Source: Perkinsus olseni
Taxonomy: Eukaryota > Perkinsozoa > Perkinsida > Perkinsidae
DNA length: 64,000 nucleotides
Direction of reading: 5' to 3'
Assembly: GCA_013115135.1 (NCBI GenBank)
Contig: JABANP010000109.1
Span: 62,001 to 126,000, forward strand
A program made the position numbers and the translations under genes. Under the pieces are notes generated by a model, which saw nothing but the letters and a program-made list of their open reading frames with translations, was not told where the DNA came from and did not search any database. Within the stretch, counting starts at the first letter, position 1, and every line of letters starts with the position of its first letter. Below are positions 1 to 64,000 of the stretch, piece by piece.

Positions 1-789
1 TGAACATCAGATGTTCACATGATAGTCACTGCACGCTCAACTAAGATAGTGATGAGCCTACAGAGTCTGATCTCTCCCCGCCGGAGAGTGCCCGAGTTTG
101 CTCAACTTGAACGGCATTCTTGCTCTTGCAAGATCTCTACGTGTCCCGACGTTAGATCTACCCAGACTCCCGGCCAGTACGTAATTGACGACACGACTTC
201 AGGTCATCCGATTAGGTGCTATCGTGAGTCTTGCGTTGACAGAGCTGGTTAGTGGGGAGTGTCTCCCATTTCCCGGTGGAGTGGTAGGCCTGGAACCGGT
301 GTGCTTTCCACCGACGTGGCGGGTTCAGCATGACTGGCGGGGAGCGCTTCTTTGCTAAAAAAACTGTCCGTCAGGAGGATGAATTTGAGAGCATTGGCTC
401 CGAATGTTCATCTATGCCCCCCATACGGATGATGCCGGTAAGGGCAATGATCAGGCGATCAACTGGAGTGTCGGCATTAGTTGAAAGCAACGCAGACTGG
501 ATACTACTGGAGGAAATGACAGCTAGCCTAGATGAGCTTAGCTCAGTGAGCTAGGGAAACTTGAGAAAGTCCACGTGAAATCAGCGATTGGTTAGCAGCG
601 ATGAAACGGTCTCTAGCGGAACATTAGAAGGCGAAACGCTTTGTGAACGCATGCTGCACTGAGTGTAACTGTGACAGCTGAACTGTCGCGTTTCCAAACA
701 CTGATGAGAACAACTCAGCCCCCTCCCACTCAACACGACAGACTGGTCGTGCCTGATATTTGGTTCACGAGAATCCAGGCCCTCCTTCC
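1..789. other. Intergenic, no gene recognised
   Basis: Only short shadow reading frames are present and none resembles a known family. One imperfect copy of the 7-1-7-6 palindromic module lies at 532-552 (7-mer ATGAGCT, centre T, one mismatch in the inverted arm). Confidence 0.5.
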
Positions 790-797
790 GTATTTGA

Positions 798-1116
798 CAG
801 GGTGGCCCAGCGGGGAAGAATGCTATTCTTTCTTACCGGGAATTCCGGAAATTCCCGGGAAGAAAGAATGCTCAATATTCCCTGGAAGAATGGTTGAGAT
901 TCTTCCCGGGTATTTAGGTGCTTCATTCCAATGGTTTGACCTGAGGAAGCATCGAGTACGGGCGGATATGCGCGCCGAAGGCGCGCGAAAAAATTTGGGG
1001 GGCTTGTTTCAATGGGGAAGAATGCATTCTTTCTTCCCGGCTATATTCCCGGGAATTCCCGGAAATTCCCGGGAATGGGAAGAATGATCCATTCTTCCCA
1101 CTTTTGGGCCACCCTG
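798..1116. mobile_element. hAT-like MITE, 319 bp
   Basis: The two ends are inverted copies of CAGGGTGGCCCA, at 798 and ending at 1116. The element is flanked by a perfect 8-bp target-site duplication GTATTTGA (790-797 and 1117-1124). An 8-bp duplication and a YARNG-type terminus (CAGGG) are hallmarks of the hAT superfamily. The interior has no coding capacity and is built of internal inverted repeats rich in GGGAATTCCCGG-like and GGGAAGAATG motifs, so it is non-autonomous. The perfect duplication suggests a fairly recent insertion. Confidence 0.85.
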
Positions 1117-1266
1117 GTATTTGATATAATATCATGACAAGATTTATCCGACAATAATAATATGAGGCGGAATAAACAGTAACTGAGCTCTCCTCAGTTC
1201 ATTATCCGAATTCAACATTCGTGGACGAAGATCGAATGATCACCAACTCTGGAACCGCTCGGGAGG

Positions 1267-2387
1267 CTACTCTCGGATGCCCGCCAGTCGTGCGATTCCA
1301 ACCCGGCGTTGGTCAGGTTGGAATTCGAAGTAGTTACCAATAAGCATACGATCAGGGAACGTCCAAGAATCATCGTCTTCTTCTCGGATGATGAAGTGAC
1401 AGTAACCTTCATCATCCCTGGCATAGTTCATATAGTCCATCGTCAACGGGACAGTGCCCTTAGCGCTCAACCCAAAAGTCAGTGGCGGCATGATGGTCAG
1501 GTATTGACAAGGGAAAGTCCACACGTCTCTGCCTGAATCGAACGTGATCGGGACTGTCATGCCTGCAGCCTTATTAGCCTGGACTTTGATATCTTTTATA
1601 AGCTTGTCATAGTAAATCTGCGAGACGAGTAGAAAATTGGTACCGGTATCAAGGAGGACATCCTCGTTGATGCCGATAGTTATATGTGCATCACCAACTT
1701 GTAGAGTACGAAGTTTGACCTTATACAGACCATCTCCAGTCAGCAGCTCGGTGAAAGGCATTGGGTTCATATGCAAACTCGAATCACCTCCTCCTAGAAG
1801 TAGGCCACCGTCAATGGAGGGCAGACTGGACGGGAAGAGATAAAGAGCGAAGATGCTGCTCCCGATAAACCCCTTCGCCCGGAGCTGCTTCATCAGGGAG
1901 GGAAAGTTTGCATCACCCTCATTTGAGCTGAGACCAAGTATGCTAATCGGAGACTCCTCAGTTGGAGGAGGGTCCTGATCGAATATCAGCCCGAAGATGA
2001 GGTCGTTCACGTCAGTGTGGCCAACCGCTAACTTCTCTTTACGCTGGAAAACTTTCATTCTCGTACCATCCAGGAACTCTAAATTTTCGTCGGTTCCTTA
2101 GGCGCACAAGGACCCTCGCACTCGAAGCAGCCCGCGGCCATGGTACTGCAACTCCTCTTAGTCGCCGCTTCATACCAATCCTTCCACACAAAGAAGAAGT
2201 AGTTAGACCCAGTGTCGACAAGAGCGGTCGTGGGCTGCCCACGGCCGTCTGTCAGAGTGTGGAACAATCCGAAGCCGTAGGGGGGTGAGTCTTCGTAAGT
2301 CGTCTCTAGCTTCATGACCTGCCCATTCGCAGCTAGGAGAATGATGGCGAGCAGGATATTCAACGAGATGATCAGCTGGGTCATCAT
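1267..2387 (-). pseudogene. Secreted pepsin-like aspartic protease, one frameshift
   Basis: This encodes an A1-family aspartic endopeptidase in two frames. The first part (2387-2079) starts with a hydrophobic signal peptide (MMTQLIISLNILLAIILLA) and carries the first catalytic motif (ALVDTGSNYF) and a Cys-rich loop. The second part (2058-1267) carries the second catalytic motif (LLDTGTNFLL) and the C-terminal lobe. The frames join if one base is restored at about 2079-2081, where paralogues have a TAY codon and this copy has TA followed directly by GAG. There is no other stop, so this is a very young pseudogene or an assembly indel. Both catalytic aspartates are intact, unlike the copies at 4.5 and 17.6 kb. 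Confidence 0.8.
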
Positions 2388-3966
2388 GGAAAGGGCACTC
2401 CTTTGGGAGTTTTCAAGCTGCAGCCTGGTTCAGTGCTACTCCGCTGCAGGACTACAATATCGAGCGATGATACTGTAGTTTTGCATTGCGAATTGCAGCC
2501 TGCAATTACCTTCGCTCCTACCACGTATCATTGGTCTCAGGAGACCCTCTGACCTCAATAAGCGCCTCGCACTCGCGCGAATGAGTATGCGTGCTAAGTT
2601 GGGCTACAGTTAACGCGCTAGGTCACTGCGCGGATCATACGGTGAGGCTCACAGTGTGAGCCCCACAGCACTTCATGATGGTTCAGGTAGCGAGATGCGG
2701 GTTCGCCTTCCTCCCGTTATTCCCTCCGAAGACATCTGACGAGGCACCAATGGCCAGTTCTCTTACCTAGAGACTTTAGGTAACAGAGCTGGACATAGCT
2801 CACTTTTGGCTCAAGTGAGCTAGCATCCTTCACCCTTCAAACGGCGACGGTATCTTCGTCGCTCTCAGAGGCTGTTAGTGGTATGCATGTGAAGTCGAAA
2901 CTATTGCTATCGCTGCGCACTGCGCAGTGCGTAGTGTGTAGCGCGCACGAAGTGGGTGGTGGCTTGCTGGACCTCATGAGGATGCTCTCCTTCGCTATCA
3001 TCTTAGTGGGAGTCTCACTGTCACCAGGCATCTCGCTCAAGGGCAGATTACCGGCCAATCTCGTCGAGACAGCATGGCTATTCTCAGGACACGACGTTTA
3101 CCCGGCTCCCTTCCTCCCCGGCGTTGGGGCGTGGGCCAGAGGACGGCGCAAAGAGCGCCGGGTCCTCGGCCAATGTGACGGGGCCGCCTCTCAACAACAG
3201 GGAGGCAGCCGCACCACATGGCCAGGGTGGGCGGGAGGCTTTTTAGAAGATAAAATTAAACTAATTCGACTCGAATGTACCTCACTCACTCCGAACTCTC
3301 CTCGACCGAGCCACCCACTAGCACCAACACAAAGCTACTGTCTCCTTTGTGCGCCCGGCGACATCGCCGAGTAAACTGGCCCAACGAGTTGACCTCGACC
3401 ACGCCATGGCAGGTCCGGTCAGTTGTGGAACCCGGTAAGGCTCGTCCGACGAGCCTTGCTCGGTGAATGCTTATCAACGAGTGAAATCAACCGGCGGACT
3501 CCCGCCGTACGAGGGAAGGGGCAGGTAGTTCGCATAGCCGCCATAAATCGCATGCGGATCACCGATAATCAGAGCTGATAATCATAGGCTCGCGCTGCAC
3601 GAGTCGTGTACGCGAGTGAAAGACGCATGATGATGTCAGATGGCTATCTGGAGCTAATGACTTGCGGTAGCAGTAAAGCGCGATTGCAGCGAGGATAGCC
3701 AAACAGCTTAGCAGTACTGAAGTGGGTTGTGGCTGTCGCATAGCGTATAGTCGTCACTATTAGTGCATACGTATACGCGCGTGCTCTACGTCCCTGCAGC
3801 TACAGCGCTAGCTGCAACAATTGACGTGGAGCTGAATCTTCCTTCGCGGAAGTTGTTATTCGGTCAATCGAACCAGTATTCAGATGAATATCGTCCTCGT
3901 GCGGGATACTCGTGACGCCGTTCCTATTGTGAGAGGCCAGAAGAGTATACGGAAATGAAAATCTTT
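2388..3966. other. Intergenic, palindromes but no gene
   Basis: No convincing reading frame is present. A 7-1-7-6 module lies at 2647-2667 (one mismatch). A 21-bp hairpin with 10-bp arms and a single central base lies at 3437-3457. A 9-bp-arm hairpin at about 2794-2819 contains TTTTGGCTCAAG. Confidence 0.5.
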
Positions 3967-3987
3967 CCTCGGGACCCGAGGCTCGGG
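3967..3987 (+). repeat. 7-1-7-6 palindromic module (perfect)
   Basis: The 7-mer CCTCGGG is followed by A, then its exact reverse complement, then its last six bases CTCGGG. All 13 constrained positions match. Confidence 0.9.
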
Positions 3988-4148
3988 TGCCTCTCCAAGA
4001 ACTCGCCATTTGATGGCTAGTAGCTAGCTATCCCCTCCTCAAGTGAATGGACTGAATCAAGTGACTCTCTGCATGCATTTATACTCTCACTATGAGCAAG
4101 TGGGGAGGAATAGACAGGCACTGTCTGAAGGAGGCAGATGCTGTTCGG

Positions 4149-4169
4149 GACGAGAGTCTCGTCACGAGA
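4149..4169 (+). repeat. 7-1-7-6 palindromic module (perfect)
   Basis: 7-mer GACGAGA, centre G, exact reverse complement, then ACGAGA. Confidence 0.9.
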
Positions 4170-4365
4170 CAGTCGTCACGGAGGAATCACTGATCCGCGA
4201 ACTTACGTGCGTGTGTGCTCGCGTTTTTTCGAGCCTGCTCAACGCTGACGGGTTCAGCTCTAATCAGAACTTCTCCTTTTGGAAAGTGAGAATTTCCTGG
4301 CAAACCAGCGAACAGGGCCCATACTTATCATGGAGGGATCAGGACCAGGCAGGTCCAACCTGATC

Positions 4366-4386
4366 ATCAGGTCACCTGATTCAGGA
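4366..4386 (+). repeat. 7-1-7-6 module, 14 nt longer than duplicate copy
   Basis: 7-mer ATCAGGT, centre C, exact reverse complement, then TCAGGA (one mismatch). The matching stretch of the duplicate near 17430 is 14 nt shorter and contains only a single GTCAGGT. Confidence 0.85.
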
Positions 4387-4423
4387 GCAGACGACAACCT
4401 CGCAGTTCATGCACCCGCGTGCA

Positions 4424-4444
4424 TTCCTCCGAGGAATTTCCTCG
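4424..4444 (-). repeat. 7-1-7-6 palindromic module (perfect)
   Basis: Read on the minus strand: 7-mer CGAGGAA, centre A, exact reverse complement, then GAGGAA. A mutated version of the same module is visible at about 17511-17533 in the duplicate copy, so this insertion predates the duplication. Confidence 0.85.
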
Positions 4445-4559
4445 TCACGCTATGGACTTAGCCAGCCCGAGTATCCTCCATATCCAGTTCCCCCTCCTTC
4501 TAAGTCTGACGGCTACGAGGGTCTTCTCGAATCATATCCGACATTAGGCCGGCCCGTCT

Positions 4560-5680
4560 ATGATTCTCAAGCCCGAGCTTTCTGTTGCCTTTGGCTTCCT
4601 CAGCCTTCTAGTTGGGTCATGCGGAGAGAAGCTTGTTAGGATGACTATATCCCCTCAGAAGACTACAGCCAGTGCGACCTCTGCTGAACTGATGGCTGAT
4701 CTTTAGGTCGACGATCAATAAATCACCGTCCTGGTGGACACCGGAAGTCCGTATACTTTTTTTCGTAGAGAAGCAGTGGTATGAGAGGACTCATCCAGGA
4801 GGCTGCGCCGAACTCAAGTTTAAGTGTTATGATTGTGACCCATCGTCGTGTCACGAAGGCCCCACGAAGACGCACGAATTCTTCGGTGGTTCGCAAGTGA
4901 CGGTCTTCCAACATTCCGGGACAGTTGACTTCGGCACCGCAAGTGCGGACGGCATCGATTTCGGGCTGGTTTTTGGTTTTTTTTTAACGAAAGCCCCTTC
5001 GCCGCCCTCGGACTGTCGCCTCCGAGTGCGAAATCCAAGCCGTATGTCCCTCTTATCTATCAGCTACTGGCCAAGCCCAAGAGTCAACGGCTTATTGAAG
5101 AAAGTGTCTTTTCGGTGTACCTCAAAACTGGAAAGGACCCCAGCGGTGAGCTCATACTGGGTGGCGGAGACAAGAGCAAATACGCCGGCCCTCTGAAATA
5201 TGTGAAAGTTGTGAACAAGGAGGAGCAGTCTATAATGGTAACGGACCTGGGCATCGGTGATGCCTCTGAGAATCGCATTAAAGTTTCACAAGCGGGGTAT
5301 TTCGACACGGCCCGTGTCACACGGGAACTAATGTCATCGAGATGCCCGATAAGTTCAAGACGCCGGTTCTCCAGTTGCTCCGAACCGCTGGCAAGAAACC
5401 TGTAACAATCACAGAGAGCGCTGGTTTCTACGAGCTCTCTTGCGGAGACATTGAGAACTTACCCTCGATAACCTTCTGCCTGAAAGAAGACTCCCTGCTC
5501 CCTAAGAAGGTGTCGCTCGAGATACCGCCAGCCAGCTATGTGACTGCAGACGTGGACTCCTCCAGCACCCTGGCTATCGAATTCGCAGGATCGTGGCTTC
5601 TGGGGTTGCCCACACTCATTGGCAACTACCATCTATACGATTGGGACAAATCTCGCATTGGTGTTGCCAAGGTGAGATGA
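4560..5680 (+). pseudogene. Aspartic protease pseudogene (duplication copy I)
   Basis: This is a pepsin-like aspartic protease relic, recognised by alignment with the copy at 17.6 kb. It starts with ATG 4560 and a signal peptide (MILKPELSVAFGFLSLLVG), and the first active-site motif VDTGSPYTFF is intact. Breaks: two in-frame stops in the segment matching ASLKVDGQDVTV (TAG near 4705, TAA near 4717), an extra T in the T-run near 4760, a scrambled T-run near 4980, and a 14-nt palindromic insertion at 5304-5324 that destroys the second DTG motif. The last 112 residues (5342-5680, ending in ...KSRIGVAKVR) remain open and show the normal C-terminal lobe. Confidence 0.85.
5304..5324 (+). repeat. 7-1-7-6 module inserted in protease active site
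   Basis: 7-mer GACACGG, centre C, exact reverse complement, then ACACGG. The intact paralogue at 18400 reads straight through GACACGGGAAC, so the insertion is exactly 14 nt. It falls inside the codons of the second catalytic DTGT motif. Confidence 0.95.
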
Positions 5681-5707
5681 TGTTATTTTTCTTGGTGAAG
5701 CTCGGCT

Positions 5708-5728
5708 CATAGAGACTCTATGATAGAG
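5708..5728 (+). repeat. 7-1-7-6 module absent from duplicate copy
   Basis: 7-mer CATAGAG, centre A, exact reverse complement, then ATAGAG. The duplicate at 18780-18800 reads CTCATAGAGTTATGC, exactly 14 nt shorter. Confidence 0.95.
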
Positions 5729-5874
5729 TTATGCAGAGCTATCATGATGTTTCATTCATCAGGATTTCGTCATAGTCCCTCTTGTCAGGATCACTCGATG
5801 ATAAAATGATATATCTTGCCCACCTCGTTGAACATATTTCGAGTTTAACCTTTTTCGGACAGTAGTGTTCGTCA

Positions 5875-5895
5875 ATGCTGCGGCAGCATTGCTGC
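5875..5895 (+). repeat. 7-1-7-6 palindromic module (perfect)
   Basis: 7-mer ATGCTGC, centre G, exact reverse complement, then TGCTGC. The duplicate has GTCAATGCTG and then a transposon (18943) at the same point, with no palindrome. Confidence 0.9.
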
Positions 5896-7510
5896 CTTGA
5901 AAGTGGACTCCGTAAGTTTCAAGTTGAAACCCCGCGTGCGATCGAGGGAGCCTTGCTTGACAAATTTTAGCGAGGCCGTTGAGAACTTGGCCCGGTTGGG
6001 TCCCAACCATCGCAGACATCAGGAAATCCCAACCCTTGGGATGTCTGAGAGATTTCAACTCTCGGAATCCAGACTCTGTGCATGGGAGAATTCTCGTGCG
6101 CATGGGAACCACACCTTTGAACACACATGCACACTTAATTTCGAGCGGAGTTTCAAATTCCTCAGTCTATGCCGCCAAAAACCACCTGATCGCACTGTCA
6201 ATGCATGCACAGCTAACTGAATCAGCCCAATTCTCTCCCGGAGACTAAGCTCAAGCGAGTTACTTGAAGTAGCTTACTTCACAGACTGTGAATCTCAGTC
6301 CTTCCCGCTTTGCGTTGACTATGAACAATAGCGGAGCGAGTTGCTTTTGGCAACAGTCTGCTGCCAACAGAGCCCTAGCGGCTAGGGCGAGGGCCTAGCC
6401 TAAGTTATAGCCAGGCTACGGTAGCCTGAGTAAAGTTATAGCCGTCCTTCCCATTGTTCGAGAGTATTCTGGTAGACTACTGGTACTAATCTCAGACGAG
6501 AATGAGCGACCTTGCATTATGGCCCTGGCCATTGGCTCAAAGTCTGGACTGGATGGGACTCAAGACGTGCGCCTCCCATCCAAATTCTTTTGTAAAAGGC
6601 TTTCACTGAGAGCCACAGGCTAGTTTGTAAGCAGGGCCGTGACTGACCCGAGTGACACAAAGGTGTGTCGCGAGCTAGCAGCGCTGCATCGTATCATGGA
6701 GACCCCATGATGCAGTAGCCATGCATCACAATATGATGATCATATAGTCACTATATGATGACAACTCTCGACTCCCCATTATATCATAGTAAGGCGTCGA
6801 GAGTTTTCTTCTAGTAAGGGGAAGGCAAGCTTGAGTCCGGTGCGATCGGTACAACGGTTGTACAACAATCTCAATCTCTTGGAGTTCATGACATTGTGAG
6901 AGAAGAAAATACTCACTTGACCCTCGTTCGCGTTCCCGGGCTGAGGCAAACGCATGAGCCTGGTGTTCTCCGTAAGAATGAAGTGTTTCCTCGGGGAGAT
7001 GTCCTGACACGTCGTGTAACAGTGTAATACACGATGATACGCGAGAAACCCGCAATTACGATGCAGTCGGGTGCCAACTTGTAACAAGACACGAAAATCA
7101 CAAGAGCAGATCAAAAACGACAAATGAAGGAATCAAAATGGTACGTCTAAATTCCTGTCTTCGTTCCATTGATCAATTTTTTCAGTGGCTCGCATGGCTT
7201 CATGCGTCATAAACCCGCCGAAAGTTTCGGCCCGAAACCTTCCACACCCCGACCGTAGGGGTGGATGGGGATAGTCGTGAAATTTCGCAGCAGATGAATG
7301 CAGTTGGATGCAGGATTCGCGAAATGATTATCGATTGGGGTTTTGATGGAGGCGAGGGGATTCACGTCGGCAAAGTCTGTCCATATTTCAGAGGTACTGC
7401 CTACAGCCTTATAATGTAACCCATATAGGAAGAAATTGAACCAGCCTCTACCATCAGGACCCTCCCTGAAAAACCAAATCAGTACAAGGATCGAATGGAC
7501 GGTGTCCATG
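5896..7510. other. Intergenic, decayed duplication and palindromic modules
   Basis: No gene is supported. Modules lie at 6259-6279 and 6278-6298 (overlapping by two bases; 7-mers GTTACTT and TTCACAG) and at 6407-6427 on the minus strand (AGGCTAC), each with one mismatch. 6703-6770 is rich in ATGATCATATAG-type inverted repeats. Confidence 0.5.
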
Positions 7511-7790
7511 TGTAGTGTTCCCGGCTTGACCAGGCCGTTCACTAGAAACAGCAGGAATCTCGCCACCCTTTGAACTCGACGGAAGCTGTGACATAAGAAA
7601 GGAAGTTAGGCTCTTGATACTTCTTGGTTATACATACATTAAAATTAGTCTCAATAGTAACTACTAGCTTCACGCTAGAGCAATACACAAAGGGCGCTAA
7701 GATATCATTGACCTACACACGCCGCGGAGACAGATCGAACACAATGATGTATCCGAGTGAAACAACGATAAGGAGGAGCGGATCACTACA
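7511..7790 (-). repeat. 3' LTR (280 bp)
   Basis: The LTR begins TGTAGTGTTC and ends GATCACTACA, with 7-bp terminal inverted repeats TGTAGTG/CACTACA. It matches 12823-13102 base for base as far as I can see. It is the 3' LTR because the genes read toward it. Confidence 0.92.
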
Positions 7791-7806
7791 TTACAACCCC
7801 CCTTAA
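7791..7806 (-). promoter_or_regulatory. Polypurine tract
   Basis: On the minus strand a purine run with six G's (TTAAGGGGGGTTGTAA) lies between the pol stop (7813) and the 3' LTR. This is the expected plus-strand primer position. Confidence 0.7.
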
Positions 7807-7812
7807 CAATCA

Positions 7813-10707
7813 TCACGATCTAGCAGTCTTCTTAGCACGCTCAGCCGTCTCCATCAAACCGGGAGACTCACCACGCAGACGCTTCGAGGAGCGCACCGGC
7901 AATACGTCTCGCACACGACCTTCTTCCCGTACAACTTGTTGGGTACGTTCCTCGGAGGCAACAGCAGCTTGACGGCGCCCATCTTCTTCAAGACTCTTAT
8001 GACGCTTAACATTACCAAGCCAGTGCATCTCGACACCGGAAGATGTGGTGACCAAGACGTGACGACCACGAACAGAGAGCACAGGAAAAGGACCACGAAA
8101 CGTAGGGGATAACTTATTCACACGCTCCGTGAAGACGTACACCAGAGTACCAGGCTTCAAGTTAGACTCGAAACGGATAGTAGGTCGAGAACGCTCTCGC
8201 TGATCAATCCATTCATTCAAGAACATAGCCAGGAGCTTCTGTCGCTGACTATCAACTCGGCCAACAATCTTGAGAAGATCACACAGAGATTGAGGCTGCT
8301 CGATCGTGATGTCCTCATCAACCCCCCTCATACATGGAACAGGGAGTACTCGACCATAGAAGAGCAACGCCGGACATACCCCACTCTCGCCGATCTCAGA
8401 GTGGTTTATTAACCAATTGACTTGAGCCAAAATCAACTCGTCAGACCACAGCGAACCACTAGCCAAAGTAAACTTCGTCATAGCCTCAACTATCATCCTG
8501 TGGCGTCGTTCATAAAACCCTCCACTCTGTGGATGGTTCGCGGCGTGGATGGTCCAGGATATGCCAACTTCTCGACTCCAAGATTGTACCTCTTGAGAGT
8601 TGAATTCTCCATCCGAAAACACAGACCTCGGCCATCCACAGCGCATGAATATTATGCACAGTCCCCGGATAAATGAACTGCCCTTAGTATCAGATATCGG
8701 CTCGAAATCACAGAATGAAGTGTACCGACAGGTTACAGTGAGAAGCTTGCCACCACCACCCATGTGGACCACATCAACACCTACTCTCAGCCAAGCCGTG
8801 GGAGTATCTGACGTAGGCCTTCGCGTGCCATGAGGCGCAAACTCTCGACCAGCTTGACTCGCCGTTAACTGACAAGTCGGACAAGCCTGAGCTACAGCAC
8901 GGCACAGGTTGCCGAGCTTTGGAAACCAAGCCCAGGACTGTAGAAAGAACTTCAACTGCCTCCCATTGGCATGAGTATCAGCATGAGCTTGCTCAACCAG
9001 ATGCCTGCGGGAGACCTTAGGCAGCACCAACTGCTTGACCAGGGAACCGGTGGTACTAAAACGTTGTACACGATACACAGTTCCATCCGAGTCAGTGACA
9101 AATCCAGACTGTCCTTTCAAGGCCTGGACTTCGGGACAAACCGCTTGCTTCGCTCTCACATCCACGAGGTCGCAGAACTTGGGACAGACGAACGGATCCA
9201 CCACAATATCATTCCAGGATTCCACGTCATCATCAATGGCACCAACCCTATCATCACTGGACACGCTTATAGCAGCAAGCATGCATGACAACGGATTAAG
9301 AGTAACAACCACACCATCTTGATGATCACGTTCCAAACTCTCGGCTTCTTCCTTGGAGATCCTAGCCATAGCATCAACCAAGGCAATGCAAGAAGACCGA
9401 TGAACCCACAGAGTACCGACCACGGACCGCTGGTACTCCATGACCATATTCATTTCAAACTCGTCGGTACAATGATTAGCCTCCAACGAATGCCACTGCC
9501 GATCACCGACAGAATTCATATTGTCACCGACCATAACCACCGGTTCCATGCATAGCGGCAGGAATCGATGCAATGACATCAATTGAGCTTTACGCTCCCT
9601 GAAAGTTGAGGACTTCTTCATATCGGCATCCGATAGAGAACCCCCATCCAAACACAATGGCAATAACACGAGAACCTCATCACTACATACACTAATATGT
9701 AGTAAATCAGTCACACGGGGAATAATATCCTCAAGTGCTGCCATCCAGCCCATCGCCGTAGCACCCAGAGACCGAGCGTCACTTCGCGGCACAGCTATCA
9801 ACTTGAAAGTATCAGGGTGTCCGGAGACGTAAAGGCAGGCCAGCCCACTGAAGTAATAGTCCGCAATCTCTCGAACCAGAGAGATGGCTTCTCGACCATC
9901 GGGAGAGACCTTGTGCAGTCTGGAAAGAACAACTCGCGCCCTCGGCGACAACCACCGAGAAAGCCACTGAAATTTACCGCACCAGGAGCGTATCCACTTC
10001 TTCTTCTCCTCAGTATCAGTCAACTTGTCAAAGTCAACGCAAGCAGCCGTCACAATGGCAGTGGTCAGGACCTTGCGTTCTGAGGGACGAACCTCCCCAC
10101 GAAGGCACTTCAAACCACAAAAGACTACCTCATCTCCAAGCTGAGACTTATGAGGAGCAACCGAGAAACCACGCTCCATGAAGAGCCGCTCAACCACCTC
10201 CTTCGCCTTAGTCACAGTATCCAGATCAGCAGCACCACCTAGAACGTCGTCTTGGAAGTGAGTTAATTTAACATCCAGACCAAGACGTTTACATTCTTGA
10301 CGAGCTGCCTCCAGCACTTCAGATACCACCCGCGAAAAGAGGATCGGGGAATATTTATATCCCTGAGGGATGACGCGACAACACCAATGGTGTTCCTGAC
10401 CGAACTCATCATAAGTGCGGCAACAGAACAAGCCCCATAGATCCTTATCAATTCTTACTGATGAGAATGCATCAGATAAGTCAATCTTGAAATAGAACTT
10501 CCGCAAGTGGCCAGGCCACTCGCGGAGAGTCAGAAAAGCATTGTTCTGACTCTGAGTAACTGAGGACTCCAACCTCCAGGTTTCCGCCATATCAGAAGGC
10601 AAAACCCACATGTACTCATCAGGGCAGTTCGGCTTCTTCACAAGCCTCATGCAGTTCAACCTCCGGCAGTCAAGCGTTACTCCGGAAACGCTTCTTGATG
10701 TCGGCAT
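7813..10707 (-). CDS. Retrotransposon pol: RT-RNase H-integrase
   Basis: This is a 964-residue open frame. The reverse transcriptase shows LDCRRLN near residue 12, catalytic FKIDLSDAF (Asp76), PQGYKYSP (114-121) and the FQDD box at 151-154, a variant of YxDD. The middle third should be RNase H but its motifs are weak. Integrase shows an HHCC zinc region (HADTHANG...CPTC, about 590-640) and a D,D,E core with VGVDVVH, FSDGEFN and FYERRHR. The first ATG (10707) overlaps the protease frame by 38 nt, and pol lies +1 relative to it, with a stop two codons upstream of that ATG. Pol is therefore probably made by +1 frameshifting within the overlap, as in Ty3, or the copy carries an indel. Confidence 0.9.
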   Translation of the reverse strand: MPTSRSVSGVTLDCRRLNCMRLVKKPNCPDEYMWVLPSDMAETWRLESSVTQSQNNAFLTLREWPGHLRKFYFKIDLSDAFSSVRIDKDLWGLFCCRTYDEFGQEHHWCCRVIPQGYKYSPILFSRVVSEVLEAARQECKRLGLDVKLTHFQDDVLGGAADLDTVTKAKEVVERLFMERGFSVAPHKSQLGDEVVFCGLKCLRGEVRPSERKVLTTAIVTAACVDFDKLTDTEEKKKWIRSWCGKFQWLSRWLSPRARVVLSRLHKVSPDGREAISLVREIADYYFSGLACLYVSGHPDTFKLIAVPRSDARSLGATAMGWMAALEDIIPRVTDLLHISVCSDEVLVLLPLCLDGGSLSDADMKKSSTFRERKAQLMSLHRFLPLCMEPVVMVGDNMNSVGDRQWHSLEANHCTDEFEMNMVMEYQRSVVGTLWVHRSSCIALVDAMARISKEEAESLERDHQDGVVVTLNPLSCMLAAISVSSDDRVGAIDDDVESWNDIVVDPFVCPKFCDLVDVRAKQAVCPEVQALKGQSGFVTDSDGTVYRVQRFSTTGSLVKQLVLPKVSRRHLVEQAHADTHANGRQLKFFLQSWAWFPKLGNLCRAVAQACPTCQLTASQAGREFAPHGTRRPTSDTPTAWLRVGVDVVHMGGGGKLLTVTCRYTSFCDFEPISDTKGSSFIRGLCIIFMRCGWPRSVFSDGEFNSQEVQSWSREVGISWTIHAANHPQSGGFYERRHRMIVEAMTKFTLASGSLWSDELILAQVNWLINHSEIGESGVCPALLFYGRVLPVPCMRGVDEDITIEQPQSLCDLLKIVGRVDSQRQKLLAMFLNEWIDQRERSRPTIRFESNLKPGTLVYVFTERVNKLSPTFRGPFPVLSVRGRHVLVTTSSGVEMHWLGNVKRHKSLEEDGRRQAAVASEERTQQVVREEGRVRDVLPVRSSKRLRGESPGLMETAERAKKTARS

Positions 10708-11566
10708 CCGTCATATCATAGATAGGAATCGTAGAAGGACCATCTCCGCTCGGGCACCCTTTATCAACCAGCACGACTTCGTTGATAACGGACGCTGAAG
10801 CAACATCAATAGGAGCAAACTTTCCCTCACGGACAGCAATGAGGATTCTCCTATGGATAGCAATCTCCTTACTGCGACTCCTTCTCCTTCGGGGTTCGAC
10901 GTAAGGCATCACAGAGCGAGCACTCATGACAGGGCAATCTACAGTATAACCTCTCTCATCCAACTTCACACTAGTCGCCGCTCTGACCTCACTAGGTTGC
11001 ACCACTGCGATATGGTCATTAACATCATCGCTAACAGGATCCTTGATACCATCAGGCACTCTCGATATGCAGTCGAGAAGCATAGACTGAAGCAGAGGTG
11101 AACGCTTAAGAGTCTCAACACCGACTATCACATTGGGAGTTAGATCTTCGATCACCTTGAACTGAACTTCCTTTACCAGCTCTTTCTTATCACCGTTCTC
11201 TAACGAAGCAAAGAAACAGCCTAAAGCAGCAACACGTTCACCATTACCGAAAGTAACACCCTGGCAGGTACTCAGAGAGTCGTCGAACACGCCCTCACCC
11301 TTGATAGCACGATACAAGTCCGCGTTGATGTACGCAGTGCCCTGTCCACCAGTATCCAACAGCGCAGCAACCTTGGCACCCCATGGTGAGCAGCGCGGCT
11401 CCTGGCGGATAATCACATCAACCATACAGTGTCTTTTACCGCTCACCATAGCCGAGATGACAGAGACCTTCTCAAAGTCCCGGGAAGCAGTATTTGGTGG
11501 GAGTCGATCAGCCCCTTGTCCAACTGCACTACCACTGACTCCAGACATCGACGATGGAGTAGTCAT
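10670..11566 (-). CDS. Retrotransposon aspartic protease region
   Basis: The frame contains AALLDTGGQGTAYIN, the single DTG motif of a retropepsin, followed by about 200 residues leading to reverse transcriptase. Only the first Met is at 11566. The frame is open further upstream through a Pro-rich linker (DSRPPQTVPV) toward the zinc knuckle, so this is the 3' part of a gag-protease frame. Confidence 0.8.
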   Translation of the reverse strand: MTTPSSMSGVSGSAVGQGADRLPPNTASRDFEKVSVISAMVSGKRHCMVDVIIRQEPRCSPWGAKVAALLDTGGQGTAYINADLYRAIKGEGVFDDSLSTCQGVTFGNGERVAALGCFFASLENGDKKELVKEVQFKVIEDLTPNVIVGVETLKRSPLLQSMLLDCISRVPDGIKDPVSDDVNDHIAVVQPSEVRAATSVKLDERGYTVDCPVMSARSVMPYVEPRRRRSRSKEIAIHRRILIAVREGKFAPIDVASASVINEVVLVDKGCPSGDGPSTIPIYDMTDADIKKRFRSNA

Positions 11567-11685
11567 AATCTGGCCTTGAGGTTGAGGAGCACTGACAGGA
11601 GGAGAGGATACAGGCCTCCCAGTATCGACAGGAACAGTTTGGGGAGGTCTGGAATCTCACTTTCGCCTTTCCAGAGCTCACAGTC

Positions 11686-11727
11686 TCTCTTCATATGGCC
11701 AACCATGTTACAGTGCCAACATCTCAT
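11686..11727 (-). other. CCHC zinc knuckle of gag
   Basis: On the minus strand the peptide CWHCNMVGHMKRDC fits C-x2-C-x4-H-x4-C exactly, the nucleic-acid-binding knuckle of Gag nucleocapsid. It lies in a third frame, between the gag frame that stops at 11724 and the protease frame, so frame changes are needed on both sides. Confidence 0.8.
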
Positions 11728-12906
11728 AGGGAGCCTTCCCTCTCTGGGAGCTTTCCTTGAGCCTGAGCAGCCTGTAATACTTGAGGAGCTTCTGCATTAA
11801 CCGAGTCATCATCAACGCTGAGAGAGTTAACAGTAGCATTCTCACCGTTGGATGCCTCCCACAGAGTCAACACACTACACAATTCATTAGTGTCACGAAT
11901 GTGAGCATAGATAGTCTTCACAGCCTTCTGATAATTCTGCCGTAAGCCACGAACAAATTTATCAAGCAACTCGTCATTGGAGATGTTAATACCTAGACAG
12001 CGTCCTTCAGCTAAGCATTCCCTTAGACGACCGATATACTCTCCAATAAGCTCATTGGACTTCTGCTTAACCTGAGCAAGTCTTTGACGATACCGTACAG
12101 TATCATCGGTGATACTGTAAGCACCTTTCAGGAACATTTCAGCATGTTGCAGCCTCTGCTCCGACAGAAGCAGAGACAAGAAAACCTTTATCTTCTAAGC
12201 TATCCATCAGCTCTGATCGTACACCAGCGCTGATACATCTCAAGAGATATCTCCAGCAGTTAGCCGTCGACAAACCATATAGTCGGCACATCTGGAGCCA
12301 TTGTCTTAAGAAGTATGATACAGACCTAGAATCACTACGGCCATTGAAACACTGACCGCCACCAGGAATGGGCAAAGTAGAGACCATTCCTACCGATTTG
12401 ATGTTGGCGGAGTCGTCACCGCCAGCACCTTGCTCCAAACATAGATCATGAATACTGGAACCGCATCCATTGTCGCTTCTCCCGCCAATACCAGGCGTGG
12501 GAAGTGGTCTATGGTACCGAGCATAGTCCAACCGAGAAGTAACATGAGGGACATTCACCTGGACAGGGGCAACAGCAGGGACCTCAGTCAACGCCGACTG
12601 ATACAAGAACCGAAGCCGTAAACGTTTGTCCAAATCCTCACCAGAAATTCTAGTCACAAGAGCTTCCACTTCTTCTGGCCTCAGCAGATGAATGAGTTTG
12701 GCCTCGAGCCCAACCGCTTTGGCAAACTCACTCCGGGCCGAAGAAGCACTACCTTCACTTGAGTCACCCGCCGGTCGGTGTTCAGAACCAGTAAGAGCAA
12801 GAAATCCTGCATCGAGTACCAATGTAGTGTTCCCGGCTTGACCAGGCCGTTCACTAGAAACAGCAGGAATCTCGCCACCCTTTGAACTCGACGGAAGCTG
12901 TGACAT
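11724..12906 (-). CDS. Retrotransposon gag, two overlapping frames
   Basis: Gag is split into 12906-12139 (255 residues) and 12179-11724 (about 150 residues, +1 frame). The second part has the charged helical look of the retrotransposon gag core (QRLAQVKQKSNELIGEYIGR). The first ATG (12906) lies inside the 5' LTR, so the frame runs across the LTR boundary and the primer-binding site, an arrangement also known from yeast Ty1. The frame switch lies near TTTTCTTG at about 12175-12182. I cannot tell mutation, assembly error and programmed shifting apart. Confidence 0.7.
12805..12821 (-). promoter_or_regulatory. Putative tRNA primer-binding site
   Basis: One base after the end of the 5' LTR the minus strand reads TGGTACTCGATGCAGGA. 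It starts with TGG, as expected for pairing with a tRNA CCA end. The matching tRNA was not identified. Confidence 0.5.
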
Positions 12907-13102
12907 AAGAAAGGAAGTTAGGCTCTTGATACTTCTTGGTTATACATACATTAAAATTAGTCTCAATAGTAACTACTAGCTTCACGCTAGAGCAATACAC
13001 AAAGGGCGCTAAGATATCATTGACCTACACACGCCGCGGAGACAGATCGAACACAATGATGTATCCGAGTGAAACAACGATAAGGAGGAGCGGATCACTA
13101 CA
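12823..13102 (-). repeat. 5' LTR (280 bp)
   Basis: Same sequence as 7511-7790. It contains the presumed gag start codon (12906). Confidence 0.92.
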
Positions 13103-13389
13103 ATGGGTAGGTTGATCGGATGCATTAGATTGGAGGATCTGAGCGCTGACATTTCCTCAATCTCAGAATCACGGTCGTACGCCCTGATCGAACTGACTGT
13201 AGGAGCAGAACCAAGAAGTTCGGTTAGCCGAGGAACGCGACGTTACTTGATAGTAATAGTGGTGTGAGGCGCTGACTGCGTTACCGAGTAGGTGGCCGAC
13301 CGCGGTGAAAATGAATTTCATGAATCGGTAGTCCTGGCCATAGGTGAACTGGCAGAAGTTTGGCCGTTCTCTAGCCTAAACAAAACGAG

Positions 13390-13410
13390 GTAGGCGACGC
13401 CTACTAGGCG
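13390..13410 (+). repeat. 7-1-7-6 palindromic module (perfect)
   Basis: 7-mer GTAGGCG, centre A, exact reverse complement, then TAGGCG. Confidence 0.9.
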
Positions 13411-14322
13411 TAGCTTGTCTAATCAATTACTCAGGTGCAATGACCTTGACGAATATCCCCTGAGCGTCCATATGCGTGATTTCTTGACCTTCATGTGCTC
13501 TCGGGTCTCGGACCTGACGAGGTAACGCAGTGTTGCCAGGGAACGAAGCTCTGACCGTAGCCCCCGAGCACGCTCTGAGGACCCTTCATGCCACTTTCGT
13601 GGATTTGCCAAATTGTTTACTTCTGGTCTCGCTCGTAGAGCCACGGCTGAGACGAGCCCGGGTATGAGAGCGAATTGAGCCAAGGCTACCATGGATGCAG
13701 AGACAACCGACAGGAGGAAAAGAATGACGAAAGGGAAGGGCGGTCACTATTAAGAGCCCTACAGTCCGGTCACTGGCGACGCCGAAACCGCCACGGGCAA
13801 CGGAATTCGGTTTTCGTGCGCCTCGTTTTTATTGCCAATGTGATCGATCGAGTCGAATCGATTCTACGGTTGGTCACTGGCTCATTCCGAGGCGCGAAAT
13901 CAGCCTGGTCATGCCGGTATAAAGGCATGTCGATGGTCTTGGACCATCGGAGCACCCACAAGCAACTGGGAAGAACTGCTGCCACGACTATCGTGACGAT
14001 AGTACGGTTGGGAAGTTCTCTATCGAAGGAGCATCAAGATGACTGATGAGAAGACTCTCCCTCAGGATGTCTCCATTCGGACTGAACGGTTCAGTCGAAA
14101 ACAGAGATTGTTGATATGTTCAAGATATAGGTTTTCCAGGTCAAGTATCACTGCGCCGCAGTGACTGCGGTGAACTGATTCGGTTCCAATTCACACACGG
14201 AAACTTACACGACCAATCACCTCCACTGGTGGTCCACCAGTGACCGACCGTCTTCCAGGACTCCTGAGTCAAGAGTCCTGAGTCAGGACTCCTGACTCAG
14301 AGCAGGTGACCCCATTATCGCG

Positions 14323-14343
14323 TGTGAGCCTCACACTGTGAGG
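14323..14343 (-). repeat. 7-1-7-6 palindromic module (perfect)
   Basis: Read on the minus strand: 7-mer CCTCACA, centre G, exact reverse complement, then CTCACA. Confidence 0.9.
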
Positions 14344-15002
14344 AAGGCTGGGGGTTTCACTGCGGATGGGACCATCACGGCAGGAGTCCTGCCCTGGTAG
14401 GGAGACGGATCCCAGCACGCGTGTATTAATTATTCAAGCTAGTTTTTCCGGCGTTGACCGGTTACGCGACGTCACAGTCGTTGTAGGTTACGGCCCGAGT
14501 GATACATAAGTCGGTTAGTCGAAGTCAGTCTGACCTAGTCAGCCGCTGACAGTCCGCTGCGGACGCTTGGCGCGGGCCGGCGGCCGCCCGCGGCGGGCGG
14601 CCCACCCGCGAGCTGGTTGTCACCCGCGCGCCCGCGACCCGGGCGGCCCGGGTCTCGCTCTTGTGGAGATCATTCGCAGAAGATGCGCTCGTGTCGGCTA
14701 GTGTTCTCATTTCTTGCCGTCCCACGGTAGAACTCCAACGATGAAAATCTCTTCAAACTTTGGGACCCGAAGGCATTGTGCTTACATGATTCAGCAACTA
14801 CTGGGAACTCAGCAAGATAATTCTAGTGATGAAGTGTTGTAGAACGACACTTGACCTGCCGACTGCTTTTAGAATTTCTGACGTCCAAGAATGAGCTGAA
14901 GCAGTAACTTCAAAGGCAAAGACAAAAAAAGTTGTTCGAGAACCGAGCTGGCTGTATCAGCACGTTAGCTGCACTGGAGTCGCCAGGCCGGTCGGCTCAC
15001 CA

Positions 15003-16746
15003 TCATCGGGAGCTTCTTTGAGCGATCCCAACTTGACTCAGGTCAGGTTGGAACTCAAAGTAGTTCCCAATGATCGAACTACCGGGTAGCGTCCAAGAAT
15101 CATCATCGTCTTGTTTCTTGATGATTAGGTAACAGGAACCCTGGTCATTCCTGGCATAGCTTAGGTAACTCAGCTTCAACGGAACGGTCCCCTTCGGGCC
15201 TAGTCCGAAAACCAGGGGTGGCAGCGTAGGCATGTATCGACAAGAGAAAGTCCAGATGTTATCGTCCGAGTCAAACTCGATGTCAACGGTCGTGCCTGCA
15301 GCCTTGTTAGCCTGAGCTTTGATATCTCTTATCATAGCGTCATAGTAGAGCTGCGAGACGTACAAAAAATTGGTACCGGTATCGAGGAGGAGGTCCTCGT
15401 TGATGCCGATAGTTATATGCGCACCACCCACTTGTAGAGTACCAAGATTAACGAAATATTCGCCGAGTGAGCTTTCGGTGAACTTAACGAACTGGAGTGG
15501 ATGCTTATATAAGGGAGGATCACCTCCACCCAGAATCAGGGTGTGCACAATGTGCACAATGTGCACTGCACATAGATTTCCACGGCGGAAATTTCATTGA
15601 AATTTCCGAAGAGTATTTCGGAAATTTCCGGCGAAGGCGGAAATTTCAAAAAAATATGAAATTCGCGAATGCTCGCTGTTCCAGCCTTATTCGCCGGATT
15701 TGCAAAGTAACGTAGTAACGTGTCCAGCATGATATGCTAATGCGTCGACGTTTCAAACCTTCAAACGTGGAAGCTTCGACCGGTCAAATTGAAAGCCCCT
15801 CAAACATAGAAGTAAAGGATGTGCTGGGCACGCGCCCAGATGATCGATTTGATCGCACCTAATAGACTATCGCTAATAGATTATTACTATTACTAATAGT
15901 TTATCAGTATTATTAGGAGACTGACATACTGATGCATCAAGTGCGATGTGACAACGTCACAGTGACATAGCCGGAGAGGTTTCAAGAAAATCAAGGGGGA
16001 AATTCGGTTCGCTGAGCGAAGCGAAGGGACATTTTTCCCCATTTCGACGGAAACGGAAATTTCAAGAAATTTCCTCTGAGGACTGGCTGAAATTTCCGAC
16101 GGCTCGGAAATTTCCTGGATGTGTACACCCTGCCTCCGATTTACCGAATTCTGGGCCAGAATTAGACCACCACTGAAGGAGGACTGGCCACACGAAGACA
16201 GGTAGAGAGCGAAGGTTGTGCTTCCGATTACACCGCGTGACCGTAACTGCTTCACCAGGGAGGGGAAATACTTATCGCCCTGATCTGGCGCGAGACCCAA
16301 TGAGCTTATTGGCGAGCTATCCGTAGGCGAGGGGTCCTGATTGATCATCAGTCCGAAAGTAAGTTCAAGCGACGGTAGGTAGCTTCCAAACAACTTGGCC
16401 TTGTGCTGGAACACTCTCACTTTGACGTTATCTTCATAGACGATAGTCTTTGTTGGCTGACGTGGCGTACAGGGCTGCTGGCATTGGTAGCAACCAGCCG
16501 GCAGAGCACGGCAGCTTTGTTGGGTCGCCGATTCGTACCAATCTTCCAGACGAAATGGAAGTAGTCGGACCCAGTGTCAATCAGAGCAATGACTTTGTTT
16601 TGGCGCTCATCGGTGGAGATAGAAAATAGCCCATAGCCATAGGGAGGCAGGTCACGGTAGACGGCGGGAAAGCTGATGATACGTTGCTGCCCTTCGGCAA
16701 ACATGACAGCTGCCAGCGCATTAATTATGCTCCTGAGTCGACCCAT
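15003..16746 (-). pseudogene. Aspartic protease gene broken by a transposon
   Basis: This pepsin-like protease is closest in sequence to the copies at 1.3 and 20.4 kb. ATG 16746 gives a signal peptide (MGRLRSIINALAAVMF), and VIALIDTGSDYF is the first active site. A one-base deletion at about 16552 (AAGGAT reduced to AAGAT in the FVWKDWYE segment) shifts the frame, which resumes at 16420. The gene is then interrupted after ...SSFSGGLIL by a 596-bp MITE (15537-16132) and resumes at about 15536 with LGGGDPPLY, the second site LLDTGTNFLY and an intact C-terminus. Confidence 0.85.
15537..16132. mobile_element. MITE, CAGGGTG-type ends, inside protease gene
   Basis: The ends are inverted copies of CAGGGTGTGCACA (15537) and CAGGGTGTACACA (reverse strand, ending 16132). 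The interior repeats GGAAATTTCC-like units in both orientations and has no gene. Termini resemble the hAT MITE at 798-1116 (CAGGGTG). A perfect target duplication is not immediately flanking: CCCAGAAT (15529-15536) is matched 7 of 8 by GCCAGAAT at 16155-16162, leaving 22 extra bases next to the right end. The host protein sequence proves this is an insertion. Confidence 0.8.
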
Positions 16747-16878
16747 GACAGATCGGGGGATAATGGGATATATATTTTCGAGGCATTTGCCTCGGGAACT
16801 CGTGGGAGGCTTCCCGCAGGAACTTCCCGTCAGGAAGGTGTCACGCCTGCGCTGGTGCTGTCCCGGGACAAACCTCAT

Positions 16879-17539
16879 AAACTCTTTCAGATTGTGGTGA
16901 CAGTGTCTGCGTTCCGTTTGTTCCTGCTTGGCGAAGCCTCTCAGCTGTTACGGGTTTAATGCCGGTAAAAAACGGTAAAACCCGAAACCCTGTTACGAAT
17001 GCCGGTAAAAAACGGTGGTTTTTATGCCTCAAGATCCTTTGACGCATGCACATATGAGCTGCGCTTAAGCGTAGCTTGTATGCTCATGCGTAGCTTAAGC
17101 GAGTCATGAGTGCTTGAGCGCGAACAAGGGCTAGGCTTCCGACTCGGAGTCTCCGAGCTAGAGAGTCTCCGGCTTTTCTCTCGGTTAGAGAGTTCCATAT
17201 AGGTGGTATGTATTACCGCTCATTCACACATCCATCGATCTTACGTGATCAGTCTTGTCGCATTTCATCGCCGGCAGAGACTGCAGTGCTAGGAAGCGTC
17301 GCTATAGTGAGTATACTGAATACTGTTTTTGGGTCGGGATTTCATTATAACTTCCCAGCCACCGACTACCCTGGCTCCATCCTCGTCGTCTACATGGTGT
17401 AGGTTGTCACAAACGGGTCAGGACCTGATCGTCAGGTGTAGGCGTCATTGGCGCCGCGTCACCCTTGCTGTGAGGGCCCCGCAGTTCACTCGTCGCTGCA
17501 CGCGCGTGCAGTCCTCGTAGGAATTCCCTCGTCACTCCT
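16879..17539. other. Intergenic
   Basis: No gene seen. ATGCCGGTAAAAAACGGT is repeated at about 16960 and 17000. One palindromic module lies at 17137-17157 (minus strand, CTCGGAG, one mismatch). Confidence 0.45.
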
Positions 17540-17619
17540 ATGAGCTTTTATTGTCCGGGATTTCCTCAGATCCCGTTACCGCTCCTCCTGAGCCTGACGG
17601 CTACGAGGACCTTCTCCGA

Positions 17620-18758
17620 TCATGTCCAACATTAGGCCAGTTTTTCTTCTGCTCATCTATTATATCCAGGCCCAAGCCTTCTGTTGTCTTCGGCTTCCTT
17701 GCCCTTCTAGTCGGGTCTTACGGTGAAAAGCTTGTCAGGATGACTATATCCCCTCAGAAGACTACAGCCAGTGCGAACTCGGCTCAACTTCTGGCTAGCC
17801 TCAAGGTCGACGGTCAAGACGTCACCGTCCTGGTGGACACCGCAAGTCCGTTCACCTTCTTCGTAGAGAAGCAATGGTATGAGAGGACTCATGCAGGCGG
17901 CTGCGCCGAGCTCAAGTACAAGTGTTATGATTGTCCCTCTTCGTCGTGTTCCAAAGGCCCCACCAAGACGTACGAGTTCTTCGATGGTTTACAAGTGACG
18001 GTCTTTCAACATTCCGGGACAGCTGGCTTCGGAACCGCTAGTGCGGACGGCATCGATTTCGGGCTGGTTGTCGGCTGTAACCGACGCCCCTTCGCCGCCC
18101 TCGGACTGTCGCCGCCGAGTGACAAATCCAGGCCAAATGTTCCATTCATCTATCAACTGCTAGCCAAGCCCAAGAGTCAACGGCTTATTGAAAGAAGTGT
18201 CTTTTCGGTGTACCTGAATGCTGGGAAGGACCCCAGCGGTGAGCTCATACTGGGTGGCGAAGACAAGAGCAAATATACCGGTCCTCTGAGATATGTGAGA
18301 GTCGTGAAAAAGGAGGAGCAGTCTATTATGGTTACGGACTTGGGCATTGGTCATGACTGTAAGAACCGTATCAAAGTTTTACAAGTGGGGTATTTAGACA
18401 CGGGAACTAATGTCATCGCGATGCCCGATAAGTTCAAAACGCCAGTTCTCCAGTTGCTTCGGACTGCCGGCAAGAAACCTGTAACAATCACAGAGAACGC
18501 TGGTTTCTACGAGCTCTCCTGCGGAGACATTGAGAACTTACCCCCTCTAATCTTTTCATGAGGGAAGATTCCCTCCTCCCAAACAAGGTGCCACTCGAGA
18601 TCCCGCCAGCCAGCTACGTTATTGCGGAATCGGGGTCTTCCTGCATCCTGGCTATCAATTTCGCTGAAACGTGGCTTCTGGGGTTGCCCACACTCATTGG
18701 CAAACTACTATCTGTACGATTGGGATAAATCTCGCATTGGTTGCCAAAGCGAAATGAT
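17620..18758 (+). pseudogene. Aspartic protease, degenerate (copy II)
   Basis: A long open frame up to the stop at 18559-18561 encodes most of a pepsin-like protease. It has a hydrophobic segment SVVFGFLALLVG, a first site in which DTG has become DTA (VDTASPFTFF), and an intact second site (LDTGTNVIAM). The ATG used by copy I is lost here (ATG to ATT), the C-terminal lobe is cut off by a one-base deletion just before the stop, and further indels lie near 18705 and 18740. The lost start, changed catalytic motif and missing C-terminus make an active enzyme unlikely. A shorter product from ATG near 17740 is possible. Confidence 0.8.
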
Positions 18759-18942
18759 TTTATTTTTCTTGGTAAAGCTCGGCTCATAGAGTTATGCAGA
18801 GCTATCATGATGACACACTCTTCAGGACTTTGTCATAGTCCCTCTTGTCAGGCCCACTCGATGATAATATGATTTATCTTGCACACCTCGTTGAGCATAT
18901 TTCGAGTTGACTCCTCTTGAACAGTAGTGTTCGTCAATGCTG

Positions 18943-20018
18943 GGGCCGTATGCGGATACTGATTCGAGAATCACAGGCACTGATTCAACTCACTATCTGA
19001 TTTCCGATTTTGATTCAACTCACACCATGATTCACAAATGTTGATTCAGATTCCGTTTTCATGAGTAAGATTCATGATTCGTGAGTATGATTACTGATTC
19101 CAGATTCAGATTCAGGATTCGTGAGTATGATTCCTGATTCCTGATTTTTCTCAAGCGTTGACTGTGATTCTTGATTCGGAATCATGATTCCTGATTCAGA
19201 ATCATACTCAGCCACTGATTCTGATTCTGAATCAACGAGTCAGAGTATTTACTCAACCCAGTGAGTAAGAATCATGATCCTAGATTTTTTGAACGTGGTT
19301 GTGATTCAAAACTCATACTCGTGAGTATTTTACTCAACTCGAGAACGCCGCAGATTCAGAATCACATTTTTACTCAGCGTGTGATTCCTAATCATACTCG
19401 CGCCGTGAGTATCCCAATTTTAGCACGTTAATTTCCCTTGATTCGTACCGGGGGTCCGGACCCCCGGTACCAAAGGCTGATTCAGATTCTCCACGCTGAG
19501 TATTCATGCAATTTTCCCGCACTGGCTTGACATCGGTAATGGTCGCTCCAAGAATTGAACTAGGGTGGAGAGGATGATGGTTCAAGTTGTTATCCGTTAC
19601 ACCAAATTCCCCGAGATATCAGGTGTCGTGATTCGCGGAAGAAGGCCCCAAGGGCTTCCCGCCATCCGACATTTTTGAGTAATGAACAACGTAATTGTCT
19701 AAGTCGCTGGATCGCTCGTTTCGGCGAGCGCTAACCCCCTTCCTATATTCCGCCTCAAGTGGGTGATTCAATTTAGTGATCGAGCGATACCGCGAATTAA
19801 CCATCTGATTCTGAATCAGACGCTCTGAGTAAAAATCAAGCAAAAAATCGGCTTCTGATTTTCGAATCACGGTCGAGATTCAACTCAAGCTCGAGAGATT
19901 CTGATTTGGTACTCTGGAGTAAAAAATCACTGAATCACGGGGTATTGCTCACTGTGTGATTTTTTTCTCTGAGTAAAAAATCTGGCTCACCCCTCGAATC
20001 AGTATCCGCATACGACCC
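18943..20018. mobile_element. Non-autonomous DNA transposon, GGGCC ends, 3-bp TSD
   Basis: The ends are inverted repeats of about 25 bp starting GGGCCGTATGCGGATACTGA (right end one base different), flanked by CTG on both sides (18940-18942 and 20019-20021). The interior is packed with GATTC/GAATC and GAGTA/TACTC words. Copy I of the duplication lacks it, so insertion followed the duplication. A 3-bp duplication and GGG...CCC termini suggest the PIF/Harbinger group, but there is no transposase. A second element with the same end rule lies at 37050. The interior contains a perfect 26-bp palindrome (19445-19470). Confidence 0.85.
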
Positions 20019-20605
20019 CTGGTGGATTCCGAGTGTTTCAAGCTGATTCAGCTTGACAAGTTTCAGCGGGACAATTTAGAACGTGAATTGATTGGGATGT
20101 CTCAGAGATTTTAACTCTCAGGGTCGAGACTAGATTCTCGCACGCGTGGGAACCACACCTCTGAACGAACAAACCTATTCTTTCGAACGGAGTTTCGAAA
20201 TCCTCAGTCTATGCCGCCAAAAACCACCTAAAGCCCAGGCTAGGAGTTTGCTTAGCAAACTCAGAAGAGCCTTAGCTACCGTCTGGTAGCTTACTCATTA
20301 TTCGCAGATCGCACTGTTTATGCATGCAAAACTAACTTAATTAGCCTAATTTTCTCCCGGAGAGTAAGCTTAGACGATTTGCTTGAAGTAGGTTGAGTAC
20401 CTTAGTACATCATAGTAGAGCTGCGAGACCTATAAAGAATCCGTACCCGTATCAAAGAGGAGGTCCTCGTTGATAGCGATAGTTACATACGCACCACTCA
20501 CTTGTAGAGTACCAAGATCGACGAAATACTCGCCAAGTGAGCTTTCAGTGAACTTAACGAACTGGAGTGGATGTTCATACAAGGAAGGATCACCTCCTCC
20601 TAGGA

Positions 20606-20626
20606 GTAGACCTGGTCTACTAGGCC
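20606..20626 (+). repeat. 7-1-7-6 module inside protease fragment
   Basis: 7-mer GTAGACC, centre T, exact reverse complement, then TAGGCC (one mismatch). The paralogue near 1795 reads AGAAGTAGGCCACC with no insert, 14 nt shorter. Confidence 0.9.
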
Positions 20627-20785
20627 ACCGCTGAAGGACGACTGGCTACACGAGGACAGATAGAGAGCGAAGGTTGTGCTCCCGATTACACCGCGTGACC
20701 GTAACTGCCTCATCAGCGAGGAAAAGTTCGCATCTCCTTGATCTGGCGCAAGACTTAATGAGCTTATCGGTAAGCTATCTGTAGG

Positions 20786-20806
20786 CGAATGCCCTTCGCC
20801 GAAGGG
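20786..20806 (-). repeat. 7-1-7-6 module inside protease fragment
   Basis: Read on the minus strand: 7-mer CCCTTCG, centre G, exact reverse complement, then CATTCG (one mismatch). The paralogue at 16323-16336 reads GTAGGCGAGGGGTCC, 14 nt shorter. Confidence 0.9.
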
Positions 20807-21037
20807 TCCTGGTCAGCATGTGCCAAAACCGGGGTGAATTAATATGGAATAATATTTCATATTATGAAAGCGAAACTTCACGTTAAAATTTGGTGGAATT
20901 TCATGAAACGCACGCTTTAGCCATCAAATCTTGAATGCGCTCCGCGCGTGAAGAACTTCGCTCACCATCCGTCTTGCGTGGCGCTCAACAGTTTTGCCGG
21001 TTGCACAAATGTGGGCAAATCAACGTTGGCAGCCCGC

Positions 21038-21185
21038 TGAGTGTTACACTCAGAGTGATTTACTCAGAGTGTATATACTCTGTAGTACAGAGTCTGTACT
21101 TCCAGATAGTGTGTGACACACTGTGTGTCCATGAATCATGGACCATGATGGACAGTTCATCCTCGTCCACAACGTGGACTCCACA
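21038..21185 (+). repeat. Cluster of five 7-1-7-6 palindromic modules
   Basis: Within 148 bp there are modules at 21038 (TGAGTGT, one mismatch), 21078 (CTCTGTA, perfect), 21108 (AGTGTGT, perfect), 21128 (TCCATGA, perfect, sharing one base with the previous module) and 21165 (GTCCACA, one mismatch). Centres are T, G, G, A and A. About 70% of the stretch is module sequence. Confidence 0.9.
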
Positions 21186-21562
21186 TTGTGAAGTTTTAAT
21201 AATCTGTGCTGCGACCAGTGCAAATTCGTCGCCTGATTTGTGATAAGAAGGTTCAATTTGCTGGATCTTGTTGAGTTACTCTGGAGTTCGATTAGAACTG
21301 TTCGAGTGACAACCACCATAACTAGACGACTCAGAATAACGCAACGAGAATGTGGGTCCACGGATCAATAACTCCGGGATATGGAAGCCAACTCTGAACC
21401 GAAGAAATACAAGCCTTGATCAACTAGCAGTACTAATGGTATTTCACCCGGCTCTAACACCATGGTACTTTCATGATGATGGTAGACCCTAGAATCATGG
21501 TTTCGAGCCAGGCGCACTCGGCCTGGTTGAGCGCACTGGATAACTGCGCGGGAGAGTGCGTT

Positions 21563-21597
21563 AACACCCGGGGTGTAACACCCGGGGTGTAACACCC
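21563..21597 (+). repeat. Tandem palindromic module, 14-nt period
   Basis: The 7-mer AACACCC with centre G and an inverted arm (one mismatch) occurs twice in succession, the six-base tail of the first forming the arm of the second. The result is two 14-nt periods followed by GGGTGTT. Confidence 0.85.
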
Positions 21598-21879
21598 GGG
21601 TGTTCGATTTCATCGTTCACGCGGCGTGAGTCACGCCTGCGCTGAGAGTGTCCCAGTGGGACACAATTCATAATCTCTTGGTAGCAATCTCGTGGCTCCG
21701 TTTGACCTTGCTTGGCGAAGCCTGTTGGCTGTTACAGACCCGACACTTGGCTATGTGTTAACCATTAGGGAACGCAAGTCAATGGTACAGTGGAATCCTG
21801 AGATTCTATCTTCACACTTAAACTGCAGTATTAGGATCATTGTTACCAGTCATGGCAAACCCAAGTACTTAGGACTTCT

Positions 21880-21900
21880 CAAGAGAGTCTCTTGAAGAGA
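21880..21900 (+). repeat. 7-1-7-6 palindromic module (perfect)
   Basis: 7-mer CAAGAGA, centre G, exact reverse complement, then AAGAGA. Confidence 0.9.
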
Positions 21901-22314
21901 CTATAATTAAATCATTCATAAATGGGAAACGCTAGGCTAAGATATGGGGACAGATATCTTGTGTGCTGAGTGGTCAGGGACACTGGCCACCAGCCACACA
22001 GCATCTCCCTTCCCCGGTGTGTTATCGTATATCCATTTGTCTGGTGCGTGTTCTGACCGTAGGGCGGTCACGGTGCTAGTAATTGGTATCTGTATACAGT
22101 CTGGTCCTTGAGTTGGTTGATAATGTTTGGGCTAACATTCCCTTTCTAAAAGCGTACAGGGATCGGCCGTCGTCCAGTCCCTTGACTCCAGTAACTGGTA
22201 GCCGACTACCCGAGCAGAAAGTTCACCCCGGCGAGTGTGGCCGCGGAGCAGCCTTTCTCAGGCTCGGTCTAACCAGGCTCCTAGAGACTAGCTCTTTCAA
22301 AAAACAACACCCCA

Positions 22315-22335
22315 GTTTCACGGTGAAACTTTCAC
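22315..22335 (+). repeat. 7-1-7-6 palindromic module (perfect)
   Basis: 7-mer GTTTCAC, centre G, exact reverse complement, then TTTCAC. Confidence 0.9.
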
Positions 22336-22925
22336 CGTCTGGAATTCGTTCCTTGCTATCTCATTGTCACCAACGACTCAGCTCAGCTTTGGTGTAGCGT
22401 CTCATCAGACCTCGTTATCTGGATAGGATTACAAGCGAAATATAGCGAACAAGGTCTGAGTATCATCGCAAGCCCTATCAGTCAGTTCGAGTGGTATTTC
22501 TCGTACGAAAAATGGGGATCATCATCGTTCTCATCACGTTCCTAATCAGTAGGCCGCAGCGGCGTGAGGCTCACGCCGCTGTGGACTGTGACAAAAACCC
22601 AGAGTGGGTATGGGCCAGACAGGAACTCACGAGATACGCTGGAAAGTGAGAAGGGGGACTCTATAACGGCGTTATGATGACTCGGGTATCATCGCGGGTA
22701 TCATCGATGATATCATCGCGGCAACGGCTTCACTCCCTACGCCTTTTTCTTCCATTTCACTACACTGAGTGAGAGAAGGAGGCGTAACCTACGGTCTGGC
22801 CGATCGGCTTCATCCGCCGTGTATTTCTGAACCTGGTGCGACTAAGCCAGTCTCACCTCGACATTAGCATTGGTGAAGTTCGTCATTTGGCGTTCCTTTG
22901 ATAACGAACCTTGACAGAGCGACTC

Positions 22926-22946
22926 CGGGGCGGCGCCCCGGGGGCG
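22926..22946 (+). repeat. 7-1-7-6 palindromic module (perfect)
   Basis: 7-mer CGGGGCG, centre G, exact reverse complement, then GGGGCG. Confidence 0.9.
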
Positions 22947-23103
22947 CAGGCACATGACTCACTACTGGTGCCCCATGCGACTCGTTGGTAGAAGATAAAT
23001 GGGCTACTGTAGCTGCTTAACTTGGTTTCAAGTTGCTCTTCAGCTTGAAAGAAGCGTGTGAATCTAGCGACTCGAGATACGTTCGGCCGACCCCACAGGA
23101 TAC

Positions 23104-23124
23104 GTGGACGACGTCCACTGGACG
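23104..23124 (+). repeat. 7-1-7-6 palindromic module (perfect)
   Basis: 7-mer GTGGACG, centre A, exact reverse complement, then TGGACG. Confidence 0.9.
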
Positions 23125-24099
23125 TGTCAGATACCTCGACCGTCCGGATCTCATAGCGCCGGTTCTCCAGTTCGGAGGGAACATAGACCCGGCTGTACTA
23201 TCGAACAGTATAGACTGCCGAGCCGGCGTCACTTCACTATCTCTCCTCATCGCGCTCTACACACTCCCACCGCCGAAACTCCCTCAAGCTGCCGAGTCAC
23301 TCATGAAAGGACTTGAGGGTGCTGGAGCTGTGAGTATACACAGCCTCAAGTCCTGTGGGTAAGCAAAAGCGTCCCTGCCCTCTCAGCTCCTGGAGACCGA
23401 GTGGCCTCTACTGTCGTTGCTCTCCACTGTTCATAGGATCGTACTGCAGGACCGAACAGAGGGCGACTGCCCGTTTGAGGTGGGTGACAGAAAGCCTATT
23501 TCTGTGACCTGTCTCACTATCCTGATCTCTCGGTGTTGAGCGAGATCAGCGGCCTCGGACTATCTAACATGGAAATGGACGCGGAGCGCCATCATTATCA
23601 TCATATAAGACAAAGCTGAGCCCTCCGCTGAGCGGAGTTCGCTTCCCGTCGAATGCCTCGGTTCCAGGGGCCTATTAGTGCCGCAATCGAACGTATGACC
23701 GAAGTCGGAGCTGTGCTTCCTACTCCCTACATAGTGCGGCATCTGGTCAGCCTTGAAAGCCGGCGGGATTGTAGGATACTGTAAGATACGACCGAGCCCC
23801 TGCTGACGTTCCCGAATGTACCGCAGCTCTCCGAGGGCCGCTCATTTCTCTTCTCGTCAGCCGCGCGACTCTGACCGTCCACTATCACCGGGCGAAGCGA
23901 CTACTGGAGACTAGTCTGCTCGAGGGTATCTTCCGGTACTCTCACATACGTGCGGAAGACCAGGAGGCTTTCATCGAAGACGCATTGGGACCGTCCTGGA
24001 AGGCCGTGGACCATGTCCCGCAACTTCAAAGCGCCCAGAGTATCATAACTGAGGTACCCAATCATCCAGAATGACCATCGACTGTTTTCCATTAGTTTG

Positions 24100-25345
24100 T
24101 TGACCACAATTCTTCTGCGACGTTAGCGAGTCGAGCACCCCTACTAGAGGCCTTAGATCTTCTCACGCTACACCCACGAGTGACCATCAAGGCTCGCAGC
24201 CCCTCGACAGAGGAGCCAGTCCACTACACCCAGATGGTTTTCCCGCACAGAGCGGGATCTGATGGTCTGATTTCCAATCGCGTCAGGGCGGAGCGACTCC
24301 CTTACTGCACCCGTCCATTCATGGATCTATTCGTGGCTATGCAGTTGACCTCCGTTATTGAGGTTGGACCGCATCTGGGCGATTGTGTCCTCTGGGCTGT
24401 CGCGGTGACGGGAGCTATCGGCATGGCTGCTGAACCCCTGAAGCAGCTTGCCGAAATGATTAGGGCTTCACGTGGTAAGAACTCGGAGAGGGGTTGTAGT
24501 CCTTAGTCGAAGTCCGCAATGCCCTATATTATCGTGATAATTACGTGGCGCTGCCGCGTAATATTCTCTACATGTTTTTCAGTATTGTTACAACAAATTA
24601 TATATTACATATTATTTCCACCGTCATTTTCAGACACAAACGGCTTCAACTCCTCGTCCTTGACAGTCTTTGAGATGGCAGTTTCGGACAAGGATGGGCC
24701 TGTCGTTGGAGGTGCGGAAGAGCCCATTGAATACATCTGGGGGCGCGCAGTGGTGGGAGCGGAGATTGAGGTGGACGTGGTGGTAAGAATCTCATCAGGT
24801 CAAGACGATCGACTCGTTGGTTGAGTCATCGGAAGCATGGAGACAGATGCTCCACGAAGGCCGCGCTGCGGGAGCGCTCAAGATACACACGAACGGAGGT
24901 CGAATGCCATACTGTTGCGAGATAACTTTGAATGCGAGGCGGTGCAACTGATATTTCGATAGCTTGACGCTCCCCGCGAGTCCAGCCCACACAAAGCAGG
25001 CTGACCCTGTTCTGTGCCGCAGGAGAAGACGCCGTTCTCCGCGGAGCGCTGCGGACCCTCTCGCATACTGATGGCATCAAGTTGATCATGGTGAACACCA
25101 ATTCCTCCAAGGTATTATCAGTTATCGTAGGATTGAGTGGACCCTCCTTGAACAGGTTCTCTCCTCTTGCTACGACGTCATTCTCAGCCTCCCCCGTGCC
25201 TATGACTTGTTCACCACAGGCCATCACGGCGCACTCGTACCCTTGGCGGCACCCATAGATCACGTCAGAAATATCCTCTCGCAGCAAGGATCGGTCGAGT
25301 TCATCGCGGCTATCTCACACCCGTCCACTAGTGAAGCTACATCGT
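24100..25345 (+). CDS. FkbM-family methyltransferase, several exons
   Basis: The pieces match an FkbM-type SAM-dependent methyltransferase. Exon 1, ending at 24474, has the SAM-binding motif VIEVGPHLGDCVLWAV followed by AAEPLKQLAEMI. Exon 2 (24634-24782) reads NGFNSSSLTVFEMAVSDKDG, the family's strand-4 region. Exon 3 starts at 24799 with VKTIDSLVESSEAW and reaches GALKIHTNG. Exon 4, from about 25022, continues GEDAVLRGALRTL, the position of the family's KIDVEGAE...LRG motif. The second intron would be only 16 nt (24783-24798, GT...AG), which restores the frame exactly. The 5' start and the last exon are uncertain: a good frame runs to the TGA near 25345 but the phase does not join cleanly. 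Confidence 0.65.
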
Positions 25346-26455
25346 GACCTCAGCGGGAGCATCGAACTCAGTACATCCGCACCTACAACCAGTCTGTGGT
25401 CTGTGTCTTACTGCACATTGAAGTCTTGAGTCTACTTCACCCTCAGTATCCATGACGCAAGTAGAGACTCTACTGTAGAGTTGTATTGGGACTCCCAATT
25501 TAGGAGGAATATCGTGTTCCGCAGAAAAACCGACTTCCGTCGCACTTCTGTTGGCACCAGATAAGCGGGCTGTTCGATAGACCTTTCCTGACCTCCGCTC
25601 CCGGAGCCTCCGCTGCGGAGGGCTGAGTCGACCCCAGCTCGCATTCCCCGTCACTACAGCCACAATGACTGTGCGATACAGTCTGTACCTGTTGCTAACT
25701 CCTGGGTCAGGACTCCTGGCTAGGTCTGGCATTGAACTTTATCGCACTACCGCGACCTTCTACCAGCCTTCGGCGCGCAAAAGTTCGGAACTCGTTAGCC
25801 TCACTTGAGGTACGGGTCAGAAGTTCTGACTCAGAACTGCGCAGTTCCCCTTGTCCGCTCATAAGCCCCGCGGAGTAATTTCGCCCATGGCGATCCTCCT
25901 GCGTGAGATGACCGTCAAGAATTTCGTGGCGCGTGACGCTCTCAAGGACTTCGGCTCCTTGGCTCTTGAGTGGTAACCTCCAGCGGCAGAAGTCCTGCCA
26001 TTGTGGTAGTGCCCAGAATGGAACCTGCGTCACATGAATAGGAGGTAGCCGCTCTACGTACTGAACTAAAATCACCGGGCTCGTGCGAAGTTCGAATCTC
26101 GTCGTGAGCGGAGCGCAGCGGTGCACGATTCACGCTCTAGAAATGCTCGTGAGGATCGAACGTTCCTGTAATTTTTTCCTAGGATCGTTACCGTGGCGTT
26201 CCAGGAGCTTGTTTTGTCACAGAACTTTCGTGAACACGATTGCAGCAACGCTTTTGAAGAAGCAGCAACGCTCTTCTTGGGTACGAACTTGCGTCTATCG
26301 AACGCTCCGTATTAATTTTCGGGCGCGCGCGATTGTCACTGCCTCGGCTTCTCCACAGCTTAGGTTGATTAAAAGTTAGACGCCGTCGACCTGCAGTCTA
26401 TCACCGCTTTGATCAGTTTATAGTGTTTAGGCCCTCTCCACCTCATTCACCCGCC
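25346..26455. other. Intergenic
   Basis: No gene is recognised. Palindromic modules lie at 25601-25621 (minus strand, CCTCCGC, one mismatch) and 25816-25836 (GTCAGAA, perfect). The stretch before 26456 is the upstream region of the first RpiB gene. Confidence 0.45.
25816..25836 (+). repeat. 7-1-7-6 palindromic module (perfect)
   Basis: 7-mer GTCAGAA, centre G, exact reverse complement, then TCAGAA. Confidence 0.9.
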
Positions 26456-27356
26456 ATGTCGACTCCTCAGAAGCTTCTCTTCGAGCCCGCCACCGCCCGT
26501 TTGCAGAACGGTTTGAAGCTGGTCTTTGGTTCTGATCACGCCGGCATCGATCTTAAGAATGAGATGATAGATGTACTTTCTCAGTGCCCCTCAGTCTTCT
26601 CTTCATTAGCCCTCTCTCAGTTCGTGAAGAATACGTTGAAGGCCCCTGAGGACTGCATCACGGATGTCGGCACTTTCACTCACGAATCGGTAAGGGCGAT
26701 GGGCAGTTGTTGGTGTTGCTGACGTTGTGTCTGTTGGTAGATCGACTACCCTGATTTCGCGGAGAAGGCCTGCAAGACTCTCCTCAGCATTTCCGATGAC
26801 ACTACCAGTAGTAAGGGGCTGTTGTCTAGGCAGTAGTATCTTGGGCTCAAGCATGCATGATTCAGAATAGGTTGAAATAGTGTTCGGTGGTCACTGACTG
26901 CGCTGTTTTTCAGAGGCGTTAGGCGTCGTTATGTGCGGATCGGGCCTCGGCATTTCGATGTCGGCTAACAAGTGCAAGGGAATCAGGTAGTACATGGGAA
27001 AGGCTTTCATTCGCCCCCGTGAGTCCTTCCTGGAACGCCGCGTCCCTCCCTCAGGTGTGCCTTGTGCTCTAGCAACTACGATGCTCGCTACAGCCGCCTC
27101 CACAACAATGCCAACGTATTAGCGCTAACCGCTTGCACTATCCACTCATCGTCTCCTCATGCTCAGGTTCTCGCCATGGGAGGTCGCACCACGGGTGTCG
27201 AAGTTGCACGAGAGATTCTCGCCACGTAGGCTTTTTTTCGTGGTCTTTTCGGCCATGATGATTGCAATTATGTCCAGATACATCAACACCGACTTCGAAG
27301 GCGGTCGTCATCAGAGGAGAATTGACAAGATGATGGCTCTCGAGAACAAGAACTAA
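26456..27356 (+). CDS. Ribose-5-phosphate isomerase B, copy 1 (7 exons)
   Basis: RpiB interconverts ribulose-5-phosphate and ribose-5-phosphate in the pentose phosphate pathway. The seven exons are 26456-26572, 26621-26689, 26741-26807, 26914-26986, 27055-27115, 27167-27225 and 27278-27356. They join in frame to 174 residues. All six introns are GT-AG and 48-106 nt long. Family motifs are present: SDHAG near the N-terminus, the catalytic-cysteine segment GVVMCGSGLGISMSANK, and the substrate-binding RLHNNAN followed by LAMGGRTTG. A 20-30 residue N-terminal extension precedes the usual start, as in other eukaryotic copies. A second copy follows 463 bp downstream in the same orientation. Confidence 0.93.
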
Positions 27357-27819
27357 CTTTCTGTTGAATTTCTCTACTTGCGAAATATTGATGAATATCT
27401 TCCTAATGTTCCCTCCCAATGTCTCTCCACGCGATATGATCGTTGTGTCAAATAAGTTGTGAAATGGGCGAACTTGTCAGACAACAAAAGGCGAGTAAAT
27501 TCCATCGGTCGATGGTTGCTCTACGGAGGGACCGCGACAAGAGCAGCAAAGCCGCCCAAGCGAACTTGAGAGTATCGGTTAGTCCTACTCCCACGAAAAG
27601 ATTTGGACATTCACCAACGATTTTTCGAGACCGTGCAACGACACGACCAACACAATACGGTCTTTCCTGTCCCTTCTGCGGCGTTCGCTAGACGTTGGAG
27701 AACACTAGCGTCATGCTGAAGGATGGCACTCCTCGTGAACCGGCGAGAGTAGTTGATCCATACGTCCGCGATATTCCAGTTGTTATTACTGTTATTTTCA
27801 AACTTCGTACTTGAACATC
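27357..27819. other. Intergenic between the two RpiB genes
   Basis: A short open frame (27443-27691) has no recognisable domain. The stretch probably holds the 3' end of copy 1 and the promoter of copy 2. Confidence 0.4.
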
Positions 27820-28572
27820 ATGCAATCCAGTGAGCCTGATAAGCTTCTTCTCCAGCCTGCCGCCGCTCGTCTGCAGAAGGGTCTAAAGCTCGTATTCTGC
27901 TCTGATCACGCCGGCATCGATCTCAAGAATGAGATGATAAATGTGAGTTTCATGTCATGCTGGTTATGATGCAATTGTCACCGTTTCTCTTCAGTTCGTC
28001 CAAACTGACCTCAAAGCTCCTGAGGACTGCGTCATTGACGTCGGCTGCTTCAGCCACGATTCCGTAAGTGGACTCCTCCGCCCGCAACAGATGAATTCAA
28101 TCGATCCTGTTTGCTCTATTCTTTTCCTTTCTGCAGGTCGATTATCCCGACTACGCCGAAAAACTCGGCCGGAAGGTTATGGAGATTGACGACACAACGA
28201 GTAAGGCAGCACAATGGAGCAACTCTTCCTGACACTCTCATCTTTCTCCTCAGAGTGTCTCGGTGTTGCTATCTGCGGCAGTGGCCTTGGCATGTCAATA
28301 TCGGCCAACAAGGTGAAGGGAATTCGATGTGGTCTTTGTCATGGCAACTACGATGCACGCTATTTGCGTATGCACAACAACGGCAACGTAGGTCGAGTTG
28401 CTCCGCGCGAAGGGTGACGGAGGGCTGTATTCAGGTGCTTGCCATGGGCGGTCGGACGACCGGCGTTGAGATCGCGAAGGAGATCCTCGCCACATTCATC
28501 AACACCGACTTCTGCGGTGGCCGTCATCAAAGGAGGGTGGACAAGATCTCAGCTATTGAACAGCGGGATTAG
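27820..28572 (+). CDS. Ribose-5-phosphate isomerase B, copy 2 (5 exons)
   Basis: Exons are 27820-27942, 27995-28063, 28137-28200, 28254-28387 and 28435-28572, giving 175 residues. The motifs are CSDHAG, GVAICGSGLGMSISANK and RMHNNGN followed by LAMGGRTTG. The first three introns and the one before VLAMGG match copy 1 in position. Copy 2 lacks copy 1's introns after KGI(R) and inside LAT(F)IN. The residue before SDHAG is Cys rather than Gly. It is probably a tandem duplicate acting in the same reaction. Confidence 0.93.
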
Positions 28573-29866
28573 ATGAATTCGAATCATATCTGTGCCATCT
28601 AACAGACTGTGTTAGTATGGCTCCAATCACACCAGGCAATTCTTAGCAGTTTTTTGAGTGAGTGTTGTGTTGTTGGTCAATTCAATTGCAACGGACTTCA
28701 GCAATCAGAGATCATTAAGATTAACTGTAGCCACTGTACACTGCTGCTGCCCCGTTGCTTCTCCGGTCCAGTCTCATAGTCAACCGAATACTCTTGTCGA
28801 GTTGCTTGTGGTAGTGATGCCCACGAAGGGCTGGACACAAGTTGTGTCCATCCTTGTGTCACACAAGGTATTGCAACAAAACTATCTGTTGTACTTGCAT
28901 TCCACAGAGAATTTGGAATGCCGCAGAATCACAGTAAAACGAGTTGGTGGCACCAACCTGATACTGTACGGAGTCCCCATGCAGCAACACAGGACAAGAC
29001 TAGCGGTATCACCCATCCCATCCGGTGGAATTGGAATGCACATGTGCTTGGAGGTACAGTTCGAGCCGAAGTCGTTACTCCACGTTGCTCGTCCCCTATA
29101 TTGTGTTTTCGCGCAGAACCCTGTCGGTCTCATCTTGTGCGCGGTCTGAGCTTTCGTTCAAGCAAGCTCTGATGCTTTGACCAGTTAGTGTAGCGAGTGG
29201 GACTCAACATACCGATTTTTTCTTCTATTCTCATAAGCGTCCGATTCATTGATGTATATCGGCATAGTGCCCAGTCGTGCTTCATCGGCGGTTGTATATG
29301 GATATTGCTGTATATCTGCTTCACCGCTGAGTCCAGACGATAGCCCAATCTTGTGGTGTCTTATGCTCGAGTCGAGGCTTGGCAAGGCAATGAACTCTGC
29401 CCATCTACTACTCAACTTCCCCATTCTCAACTCGCTGACGCCTGTTTCATCCAGTGAAGTGTTTTTTGTTGTTCTACTGAACAGCCCGTCAGTTTCGGAA
29501 ACTCTGAAAATCGGTGTCACCGAGTCGGTGGAAGAATTCAACTAATTCATTTAGTGAACCGCCCACTGGATGTGATTATACCGGATGAGATGAGATACAC
29601 CTTCAAGACTAGCGTATACTAGTGGGACGGTGGACGAATTACTGAGAACACAAAAACTGTCATGAGCAGGCAAAGTGGGTCCAAAGAATGATTTATCGAC
29701 CAACACTGGTTGCCATTAATACATCGAAATCTATCTTAGTGAATGGTGTCCACTATATAAAAGAATCTTTAAAAATCCCTTTGCGTCAAAGGGTGTACGT
29801 AGATTAACGGTGCCTGCATGAAGAGATAGATCAAGGTTGCGTTCAACTTGATGAGTTGGCGTCAAT
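28573..29866. other. Intergenic
   Basis: No supported gene. A Ser-rich minus-strand frame (29541-29185, 118 residues) has no recognisable domain. 28810-28870 holds two 17-bp hairpins (8-bp arms, one central base) built on GACACAA and CTTGTGT. The segmental duplication with 35330 onward begins near 29570. Confidence 0.4.
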
Positions 29867-30781
29867 CTAGTACCAATCAGTATCCAATTTGCGGTAAGCA
29901 CGATCGGTTATGTAGTTGCCGGTAAAGAAGATCGAATCGGGGGCAAACCTCACGGTATCCCACCTCTTTACGGAATAATATTCATCCGGTAGACTAGGAC
30001 AATTCTGCTTGAGCTCGTTGATGAGGCCATCAAAAGTGGCCATTGGCTGTCCGGGAAATATTCCCGGCCATTTCAGAGTCAGCCTGTAAGCTTTGCCAAG
30101 CCCCATTCCTGCGAGATTGAACCAGAGGCCATTACCGATAGTATTATTACAGGTGAAAAATATAATTATATGATTCCAGTCGACCAATATCTGCATACTG
30201 ACTTTTGGCAAGTTCACAGGGTCGGTCACGAATTCCGCCCATCGAATGTATGGAAGCCAAATACGATTGAGTAAAATACGGGCACCTTCGAAGAGTGTGT
30301 GCGCGTTACCATCTTCGTCAACTTCGATTGACTCGAAGTCACCCTCCTCGATGCGAGCGTCGGGACATGCAGCTCGTACTCCAGCAAGCCTAGCATTATA
30401 AAGTTCCCTTGCGAAACCAGATGCTGGGACTGCATTGATGGACGCCGGGTCCTCTGCGTTGGGGTGAAGATCGAACCAGGGAGTTTGGTACGGAGTTCCG
30501 TCACCGCACTCTATAGAGAACATACCAACGTGAACAGACCGATATATTCTCATGTAATCTTCAGGCCTGACTTCGTGGGTGGCGAGGAAAGTAAATCTCA
30601 CGTGGGTTGGGTGGGAAAGCTCGTATACGAATTCACCATAATGTTTCTTGACGTCACGGGGTGGGGTTGTGGGGCACGGGGTAGGTTTTATGGTTGTCGG
30701 GCACGGGGTAGGGTCGCCTTTCCCACAACCATTGGCCAGTACAAGAGAAGAGACGAAGACGATAAGACGAAAGGCCATCAT
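29867..30781 (-). CDS. Secreted protein of unknown family, paralogue 1
   Basis: This 304-residue protein begins with a signal peptide (MMAFRLIVFVSSLVLANG), then a Cys-Gly and a Thr/Pro-rich linker with two CPTT repeats. Its body has no domain I recognise. Conserved stretches shared with the paralogue at 35.7 kb include GEFVYE, WFDLHPN-EDPASI, LAGVRAACPDA, GNA-LFEG-RILL, LAGMGLGKAY and WDTVRFAP-(S)IFFTGNYI. No intron is seen. The N-terminus predicts secretion or surface display. The function is unknown and I do not infer one. Confidence 0.75.
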   Translation of the reverse strand: MMAFRLIVFVSSLVLANGCGKGDPTPCPTTIKPTPCPTTPPRDVKKHYGEFVYELSHPTHVRFTFLATHEVRPEDYMRIYRSVHVGMFSIECGDGTPYQTPWFDLHPNAEDPASINAVPASGFARELYNARLAGVRAACPDARIEEGDFESIEVDEDGNAHTLFEGARILLNRIWLPYIRWAEFVTDPVNLPKVSMQILVDWNHIIIFFTCNNTIGNGLWFNLAGMGLGKAYRLTLKWPGIFPGQPMATFDGLINELKQNCPSLPDEYYSVKRWDTVRFAPDSIFFTGNYITDRAYRKLDTDWY

Positions 30782-31856
30782 CAGTGAGTGGATAAAAATG
30801 ATTATTATTAGTGGTATCTGCAGGAAGCCGCTATGGTAGGGATATTTCCACCGGAGATTCTCCAGTCCCTTTCCATTGCCGACATCAGTTCTTGGTCACT
30901 TTACATATAGCCATGATCCTACGACTTACTCATTGTCTCTAAATATTAGGCTCACGAGGCAGCTATGAGGCACCACCAGTGAATGGGAGGGTGGGGTCGG
31001 GAGACCTCTTGCCCACTCTTGTCCTGTCTCATGAACCTCCGAGGACAAGACAGAGATGGACGGAGGTCCTCCGTGGGCTGCATGCCTCGCGTCACCGGAG
31101 GGCAATGGGCCGCCTGCGTGACTCACGCGTGACACAGGCGAGCGAGATGGTTCCTCGTCTTTTGGCCGTTTGAACCGTCGCCCCACGGGCGGCACGTGGA
31201 GATGGGGGTAATTCCCAAAATCCAAGGGAAAGGTACAAAATCCAAGGAGGCACTTTCGGGGATCGTGTTGCCCACGGTAATAGTTCCGGTTTCTGGTTGC
31301 CCTGGGTAACAGTTTCGGGATCGGGTTGCCCTGTCGGGTTTCGGGAGGGGTTTCTGGTTTCCCGTTCCTGCCTTCACCCGCAGTTCAGGGTTTTTTTCTG
31401 TTGATTTTGCCTCCCTGCCGCACGCGCTTCCTTGGATTTTGCACTTTTCCCTTGGATTTTGTACTTCACCCGTGGAGATGGAGAATTCTGTTTAGAATTT
31501 CGGTCGGGACACTGGTTGACTCAAGAGCCATAAAGTGAAAGAGTAGAAAAGTATATGGTTAATTAGACTAATTAACCATATACTTAACTACTCTTTCTCT
31601 TTCTTTCTACACTGACAAAGTCAGTCTATCATGCCGAGTATCTTGTGGCAGTTTCAACTGTGGCAGTTTCAACAAAGATACACTGAATTGGCGCTTGCCT
31701 TTGTGCAACAGCACAAACAAATCCACTCGAAGAGGTACTTGCAAACAACAACTCCCGATTGGTCACTTCATAGCGAGAAGTGATGGAAATATTCTATTTG
31801 AAAAACTTCTGTGCAAATCTCAGTTAAATCAGCTTAGTAAGTCAGACCTACTAAGT
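30782..31856. other. Non-coding part of duplication copy A
   Basis: No gene seen. 31549-31585 is a hairpin with 17-bp arms (AAGTATATGGTTAATTA) and a 3-nt loop. 31200-31480 repeats CCCTTGGATTTTG-like and GGTTGCCCTG-like words. Confidence 0.45.
31549..31585. repeat. Long perfect hairpin, 17-bp arms
   Basis: The arm AAGTATATGGTTAATTA and its exact reverse complement are separated by GAC. The counterpart duplication copy lacks it. Confidence 0.85.
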
Positions 31857-32390
31857 CTACCACTCCTTCTTTTGCTTGTCCTTATACATCTTCCCGCTCA
31901 TGCTGGGGTCGTACTCACATTCAACTGCCAACCAGCTGATAACCTCGGCGCCTTGTGCCGCTGATCGATCGCCTTAATACCTATTGGAGTGGTGAGATGT
32001 AACTTCACATAGACGGGACGGTCAGTCCCCTACATGCCACCCTAGGGACCTGCTCTTACTTCGTCATGTCCGTGGCACAGTAACCTGGGGTGCAGGTCGT
32101 CGCGAGTATCCGTCTCGGGTCCTCCATCGCCTCCCGAGCGAGAGCTTTGGTCCATGCGATGAGCAGGAGCTTCGAGGTTCCATACATGCCATCGGCGAAC
32201 CCAGCTTCTGCAAGGCGCCCTCCTTCGACTGCTTCTAGATACTCATTCGCAATTTCCATTATCTCTCGGACAGTGCAGTTCTTTGAAGCAAGTCTGGTCT
32301 TTAGGGCCTCTGACACCTAAGTGCTTCGAGCATCCAGCGGGCGAGAGGGGGCAACCAACCTGGGAGAGGTGGCCGAGGCCGCTGCTGCCC
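31857..32390 (-). pseudogene. Short-chain dehydrogenase 3' fragment
   Basis: It corresponds to the last exons of the intact gene at 37707-39078. The 32316-32060 exon contains the catalytic MYGTSK (YxxxK) segment and CTPGYCATDM, and 31980-31857 is the final exon. An in-frame TAA (31976-31974) replaces the GGA codon after the splice junction, and everything upstream of about 32390 is missing. It is a truncated duplicate. Confidence 0.8.
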
Positions 32391-32698
32391 TGGTAGACCC
32401 GAGCCTCGGGAAGACTCCACTCTTCGATGCCGCCCTGATCGCACTCGACCCCTCCACTAAGCCTATTACGGCTAGACGGAGCAGCGCGTAAAGTCTGCAG
32501 ACGCCTGCCGGATGAGCCGCGAAAAGTGGATTGAAAGGGCGCAGAGGCTCGACTCGAGCGTACTCTCCAATACTTTAACCGACTGAGTAAAGCAACCATA
32601 GCCGGCTAGCCTTCTCCTCCTTTTTTCGTCACCGCCGGATCCCGACGATTCTGAAGAAGGGCTATGTAATCACGCTGCCGAAGAGGGGAGACCGGCCG

Positions 32699-32737
32699 GT
32701 GTAGTACGTGGTCCTCTGAGAGGACCACGTACTACAC
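32699..32737. repeat. Perfect hairpin, 19-bp arms, one central base
   Basis: The arm GTGTAGTACGTGGTCCTCT is followed by G and its exact reverse complement. It interrupts the RT coding sequence just after the LPKRGDRPV motif, so the start of RT is separated from the rest. Confidence 0.9.
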
Positions 32738-32797
32738 TTGTCGAGAGAGGAGAGGACCTCGGAGGACCCGTACCTCTGAGAGGACTCCTCTCTGCAA

Positions 32798-34606
32798 GTG
32801 TTACTGGACAAAGGTCTCGGTCCAGACTATCTGGCACTATTAGGTGACTACTTGAGCGACAGAACCATTACGGTTCACCACGGCACAGACTCCTGTACTC
32901 GTCGGCTCACCAGAGGCATCGCCCAAGGGGGTGTCACGTCGCCGTGGGTCTTCAATGCATTCATGCTTACCTTTGATGCGGCTCTGTCCTCTTGGGTCAC
33001 CGTCATCTATGCGGACGACGGAGTTATCCTGTTCCGCTACATGGAGGAGCCCCACATTCAAACTGCTGTCGATGCCATTGCCAGCCAGCTTGACAAGTGG
33101 TGCCGTCACGTCAAGTGTCGGCTATCCTGGCCGAAGACCAGACTGATGTGTTTTCCAGTGGCCGATTCGACAATCACAGAGGGCTGCGTCAAATGGCTGG
33201 GGATTCAATTAGACAGAAAGTTCAAGTGGAGCCAGCATGTTGCCTCCCTCATCGGGAAGATCGAAGCGTCCTACCACTCTATCAAAAGACATGTCTGCAG
33301 CACTTGGGGTCTCATTGCTGACGTTGCTCTTCAATTCTTCGACACTGTGGCCAGAGGTCACCTACTTCATGGAGTAGGGTGCTGGGGCCTGGCAGCCAAA
33401 CGTCCAAGAATAGCTGGACAGCTAAGGTCACTCCAGGCGAGACTGTACAGGAGAGCGCGACGACTCAACAGTCGAACTCCTACTAGCTTCGCATGCCGTA
33501 TTGGTCACGAGGGAATTGCCTGGGATGAGCTATGCTTATTTCAGTGTGCCAAGCAGCGCCTGACTTTCCCAGAGTTCCTCGACGCTGAACCAGTAAAGGA
33601 CATTGTTGGCGGGGCGGTCCACCCTTATCCTGTTGAGCGCTTTGTTGAAGTGACTGAGCGCATCTCCTACACTGTGGATTACTCGACGAACCCGGACTGT
33701 CTACCCGACTCTGGCACTGCGGTGATCTATTCTGACGGGTCGGTGCTCCCCGGACAGTGCGCTGGCTGTGGCATAGCCTTTGCTACTATCACTGGCGATT
33801 GGGTGACATCAGGCCGCAAACTCCCTAGCCATTCCACCCCTTTGCAGGCCGAAATCCTCGGGATATGGTTAGCGGCGTCGACTGGGTCGTCGCAGCCTCA
33901 TGTTGCAAGAGTCGTTGTTCTCTCGGACTGCATGAGGGCCATTGACACTTTGAGTGGGAGGAATGGGTCCCTCACGGGTGGCCGTCTTGCTCAACTTGTT
34001 CTTGATCGCTTGAGCAAGCTGGGCAAGCCAGTCTCTGTCCATTATACACCTTCGAAACAGACTGAGGGCAACCTCAAAGCGGATACTGCTGCTCGAACCG
34101 CGGCCCTTCACGGTCTAGATGTTGATATGACGGTGCCATTTTCTCGGGAGGCCTTGTCTACCCTTCTGACGAGACTGGCGACAGCGCGCTCGAGCGCCCA
34201 GTACGAGGAGGAGGTGCGATCTCTGGGTCGCTCTTTCCGATTTTTTGTCCCCACGTCCTCAGCGTTGAGTGCACTTCGTTCTTTGGGCTCACTGGATGGC
34301 ATCTGGCACCTGGTGAGCGGTCGCAACAACCTTCGTTATTCACGAAGTCATATCGACCGTGGATCTGCTACCTGTCCCCTATGTGATAGTGGTGAAGACG
34401 AAGACGTACCTCACTTCCTCTTTCGATGTCATCGATGGCAATTACAAAGGAAGGCTCTCAAGGCAGCAGTGGTTCTTCGGGGCATACCATGGCCTGTGCA
34501 GCATGGCGATATCTTCTTGAGGGACAGATCTCTCGCAGCGGCACTTGAGTCTTTCATCTCCCTGACGCGAAGGCTCAGCAGGCTGGACCCTCTTACGGCA
34601 CCTTGA
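32798..34606 (+). CDS. LINE reverse transcriptase-RNase H fragment
   Basis: An open frame of about 600 residues. RT motifs are GIAQGGVTSPWVFNAF near residue 40 and the catalytic box VIYADDGVILF near 70. RNase H follows with AVIYSDGSVLPG, LQAEILGIWLA, VVLSDCMRAID and GNLKADTAA (about 305-435). The end carries CPLC...HFLFRC, the CCHC-like motif typical after LINE RNase H. The N-terminal RT motifs lie upstream in another frame (32630-32700). The frame is otherwise intact, so decay is limited. Confidence 0.85.
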   Translation: MLLDKGLGPDYLALLGDYLSDRTITVHHGTDSCTRRLTRGIAQGGVTSPWVFNAFMLTFDAALSSWVTVIYADDGVILFRYMEEPHIQTAVDAIASQLDKWCRHVKCRLSWPKTRLMCFPVADSTITEGCVKWLGIQLDRKFKWSQHVASLIGKIEASYHSIKRHVCSTWGLIADVALQFFDTVARGHLLHGVGCWGLAAKRPRIAGQLRSLQARLYRRARRLNSRTPTSFACRIGHEGIAWDELCLFQCAKQRLTFPEFLDAEPVKDIVGGAVHPYPVERFVEVTERISYTVDYSTNPDCLPDSGTAVIYSDGSVLPGQCAGCGIAFATITGDWVTSGRKLPSHSTPLQAEILGIWLAASTGSSQPHVARVVVLSDCMRAIDTLSGRNGSLTGGRLAQLVLDRLSKLGKPVSVHYTPSKQTEGNLKADTAARTAALHGLDVDMTVPFSREALSTLLTRLATARSSAQYEEEVRSLGRSFRFFVPTSSALSALRSLGSLDGIWHLVSGRNNLRYSRSHIDRGSATCPLCDSGEDEDVPHFLFRCHRWQLQRKALKAAVVLRGIPWPVQHGDIFLRDRSLAAALESFISLTRRLSRLDPLTAP

Positions 34607-34780
34607 AGCTGGCGATGGGTTTCTCTATCCCTATGATTTCTTGGTAGCTTTGTAACGCGGATAGTGCGTGGCGGCCCTAGCGCCTGTAAGGCCAGGCCGC
34701 GACCAATGAGCCAAGAAGAAGAAGAAGAAGAAGAAGAACTTCTTCTTCTTCTGAAGAAGAAGAAGAAGCCGGCTAGCCTT

Positions 34781-35660
34781 GACCATGCCACGACATGCGA
34801 GACGTGGTCGGAACTCGCCTGCCTCACGGTTTCATGCCTACACCACCAACTACGAGCGGAGCGACGCGACCATCCGTATCGGTAATGCCGATTCGGTATA
34901 TAACCAATACTTCAGGGCTTGCAGTGCCACACTCGCACGTTCCAGGCCATTCAAAAAGTACAGTGAAAAGCAGTAGTTATCATTACCTAGTAATCGGTGG
35001 AGTATCTCTCTACTCAAGAGTATGCATTGAGTTACTGAGTGCGACGCCAGTGTCTCAGTTGGCACTGTACGAGTTGTAGTGGCGAGCGAAGTGTCACTGT
35101 CTCAAGTGTCCAGGTCCCCCAGCCGTTTTCGTCCGAGCTGCGACAGACCCAGTTGGCAGTGTCTGGATCTGTGGTTTACGGGTTGATATCTTGTACGAGT
35201 TGACCACTGTCCGAATTAGCACTGCCCCAGTTGGGATACACCCTCAGATTCTGACAAATGCTCCCGGAAAAATGGGTGTTTTTAATCGAACCTACACGAG
35301 TGAGCCGAATCTCTGGGTGAACTGGAAACTGGATGTAACTATACTGGATAAGAGCAGATAGACCAGAAGGCTCGCGTGTATCAGGGTCATCCCAGGTCAA
35401 TTACTGAGAACACAAAAACGGCAACTGTGATGAGCGGACAAAAGTGGGTCCAAGGAATGGTTTATGGACCAACACTGGTTGTCATTAATACATCGAAACC
35501 TATCTTAGTGATGATGTTCACCGAATTAGATAATCTTTGAGAAAGGAACTTCGTGTTCAAGGGTGTCCGTAGATCAACGGCGCCGGCACGAAGAAATAGA
35601 TCAACGCTGAGTTCAACTTGATGAGTTGGCGTCGACCTACAACAGATACCAACAGTTTCA
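34781..35660. other. Intergenic
   Basis: No gene seen. Flank of the LINE insertion, then the start of duplication copy B near 35330. Confidence 0.45.
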
Positions 35661-36545
35661 CTAATCATCTGATATGCGGTAAACACGATCAGATATGTAG
35701 TTGCCGGTAATGAACATTGCATCGGGGGAGGCAAATCTCACAGTATCCCACTTTGAGATGGAGTAATATTCATCCGGTAGACTAAAACATACCTCCTTGA
35801 GGTCGCTGACAAGTTCATCCAAAGTACTTATGCTCCCCTTAATTGCTGTCACCTTGTAAGCTTTACCAAGACCCATCCCTACGACCTTGAACGTGAAGGG
35901 GAAAGTTTCAGAGTATTTGCAGGCGAGTTGCAAAGTATAGGTTCCGTCCGACTTGATCTCTGAAACCATACTGACTTCTAGTGAGCTTCCACTGCGGGTC
36001 CTGAATTCCCCTTCAACGATTGGAAGCCACTTACGATCGAGTAAAATACGGACACCTTCGAAAACTGCTTGCGCGTTACCATCTCCGTCGACTACGAAGG
36101 ACTCGAAGTCTCTCTCCGTGATGTGAGCGTCGGGGCATGCAGTTCGTATCCCGGCAAGCCAAGCATTATGGGCGTCCCTGCCAGGGCCAGATTCCGGGAC
36201 TACATGGATGGACGCCGGGTCCTCTTTATTGGGATGAAGATCGAACCAGCCAGTTTGGTACGAAGTTCCATCAGCGTACTCTACAGAGAACATACCAGAA
36301 CTGCTGTCATGAGGGGCGAGGAGAGCAACTCTCACGCGGGGATCGGAACGCTCGTAGACGAATTCACCAGAGTGTTTCTTGACGTCACGGGGTGAGCGTC
36401 TCGAGGTAGGTTTTATGGTTGTGGGGCACGGGGTAGGTTTCATGGTTGTGGGGCACGGAGTAGGTTTGGTGGTGCCACCCTTTCCACAACCATAGGCCAG
36501 TATGGCAACAAAAGAGACGGAGATGATGAGACGGAGAGCCGTCAT
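35661..36545 (-). CDS. Secreted protein of unknown family, paralogue 2
   Basis: 294 residues with a signal peptide (MTALRLIISVSFVAILAYG), a Cys-Gly and a Thr/Pro linker with three PTxxPCPTT-like repeats, then the same unknown domain as the gene at 29867-30781. Compared with that copy it lacks about 17 residues after LLAPHD (the YMRIYRSVHV segment) and is more divergent in the RTRSGSSLEVSMVSEI region. Intronless. No function can be assigned. Confidence 0.75.
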   Translation of the reverse strand: MTALRLIISVSFVAILAYGCGKGGTTKPTPCPTTMKPTPCPTTIKPTSRRSPRDVKKHSGEFVYERSDPRVRVALLAPHDSSSGMFSVEYADGTSYQTGWFDLHPNKEDPASIHVVPESGPGRDAHNAWLAGIRTACPDAHITERDFESFVVDGDGNAQAVFEGVRILLDRKWLPIVEGEFRTRSGSSLEVSMVSEIKSDGTYTLQLACKYSETFPFTFKVVGMGLGKAYKVTAIKGSISTLDELVSDLKEVCFSLPDEYYSISKWDTVRFASPDAMFITGNYISDRVYRISDD

Positions 36546-36657
36546 TAGGGAATGGTTAAAAGGATTCCTATTAGAGGTATCTATAAAAAAGAATCAGCTA
36601 TGGTGAAGATATCTCCAGTTCCTGTCCAGTGTCGACATCAGCTCCTGGTTACTGTAC

Positions 36658-36678
36658 ATACGGACCGTATGATACGGT
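36658..36678 (-). repeat. 7-1-7-6 palindromic module (perfect)
   Basis: Read on the minus strand: 7-mer ACCGTAT, centre C, exact reverse complement, then CCGTAT. The matching place in duplication copy A (about 30904-30920) has no palindrome. Confidence 0.9.
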
Positions 36679-37049
36679 CCTACGACCTGCTCATTGCCTC
36701 GCAGTATTATGATTACGAGACGACTATGAGAGGCGTCACCAGTGTGGCGACTCAAGCAAGCGCGTGTAGAAACTCATGCCGCTGCAAAGGCCGGGAGGGG
36801 GGGATGTGATGATGAGTGAATGTGTGGGGTGGGTAAAAGTGCTGCCCGCTCGTATCCTTCCTCATGTAGCTGCTCCTTGCAGTGACCTGCGTTCATGTCC
36901 TCAGGGGGCATTGTGTCACCCGTGCCACGGGCGAGCGAGATGGTTCCTCGTCTTTTGCCTTGGAGGGCACGAAGCGAAAGCGAAGTGCTTGGAGGTGCAA
37001 ACAGGGAAGTAGCAGCTGCCGCGCGCGCCCAGTATTTGTGTGGATTCTG

Positions 37050-37241
37050 GGGCCTATTTCATAGGACGCTTTTTCTTAGGATCCTAAGGGGTTAGGACGT
37101 CTTTAAAATTAGGATCCTAATGCCCTTTAAGGATTTTCATGTGAAACAGCTTGACTCTTTTAAGGACGTCTTAAGGTTAGGATCCTATTTTTAAAGACGT
37201 CCTAAATCCTAACCGGTTGGGATTTCTTGTGAAATAGGCCC
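37050..37241. mobile_element. 192-bp MITE, GGGCC ends, 3-bp TSD CTG
   Basis: Inverted ends GGGCCTATTTCA (37050) and TGAAATAGGCCC (ending 37241) are flanked by CTG on both sides (37047-37049, 37242-37244). The interior is built of TTAGGATCCTAA and AAGGACGTCTTAA-like palindromes. Same end and target rule as 18943-20018, so both probably use one Harbinger-like transposase located elsewhere. Confidence 0.85.
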
Positions 37242-37706
37242 CTGAGCTCGAGCGAGCTGATGATTGTGTGATGAGTTTGAGACGTATGATGATGATACGG
37301 GTGTGGGAACTGTTGTACCGCACTGTACTCGTCCGTAGGCCGCTCATCTGCGATTATTATTTTTTTCTTTCGTCATCTAGGAGTGTGGGTGCAGTTCGAT
37401 CGGTGCATAGAGCCGAGTAGATTCGGCAGGCACGATGCGAACTGCCCCGTGGTAGAGCGGTTACTCTTTGCCCAGGGAGGGATTGTCGCGTTGTGACAAC
37501 AGAGTGCGAACAGCAGCAGCACGAGACGGTCTGCAGTTCGTACGCGGGTGACGGATGGCAAGTGGGGTCCCCACTGTGGGGATGAGGAATTTATTCGAGG
37601 AAGAATTGCAACCAACATCTCCCGATTGGTAACTTCATAACGAGAAGTGATGGAAATATTCTATTTGAAAAACTTCTCAAGTTTTCGTTACATCAACTTG
37701 GCGAGT

Positions 37707-39078
37707 CTACCACTCCTTCTCTTGCTTGTCCTTATACATCTTCCCGCTCATGCTGGCGTCGTACTCACATTCAACTGCCAACCAGCTGATAACCTCGGCG
37801 CCTTGTGCAGCTGTTCGATCACCTCCGTACCTGTTGTGACCTCACGTGAAGCAAGGAAAGAGGAAGCGGATCGTCAATCCCGGGCAGGCTTCTCTAAAGC
37901 CCTGCCTTTACTTGGTCATGTCCGTGGCACAGTAACCTGGGGTGCAGGTCGTCACGAGTATCCGTCTCGGGTCCTCCATCGCCTCCCGAGCGAGAGCTTT
38001 GGTCCATGCGATGAGCAGGAGCTTCGAGGTTCCATACATGCCATCGGCGAACCCAGCTTCTGCAAGGCGCCTTCCTTTCACTGCTTCGAGATACTCATTC
38101 GCAATTTCCATTATCTCTCGGACAGTGCAGTTCTTTGAAGCTAGTCTGTTCTGTACGGCTTCCGACACCTGAGCGTTTCGAGCATCCAGCGGGCGAGAGG
38201 GGGCAACCAACCTGGGAGAGGTTGCCGAGGCCGCTGCTGACGTTGACCACTCTCCCCTTGCCGGCCATCATCGGCTTCAAAGCCTCCGTCACCTTCATGC
38301 AACCGTAGAGGTTCACTTCGATGGTGAGGCGCGCCTAGCAGGAAACAGGACAAGCTCAGACTCTGGAGGACACTGAGGCTGCTCACTCGATCGTATGAGG
38401 GTTTCGAGTCGTCCTCATCCAACAGCACCGCCGCGTTATTGATGAGCGCGTCGATTGATGGCGTCAGCCTGGCAATCTGCAAACGAGACCAACGCACAAT
38501 TTCCAGTGGAGATTCTCCATTTATCCGGGTTTTGAACCACGAGCCGCCCGACAGCGGCGGCGGCTGGCAGTGTATCGACCGCTCCCGTAGCGTTCACCAC
38601 TTGTGACCTACTTGTGACTTCCCTGCTTCGATGGATGCATCGTCAGCCACGTCGAGTTGAACGGCTGCATACGGTTTGAGAATATCTGAAACACTCTAGG
38701 CCATAGGTTATCGTATAGCAACGAACGACTACAACGGTTTGGGGGCACGAAATACACGATAAGAGTACACGGTAAATTCATGATTATCATCAGCCCTGCT
38801 GGCCCAATGGATAAGGCGGAGATAAGGCCCTCCGGCCCTGGCCCTCCTAAGGTGGAGATTCCGGGTTCGATCCCCGGGTAGGGTATTACAAAACGAACCA
38901 TCACCTCTGCGGATCTATCCTATCATTTTAATCCTAGTCTACCTGCAGCCTGTTTGAGTCGCTCCTCATCCCTAGCTGTCATAATCACCCTAACGCCCTC
39001 TCCTATGAGTCTCTTGCAGACCTCAAAACCGATGCCTTTATTGGCCCCTGTGACCACCACCACAGGTGAACGAGCCAT
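37707..39078 (-). CDS. Short-chain dehydrogenase (carbonyl reductase-like), 6 exons
   Basis: An NAD(P)-dependent reductase of the classical SDR family. Exons 39078-38943, 38664-38612, 38476-38387, 38334-38212, 38168-37912 and 37830-37707 join in frame to 260 residues. Motifs in order: cofactor site VVVTGANKGIGFEV (residue 5 on), QLDVADDASI, ALINNAAVLL (NNA motif), VNLYGCM, RVVNVSSG (catalytic Ser), MYGTSK (catalytic Tyr-Lys), CTPGYCATDM, and the C-terminal GAEVISWLAVE. The order and spacing match carbonyl reductases, and the length is near the usual 260-277. The substrate is unknown. Intron 1 carries a tRNA-Arg-like gene on the other strand. Confidence 0.92.
38793..38884 (+). tRNA. tRNA-Arg(CCT)-like, 19 nt longer than normal
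   Basis: The acceptor halves GCCCTGC and GTAGGGT pair over 7 bp. The T arm CCGGGTTCGATCCCCGG is perfect, and the anticodon loop CTCCTAA gives CCU. Total length is 92 nt instead of about 73. The excess lies between the D arm and the anticodon arm (GGAGATAAGGCCCTCCGGCC), and as a result the 5' strand of the anticodon stem pairs poorly with GGTGG. It could be a decayed gene or one with an intron in an unusual position. It lies inside intron 1 of the dehydrogenase gene, on the opposite strand. Confidence 0.6.
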
Positions 39079-39237
39079 TCAAGAATATAATTATTGAAAA
39101 CAACAAAACTGCCGTGGCCTGCCTCCCTTGAACTAAAACTCAATCGATCAGCTACGTGTGCCAAAGCCATCGAAGTGCGTCTAACAGGACCCTCTCCGAC
39201 TCCGGAACACAACAGTCAACAGAAACAGATAGACTTC

Positions 39238-41962
39238 TATGCACCAGTAGTTTCATCGGGGATCGCTTGATTATCATCCCCTGGCATGTTTTCTAATTTC
39301 AGTGGGCTTTGTGGGGCTCTGAGGTTGAGTTCCAGATTGGCCACCTTGTCCTCCATTAACTGGACTCGCTTCTCAATCAACTCCATCGTCCTCTGAATAA
39401 CCTGACCACGTCAGTGCACTCGAGCGAACGGCTCTTCAATACCAGAAGCTGGTCACCGACGGCCTCCATAGCTTTGGGTACAGCCTCCGTAGTAACACTG
39501 CCAAGGTCCAAGGTTCGACTCATCGCAGCTGATGAACCCACATCGCTCACACCCGCCGTTCCGTACATTACCTGCAGCCTCCGATCTGGTGAACGCTACG
39601 GGAGCTGGCGATGTCGAATAGCCCCTTAAAGGACCTTCGGACGGGCGAAGATCTGCGAGCACCGGAGTAGGCGCTCGCATTGGGAGGATTATGGAGTCCT
39701 CGATGTCCCAGATATAGACCTGCCGCACAGTGAGAACGCCCGACATTCTGTAGAAGCGTGTGGAAGCGGATCCTGCCGGGAGGACAGAAAGTATCTTGAG
39801 TGTGCCCTGCCCTCTGCCCGAGCGCTACTTCCTGTGGTCAATAAACCTGCCTTAACTCATCCCTCTCGAAACAAGATAGATCGGTGCTAGTCTGACTAAG
39901 CCGGATTTGGCGTTGGACTTAAAACTCACACACACGTCCGACCCGCCATCGAGCCCGGGGTCTCGGTATACCCTGCCTTCCTCACCTGTCCGTCAGCCGA
40001 GCCAATAATGAGTTCGTACCGACCATCCACATCTTGACACCATCGGACCTAGCCAAAGGCGCCCCACCTCCGTTGAAAGTATCAGACGAGGTTGCGCAGG
40101 GGCGAGAAGGGCCAGGACGAAACCTACGCTATTGACAGGTGGCAGCCTAGCAGCTGCCTCAGCCTTCCCTTGGGCCACACACGCAATGCGACGCCCTTCT
40201 CGCAGGTCCCAAAGACGGATGTCTCCCTGCCGGCCACCCGAGGCCAGGAGGTGGCCGTTATCGGGACAGAGGGCGATGGAGAGAACCGACCCTACCAAGG
40301 GCAGAAGATTTGTTGGAATTGTGGTATTCTAGCGGACCTCGGTCGTGAGCGGGAGAGTATCTTTGAACTAGCTGCTCCCCGGTCGGCAACCTCGTGTCCC
40401 AGAAGTTGATCGATCCATCGTCACCGGCGGCCCCCAGTAGCTGTGGGGTGACCGGCGAGAAGGTAACCGAACGGACGGAGAGGGTATTGTCGTAGAAGCT
40501 GAAGACCACAGAGACAGCAAGCCTAGACTGATGATTGGGCTGATGGCTTCTATGAGAGGATGATTCTGGCCATATGGCTGACCACTACGGTGGCAAAGGG
40601 AAAGCTTGTTTCTGGCTGTCAGCAAAGCCAAGCTACGGGCGGCGTGGCAAATTACAAGGAGACACTCAATGCCAGTAAATGATCGGCCATGATTCGAGTT
40701 CACTTGTCCTTGCGACCCCAATTAATTCGGTGAAGAGTTCTCGAGCAAGTCCCTCAGAGCCCCCGAGTAGGAATCACCAGGCAAAGTTGGTCTTGGTCTC
40801 GATATCCCATACCCTGACGGTGCGGTCTTCCCCTCCGCTCACAGCTGACGCAGCGTCAGCCGAGAACGCACACGTCAGCACCCAGTTAGAGTGGCCAACG
40901 AGAGAACAGAGAAATCTGATGACGAAATGGCCTCCTCCCCAGTAGGAGCGGGACAAAGTAGTACTTTCGATCCTGCAAGTTGGCGGATCTCCTGTCACCA
41001 CCGACCGGCATCTTCCACAACTTTACAGTCTTGTCATCCGAGCAGGTTAGCATGAGGTCCTGAGCAACCGATGGGGCACGGCGGAGGGACCGGGGCGGTG
41101 TATTTTGCAAGCAGGCCTTTGCTCAGCTCGATTAGTCACTTAATTTATCAGTGATCAGTATGCATTGGTAGACAATTTAGACATAGTTAATTTCGGAACA
41201 TATTCAGGAGGGTAATTTTCTCTGAATTAAATGGGTTCAGAGATGGGTGGGTGTTGCGCGATCCGCGCGCGTTCCCCTCGGACGGAGAGAGGGATGACAC
41301 TACCGTTTGAGTTTGCGACCAATCGAGATCGCGGATAACTCCGGTATGGCAGCCTTTGTAGACAGCTGAGCTGACACCATTCGAGCTGGGGGCATTGTAC
41401 CATAGGCGTATCTGAGCTTACCAGCTCCCAGTTACAATTACCACGGCTGGAATGGTCTAGTTGGTTATGACGATCGCCTCACACGCGATAGGTACCGAGT
41501 TCGATTCTCGGTTCCAGTATCTACCATTTCTCATATTACCTACCGTCTTGTCAACTCCAGCGCTCGCAATCCATCGCCCCGATGCATCCGCCGCCACCGC
41601 TGTAACTCTATCACTATGGCCCTCACAACGGAGGGGTCTACAACAACAAAGAGACCGATGACGACACAAAGCCGCGGTAGTAGTCGCTCCCCTATGAGAT
41701 GATGAGCGTCAGCCAACTCATCACCTGGTGTTGTGTTTGGCACTCCAAATGATGACACTACCATCGCCTCCCGAAGAGGCGTATTGGCTGAAACCTAATC
41801 ACAGACCGATGACCATCTACTGAGGCAGACAGACATACCCGCTCCCCCTGACGGTACCTGTACGGCACGAGTGACCGGTCCTTTATGACCCTTGAAGACT
41901 CTCGCTATGGACAAGCCCGGGTTGATGGGGACTGATGCTGAGCTACACTCGGCAGCAGACAT
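39238..41962 (-). CDS. POC1: WD40 protein, POC1-like centriole protein
   Basis: WD40 blades are spread over several small exons: ARVFKGHKGPVT (first exon 41962-41858), YASSGGDGSVIIWSA (near 41720), CEGHSDRVTAVA...IASAGVDKTV (41640-41540), LTCSDDKTVKLWKM (41060-40990), VGHSNWVLTCAF...GGEDRTVRVWDI (40900-40790), GAAGDDGSINFWDTR (40440-40380) and LASGGRQGDIRLWDL (40250-40180). The C-terminus (39410-39238) reads MELIEKRVQLMEDKVANLE, a short coiled coil preceded by AVPKAMEAVGDQLLVL. A seven-blade propeller plus this C-terminal helix is the layout of POC1, a basal-body component. Exon borders were not all resolved. tRNA-Val lies antisense in one intron. Confidence 0.75.
41446..41518 (+). tRNA. tRNA-Val(CAC)
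   Basis: 73 nt. Acceptor GCTGGAA/TTCCAGT (first pair G-U), anticodon stem ATCGC/GCGAT with loop CTCACAC (anticodon CAC), T arm CCGAG-TTCGATT-CTCGG. All stems pair. It lies in an intron of the POC1-like gene, on the opposite strand. Confidence 0.92.
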
Positions 41963-42344
41963 TACGATCGGCCACGGTCTGTGGTAGTTTATAGAGATTA
42001 ACCAACGCAACCGATGCGGAGTGACTCGTTGGCAGATCGACGACACCCTTGGAATGGATCACTAGGCGCCACGGCTAGATCTGATTCAGCCCCGATTCAC
42101 GACGCTAGGTTCCCCCTCTAAACTCTTAGTGGTCAACCGAGATACTCTTTGGATCGACGAGGAGGCCAGCACTGCTCAAAAGACTAAAATTTCCGAGTAC
42201 TTATACTAACTGTATGACCCCACGCCCCTCCCCCAGCAGTCACTTCAACACAACTCGATATTCCTGTGACCAGTAGCCTGTGACCGTCAAGCCGTCGCTT
42301 TCACCGCTGTTGTTGTTATTAATACTAATAGCATCAGCACCACC
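41963..42344. other. Intergenic between POC1-like gene and RPL26
   Basis: It contains the 5' flank of the POC1-like gene and the 3' flank of RPL26. Nothing else is seen. Confidence 0.5.
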
Positions 42345-42882
42345 TTAGTCAACCTGAGCCATGGCGACGTCCTTCTCGGTGTAGCTCTTCTTGCCAGAGT
42401 CCTTGGAGCGGTTCTTGCGCTCGAGGAGAGCCTTGCGGTCCTTGTCCATCTTCAGCTTGGTGATGACGACCTTGGAGGGATGGACACCGACGTTGGCGTG
42501 GGAGCCGTTGACCTGAACAGTGACCATGAAAACAACAGAAGCTTCCGGAGAGGGAATTTATTACCTTGTCGCGGGTAAGACGCTCGATGTGGATGACGAA
42601 CTTCTTACGGTAGCAGGCGGTGACCTTGCCCTCACGGTCGCTGTAGTGACCGCGGACAACCATGACCTCATCATCCTTACGGATGGGGACGGACCTGGTG
42701 GATGAGAAGAGTAGCTAGAGGTGTCAGAAATGTCCCGTGAGAAATTACCTGACGTTGTACTTGGCCCTCAACTCCTTGGAAAGGGGGGCGGACATGATGA
42801 TCCTCCTCTGGTCCGAAGGGGCGGTGAAGTGGGCCTTACGGCTCTTACGACGAGAAGACGACACCGCGGGCGAGAACTTCAT
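42345..42882 (-). CDS. RPL26: 60S ribosomal protein L26 (uL24), 3 exons
   Basis: Exons 42882-42749, 42694-42565 and 42512-42345 join to 143 residues, close to the usual 145. The sequence opens [20 protein letters not shown], then [24 protein letters not shown] (the KOW motif) and [19 protein letters not shown]. uL24 binds 25S/28S rRNA near the exit tunnel. Introns are 54 and 52 nt, GT-AG. The upstream 700 bp is shared with the divergent methyltransferase gene and contains a 20-bp perfect palindrome with CACGTG at its centre. Confidence 0.96.
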
Positions 42883-43589
42883 GGTAAACAACTACGGCTA
42901 CTACCAAGCATTAATCAACTCGGCCTCCATCTTGACCTATTTGGTATCTTACTAGGTCGACCTCAAAGATATTCACAGCAACCAACCCACGCATACGAAG
43001 CGTCGAGAGTACTAAGCACATTACTACTCCTCGAACCAGCCCTACCACTGGAAACACGTCTGCCACACCGCCTGGGCCGAAATTGGCAAAGCAGGGGCAT
43101 CGCAGGGGCGCGCTGGGATGAAATCGATCACGTGATCGATTATTCCGCGCATCGTGAGAGATGGTGATGGAAGGGCTGGCTGAGCTTACCCGAGCCACAG
43201 AGAACTCAGTAGTAGTCCGGTACGGTGTACTTGTACATATACCACTACCCTCGGAAGATCTCGGCGTCGCGCGCCACGAAATTCCTGTTGCTATGTGGAT
43301 CGGTCGCATCCAGGATGGTCTCATCTCGTCCCGTTTTACTAGGACGAGCTTCTCACCTTCTACCGCCAGTAGCGGTAGAAGGCAGCTCCGCTACTCCTCA
43401 CTGGAAGTACCAGCTATTTATCGCTGCGGTTGTAACGAACGAACCCGTAAGAGATCACACATGCCGACTGTCAGGGCCCCTGACTCCGGGGAGGTGAACG
43501 ATCGGAAGAAGCTAGGGAGTGCGCTATCTTGACCAATTTTGTATCTTGCACGCTCAACCTAAAGATACATTTCAGTTCCTCTGTGCCCC
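42883..43589. other. Shared promoter region, divergent genes
   Basis: It separates RPL26 (-) from the methyltransferase (+). It contains the perfect palindrome AATCGATCACGTGATCGATT (43122-43141) and a 10-bp-arm hairpin on CTTCTACCGC near 43357-43381. Confidence 0.5.
43122..43141. promoter_or_regulatory. 20-bp perfect palindrome with E-box core
   Basis: AATCGATCACGTGATCGATT has CACGTG at the centre. The identical 20-mer recurs at 49929-49948. The position between divergent genes suggests a transcription-factor dimer site, which is inference. Confidence 0.55.
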
Positions 43590-44486
43590 ATGTCCTCTCT
43601 CCCAGCCTTGCCCACTGTGAAGGGGTATATGCCGACCTCAGACGATCTCGCCGAGGCAGACCAAGTCATCTCACAGGCCGCCGAAGTCCCCGAATTTTGG
43701 GCCAAAAAATACGAAAAAGATGCGGTGAAAAATTGGGACCTTTTCTACAAGCGAAACAAAACCAACTTCTTCAAAGACCGACACTACCTCGTCACTGAGT
43801 TCGGCGAAGTTGCTCGCAGTGACTCATTCCTCGGTTCCAAAGAGACGGGGCTGTTGGTGGAAATTGGCTGTGGCGTCGGCAACGCTGTAATCCCTCTGGC
43901 GGAGGCCTGCCCGAATCTTTCCATCCTCGCCACTGACTGCAGTAGTGTCGCGATTGGGCTCCTCGATGAGAGGTTGAAGACAGAAGAGGCCTCGGTGGCC
44001 CAGAGGATCTCTACCAGGGTCATTGACGCCACCAGTGCTGAGTTCCCTCCGAAGGACTTGGTCGGGTCGGCCGATTTTGTGTTGTTGCTCTTTTGCCTGA
44101 GCGCCATCTCGGAAGCTCATTACTCGTCTATTGTGGACGGGTGTCGGAAGATCCTCAAGCCCGGTGGAATAGTGCTCTTCCGAGATTACGGAAAATACGA
44201 TTTGGCGCAGTTGCGGTTCTCGAAGGACAAGGGAAGGGCAGCGACGGCATCGCGGCTGCCCGGCGAGGAGGATTTCTACGTTCGCCAGGACGGGACTCGG
44301 GCTAAGTTCTTCACCGAGGAATCTTTGGTTGATCTGTGGGAAAGACAGGGAGGGTTGGAGAGAGTGGAGCTGCTCACGCATCGAAGATGCGTTGTTAATA
44401 GGAAGCAAGGAAAGGAGATGAAGCGGGTGTGGATCCAGGCTAAGTGGCGAGTCCCTCTCCCCAATGATAGTCACGTTTCTCTGTAG
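43590..44486 (+). CDS. METTL6-like tRNA m3C methyltransferase
   Basis: 298 residues, intronless. It carries the N-terminal KNWDLFYKRNKTNFFKDRHYL segment, the SAM-binding motif LVEIGCGVGNAVIPL (about residues 90-104), the post-I acidic ATDCS, LLLFCLSAI, LKPGGIVLFRDYGKYDLAQL, YVRQDGTRAKFF, and the C-terminal RRCVVNRKQGKEMKRVWIQAKW. These are the signatures of the METTL2/6/8 family, which makes 3-methylcytidine at position 32 of tRNAs. The lack of a mitochondrial leader and the compact size favour METTL6. The ATG at 43590 is the first in frame after the shared promoter region. Confidence 0.9.
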   Translation: MSSLPALPTVKGYMPTSDDLAEADQVISQAAEVPEFWAKKYEKDAVKNWDLFYKRNKTNFFKDRHYLVTEFGEVARSDSFLGSKETGLLVEIGCGVGNAVIPLAEACPNLSILATDCSSVAIGLLDERLKTEEASVAQRISTRVIDATSAEFPPKDLVGSADFVLLLFCLSAISEAHYSSIVDGCRKILKPGGIVLFRDYGKYDLAQLRFSKDKGRAATASRLPGEEDFYVRQDGTRAKFFTEESLVDLWERQGGLERVELLTHRRCVVNRKQGKEMKRVWIQAKWRVPLPNDSHVSL

Positions 44487-45052
44487 CTCGGTGCTGTTCT
44501 CGTTACAGGTGGAAGTGTTAATTACAGCGGTGAGGGGTTTTGGGGATTGGCCCTACCACAACGATCGGACGATCCACCGGAGTTGTCCCGGCTTCGGCTC
44601 TCTCCCATCTATAGGAGTAGTTCTCCAGGTTAATCGATACGGTATCTCTTATCGATGGTCCAGCGTGGGGCGGATGGTCCCCTTGTACCTGAGGGATTCT
44701 AGTGGCTTGGTTGTACTGTGATTCTTAGTATGTTGCATCAAGTTCACGACAGTGGGAAGATAGACTTCAAATTCCAATTCACTCGTAACTGTAATTTATG
44801 GTTTACGAATCGACGTTGTTGGTTAGTGCGCCATGTTGCCGTTATTGATGGTCTGATTCTTCATACTGCTCCAAGTGTAACAGACTTTCTGCTGTAATTC
44901 GGACGTATCTTAGGTCGACCCACGGCGATCGCGGGAAGGTCGATTACGTCGGGCCACCTCTATGGGAATCTTTCTAGGGTGATACCATGCGTTCGGCGTG
45001 TTCTTATTTCCAGCCACCGACTGCGCTCTGGCTTTGAAGTTCATAATTTTTC
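44487..45052. other. Intergenic
   Basis: Between the methyltransferase and the Dna2 gene. No gene or repeat recognised. Confidence 0.5.
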
Positions 45053-48000
45053 ATGTCATCTGCGCGGACATCGACGAGAGCCTCGTCAGGCCGGCGACTG
45101 ACTCCGGCGAAGCGGTGCTCGTCAGCTAGAGATGAAGATATTACTTGGTCTCCTGGAAAGAGGAAGAAATTGGAGACGTCCAAGGGGCCTCCGAGCATGG
45201 GGACTGAGAGGGAGGCGCAGTGCTACTTGAAAAGTAGCCAGAGTGGGGTCACTGCTGCTACGCTGAGCTCAACACCGAGGATTGTGCGGGTGGCGAGGCT
45301 GCGGGAGAGAGTGAGAAGTAATGGTAGTCAGCTGGGGGATGATGATGGACTCGCGGCGAAGGAGGAGCAGGAGTTGATGAGAAATATCAGGCCTTGTGCA
45401 ACGCAGATGGACACCTTCGATCGGGAGGAGGAACTGGAGCTGTTAGAAGCAGCTGAGATGATAGAGGCGGGGGAGATGAGTATGGGGCAACAGTCAGGGG
45501 GCAGCTCGTGGAGTAGCAGTTGCCAAAGGAGTGGTATGAATCAAATCCCGACGCAAGTGCAAGCGTCGTCAATGCCGGTGCGTGAGAATCAGTTTAATGC
45601 TGTTAATGTGATTCGGAGCCCTCCTCCATTGAGGGAGGGCTTACCGTCGTCATCACCTCCGAGTGCTCCTTTACGAAAGCCTGCTAGACCTTCGGGAGAG
45701 AGGAAGCTGATCCCCGGCACACAAGTTAATGACGATTGGAGTGACATCGAGCTTGATGATCTAGAGGCGGCCTGCACTCAGGTGAGAGTTGGTGGAGATG
45801 TGGTAGTGAATGTTGCTTCCCTTTTCCGCTTTCCGTGCTAGGTTGAGTGTGCAGTAGCAGCATTGAAGGAGCCAGCAGCGGAAACTGCTAAGGGAGTTGA
45901 TTATGATGACGACTTTGGATCATTGGCTTCGGAGGACCTTCTAGCTGCGATGGAGGAGATCGAGGCTGCGGCAGAGCGAGCGGCAGGTGAGGGGTGATGG
46001 CTGCGGGGTGGGAGGGCCTCGAGTAAGTTTGCGCAATTGCAAAGGGAGCTCTTTGGCTTTAAGTGGTGGGGATTCGTTCGAAAGACATGGGCTTGCGAGA
46101 CAAGGTTGAGAAAAATCGCGAAAATAATTCCGCCGCCGGGAATTGAACCCGGGTCTCCCGCGTGACAGGCGGGAATACTCACCACTATACTACAGCGGAT
46201 CTGTTATTGTAGGTGTTCATTTCAAGTAGTGCAGTCGAGCCACCCTCAGGTACCGATGAGCAACCCCCGTGGGGCAAATGGGCGAAGCACATCGAGAGCC
46301 GCTTGAGCAGCGAAAAGCCTCAGATCAACTCACCGGCTCACGAAGTGAGTCAATTGTGGTAGCAGCGTTGGTCCGAGGTGGTAGGACGATCAATGCTGCT
46401 AACGCTGAATGAAGCCAATATCATCTCTCCTCACGCCTTCGTTCAGGTCCACCTGACTCTTGAGAATGGTAAAGTGGTGATCCTGAAAGGTCCCTGGTAC
46501 TGGTTCTGGCAAGGTCACTGCAATAAGCTCGTGCTCGCTGGGGATCCGGTTAACCTAGTATTGGCGGATGAGAAGGACGCCGAGGCTCCTGTGGTCACCT
46601 GCGGGGAGACAGGCAACTTTCTCATATTTCACCCGTCTATTCTCCTGTCCGGGACGACGGTCTCGAACGCTCTGCCTTGCCACAGGAAGACGCTGCTGCA
46701 ACATCTTCTTAGTGATGTTGGTTACGGAGCGCAGAATAACATCTACGCTACAGTCGGCAACGCCGTTCACGCGATACTGCAAAGTTCTCTGATGTTCGGT
46801 CGAGGTCGACTGGATGAGGGTTACGTCCGTCAGGCTGTCGAAGAGTCTAAGATGGATTTGTGGTTTAGCGGGTTCAGTAATGCCTCCGTACTGGAGCGCC
46901 ACGTGAGGGAAAGAGTACCGCAAATCGCGAAGTGGCTAAGTGAGGTAATACCGGCGAAATTTAGTCGAATGATCGCGGCTGAGCAAAACGTCCATTGCCA
47001 AAAATTTGGGCTGAAGGGGAAGATAGACGCCGTGATGGAGCTGACTGGAGGGCAGGGGAAGGTCTGTCTCGGGATCAAGACGGGGAAGCCTTGGCACACT
47101 CATATGGGGCAAGTGATGCTGTATCATCTCCTCATGATGAACCTGTACGGGGAGGAGGCGGTGAAGGGCGGCCTGCTGGAGGTTGGGTATTTCAATGGGA
47201 ATAGAAATCAGAGGGGGCCTCCGGGAGGAGCTCCACCGTCTGCTGAAGTTAGCGAGGTAGGCTTTCAAGTTCAGTTGACGAAGGAGTGGTATAACGCTCT
47301 TCATGTTCGGCGAGAAAATTCTAATTTGATCCAAGTTAGCAGTACTCGTGATAGTAATTTCCCCATACCATAACTTCCGCACTTCCTGGAGTCGCGCCAA
47401 CAATGCTTGCAGTTCTCATTACCGATCAACAGTAGAGATGGGCAGAATTACAGTTCCCACTACGGAACGATACGGCCCACTCACACTGATCGTTAGCCTG
47501 GCAAGTACTGTTGATTCAGTCATGCTACTATCTGTCTTATCACTCAGAAGTGCTTCAGTGTACCTCCCCCCTGTTCGCCCATCAGTAGCCCCCTTCTCTG
47601 CTGTCCATATTAGGTAACCCCCAACCCTACTGAGCTCGATAATCTGGTTTGTGTCCGAAATACATTGGCGTTGCATTTAGCGCGGAAGACTCTACCGCCT
47701 CCCATAGGCTCCAAGAGGGAGTGTGAGAGGTAATAGGGGCGTGGAAATGGGCAGATAATATCTTTTTTCGAGCGGAACTGTATTTCCATGATGCTGTTGG
47801 TGAGAATTCCTACTCTGATTTTTAACGCTTCAGTTTCAATAAGGTTTCATGCGAAGTTGTATTATCATGTTCATCTAAGGACCTCTTTGCTTCTGCTATT
47901 AATATCATGTTGATCATGCATTGCTAGACTATGTTGATTCTAAGGCGAAATAACCGAAGGGAAAAGCTATCGTTTTACCTTTTTACCTTTACCTTACGTT

Positions 48001-51000
48001 TTTATGTGTGTCTTTTAGAGGTGGGCGACAGTACGCCAGTACGGTTGCCCAACTCTAGTGTCTTTTGTAGCCTTAAATATTTCTCGACATCTCAGGTGTC
48101 CACTCGCCCCTCACTGTGTAGCGGCACATGTCGTATTGGAGAAACGGTGAGAGCGAATTTCCTGGCGCGCGGTGATTCCACTAGTTTTGTCCTCAGGAGC
48201 GCAACAGAATTCGGCTGTGCTCCTCCTGTTGTCGTTGATTCGTCTACGGCCTTTTGGATGGGTATATACGAAAATGGTGGAGGTGGTTGCGGAGGGAAGA
48301 GCGCGCTGGTACTGCGGGTTTAGGGGCGGTAGGGGCCTCGACCAGCGTAGAGGTTCTCATGGGACCTGCGGCACTCCTCCCTCCTGTCCGTCGAGTATTC
48401 ACGCCAGCCGTTCCCGCTATTGGCGCGAGACGTGAACTGGCTGGTCGTTGGTTGCGTCTTAGTTTTTGACTCTATCGCAGCCTCGATCCTCTTCCCACTC
48501 AGTTTCTCTGTTCGTTGCGCCTTTAGTCGTCGTAGAATTTCTTTGCGAAGGAAGTATTTTTTGGTGGGTTTTTTTTTCCGGAATGCTTCCTCTGGTATTG
48601 ATGTGTTCGACTGTGTGTTCTTAACCGGCGCCTTGTTTATTAATCATATATTTTTACTATTTTATATATAATATCACGCAAGTTATCGATAATATATATT
48701 ATCTCCAGGGACTTTTATTTGTTACCAATATAATATGGAAATGAAACCATGGGCATAAAATATGAATATTATATAGTATTAATAAATAATGATAGCGCTT
48801 AGCTGGCTTGTATTCATTCTCGTCAGCCGCGGCCTCGACGCCTGAGAGACGGTTGTGGCCGCGTTTGTAGCATAGATATGAATTTGGATGGTTATTGGAG
48901 GTCAATGGCAATCAAGGACACGACCGTCGCTGTTATCGTGGCATAATAATAGGCATAATTTAGCGAGAATCATTTGAACAATCAGTAGTACTGTATAATT
49001 TACAGTGTATATAATATATACAGTGCTACTGATTATCCTAATATATATTATATGTAGCGCCTTCTTCGGAAAGTCCATTATCACAGAACATGATGCACCC
49101 AGCCATGCAAGACAACAAGTCTACTTAATCTGTCTTATTCTGCGAGCTGGGGCTAGTACTGAGCGGTCAGACTTCAACTATATAGCGCTTTAGGAAACCA
49201 ACACCATGTCGTTATGTATTAGTGAGACGATGCGGGGGATGGATGGTATGAGCCAGCGTCTCCAAGCGACTGTCTTCGATGCCATAGCTCGATCTCTCGA
49301 CTTGAAAAGTCGCAAGAACAGGATGAGGAGGTTCTCTATTGTTAGGTGACCATGCTCCAGTAGACGTCCTGGAGAAGGCTCGTGTGATGGAAATATCCCT
49401 CATTGAAGGCAAGCAAATATGGCGGGTAGAAGGAGAGGGTTGTGGCCAGGAGATCACGTCAGGAGACGAACTACACGTGAGGTTGGGCGGGGCGCTCGGA
49501 GGTGTTGGTTGTTGAGCGGTTCCACTCGAACTAGCATGCAGAGGCCTGGCTGGGTCTGAATCGGCGCTGTGGGGGCGATAGTTACTGAGGCCTTAACGCT
49601 GGATGAAGAATGTCTATCGATGACTTAGAGAAGTCTTTGAGCTTCTTAGATTTTTATCGGAAACCCAAGAAGAACGTGTTCCCAGTTTTTTCGCTCGGAA
49701 CTAAATTTCTGAGGCGTTAATGGAATTTGTGCTAAGTATCATTCTGAGTTCAATATTAGGCGGAAGTAAGAATAACATCAGACCTGTTTGTAATCAATAG
49801 CATTATCGGGAAATGTGTTCTTCAACTGTGGAGGAGCAGGAATGGTTTTTGACAGACTCTGCGTGGCTGCATATTACCTTTGGTTGATCACGCATGATCT
49901 TTCACAAGTTTGTAGATGATATCTCCAAAATCGATCACGTGATCGATTCAGGTATCTTATCAGCGTTATGGTCCACGTAACATAGCCACGGGCGAGGTCA
50001 CTGAGGTATCAAGTCAAGGGTCGAGAATGATGGTGGTTTTGTCCATGAGGGATGACGGAATGCCGGACATCCCTCCCACTCATGGCGACATCGAGGACCT
50101 CGAGCGCGTCGCGACTGATGCGAACAAAAGTGTTTACGTCAATTCCAAGCGGTTGTTCAAGCTCACGAGAGTCGACTGGGGCAGTGCTGGCCAGACCAAG
50201 CGGAATCGATCCCTCCTGCTGGAGCTCGCTCACGATAGCAGTGGCAGGGGATGGGCGGCTATTTTGGCGGGAGCAGCGAAAGTGCAACTGCCGAGGCTAC
50301 GGCCGTGGGTGGCGGTCCCGGTGCCATACGAAATCAGACCGGCGTTCGAGACGCTGAATGAGGGACAGAAAAGGGCTGTGTGCGCAGCGCTAGAGCTAGT
50401 TCGTCAGGGTGGCTCAGAATTGACTGGAGATCGATGGGCTCTGCCGGTTTGTGGATACCCTGGAACGGGGAAGTCGAGTATGTTGGCTGTGCTGTTGCTC
50501 GGGTTGAGGTATGGCAGTGAAAGAAGAGTACTGCTGGTCAGCCATACTCATACGGCTGTTGATAATCTGCTATTGAAAGCGAAGGAGTTGGCGGGAAAGA
50601 ACAACTTGAAGGACTTCGAGTAGGTTGGGAGTGAGCTGGTTTATCACTGATAAATTATCAGTTTCACGCTCGTGGGGTGCCGTTGTGGCTGTAGAAAAGT
50701 GTAGCTGAAAAAGCGAAAAATTAACTTCTCTGTTGCAAGTGTTGATACTTGTGTGAGGATTGTGCTTATTTTCGTCTCAAGAACGTAACGCCTGGCGCTG
50801 AAGCCCTCGGAAACTCTTAGAATATTTACGGAATACTACCTCTATGAATGAACATTGCATTGCTGTTTCTACTATAACAAATGCTGTTCATGGTGGGAAT
50901 CATAGCCGTACGGACGTTTTATTTTTGCATGTGCTACGCTCGCTGACGTTCTCTCTGCGTCGCTCCGTTCAGCTTCGTCCGCCTGGGTCGGTCCTCATCG

Positions 51001-54000
51001 ACCTCTGTCAAGCCTGAGCTGGCCGAGCACTACCCTCCGTCAGGATGGCCGTCGGTAGAGAGTATCTCAGATTTTCTCCGCACGAGGGTGAGCAGGTGAA
51101 GCAGGAGGAATCTTTTTTTCTGTCCGTTGCCAGGGCGGTCGACTTGTGGCGTGCACAGCTCTGGCGTGCCACAATGCATTGCTTTGGCCGCCGAAACCGC
51201 CGAATGAGGAGGACGTCCCCACACAGCCGCCCAGAGTTAATTCGAGCCAGCCGAAGGTGCGGATCGGAATTTCCTCTTTTTGCTGCTATGATGAGTTACG
51301 GTATCAGATTCTGGATAAAGGATTGCCACAGCCGCCCGATTTTGATATAGTATTGGTGGATGAAGCGGGTCAAGTAAGATTATCGGGGATTTTTCCGGAC
51401 ATTGTCGACCGTAATTCTCGTATGCAATGATCTTGTAAAACCGCCCTCCGTTTCGACGCGCACCCGACCCTCTGTAAGGGTTGCTACTCAACGGAACCTG
51501 GGGCTCAGGATGGATCCTGGGGATCGGGAGTAGGGTTCTTCAGAAGAACTTCTTCTTCACCTATTCAAGGTGTAACTACGACGAAGGTCTTCTTTCTATA
51601 CTGTATGTATCACTCACTCTTGCTTACGTAAGAGCGACCACTGGCCGTTTGTTTTCGATTGTTAGGACTAATTCCGGGATCGACCCGGTCTGTTTTCAGA
51701 ACACCTTGTGTAACTAGGACTCTATCTTCCGTGAATTTTTCTTGAAGCCTTTGGGCGTTCCAAGTGAGCATGACAGACGCTCTCTGTCTGAGAGTCTCTG
51801 AAGTGGAGATAACAAAAATCGAGTTATTGAGCTCTCAATATTCGAGCCTCCGACACTGAGAGACTCGCTCGAGCCCGGTCAGGATAGCCGCGAAAATGAG
51901 CTGTCTGATTCTTGTCCTCTGCGAGACGCTCTTCGGTCCATGTTATGGGCGTATCGGTATGGGGACGGCGACGCGGGATCGAGGCACCTGCTCAGCGAGA
52001 GCCACGATCTCTACGAGGGCTCCATAGTGGGCTCAGTGTCGGCCTGTCCTCTATTGTCCATTGCAGCGGCCGAGTGCCGAGCAAGTATTCCGCGTAGTGT
52101 TGTGGCATTTCCGCAATTGGCAAGCCTGGGTCTCACACAGCTTGGATACTGCGGCGGTGGATTCTCTTGTTGGGAGTGGGAAGAATGTTTCGGTGGCTCC
52201 GGGGCCCGTCTACGTAGCCCTTTTTCGAGTACGCACCTCGGAGACCTTGATCATTCTGGGCACGTTATTATTGTCCCCGAGCTTCTCGTAAAGCGAAAGC
52301 CGAAATGGAGCGGTTGAGATCTATTCCGACTCGCCTTTCCTTAAGCGGTGTTTCGATGTCGCGGCATTACATACGTTTGGTTTTCGTTGCTAGAATTCTG
52401 TCTAGAAGGGGGAACAGGTCGGCTGCCCTTCTCATCGAGAACGGTGTTCGTCAGCTGAGTGGGTAAGGGAGCGGTTGCTGTGGCCACTGGCCACTGGGTG
52501 ACTCAGTCACCGTGACTGTGGAGGAGTCATTCAAGGGATGTCAGCAAGGCGGTGTCAGCAGATGTTTGGTTGCTGGACAGTCCAGAAAGGCAAGAGGTGT
52601 TCGGTAGGTGAGTTGTGTATTCACTCTCGGTATGTCTTGACCGACCCTCTACGTGTTCGGCAAGCAATGGGTCCGACACGGACGATATTCTCCCGCAAGT
52701 GTTCAAGAAGGCCTCTCAAGTCAACGACCAGAGTACCTAAGTTACTCTAGGAGCCATGGCTCAACGATGATGGCTGATGCTCCACGATTCAATCGTCCTT
52801 GGTATGCTTATTACGGATAATGTCGAAGATATCGTCGAAGGGTTGAAATCCTCTGAAGATCTGAACGGCTCACGGCGATCGCCACCTGTGCTTCGAGCGG
52901 ACTCTACCAAGAGCAGAAACGCATCGCCTGAGTGGTCGTTAGTTGTTCATTGTCAACATCGTCTTGTTGTGGTGCTCTCTGAAGCTGGCTACTCGAGGAG
53001 CTATTCTAGTAGGAGATCAATACCAGTTGCCGCCTGTCGTTAAGGACAGGTGAGAAGAGGGCGCTTGTTATTAGCTGTAGAAAATATTATTCGCTGTTGT
53101 GCTAGAAAATGGTTTCACCCACGCTGTATGTTCGCTTCAGGAAGTGCCGCGATGAGGGCATGTCGGAGACCCTCTTCGCTCGATGCGCCCGCGACATGGC
53201 CTCGATAGAGCTGACGGCCCAGTACAGGATGTGCCGTGGTATACAGAGATTCGTTAATGAGCTCTTTTACGAGGGGAAGCTGAAATGTGGCAGTCGGGAA
53301 GTTGAGGACGCCAAGATGCCGGTAAAGAATCTCTGTGCTGTCACGTGTATCGATTCTCACTTCGTTCGCGATATGAGGGAAGCGAACAACCGGTGGCTAA
53401 AGTCCTAAGACGTTGGTCATGAATTAGTCGTTCAACTGGACGTTGTAAATTCTCTCTATGATTGGATTGATCGAACTGAAAGTCGGTCGTATCATCAGTG
53501 TTATTGTAGAGTGAATAAGGTAGGTCGAAGATCCCATTTAGAACTCTGTTCATTCGCATACTGTGTGCAAACCCCACTAGCGTATTATTTATTCATTGCT
53601 CATGCGAGAGAGACAGTTGCGCAGTCACAGACAATTCTACACTGTATTTTATCGAGACAATTTTGCTGCTTGGCGGCTCTTCCAGGGTTAATTCTAGCAG
53701 CTCGTGAAGCATCGCGCATTCGTCCTGTGGGCCTATGAGGTCTTCACGACTTTGCAAAACTAGTCATCGAATGGTCCCTCTCAGCGCGTCTTCACGACAG
53801 CCCTGGCGGGTCCCTGGATAGAGGAGATGTGGAATCCCGAGCAACCGGTTGTGATGATAGATGTTAGTCAATGGCGATCAGCTGCTAACGAGAAGTTCAT
53901 AGCGGCAGCGGATGAGAAAGAGGATGGCAGGGTTTACAGTCGAGCGGAGGCCCAGGTGACGTGACGCCCTAATCTCCCACTTTCTGACTGTCTGCCGTCC

Positions 54001-55364
54001 GATGCACGTGTGTAGCCCGAGCGAGGTTCGGGGAACCGTGCCTGTTGGAATTACCATCCATCTGAACTCTAGTGTTGTTGAAACATATTCTTATGGGTGG
54101 TATAAACAACAAGCAAGTGTCCTAGCTCAAGGCTACAGGGTGATCGTCACAAGAGCCGAGATGTCTCTAAATCACAACAGAAATCCGACAGCCCGGTAGT
54201 GTCATCGCTATTGGCGAAGTCCGTCGAGGCGCTGTCTCCTCATAGAAGGTTGCGCTTGCTTTGTTGGTCATCCCTTAGTTTTGGCCGTGTATTTTCGATG
54301 CTCAGGTCATCAAGTCATTCGTAACAACAGTACCGCGCCACAGCCTGGCGAGTGAAGACATGGTGATCCTCTCCCCTTACGTCAAACAGGTTAAATTAAT
54401 ACAAGGCTTGCTGGCTGCTGGTGACAGGTCAGGTAGGTTCTCCCTAGTTCGCGAGTTCAGTTAGAATTTTGAATTTCTAGTGTATAGCCGCTGTGGGTGG
54501 TATCATTAGCGCGAGACTTTACGTTTTGTTGAGTACTGTAGGCCCTGAGGTCAGGTTCGCTAGGTTGTGTTTCCGCTCGACACTGGTAGCTGATGGTAGG
54601 CTCCTTCGCAATGGTTAGTTCTCTACGGCTACTTTAACGGGCGGCTACTACCCCGCTTGTGTATCGTGTCATTGGAAAGAGCCCGGTCGCCTTGCTCTTG
54701 CTGATACTGCACTAAAGGTTGTGTTGATTGAACTTACCCTGTTTAGATGTCGAGGTTATGACCGTTGACCGATCACAAGGCAGAGACTGGAAGGTGGTGG
54801 TCATCTCGCTAGTGCGGTCAAGGAGCCTCGATAATGAGCGTGGTGGCGACGCTTCCTCTGATGTCCTTGGTGAGTATTTTCATGCTTTCACATAATGTCA
54901 CTCGGCGTGCGTACCGCTCCTCTCCCAACTTCTACCTGTACCACAGGTGTGCTCGTCTGTCATTGGTCCGTGAATTACAATTGGCATGTTTATTTTAGAA
55001 CTTCCAGTGTTGAACTCAGCAGGACCGTATTAGTTTAGCAGAAAGATGTGCTTATGAGCTATACAAAACAACAGGCAATTACTGAGACAGAGTGACACTT
55101 GTCGTTGTAGTAGAGATGTAATCGCAACATATCTTCGCTGCTTCTTGAAAAATTGAGGTTCCCAAATCAGGTCTGTTGGACGATTGGCGTCGGCTGAATG
55201 TGGCAATTACTCGAGCGAAAGTGAAGGTTATCATAGTCTGTTCGCCGGAGTATCTTTCGGAGGTTGCAAGCTATCAAGATACGCGTGGAGGTCAAGTTGT
55301 GCGACGTTTGATCGATTTGTGTAGATCTGTCGGCAGTTTGATACCTGCTGTGAGCATGCATTGA
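45053..55364 (+). CDS. DNA2: Dna2-type nuclease-helicase, many exons
   Basis: A 10-kb gene in pieces. Exon 45053-45781 is an acidic, Ser-rich N-terminus; 45842-45986 continues it. 46345-47370 holds the Dna2/RecB-like nuclease (PCHRKTLLQH, GLKGKIDAVMEL, IKTGKPWHTHMGQVMLYHLL). Helicase exons then appear in order: LNEGQKRAV and Walker A GYPGTGKSS, then VSHTHTAVDNLL (50027-50623); Walker B DFDIVLVDEAGQ (51335-51375); GDQYQLPPVV (53005-53035); IELTAQYRMCRGIQRFVNELFY (53190-53275); ILSPYVKQVKLIQGLL (54365); MTVDRSQGRDWKVVVISLVRS (54755-54820); and DWRRLNVAITRAK (55178-55216). Dna2 processes Okazaki flaps and resects breaks. The nuclease motif LELKTG reads LGIKTG here, lacking the metal-binding Glu. 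Exon borders between 47.4 and 50.0 kb were not resolved. Confidence 0.88.
46129..46199 (-). tRNA. tRNA-Asp(GTC)
   Basis: 71 nt on the minus strand. Acceptor TCCGCTG/CGGCGGA, anticodon stem CCCGC/GCGGG with loop CTGTCAC (anticodon GUC), T loop TTCAATT. It lies within an intron of the Dna2 gene, antisense to it. Confidence 0.92.
48016..48057. mobile_element. 42-bp minimal hAT-type element
   Basis: It consists only of two inverted ends, TAGAGGTGGGCGACAGTACG and its imperfect reverse copy CAGTACGGTTGCCCAACTCTA, with a perfect 8-bp target duplication GTGTCTTT on both sides (48008-48015 and 48058-48065). The ends match those of the 275-bp element at 62705-62979. Confidence 0.9.
49929..49948. promoter_or_regulatory. 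20-bp perfect palindrome, second copy
   Basis: Identical to 43122-43141 over all 20 bases. It lies about 80-100 bp before the first helicase exon of Dna2, inside the large intron. Confidence 0.5.
50640..50660 (+). repeat. 7-1-7-6 module in Dna2 intron (perfect)
   Basis: 7-mer TTTATCA, centre C, exact reverse complement, then TTATCA. It follows the Walker A exon. Confidence 0.9.
51535..51555 (+). repeat. 7-1-7-6 module in Dna2 intron (perfect)
   Basis: 7-mer GTTCTTC, centre A, exact reverse complement, then TTCTTC. Confidence 0.9.
52497..52517 (+). repeat. 7-1-7-6 module in Dna2 intron (perfect)
   Basis: 7-mer GGTGACT, centre C, exact reverse complement, then GTGACT. It is preceded by a short direct repeat of CCACTGG. 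Confidence 0.9.
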
Positions 55365-55830
55365 TCGTACCCTGTTTCATTGTCTGTGCTGTTCAAGAAG
55401 AGGAGAAAGGGCATGCACATCTCTGCCACACTCGCAGAGCACCATAGAGGATCTCGGTGTTGTGTTTAAGTTCGCCATAGTCACTTTCCCTTCGTACTGC
55501 TGCACTTGACATCCGTCCATCATCTCCCCAGCGGAGGGCGAGGTCTCTACTGTGATGGGGGACTCCCTGCCATGCTCGGGGTGCGACATACGGGTCGAAC
55601 AATAGGCGAGGCCAACACCGGTCTGCAACTGGCGTTCAGAAACACGTTCATAGGAATGAGTTTGAAAGTTTCTTGGAACTGGCTGTGGAACCAGATCCGA
55701 TTCTTGCACCTATTCTTTTAACGCGATTTTATCAGAGCTGGTTCTGCATTCAGTTCCAGTTTCAGATTTTGAAACTCTTCTGAAGCGGGTTCTGAGATTC
55801 AGAACCCGTTTATTGAACGACCCAATAGAC

Positions 55831-56213
55831 ATGGCTCGCCCTCCGTGGTTTTGCCGCTTCGTAAGTTAGTTGGTTCTAGTCGAGCCTCGTTGTTGATGCC
55901 AGTCCCTCCGCCCGTGTATAACGTGAACTGGACCAGGATTCACGAGCTGCTGCAGAACAGCGATGCTCTTGTTAAAGAGGCGGTGAGCCCACTGGAGGCG
56001 CCGGCAGACTTGTGGACTAACGGACGACATGTTCTTGACGGGACATTACACTTCATGCTGGTCGTGGTAAGCGTTATTGGATGGACCTCTTTCGTATCTT
56101 CCACGCTGCAACATAAGATTCATTTTCAGGTGCTGATCGGCTCAGTGGTAATTTCGATCATTGCATTTTCTCGTAGAATGGACATGCCCGCCCCCCATGC
56201 GAAGGGCGACTAG
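55831..56213 (+). CDS. Small single-pass membrane protein, 2-3 exons
   Basis: Exon 55903-56066 encodes VPPPVYNVNWTRIHELL...LWTNGRHVLDGTLHFML, and exon 56130-56213 encodes VLIGSVVISIIAFSRRMDMP. Splicing the 63-nt GT-AG intron joins them into one hydrophobic membrane segment (about 18 residues) followed by a short basic tail. A first exon at 55831-55860 (MARPPWFCRF) with a 42-nt intron is likely, but its phase is one base off. The product is about 95 residues. I do not recognise the family; small organelle-membrane subunits look like this. Confidence 0.5.
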
Positions 56214-57432
56214 TCTCCAGAGGCACGTCGTGTTGCGTTTCGATCGTTCGGTTCTCCCCTTTGATTGAAACGTTCCTTTGTACCTCGATCAGGACATGGT
56301 ACATTTAGCCTCGTCTTTCTGCTCAATGGGCTTGCACGCCCAACGCACAATGGTGCCTTAAACCCTCTTCGCCGCATGACTAGGACTTGCCATCTGACAC
56401 TATTCCGAAGCACCATGTACTTAGTTGCATTTGCTTTGGGATAAATAATCTCTACTGAGACCTTCATCAATACGTCGAGCAGTCTATGGTACATTTAGCC
56501 TCGTCTTTCTGCTCCAAGGGCGCCGCCGGCTCAATCCCTCGATTGATACTCTCTAGCTATTCTGGTCACTGTGACTGATACTCAAAGGTCGGCTTGGGAC
56601 TTCATTGTGTTCATCAGGCGACATGGGAGCTCTTGGCTTATGACGGGCCCTCCACTATTGACGTAGAGTTCCTCAATGGCGACAAGCGACGGTTCATGGC
56701 TGATCACTTCTCTGATGGAGAGATGAATAGTATCGTTGAAAACTGGAAATTCCAAGGTAAGCTCCGTGATGGTTTTCGTTCGATAATCGTAGCAGGAGTG
56801 AGGAGTCACTGTAGACAAACTCCCCTCGACAAGTTGGATCATCCTGCTAGCTTTGAGCATGCCATTACAGAATACCTCCCTCGCCGTTTTCCCTTGACTC
56901 AATTGTCCCTCCAAACTTGCGCCTTCTCATTGCAACGGCAGAACCGTGAACGGTGTTATACTTTGCTGGCAGATGGTCCACAACCGAGCTGAGATCAGCC
57001 TGTACGGCACAGATTGAAATTGTTAGCCGTCTTTCCTTTCAGCGAATCTCGAATACAGTCAAAACCATACTTTGGGAGAAGCTGATAAGGATGAAAAGAA
57101 GTGACATACATTCCCCGTCACATGACCCCGCAGAGATGTTTCTGTCAATGGTTGTCGCTGCGTTGTGAATGAGCTGGTGTTCGCAGAGGAGCTTCGTTGG
57201 CTTGTGCGATGGGGCTTCTCAATCGCTCGTTCGAATCAACTTAATCAATTCCATAATCGGGTGACAGTATTGGGGACATATGAATCGTACGAGAATACAA
57301 TAGCTGAGTGCCGTGACACTCGCAACGGTTGTTGATCAGCCCTCAGCAGCTACGATCTTCTGGGGCCACTGTAGCTCCCAAAAGGAACGTGAGGGTTCGG
57401 AACGCAATCGAAGGTTCTAGAGAGCCTGGAAG
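56214..57432. other. Possible exons, unassigned
   Basis: An open frame at 56594-56992 (+) contains a plausible exon (STIDVEFLNGDKRRFMADHF...IVENWKFQGKLRDGF) with no family I recognise. GGTACATTTAGCCTCGTCTT occurs twice (about 56298 and 56486), each followed by TCTGCTC, so a short direct repeat frames 56298-56510. Confidence 0.35.
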
Positions 57433-57639
57433 TTACTTGATCCCTTCGTTATGCTCGTTGTGATATTGATGTTGCCAGAAGGTGTTCTTGAGTTTAACGT
57501 GATTAGTTTTACCGCGATGCAGGTTTCCCCATCCGTACGTATCCAAACGATGCGATGTTTTTGAAGGCTCACGCGCAAGATCATAATCTTGAATATCCCT
57601 GAGCAGGCTGAGAGCGGGGTATCTAAGCTTTGCTGACAT
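57433..57639 (-). CDS. Small basic protein, 68 residues, unknown
   Basis: A compact frame, MSAKLRYPALSLLRDIQDYD...LDTYGWGNLHRGKTNHVK...FWQHQYHNEHNEGIK. It is rich in His, Asn and aromatic residues with no signal peptide or membrane segment. It reads like a small mitochondrial complex subunit, but I cannot name it. Another frame just upstream on the same strand (58085-57678, 135 residues) may belong to the same or a neighbouring gene. Confidence 0.4.
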   Translation of the reverse strand: MSAKLRYPALSLLRDIQDYDLAREPSKTSHRLDTYGWGNLHRGKTNHVKLKNTFWQHQYHNEHNEGIK

Positions 57640-58540
57640 GGTCCCACCGACACCGAGAACACGAAACTCACTCAGCCTTAGCGTATTGCGCCCTTTGCAT
57701 AAGGGTGAGCTTCCAGCAGCCCGTTCGGGCTACCGAGCAAATCGAGCGAGTAACGAAAAATGAGTTCCTTATCTTGAATCGGGTTGTGATGATGCAACAT
57801 TAGTCGGCCTGGCTCGTTGAGTCTGTTTTCGAAAGCCAACAGTTGAACCATACAAGTTAAACGTCTCTTTCTCCTGGGTCCAAACGCCAAGACCGAGACA
57901 GGGCTCGCCCTGGTTTCAGTATATCTGCCATGCACTGTAATTCGCCGCTGATAAACCCTTCTCCTCGATAGGATAGTTGGAATATCTGAGGACCAGTTGG
58001 GGATGTCTAGCGAATTAATGTATTGCTCAAGATAAGACTTGATAGCACGGAAGGGACCCCAGTGAATTGTCATTCCCTTGGACATTCACGTCGATGGGTA
58101 TATTTTCAAGTAAGGCAGACAGTACCGCGTCACAAAACAGCGACGGTCGACTGGAACGTTCTTTCTTCGTACTTCGAGCAGTGGATGATCTACTTAACCA
58201 CGACTTTCAACTTCGACGCCATCGTCGCCGCCTTTCATGCCAATACACTCGACGGCGTCTTCTTCATTTCGCATTATCCGACCGTTGTGCGGCGCCCACA
58301 CAAGATTCACTAGCGGCGTTTCGTTTCGTGACCGCCCCCCCCATGAGTAACTTATGGCGTTCCTAAGGTATACAATCCATTATCGATTTCCTTCTTGGTG
58401 CGGTATTTGTCGGAATGTCGCTCTAGTCACCCATTCGTGTGTATCGCAGCTCGTGAGAACTATGAGCACACTCGTTCAATCGGAACGCTAAATGGAATGG
58501 TGGATCGACTCTTTGAGTTTTCTCCGAATCCTTCTTAGCC

Positions 58541-59143
58541 ATGACCGACACCGGTATAGATGCTTCTTGCCTAGTGGCCTACAATAGCTTCAAGCAGAAT
58601 CGTGATAAAAGGTGATCTCAGATTAGCACTCAAATTTTGATGCAGCCTAACTTCGTCAGGTACATCATTTTCAGGGTCAATGATTGTGATCAAGTCGTCG
58701 TAGCTTCTGAGGGCGACAGGGATAAGACTTACGAGGATTTCACAAAAGTGCCAGTTTGAGAGAACTTCTACTACTAGAGAGCTTCGTCTCATCGTCGTTC
58801 CCTCTTCCAGGCGATCAACGACGAGAAAGAGCCCGCTTACGGCGTTGTGGATTTCAAGCCCGAAGGGTCGGAGGAGGTGCGTCGCGTCTGTCTTCTCTCC
58901 TTAGCGATTCCCTTGAATCAGGATAAGACGGTGCTGTTCGTTTGGGCGCCCGACACCTCCAGCATGAAGAAGAGGGATGATGTAGGACGCTCTGTGTGTC
59001 CTCGGCAATTGCTACTCGGCTTTAGTCTGGCGTCTCTGCTGGAGACGATGTGCGGATACTTGGAGGGAATCCACAGGACGATCAATGTTTGTGATTCTGT
59101 TGATCTGTCGCCGCTGTCTGTCGCGAGTGAGCTGCAAAAGTGA
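58541..59143 (+). CDS. ADF/cofilin, about 4 exons
   Basis: An actin-depolymerising factor of the ADF-homology family. Exon 1 from ATG 58541 gives MTDTGIDASCLVAYNSFK, matching the family's GI-(V/A)S N-terminus. Exon 2 (from 58646) gives PNFVRYIIFRVNDCDQVVV...TYEDFTK. Exon 3 (from 58812) gives AINDEKEPAYGVVDFK. The last part (from 58920) gives DKTVLFVWAPDTSSMKKRDD, the actin-binding helix region, and ends LASLLETMCGYLEGIHRTI...SVASELQK. The first intron's phase is one base off and the final junction is uncertain. It controls actin filament turnover in the cytoplasm. Confidence 0.82.
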
Positions 59144-60459
59144 TGATTTCTGTTACTTTCATGTAGCATATGCCTATCCTTTCTATGAAGAGAAACTTCT
59201 GCGTTTGTGCCGGTGTTGAGCACTTCTGGAGAGTTCAGTGACATGACTCCACGACAAGTCGCACAGCGCACATCTATAGTGCTCTTAAGTAGTGTACGGC
59301 GACGCAAGGGATGGCGCCTGTGACCTTCATGGGAGCTTCGGCTCACTTACAGTGTGCTTGCGCTCTTAGACCGCTTGCAGTGTTGAGAATCTCTACTTGA
59401 GATATGTGAATGAAAGGATCTTTGATGCAATTAATGCATCGTACAGTTTCAATAACAGCTGTCTTCAGCAATTATTTCTTCTGCTACTATCATGATGCCC
59501 CCGACTGATGATGCGATATGATTCATGCGATTGCATGTGGATCTGTGAGCAACTCTCGTCCTCTCATGCGAGTGGTGATCCCCGCCGCTTGTCCCTCAGA
59601 ACTGCGTGACAATCGTAGCATCTGTGCAAGCGCGAACCTAGCCACTTCTTTGTGACCCAATCGCTGCGTCGAACAAATCTGAGATATGGGTAAAGTGCGA
59701 TCACGCTGTTCACGGACATCGTACATATCAAATTACATCGATGGGAGCCTCGCTCCCGTGTTGTGAGAATGGCAGCCGTAACGGCTGAGCCGTTGCTCAG
59801 TTGCCACACGGACAGTGTGACAACAGTACCGATCAGGGGCAGACTTGCTTGTATGAGATGCTCATTGCTCACAATAAATCGTTCCGGTGACGACACTATG
59901 TTCCCCGAGCAGATGACTCTGGACAAGGTGCTTGCCCACTACGCCTAGCAGGCTTTCTGTTGTCGTGGTCGGCTGTCCCTCGCCACGCAGTGTATTGTGA
60001 TATTGTCTCACTGCTAGGCGTAAACGATCTATCATTCAACTGTGGATGGTTCATTGAGATTGGATAATCGACTGGGGTCTCTGTTAAAGGTTCTCTGTTC
60101 GATTCGATTGAGTAATTCGATTGAGGTCTCTGTTCGATTCGATTGGTAATTCGATTGAGGTCTCTGTTCGATTCGATTGGTAATTCGATTGAGGTCTCTG
60201 TTCTCAAAAGTTAACCTCTCCGTAAAACCACTTGGCGAGTCGCGACGATGTTGTGTGATTGCTGCCACCATAGAGCCGTTCCCACCTGTGAAACGCCTCA
60301 CGCGCTAGTACTGTAATCGTAAGTTATAGGTTTGAAACGGCTTAACCAAGTCTTTCTTGTGTTAAGTCAGTAAGTCCAATAGCACTCCAGTACTCAACAG
60401 GTTCCCATTCGAGACAGTTCTCTCACCTCAGCACGTTCGGTGCGACGTATACCAATCCT
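59144..60459. other. Intergenic with tandem repeat
   Basis: No gene is recognised apart from the tandem array at 60098-60203. Confidence 0.45.
60098..60203. repeat. Tandem repeat, 34-35 bp x 3
   Basis: Three head-to-tail units start GTTCGATTCGATTG and contain AATTCGATTGAGGTCTCT. The first unit is one base longer. A partial fourth unit lies just upstream. Confidence 0.85.
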
Positions 60460-62277
60460 ATGGTCAAAGTAACGACTCCAGCGAAAGAGGAAGAGAGCCT
60501 TAGTTCCGAGGCGACAGCCGACGTCGGTGACAGCAACAACGGCTGTATGGTTCGACAACAGCTAGCGTCGCTCGGGTTTGGAGGCGATAAGGCAAAGGCT
60601 CGCAGGAGGTGACGCAAGTGTTTGAGAAACATCATGTATCTTCAGGATAATTTTCGTAGCAATCAAACTCGAGCGATCGAATATACTCTGCAACGGCTAG
60701 CATCATTCTCAATCAGTCAACAGCCACCTCTGACTCTGTGACGATGCTCGAAGAAACCTGTCCCAGAGACTCGCAGAGCACTGGTCATGCTTCAAGTACT
60801 GGCTGAACGGTCCTTCACAGTGAACGCCGAAATCGTCATTCCGTTGTACCCGGCAGTCGGCCTCGTCAGGGTTTCGAAAAGGACAGTGTGGGTATGCAGA
60901 GAACTACGGCAAGACGCCCTCGCAGCAGCTTTGAGTCATCCCACCAGAAGTGAGACCCCGAGCATAGTACTAGTCAACAAGCTACAGAAGGTCCCGGAGT
61001 TTGGAAGCAAATGTGGACTGGTCACGGCGGTGCGGAGGAGCCTTGAATCACGATCAGCAGGGAAGGAGTGCAGCTGGTTGCCCGAAACGTACATTTTGCC
61101 TGAGGTAATGACACACAAAGTGTATTATTGGCGTGATGACAGCTGGCACCCTTTGTGCTGAGAGACGTGGCGAATGTACCATGTACAGCACGGTGTCCAG
61201 AAAAAGCTTCTATCGGGGGATGATCCACAATTGCCTCGCGAAGATCGGGAACTTTTTTTGGGAGAACAGATCGGCTTAAGCGGCAGTGAAGAAGTCGACA
61301 GAAGAGACGTGCTGGATCGTAAAGCCTGCGTCATTGAACAAAGGCATGGGCATAAAAAGTGCGCAGAGTGCTTCGCATTGCGAGCTGATAAACATTTCTG
61401 ATGAACATTCAACTCTGCCATTGCCTTTAGTTCATTTGCCTGATGGTTAGCAGCCAGGTCACTAGCGCACAACAATACCTTCAGATATTCGATCGGAAGA
61501 GTTCACTGGAATATTTGAGAAGATATTCACAGGGCCGATCGCCCAAGGGGAGTCATTCAACGGTGTATGAGCCAACCACTTCTTGTGAATGGCTGTAAAT
61601 GCGACCTTCGAGTGTACCTTCTGATAACGAGGGCAGACCCCTTGAAGGTGGGAAACTCGAACAGCACGATAGACTCTGGAGTCCAGAGTCTGGACTAGCA
61701 TCTTTTTGTTGTGGTGTAGTAAAATGATTCACTGTGAGTCATCCACTGCAATTCTTCCACGGCACTATTGGAATTACCTCGCCCGCAGGCCTAATACCTA
61801 GCATCAACCTCGCCTGTTGAGGGAGGGCGACGCTGAATGGTGGTTCAAATCCTGGTACTGTTGTGAGTTTGAACCCATCGTGATGGAGATGGCGACCGTC
61901 ACATTAGATGGAGCTCGCAGTTCCTTAGGCAGGCAAGGCTACTCCTCACGCTTGTCATTCGCTCGAGTGACATTAGCAGGTCGGTAGTGCAGCGAAAAGC
62001 TGGCACCATTATCGGAGGAGAATTCTTCGGATACGACGTTCTCCCTGGAGCTGGTCTGAGGCCGTACCTCCTCGAGTTCAACTCCAATCCAGCGATCCTC
62101 ACCAATACTGATGTCCTTCAAGAAGTGGGTGCCTCTTCTAAGCCTACGGTCTCTTCATTTTTTCCCTCGCTTTCGGGCAATGCCATGTTGTTTTTCGTAT
62201 ATTGCCGAGTAGATTTTCCTGGGGTCCAATTTGAAAAGACTTTTCTGACTTTGTGCGCTATTCTACTCAACGACTAG
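60460..62277 (+). CDS. Tubulin-tyrosine-ligase-like protein, several exons
   Basis: Probable exons: 60460-60609 (acidic start, then CMVRQQLASLGFGGDKAKARR), about 60840-61106 (AVGLVRVSKRTVWVC...KECSWLPETYILPE, the family's LP-TYxLP element), about 61200-61400, and about 61985-62130 (GTIIGGEFFGYDVLPGAGLRPYLLEFNSNPAIL). The last peptide matches the C-terminal ATP-grasp motif of TTL/TTLL enzymes (FE-FGxD...LLExNxxP), which add Tyr, Glu or Gly to tubulin tails. The central K-x-RG motifs were not located. A palindromic module lies at 61674-61694 between exons. Confidence 0.6.
61674..61694 (+). repeat. 7-1-7-6 palindromic module (perfect)
   Basis: 7-mer CTCTGGA, centre G, exact reverse complement, then TCTGGA. 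It lies in an apparent intron of the TTL-like gene. Confidence 0.9.
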
Positions 62278-63563
62278 GATAGGATGGACTGAAGATATAA
62301 CGATGAGCAGGGAAATCCTAGGAATACAATGGCTCTGGGAAAAGAGATGTGACACCTATTCCAAGGAATTATGTGATGAGACTCTCCCATTGGGACAGTG
62401 CACTTGGGGCCTTGGGCTTCAAGAAGTTGAAGTGGAATTTCGGCAGGGAGGCGGTGTCATTATAGGTTGATTTCATGACGAACCTGCTGTTAAGACAATG
62501 TCTGGGGATTTATTTTCATACATAGTGTATGATACATTATCCCGCCATGAGTGGCGGTGGTTGCGAACTCCCGTGGCGGATCACCGAACCTTCGAGATTT
62601 CGATCGCTTCAACGTGAGAGTAACCTGAATACGACGGGATGGAGTCATCCCGGATGGCTAGTGCTTGGTTCGGCTGGTCGGTATGGAATAGTACGATCGC
62701 AGGGTAGATATGGGCGACAGTACGGGTACGGTCTAGTACGGAGTACGGTACGAGTACGGCTCCGTACCCGTACTTCCCGTCGCAGCGGTTCCCACGTACC
62801 GTACTACATAGTACGCCGTACTTTAAGTACGGCGTAATTTTATGATCAAATTTTGATCCGCGTATGCGTTGTTTAATATATTCAATACGCACTAGATCTC
62901 CGTACCCGTACTAGGTTGGCAGTTTGAAACGTACTCCGTATCGTACATTCCTCGACCCCAGTACGGTTGCCCAGCTCTATCGCAGGGGTCTATTGTTCGT
63001 ATCTTATGGTACCTACCAGCGATTTCAATTAGGTGATCCCTCCCCTTATAAAGAAAGGTGCCCAACTGATCGAGAGCGATAATCATGTCGGAGCGAGCCA
63101 GTTGTCTCCCAATTTTTGGCATCTCATAGTTGATGACCAGAGAGGCTACGTTTTCAAGCGGCGTGGCTGAAGCTCTGTTTGACTTGTTGTGTTGCGTGCA
63201 ATGCGAACCTCGTCTTCCACGGAGGAAACTGAACATCGTTACACAAAAAAGAATAAACCTCTCACAGAGAAAGACCGCCAGGCCGTTACGGACTGTCCGT
63301 AACGTGGCGGTTTCACGCATTGCATGACAGACGTGTAGCAGATCTGCGCAGATAGACGCGTATGGAGTTACGATCTAATGTAAGTTAGTGTTGCTCGTTC
63401 TGCCACAGGTGACGGATAAAGTCAAGCAGTCTGACTGAAAACCCTCAAGATTCTTGAGTCAAGGAACGAAGTTTGACTCAAACTTCGTTTGTTGTGGCGG
63501 AAGATAGGAGTATCATATAACATGTCAAGACCCAGGGATCCTGGGCCTCAGTTCGATCCTGGG
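62278..63563. other. Intergenic
   Basis: It contains the hAT-type element at 62705-62979, one module (63444-63464, CTCAAGA, one mismatch) and a 25-bp hairpin with 12-bp arms and one central base (63465-63489). No gene seen. Confidence 0.5.
62705..62979. mobile_element. hAT-type MITE, 275 bp
   Basis: Inverted ends TAGATATGGGCGACAGTACG and, reversed, TAGAGCTGGGCAACCGTACT. A perfect 8-bp target duplication TCGCAGGG lies at 62697-62704 and 62980-62987. The interior repeats GTACGG/CCGTAC words in both orientations and has no gene. The terminus fits the hAT YARNG rule. Confidence 0.9.
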
Positions 63564-63628
63564 CCAAGATCGAACTGAGGAACTCCAGATCTTCAGTCTG
63601 GCGCTCTCCCAACTGAGCTATTGAGGGC
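63564..63628 (-). pseudogene. tRNA-Phe(GAA) remnant with folded-back 3' end
   Basis: On the minus strand, acceptor GCCCTCA, D arm AGCTCAGTTGGGAGAGC, anticodon stem-loop CCAGA-CTGAAGA-TCTGG (anticodon GAA) and the first half of a T arm (TTCGATC) are canonical for tRNA-Phe. The 3' acceptor strand is absent. Instead the T arm (CCTCAGTTCGATC) is followed by nine bases and then its own inverted copy. Confidence 0.75.
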
Positions 63629-63639
63629 AAAAGCGACTG

Positions 63640-63800
63640 AAAAGAGGGGGACAAGGAAACGAGAGGAGAGAGGGAGGAGGAGAAAAGGAAGGGGAGGAAA
63701 GGAAGGGAAGAAAAGAGAGAAGAAAGAGAGAAAGGAGAGAAGAGGAGAAGGGAAGAGAGAGAAAGTTCATCTCTCCCTCTTCTCCCTGATTCCCTTGTTC
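63640..63800. repeat. Polypurine tract followed by polypyrimidine
   Basis: About 125 bp on the + strand (63640-63764) is almost purely A and G, built of GGAGA, GAAAG and GGAAG units, and is followed by a 40-bp CT-rich stretch. Such tracts can form triplex (H-) DNA. Confidence 0.8.
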
Positions 63801-64000
63801 CTCCTGCTCTCTTGCTTTAATCCGGTTTCGCTAATAATAGACGAGTTTCGTCAGTTTGCCCGTTTCATTCTTGCTCATTACATGAGTACGCCTAAAGCCG
63901 GCCATACGCCAAGCACTGGGATGAGATTCTGCGTGCGCCTGGGCTGAATCTGCTGGTGTGCAGCTTGCTTCGTGCCCACGTGATTCTGTATGTCTAACCC

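What the first reader, a model, noticed from the sequence alone, without database searches (positions are those of the whole stretch)
532..63464. A rigid 7-1-7-6 palindromic duplication module repeated across the window
Seen: a 7-mer, one free base, the exact reverse complement of the 7-mer, then the last six bases of the 7-mer. Thirteen bases are fixed by the first seven. By my arithmetic a random 64-kb sequence should hold about 0.002 perfect cases on both strands (128,000/4^13). I found 21 perfect: 3967, 4149, 4424(-), 5304, 5708, 5875, 13390, 14323(-), 21078, 21108, 21128, 21880, 22315, 22926, 23104, 25816, 36658(-), 50640, 51535, 52497, 61674. About 17 have one mismatch: 532, 2647, 4366, 6259, 6278, 6407(-), 14220(-), 14585, 17137(-), 20606, 20786(-), 21038, 21165, 21563, 23623, 25601(-), 63444. 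The 7-mers share no consensus, so this is a geometry and not a repeat family. It would be invisible to repeat finders that need shared sequence.
Basis: seen in the sequence. Interest (0 to 1): 0.97.

Follow-up and report, generated by a model that had tools for sequence, protein, structure and literature searches.

The report
Jumping-gene exit scars, one shape
In 64,000 bases of what is likely the genome of Perkinsus, a shellfish parasite, a 22-base pattern (an 8-base word, its reverse complement, then the word again, with one base trimmed at each seam) occurs 28 times and several of these are absent from sister copies of the same DNA; each is likely the scar of a hAT jumping gene that cut itself out, its two hairpin-closed ends predicted to have been rejoined by pairing over the 8-base word, so the genome would hold a readable archive of thousands of past jumps.

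Summary
Restated, an 8-mer Q becomes Q1-7 + rc(Q) + Q2-8, a gain of 14 bp. In a grid of word length x offset only (8,1) peaks: 134 deduplicated places, 0-2 in every other cell of word length 8-10. Sister copies show Q alone; 22 of 26 14-bp indels between copies are this unit.

Best reading: a hAT excision scar. An 8-bp target duplication, flank hairpins joined one nucleotide off, then two opened hairpins annealed over the 8-nt rc(Q). Support: base-centred palindromes outside units, 111 with arms of 8+ against 10 even-centred; rarer double-hairpin scars with other joints but the same 8-bp word and offset; a Q motif GTYSSRAC like the hobo hAT target GTNCGNAC; hAT elements with TAGAG ends and 8-bp duplications in the window, whose duplications resemble Q (P 0.008; 0.0006 with four more).

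Not shown: an element caught at the site of a scar. I found no report of this uniform scar in eight paper searches. New variant of a known kind.

The parts
3967..3988 (.). unit, Q=CCTCGGGT
   Evidence: shared with copy L051
4149..4170 (.). unit, Q=GACGAGAC
   Evidence: L051 is 14 bp shorter here but keeps the 7-1-7 palindrome, so not a clean empty site
4423..4444 (.). unit, Q=ATTCCTCG
   Evidence: shared with L051
5304..5325 (.). unit, Q=GACACGGG
   Evidence: empty in L051 and in window copy near 18.4 kb
5708..5729 (.). unit, Q=CATAGAGT
   Evidence: empty in L051 and in window copy near 18.8 kb
5875..5896 (.). unit, Q=ATGCTGCC
   Evidence: empty in L051
7217..7238 (.). unit, Q=GCCGAAAC
13390..13411 (.). 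unit, Q=GTAGGCGT
14149..14170 (.). unit, Q=CACTGCGG
14275..14296 (.). unit, Q=GTCCTGAC
14322..14343 (.). unit, Q=GTGTGAGG
15552..15573 (.). unit, Q=GTGCACAT, overlapped by a second hairpin-like palindrome centred at 15550
21078..21099 (.). unit, Q=CTCTGTAC
   Evidence: shared with L050
21108..21129 (.). unit, Q=AGTGTGTC
   Evidence: shared with L050
21128..21149 (.). unit, Q=TCCATGAT
   Evidence: L050 has it with one substitution
21880..21901 (.). unit, Q=CAAGAGAC
22315..22336 (.). unit, Q=GTTTCACC
   Evidence: empty in 99%-identical copy L050
22926..22947 (.). unit, Q=CGGGGCGC
   Evidence: shared with L050
23104..23125 (.). unit, Q=GTGGACGT
   Evidence: shared with L050
25460..25481 (.). unit, Q=AGTAGAGT
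25816..25837 (.). unit, Q=GTCAGAAC
36657..36678 (.). unit, Q=CATACGGT
37561..37582 (.). unit, Q=AGTGGGGA
50640..50661 (.). unit, Q=TTTATCAG
51535..51556 (.). unit, Q=GTTCTTCT
52497..52518 (.). unit, Q=GGTGACTG
59773..59794 (.). unit, Q=CAGCCGTT
61674..61695 (.). unit, Q=CTCTGGAC
22557..22581 (.). 12-1-12 base-centred palindrome, likely one-hairpin scar (15-bp gain)
   Evidence: absent from L050; its centre base is the complement of the bordering base of the empty copy
6373..6400 (.). likely double-hairpin scar with another joint (left 9 nt, right 4 nt, 1 filler base; Q=CCCTAGCC)
48016..48057 (.). 42-bp hAT-like element with TAGAG ends; 8-bp duplication GTGTCTTT at 48008-48015 and 48058-48065
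62705..62979 (.). 275-bp hAT-like element with TAGAG/TAGAT ends; 8-bp duplication TCGCAGGG at 62697-62704 and 62980-62987
798..1116 (.). 319-bp hAT-like element with CAGGGTGGCCCA ends; 8-bp duplication GTATTTGA at 790-797 and 1117-1124
   Evidence: its copies' duplications do not fit the Q motif

Best explanation
Each unit is likely the scar of a hAT-type transposon that had inserted with an 8-bp target duplication (Q-element-Q) and cut itself out, its two flank hairpins predicted to have been opened and rejoined by pairing over the 8 nucleotides of rc(Q). Steps: (1) the transposase nicks one base inside the flank and the freed 3' end attacks the other strand, so the left flank becomes the hairpin ...Q1-7-rc(Q)... 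and the right one ...rc(Q)-Q2-8... (established for hAT elements; inferred here from the one-base offset). (2) The hairpins are opened several bases from the tip (inferred). (3) The two single strands share rc(Q), anneal there, flaps are trimmed and gaps filled, giving Q1-7 + rc(Q) + Q2-8 (inferred). If the two openings together expose more than eight inverted bases the product is the same wherever the nicks fall, which would explain why one length dominates. (4) Scars pile up because the element moves on while the scar stays (inferred).
For: Only word length 8 with offset 1 peaks. The unit is a 14-bp gain over an empty site that carries Q once; a third copy is empty at two of the sites. 22 of 26 14-bp indels between copies are units. 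Base-centred palindromes outside units: 111 with arms of at least 8 against 10 even-centred and 5 in one simulation; arms of at least 10: 39, 4, 0. Double-hairpin scars with other joints, same 8-bp word and offset: 12 candidates (one a microsatellite, one overlapping a unit) against 2 in eight simulations; L044:85 has an empty copy with the predicted word. Q motif GTYSSRAC: T2 60, A7 58, G1 61, C8 51 of 138, like hobo GTNCGNAC. hAT dimerisation domains at 21 places at least; TAGAG-ended elements with 8-bp duplications in the window and around transposase domains in L030 and L032; their duplications score like Q. Ac/Ds scars in yeasts are palindromes centred on the complement of the base bordering the element.
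Against: No copy was found with an element sitting at a scar site (few copies per site). Classic short hAT scars are not raised: 4 seen, 9 simulated for the 1+1-nt class, unlike Ac/Ds elsewhere. The CAGGGTGG family, the one with most copies in my set, does not fit the Q motif (P 0.14). Ku and DRMBL matches exist, so loss of end joining is not an explanation for the annealing. GTNNNNAC also resembles the P-element target GTCCGGAC.
Confidence: 0.82

Rival explanations
1. A transposon-free process: a domesticated hAT-like transposase makes paired hairpins at unoccupied 8-bp target sites and repair writes the unit without any element having been inserted.
For: Scars are far more frequent than elements in the stretches compared: three units and one palindromic scar but no element in about 1.5 kb; no element seen at a scar site.
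Against: Cut-and-paste elements leave one scar per jump while their number stays constant, so the excess needs no new process; elements with the right duplications and ends exist.
Confidence: 0.07
2. Replication template switching: the fork jumps to the other strand, copies 8 bases back and returns.
For: Template switching makes short inverted copies and needs no transposon (recalled knowledge).
Against: It has no reason to use exactly 8 bases with an offset of exactly 1, nor a symmetric target motif.
Confidence: 0.04
3. Another transposon superfamily with 8-bp duplications (P, KDZ/Zisupton, Merlin and others) makes the scars.
For: 8-bp duplications are not unique to hAT (recalled); the P-element target GTCCGGAC resembles the Q motif.
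Against: Flank hairpins with a one-base offset are the known behaviour of hAT and V(D)J-type cutting; hAT genes and elements are present. I ran no search for the other superfamilies.
Confidence: 0.05
4. Chance, assembly artefact or a repeat family.
For: None beyond the repeat-rich setting.
Against: 0 units in 10 simulations; 138 distinct contexts and diverse words; units shared or absent between copies on different contigs.
Confidence: 0.02

Closest known systems
Ac/Ds (hAT) excision footprints in S. cerevisiae, C. albicans and Arabidopsis (PMC5873905: passages and the Discussion seen; the yeast and plant originals known only through it)
   Same: Palindromic insertions centred on the complement of the base bordering the element; hairpin intermediates; frequent microhomology at the joint; arms up to 20 nt in S. 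cerevisiae.
   Different: There the joints are many and mostly short; here one 14-bp product with the full 8-nt inverted duplication dominates and short joints are not raised.
mPing excision repaired by microhomology of the target duplication (PMC4561436: abstract and outline seen)
   Same: The target duplication itself supplies the homology that seals the break, so one product dominates.
   Different: mPing is PIF/Harbinger, 3-bp duplication (recalled), staggered cut, precise repair; here the homology is the inverted 8-bp word exposed by hairpins, and a 14-bp scar stays.
V(D)J coding joints with P nucleotides (recalled; hairpin chemistry compared in PMC6900584, passages)
   Same: Flank hairpins, off-centre opening, inverted additions.
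   Different: No target duplication on both sides, so no fixed inverted word to anneal on.
Introner elements of Amoebophrya (PMC7789003: passages seen)
   Same: Dinoflagellate-lineage parasite genome; inverted and direct repeats with transposon-like spread.
   Different: Those are introns with 3-5 nt direct repeats; here a fixed 14-bp DNA gain.

Membership tests
hAT excision footprint | 8-bp word of the target duplication | tested here: met
   Only k=8 peaks; empty copies carry Q once
hAT excision footprint | Inverted bases centred on the complement of the base bordering the element (offset 1) | tested here: met
   Offset 1 only; base-centred palindromes in excess
hAT excision footprint | Variable hairpin opening, several joint types | tested here: met
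   Other joints with the same word exist but are rare: 12 candidates against 143 standard ones
hAT excision footprint | Short 1+1-nt scars of the classic Ac type | tested here: not met
   4 seen, 9 simulated; common elsewhere but not required of the class
hAT excision footprint | Target motif of hAT elements | tested here: met
   GTYSSRAC against hobo GTNCGNAC, NTNNNNAN
hAT excision footprint | hAT elements and transposase in the same genome | tested here: met
hAT excision footprint | Element seen at the scar site in a sister copy or strain | tested here: inconclusive
   None found in the few copies available
Template-switch mutation | Variable length of the inverted copy | tested here: not met
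TSD-microhomology repair (mPing type) | Product altered when the two duplications are made unequal | not testable with these tools
   Needs a bench assay

The most novel reading that the evidence does not exclude
This lineage has a dedicated way of closing hAT breaks: two opened hairpins are annealed over the inverted target duplication, so nearly every visible jump writes the same self-identifying 14-bp barcode. The genome would be a readable ledger of some ten thousand or more past transpositions, each stating its exact target word and datable by its decay. In the boldest form the transpososome itself holds and opens both hairpins at the edge of the duplication, or even works on unoccupied sites.
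Probability: 0.3. Interest if true: 0.88.

Novelty: new variant of a known kind. Interest (0 to 1): 0.77.

Why it matters
Transposon exits are normally hard to see afterwards. A scar that a 22-bp scan recognises without a reference would let one count, place and date cut-and-paste jumps long after the elements have gone, and read the transposase's target preference from the scars. It would also make testable how transposon hairpins are opened in non-model eukaryotes, since the product mix (8-nt annealed versus short inverted additions) would report where the hairpin was nicked. In the copies compared it is also a main source of longer indels (22 of the 26 14-bp indels), and 14 bp shifts a reading frame.

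Tried and rejected
(1) The raised (7,2) count as a second geometry: all 12 places are one site inside the CAGGGTGG element. (2) The CAGGGTGG element as the source: its 13 duplications do not fit the Q motif (P 0.14); the TAGAG family fits. (3) Classic short hAT scars: 1+1 class 4 seen, 9 simulated; among 81 classes a few others are slightly raised (for example 9 against 1 for 3+0, 7 against 3 for 2+1), and plain tandem 6-mers are raised (301 against 69), which I take as simple repeats (one simulation). (4) Same-site elements by coordinates of paralog hits: none. Two longer differences between L050 and the window (about 128 and 434 bp, longer in the window) have no 8-bp duplication and are not elements of this kind. 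(5) Loss of end joining: Ku (one weak exon match), DRMBL, Mre11 and PolA-family matches all exist. (6) The reversed-sequence control (132 and 3) is not a valid control, since the pattern is symmetric under reversal; ignored. (7) My note says that all four gaps between L050 and the window are the 14-bp unit; the alignment shows three, and one 15-bp palindromic scar. (8) Of the four 14-bp differences to L051, the one at 4149 is not a clean empty site. (9) Of 26 14-bp indels 4 are not units by the rule used; one of them looks like a decayed unit.
Full report
What was checked. The pattern is best written with an 8-base word Q: Q1-7, then rc(Q), then Q2-8, 22 bp in all. Read on the other strand it is the same thing shifted by one base. 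In a grid of word lengths and offsets the window gives 28 at (8,1), 0 at (7,1), (9,1) and (8,0), and 1 at (8,2); ten Markov simulations gave none. Over the whole set, 134 deduplicated units stand at (8,1) against 0-2 in each other cell with word length 8-10 and offset 0-2.

Where it is. The window is part of a 61.5-Mb, 968-contig genome. A hAT transposase in it is 96% identical over 75% of its length to a Perkinsus olseni protein and 69% over 71% to a P. chesapeaki one. Of four matches to a Dna2-like exon of the window the only named one is from P. marinus (74% over 34%); the best one is unnamed. So the genus is Perkinsus with good confidence; the species is probably P. olseni. The set used (window, 20 pieces, 21 transposase loci and two more pieces; 329,623 bp) holds 147 units. 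Five pieces not centred on the CAGGGTGG element hold 8 units in 50,000 bp. That is 0.16 to 0.45 per kb, or roughly 10,000 to 27,000 in the genome, extrapolated from a sample that was not random.

It is a gain of 14 bp. Sister copies of the same DNA lack the unit and show Q once. Between window 21911-23400 and the copy L050 there are 14 substitutions and four gaps: three are the 14-bp unit (one only in the window, two only in L050) and the fourth is a 15-bp, 12-1-12 palindrome. Upstream the copies also differ by two longer stretches without an 8-bp duplication. In window 3900-5927 six units occur: two are shared with the copy L051, three are clean differences, and at 4149 the 14-bp difference is ambiguous because L051 keeps the 7-1-7 palindrome; a third copy is empty at 5304 and 5708, so these two are gains. 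Over 121,326 aligned bases with 5,804 substitutions (alignments of at least 85% identity), indel counts fall from 81 (1 bp), 25 (2 bp) and 36 (3 bp) to 3-9 at 6-9 bp, then reach 26 at 14 bp, of which 22 are units with at most one mismatch. The 14 entries at 12 bp and 7 at 13 bp are largely one variable spot inside the CAGGGTGG element.

Why hAT. In hAT and V(D)J-type cutting the freed 3' end of the flank attacks the other strand and closes the flank as a hairpin (PMC6900584, passages). Ac/Ds scars in yeasts are palindromes centred on the complement of the base bordering the element (PMC5873905, passages and Discussion). If both flanks of Q-element-Q close like that, the left hairpin reads ...Q1-7-rc(Q)... 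and the right one ...rc(Q)-Q2-8...; joining them over the shared rc(Q) gives exactly the observed unit. Two predictions were tested. First, base-centred palindromes of other lengths should exist: outside units 111 have arms of at least 8, against 10 even-centred and 5 in one simulation; for arms of at least 10 the numbers are 39, 4 and 0 (identical palindromes counted once; a few are microsatellites or decayed units). Second, rarer products should exist in which two hairpins with the same 8-bp word are joined elsewhere: 12 candidates at centre distances of 8-40, allowing up to 4 unexplained bases, against 2 in eight simulations together. One of the 12 is a GAA microsatellite and one overlaps a unit; 8 contain 1-3 unexplained bases. 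The clearest is L044:85: left hairpin opened 11 nt out, right one 9 nt out, joined over 2 nt, and the empty copy in L033 carries the predicted word TGGACTGG.

Target motif and source. The 138 distinct words show a symmetric motif GTYSSRAC (T2 60, A7 58, G1 61, C8 51 of 138), like the hobo motif GTNCGNAC and the older NTNNNNAN (PMC3276498, table passage); the P-element motif GTCCGGAC in the same table is also similar. The genome has at least 21 hAT dimerisation-domain matches. Two element families with 8-bp duplications lie in the window: CAGGGTGG (798-1116; 13 of 13 copies in the set with perfect duplications) and TAGAG (48016-48057, only 42 bp, and 62705-62979). TAGAG ends also bracket transposase domains in L030 and L032. 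A capped search listed 34 further copies of the 275-bp element; of the 20 whose ends I fetched, 13 have a perfect 8-bp duplication, 6 have one mismatch and 1 gave none. Their 11 distinct perfect words score like Q against random window 8-mers (P 0.0083; with four more found in the set P 0.0006); the 13 CAGGGTGG words do not (P 0.14). TAGAG is therefore the better candidate source.

Why one length. If hairpins are opened several bases from the tip, any two openings that together expose more than eight inverted bases share part of rc(Q), and annealing there always gives the same product. This is inference. It fits the lack of classic 1+1-nt scars (4 seen, 9 simulated). Which enzymes do it is open: Mre11, DRMBL, Ku and PolA-family matches exist.

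What is not shown. No sister copy carries an element at a scar site. Strains could not be compared. I ran no search for other superfamilies with 8-bp duplications. Literature: the search listings showed me no paper reporting this scar or a Perkinsus excision scar; these were listings of titles and abstract starts, and the original yeast Ac/Ds paper I asked for is not held, so single examples may be in print.

Noticed in passing
window 48016-48057: A 42-bp element with TAGAG ends and a perfect 8-bp duplication (GTGTCTTT): unusually small for a hAT-type element.
   Followed up: partly
window 31549-31585 and 32699-32737: Base-centred palindromes with arms of 18 and 19 nt, likely one-hairpin scars of the same origin.
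   Followed up: no
window 21563-21597: A 14-bp unit repeated in tandem (AACACCCGGGGTGT), as if one scar had been hit again or amplified.
   Followed up: no
window 532, compared with L011 near 8202: A nested case: the window copy carries a second 14-bp gain inside an older scar.
   Followed up: partly
contig C801 against contig C12 (the window): C801 matches the window at 92-100% over several stretches, reaching 100% at window 62300-63500: a recent segmental copy or the other haplotype.
   Followed up: no
window 7813-10710 and 32780-34606: Long open frames with reverse transcriptase domains, the first also with an integrase zinc-binding domain.
   Followed up: no
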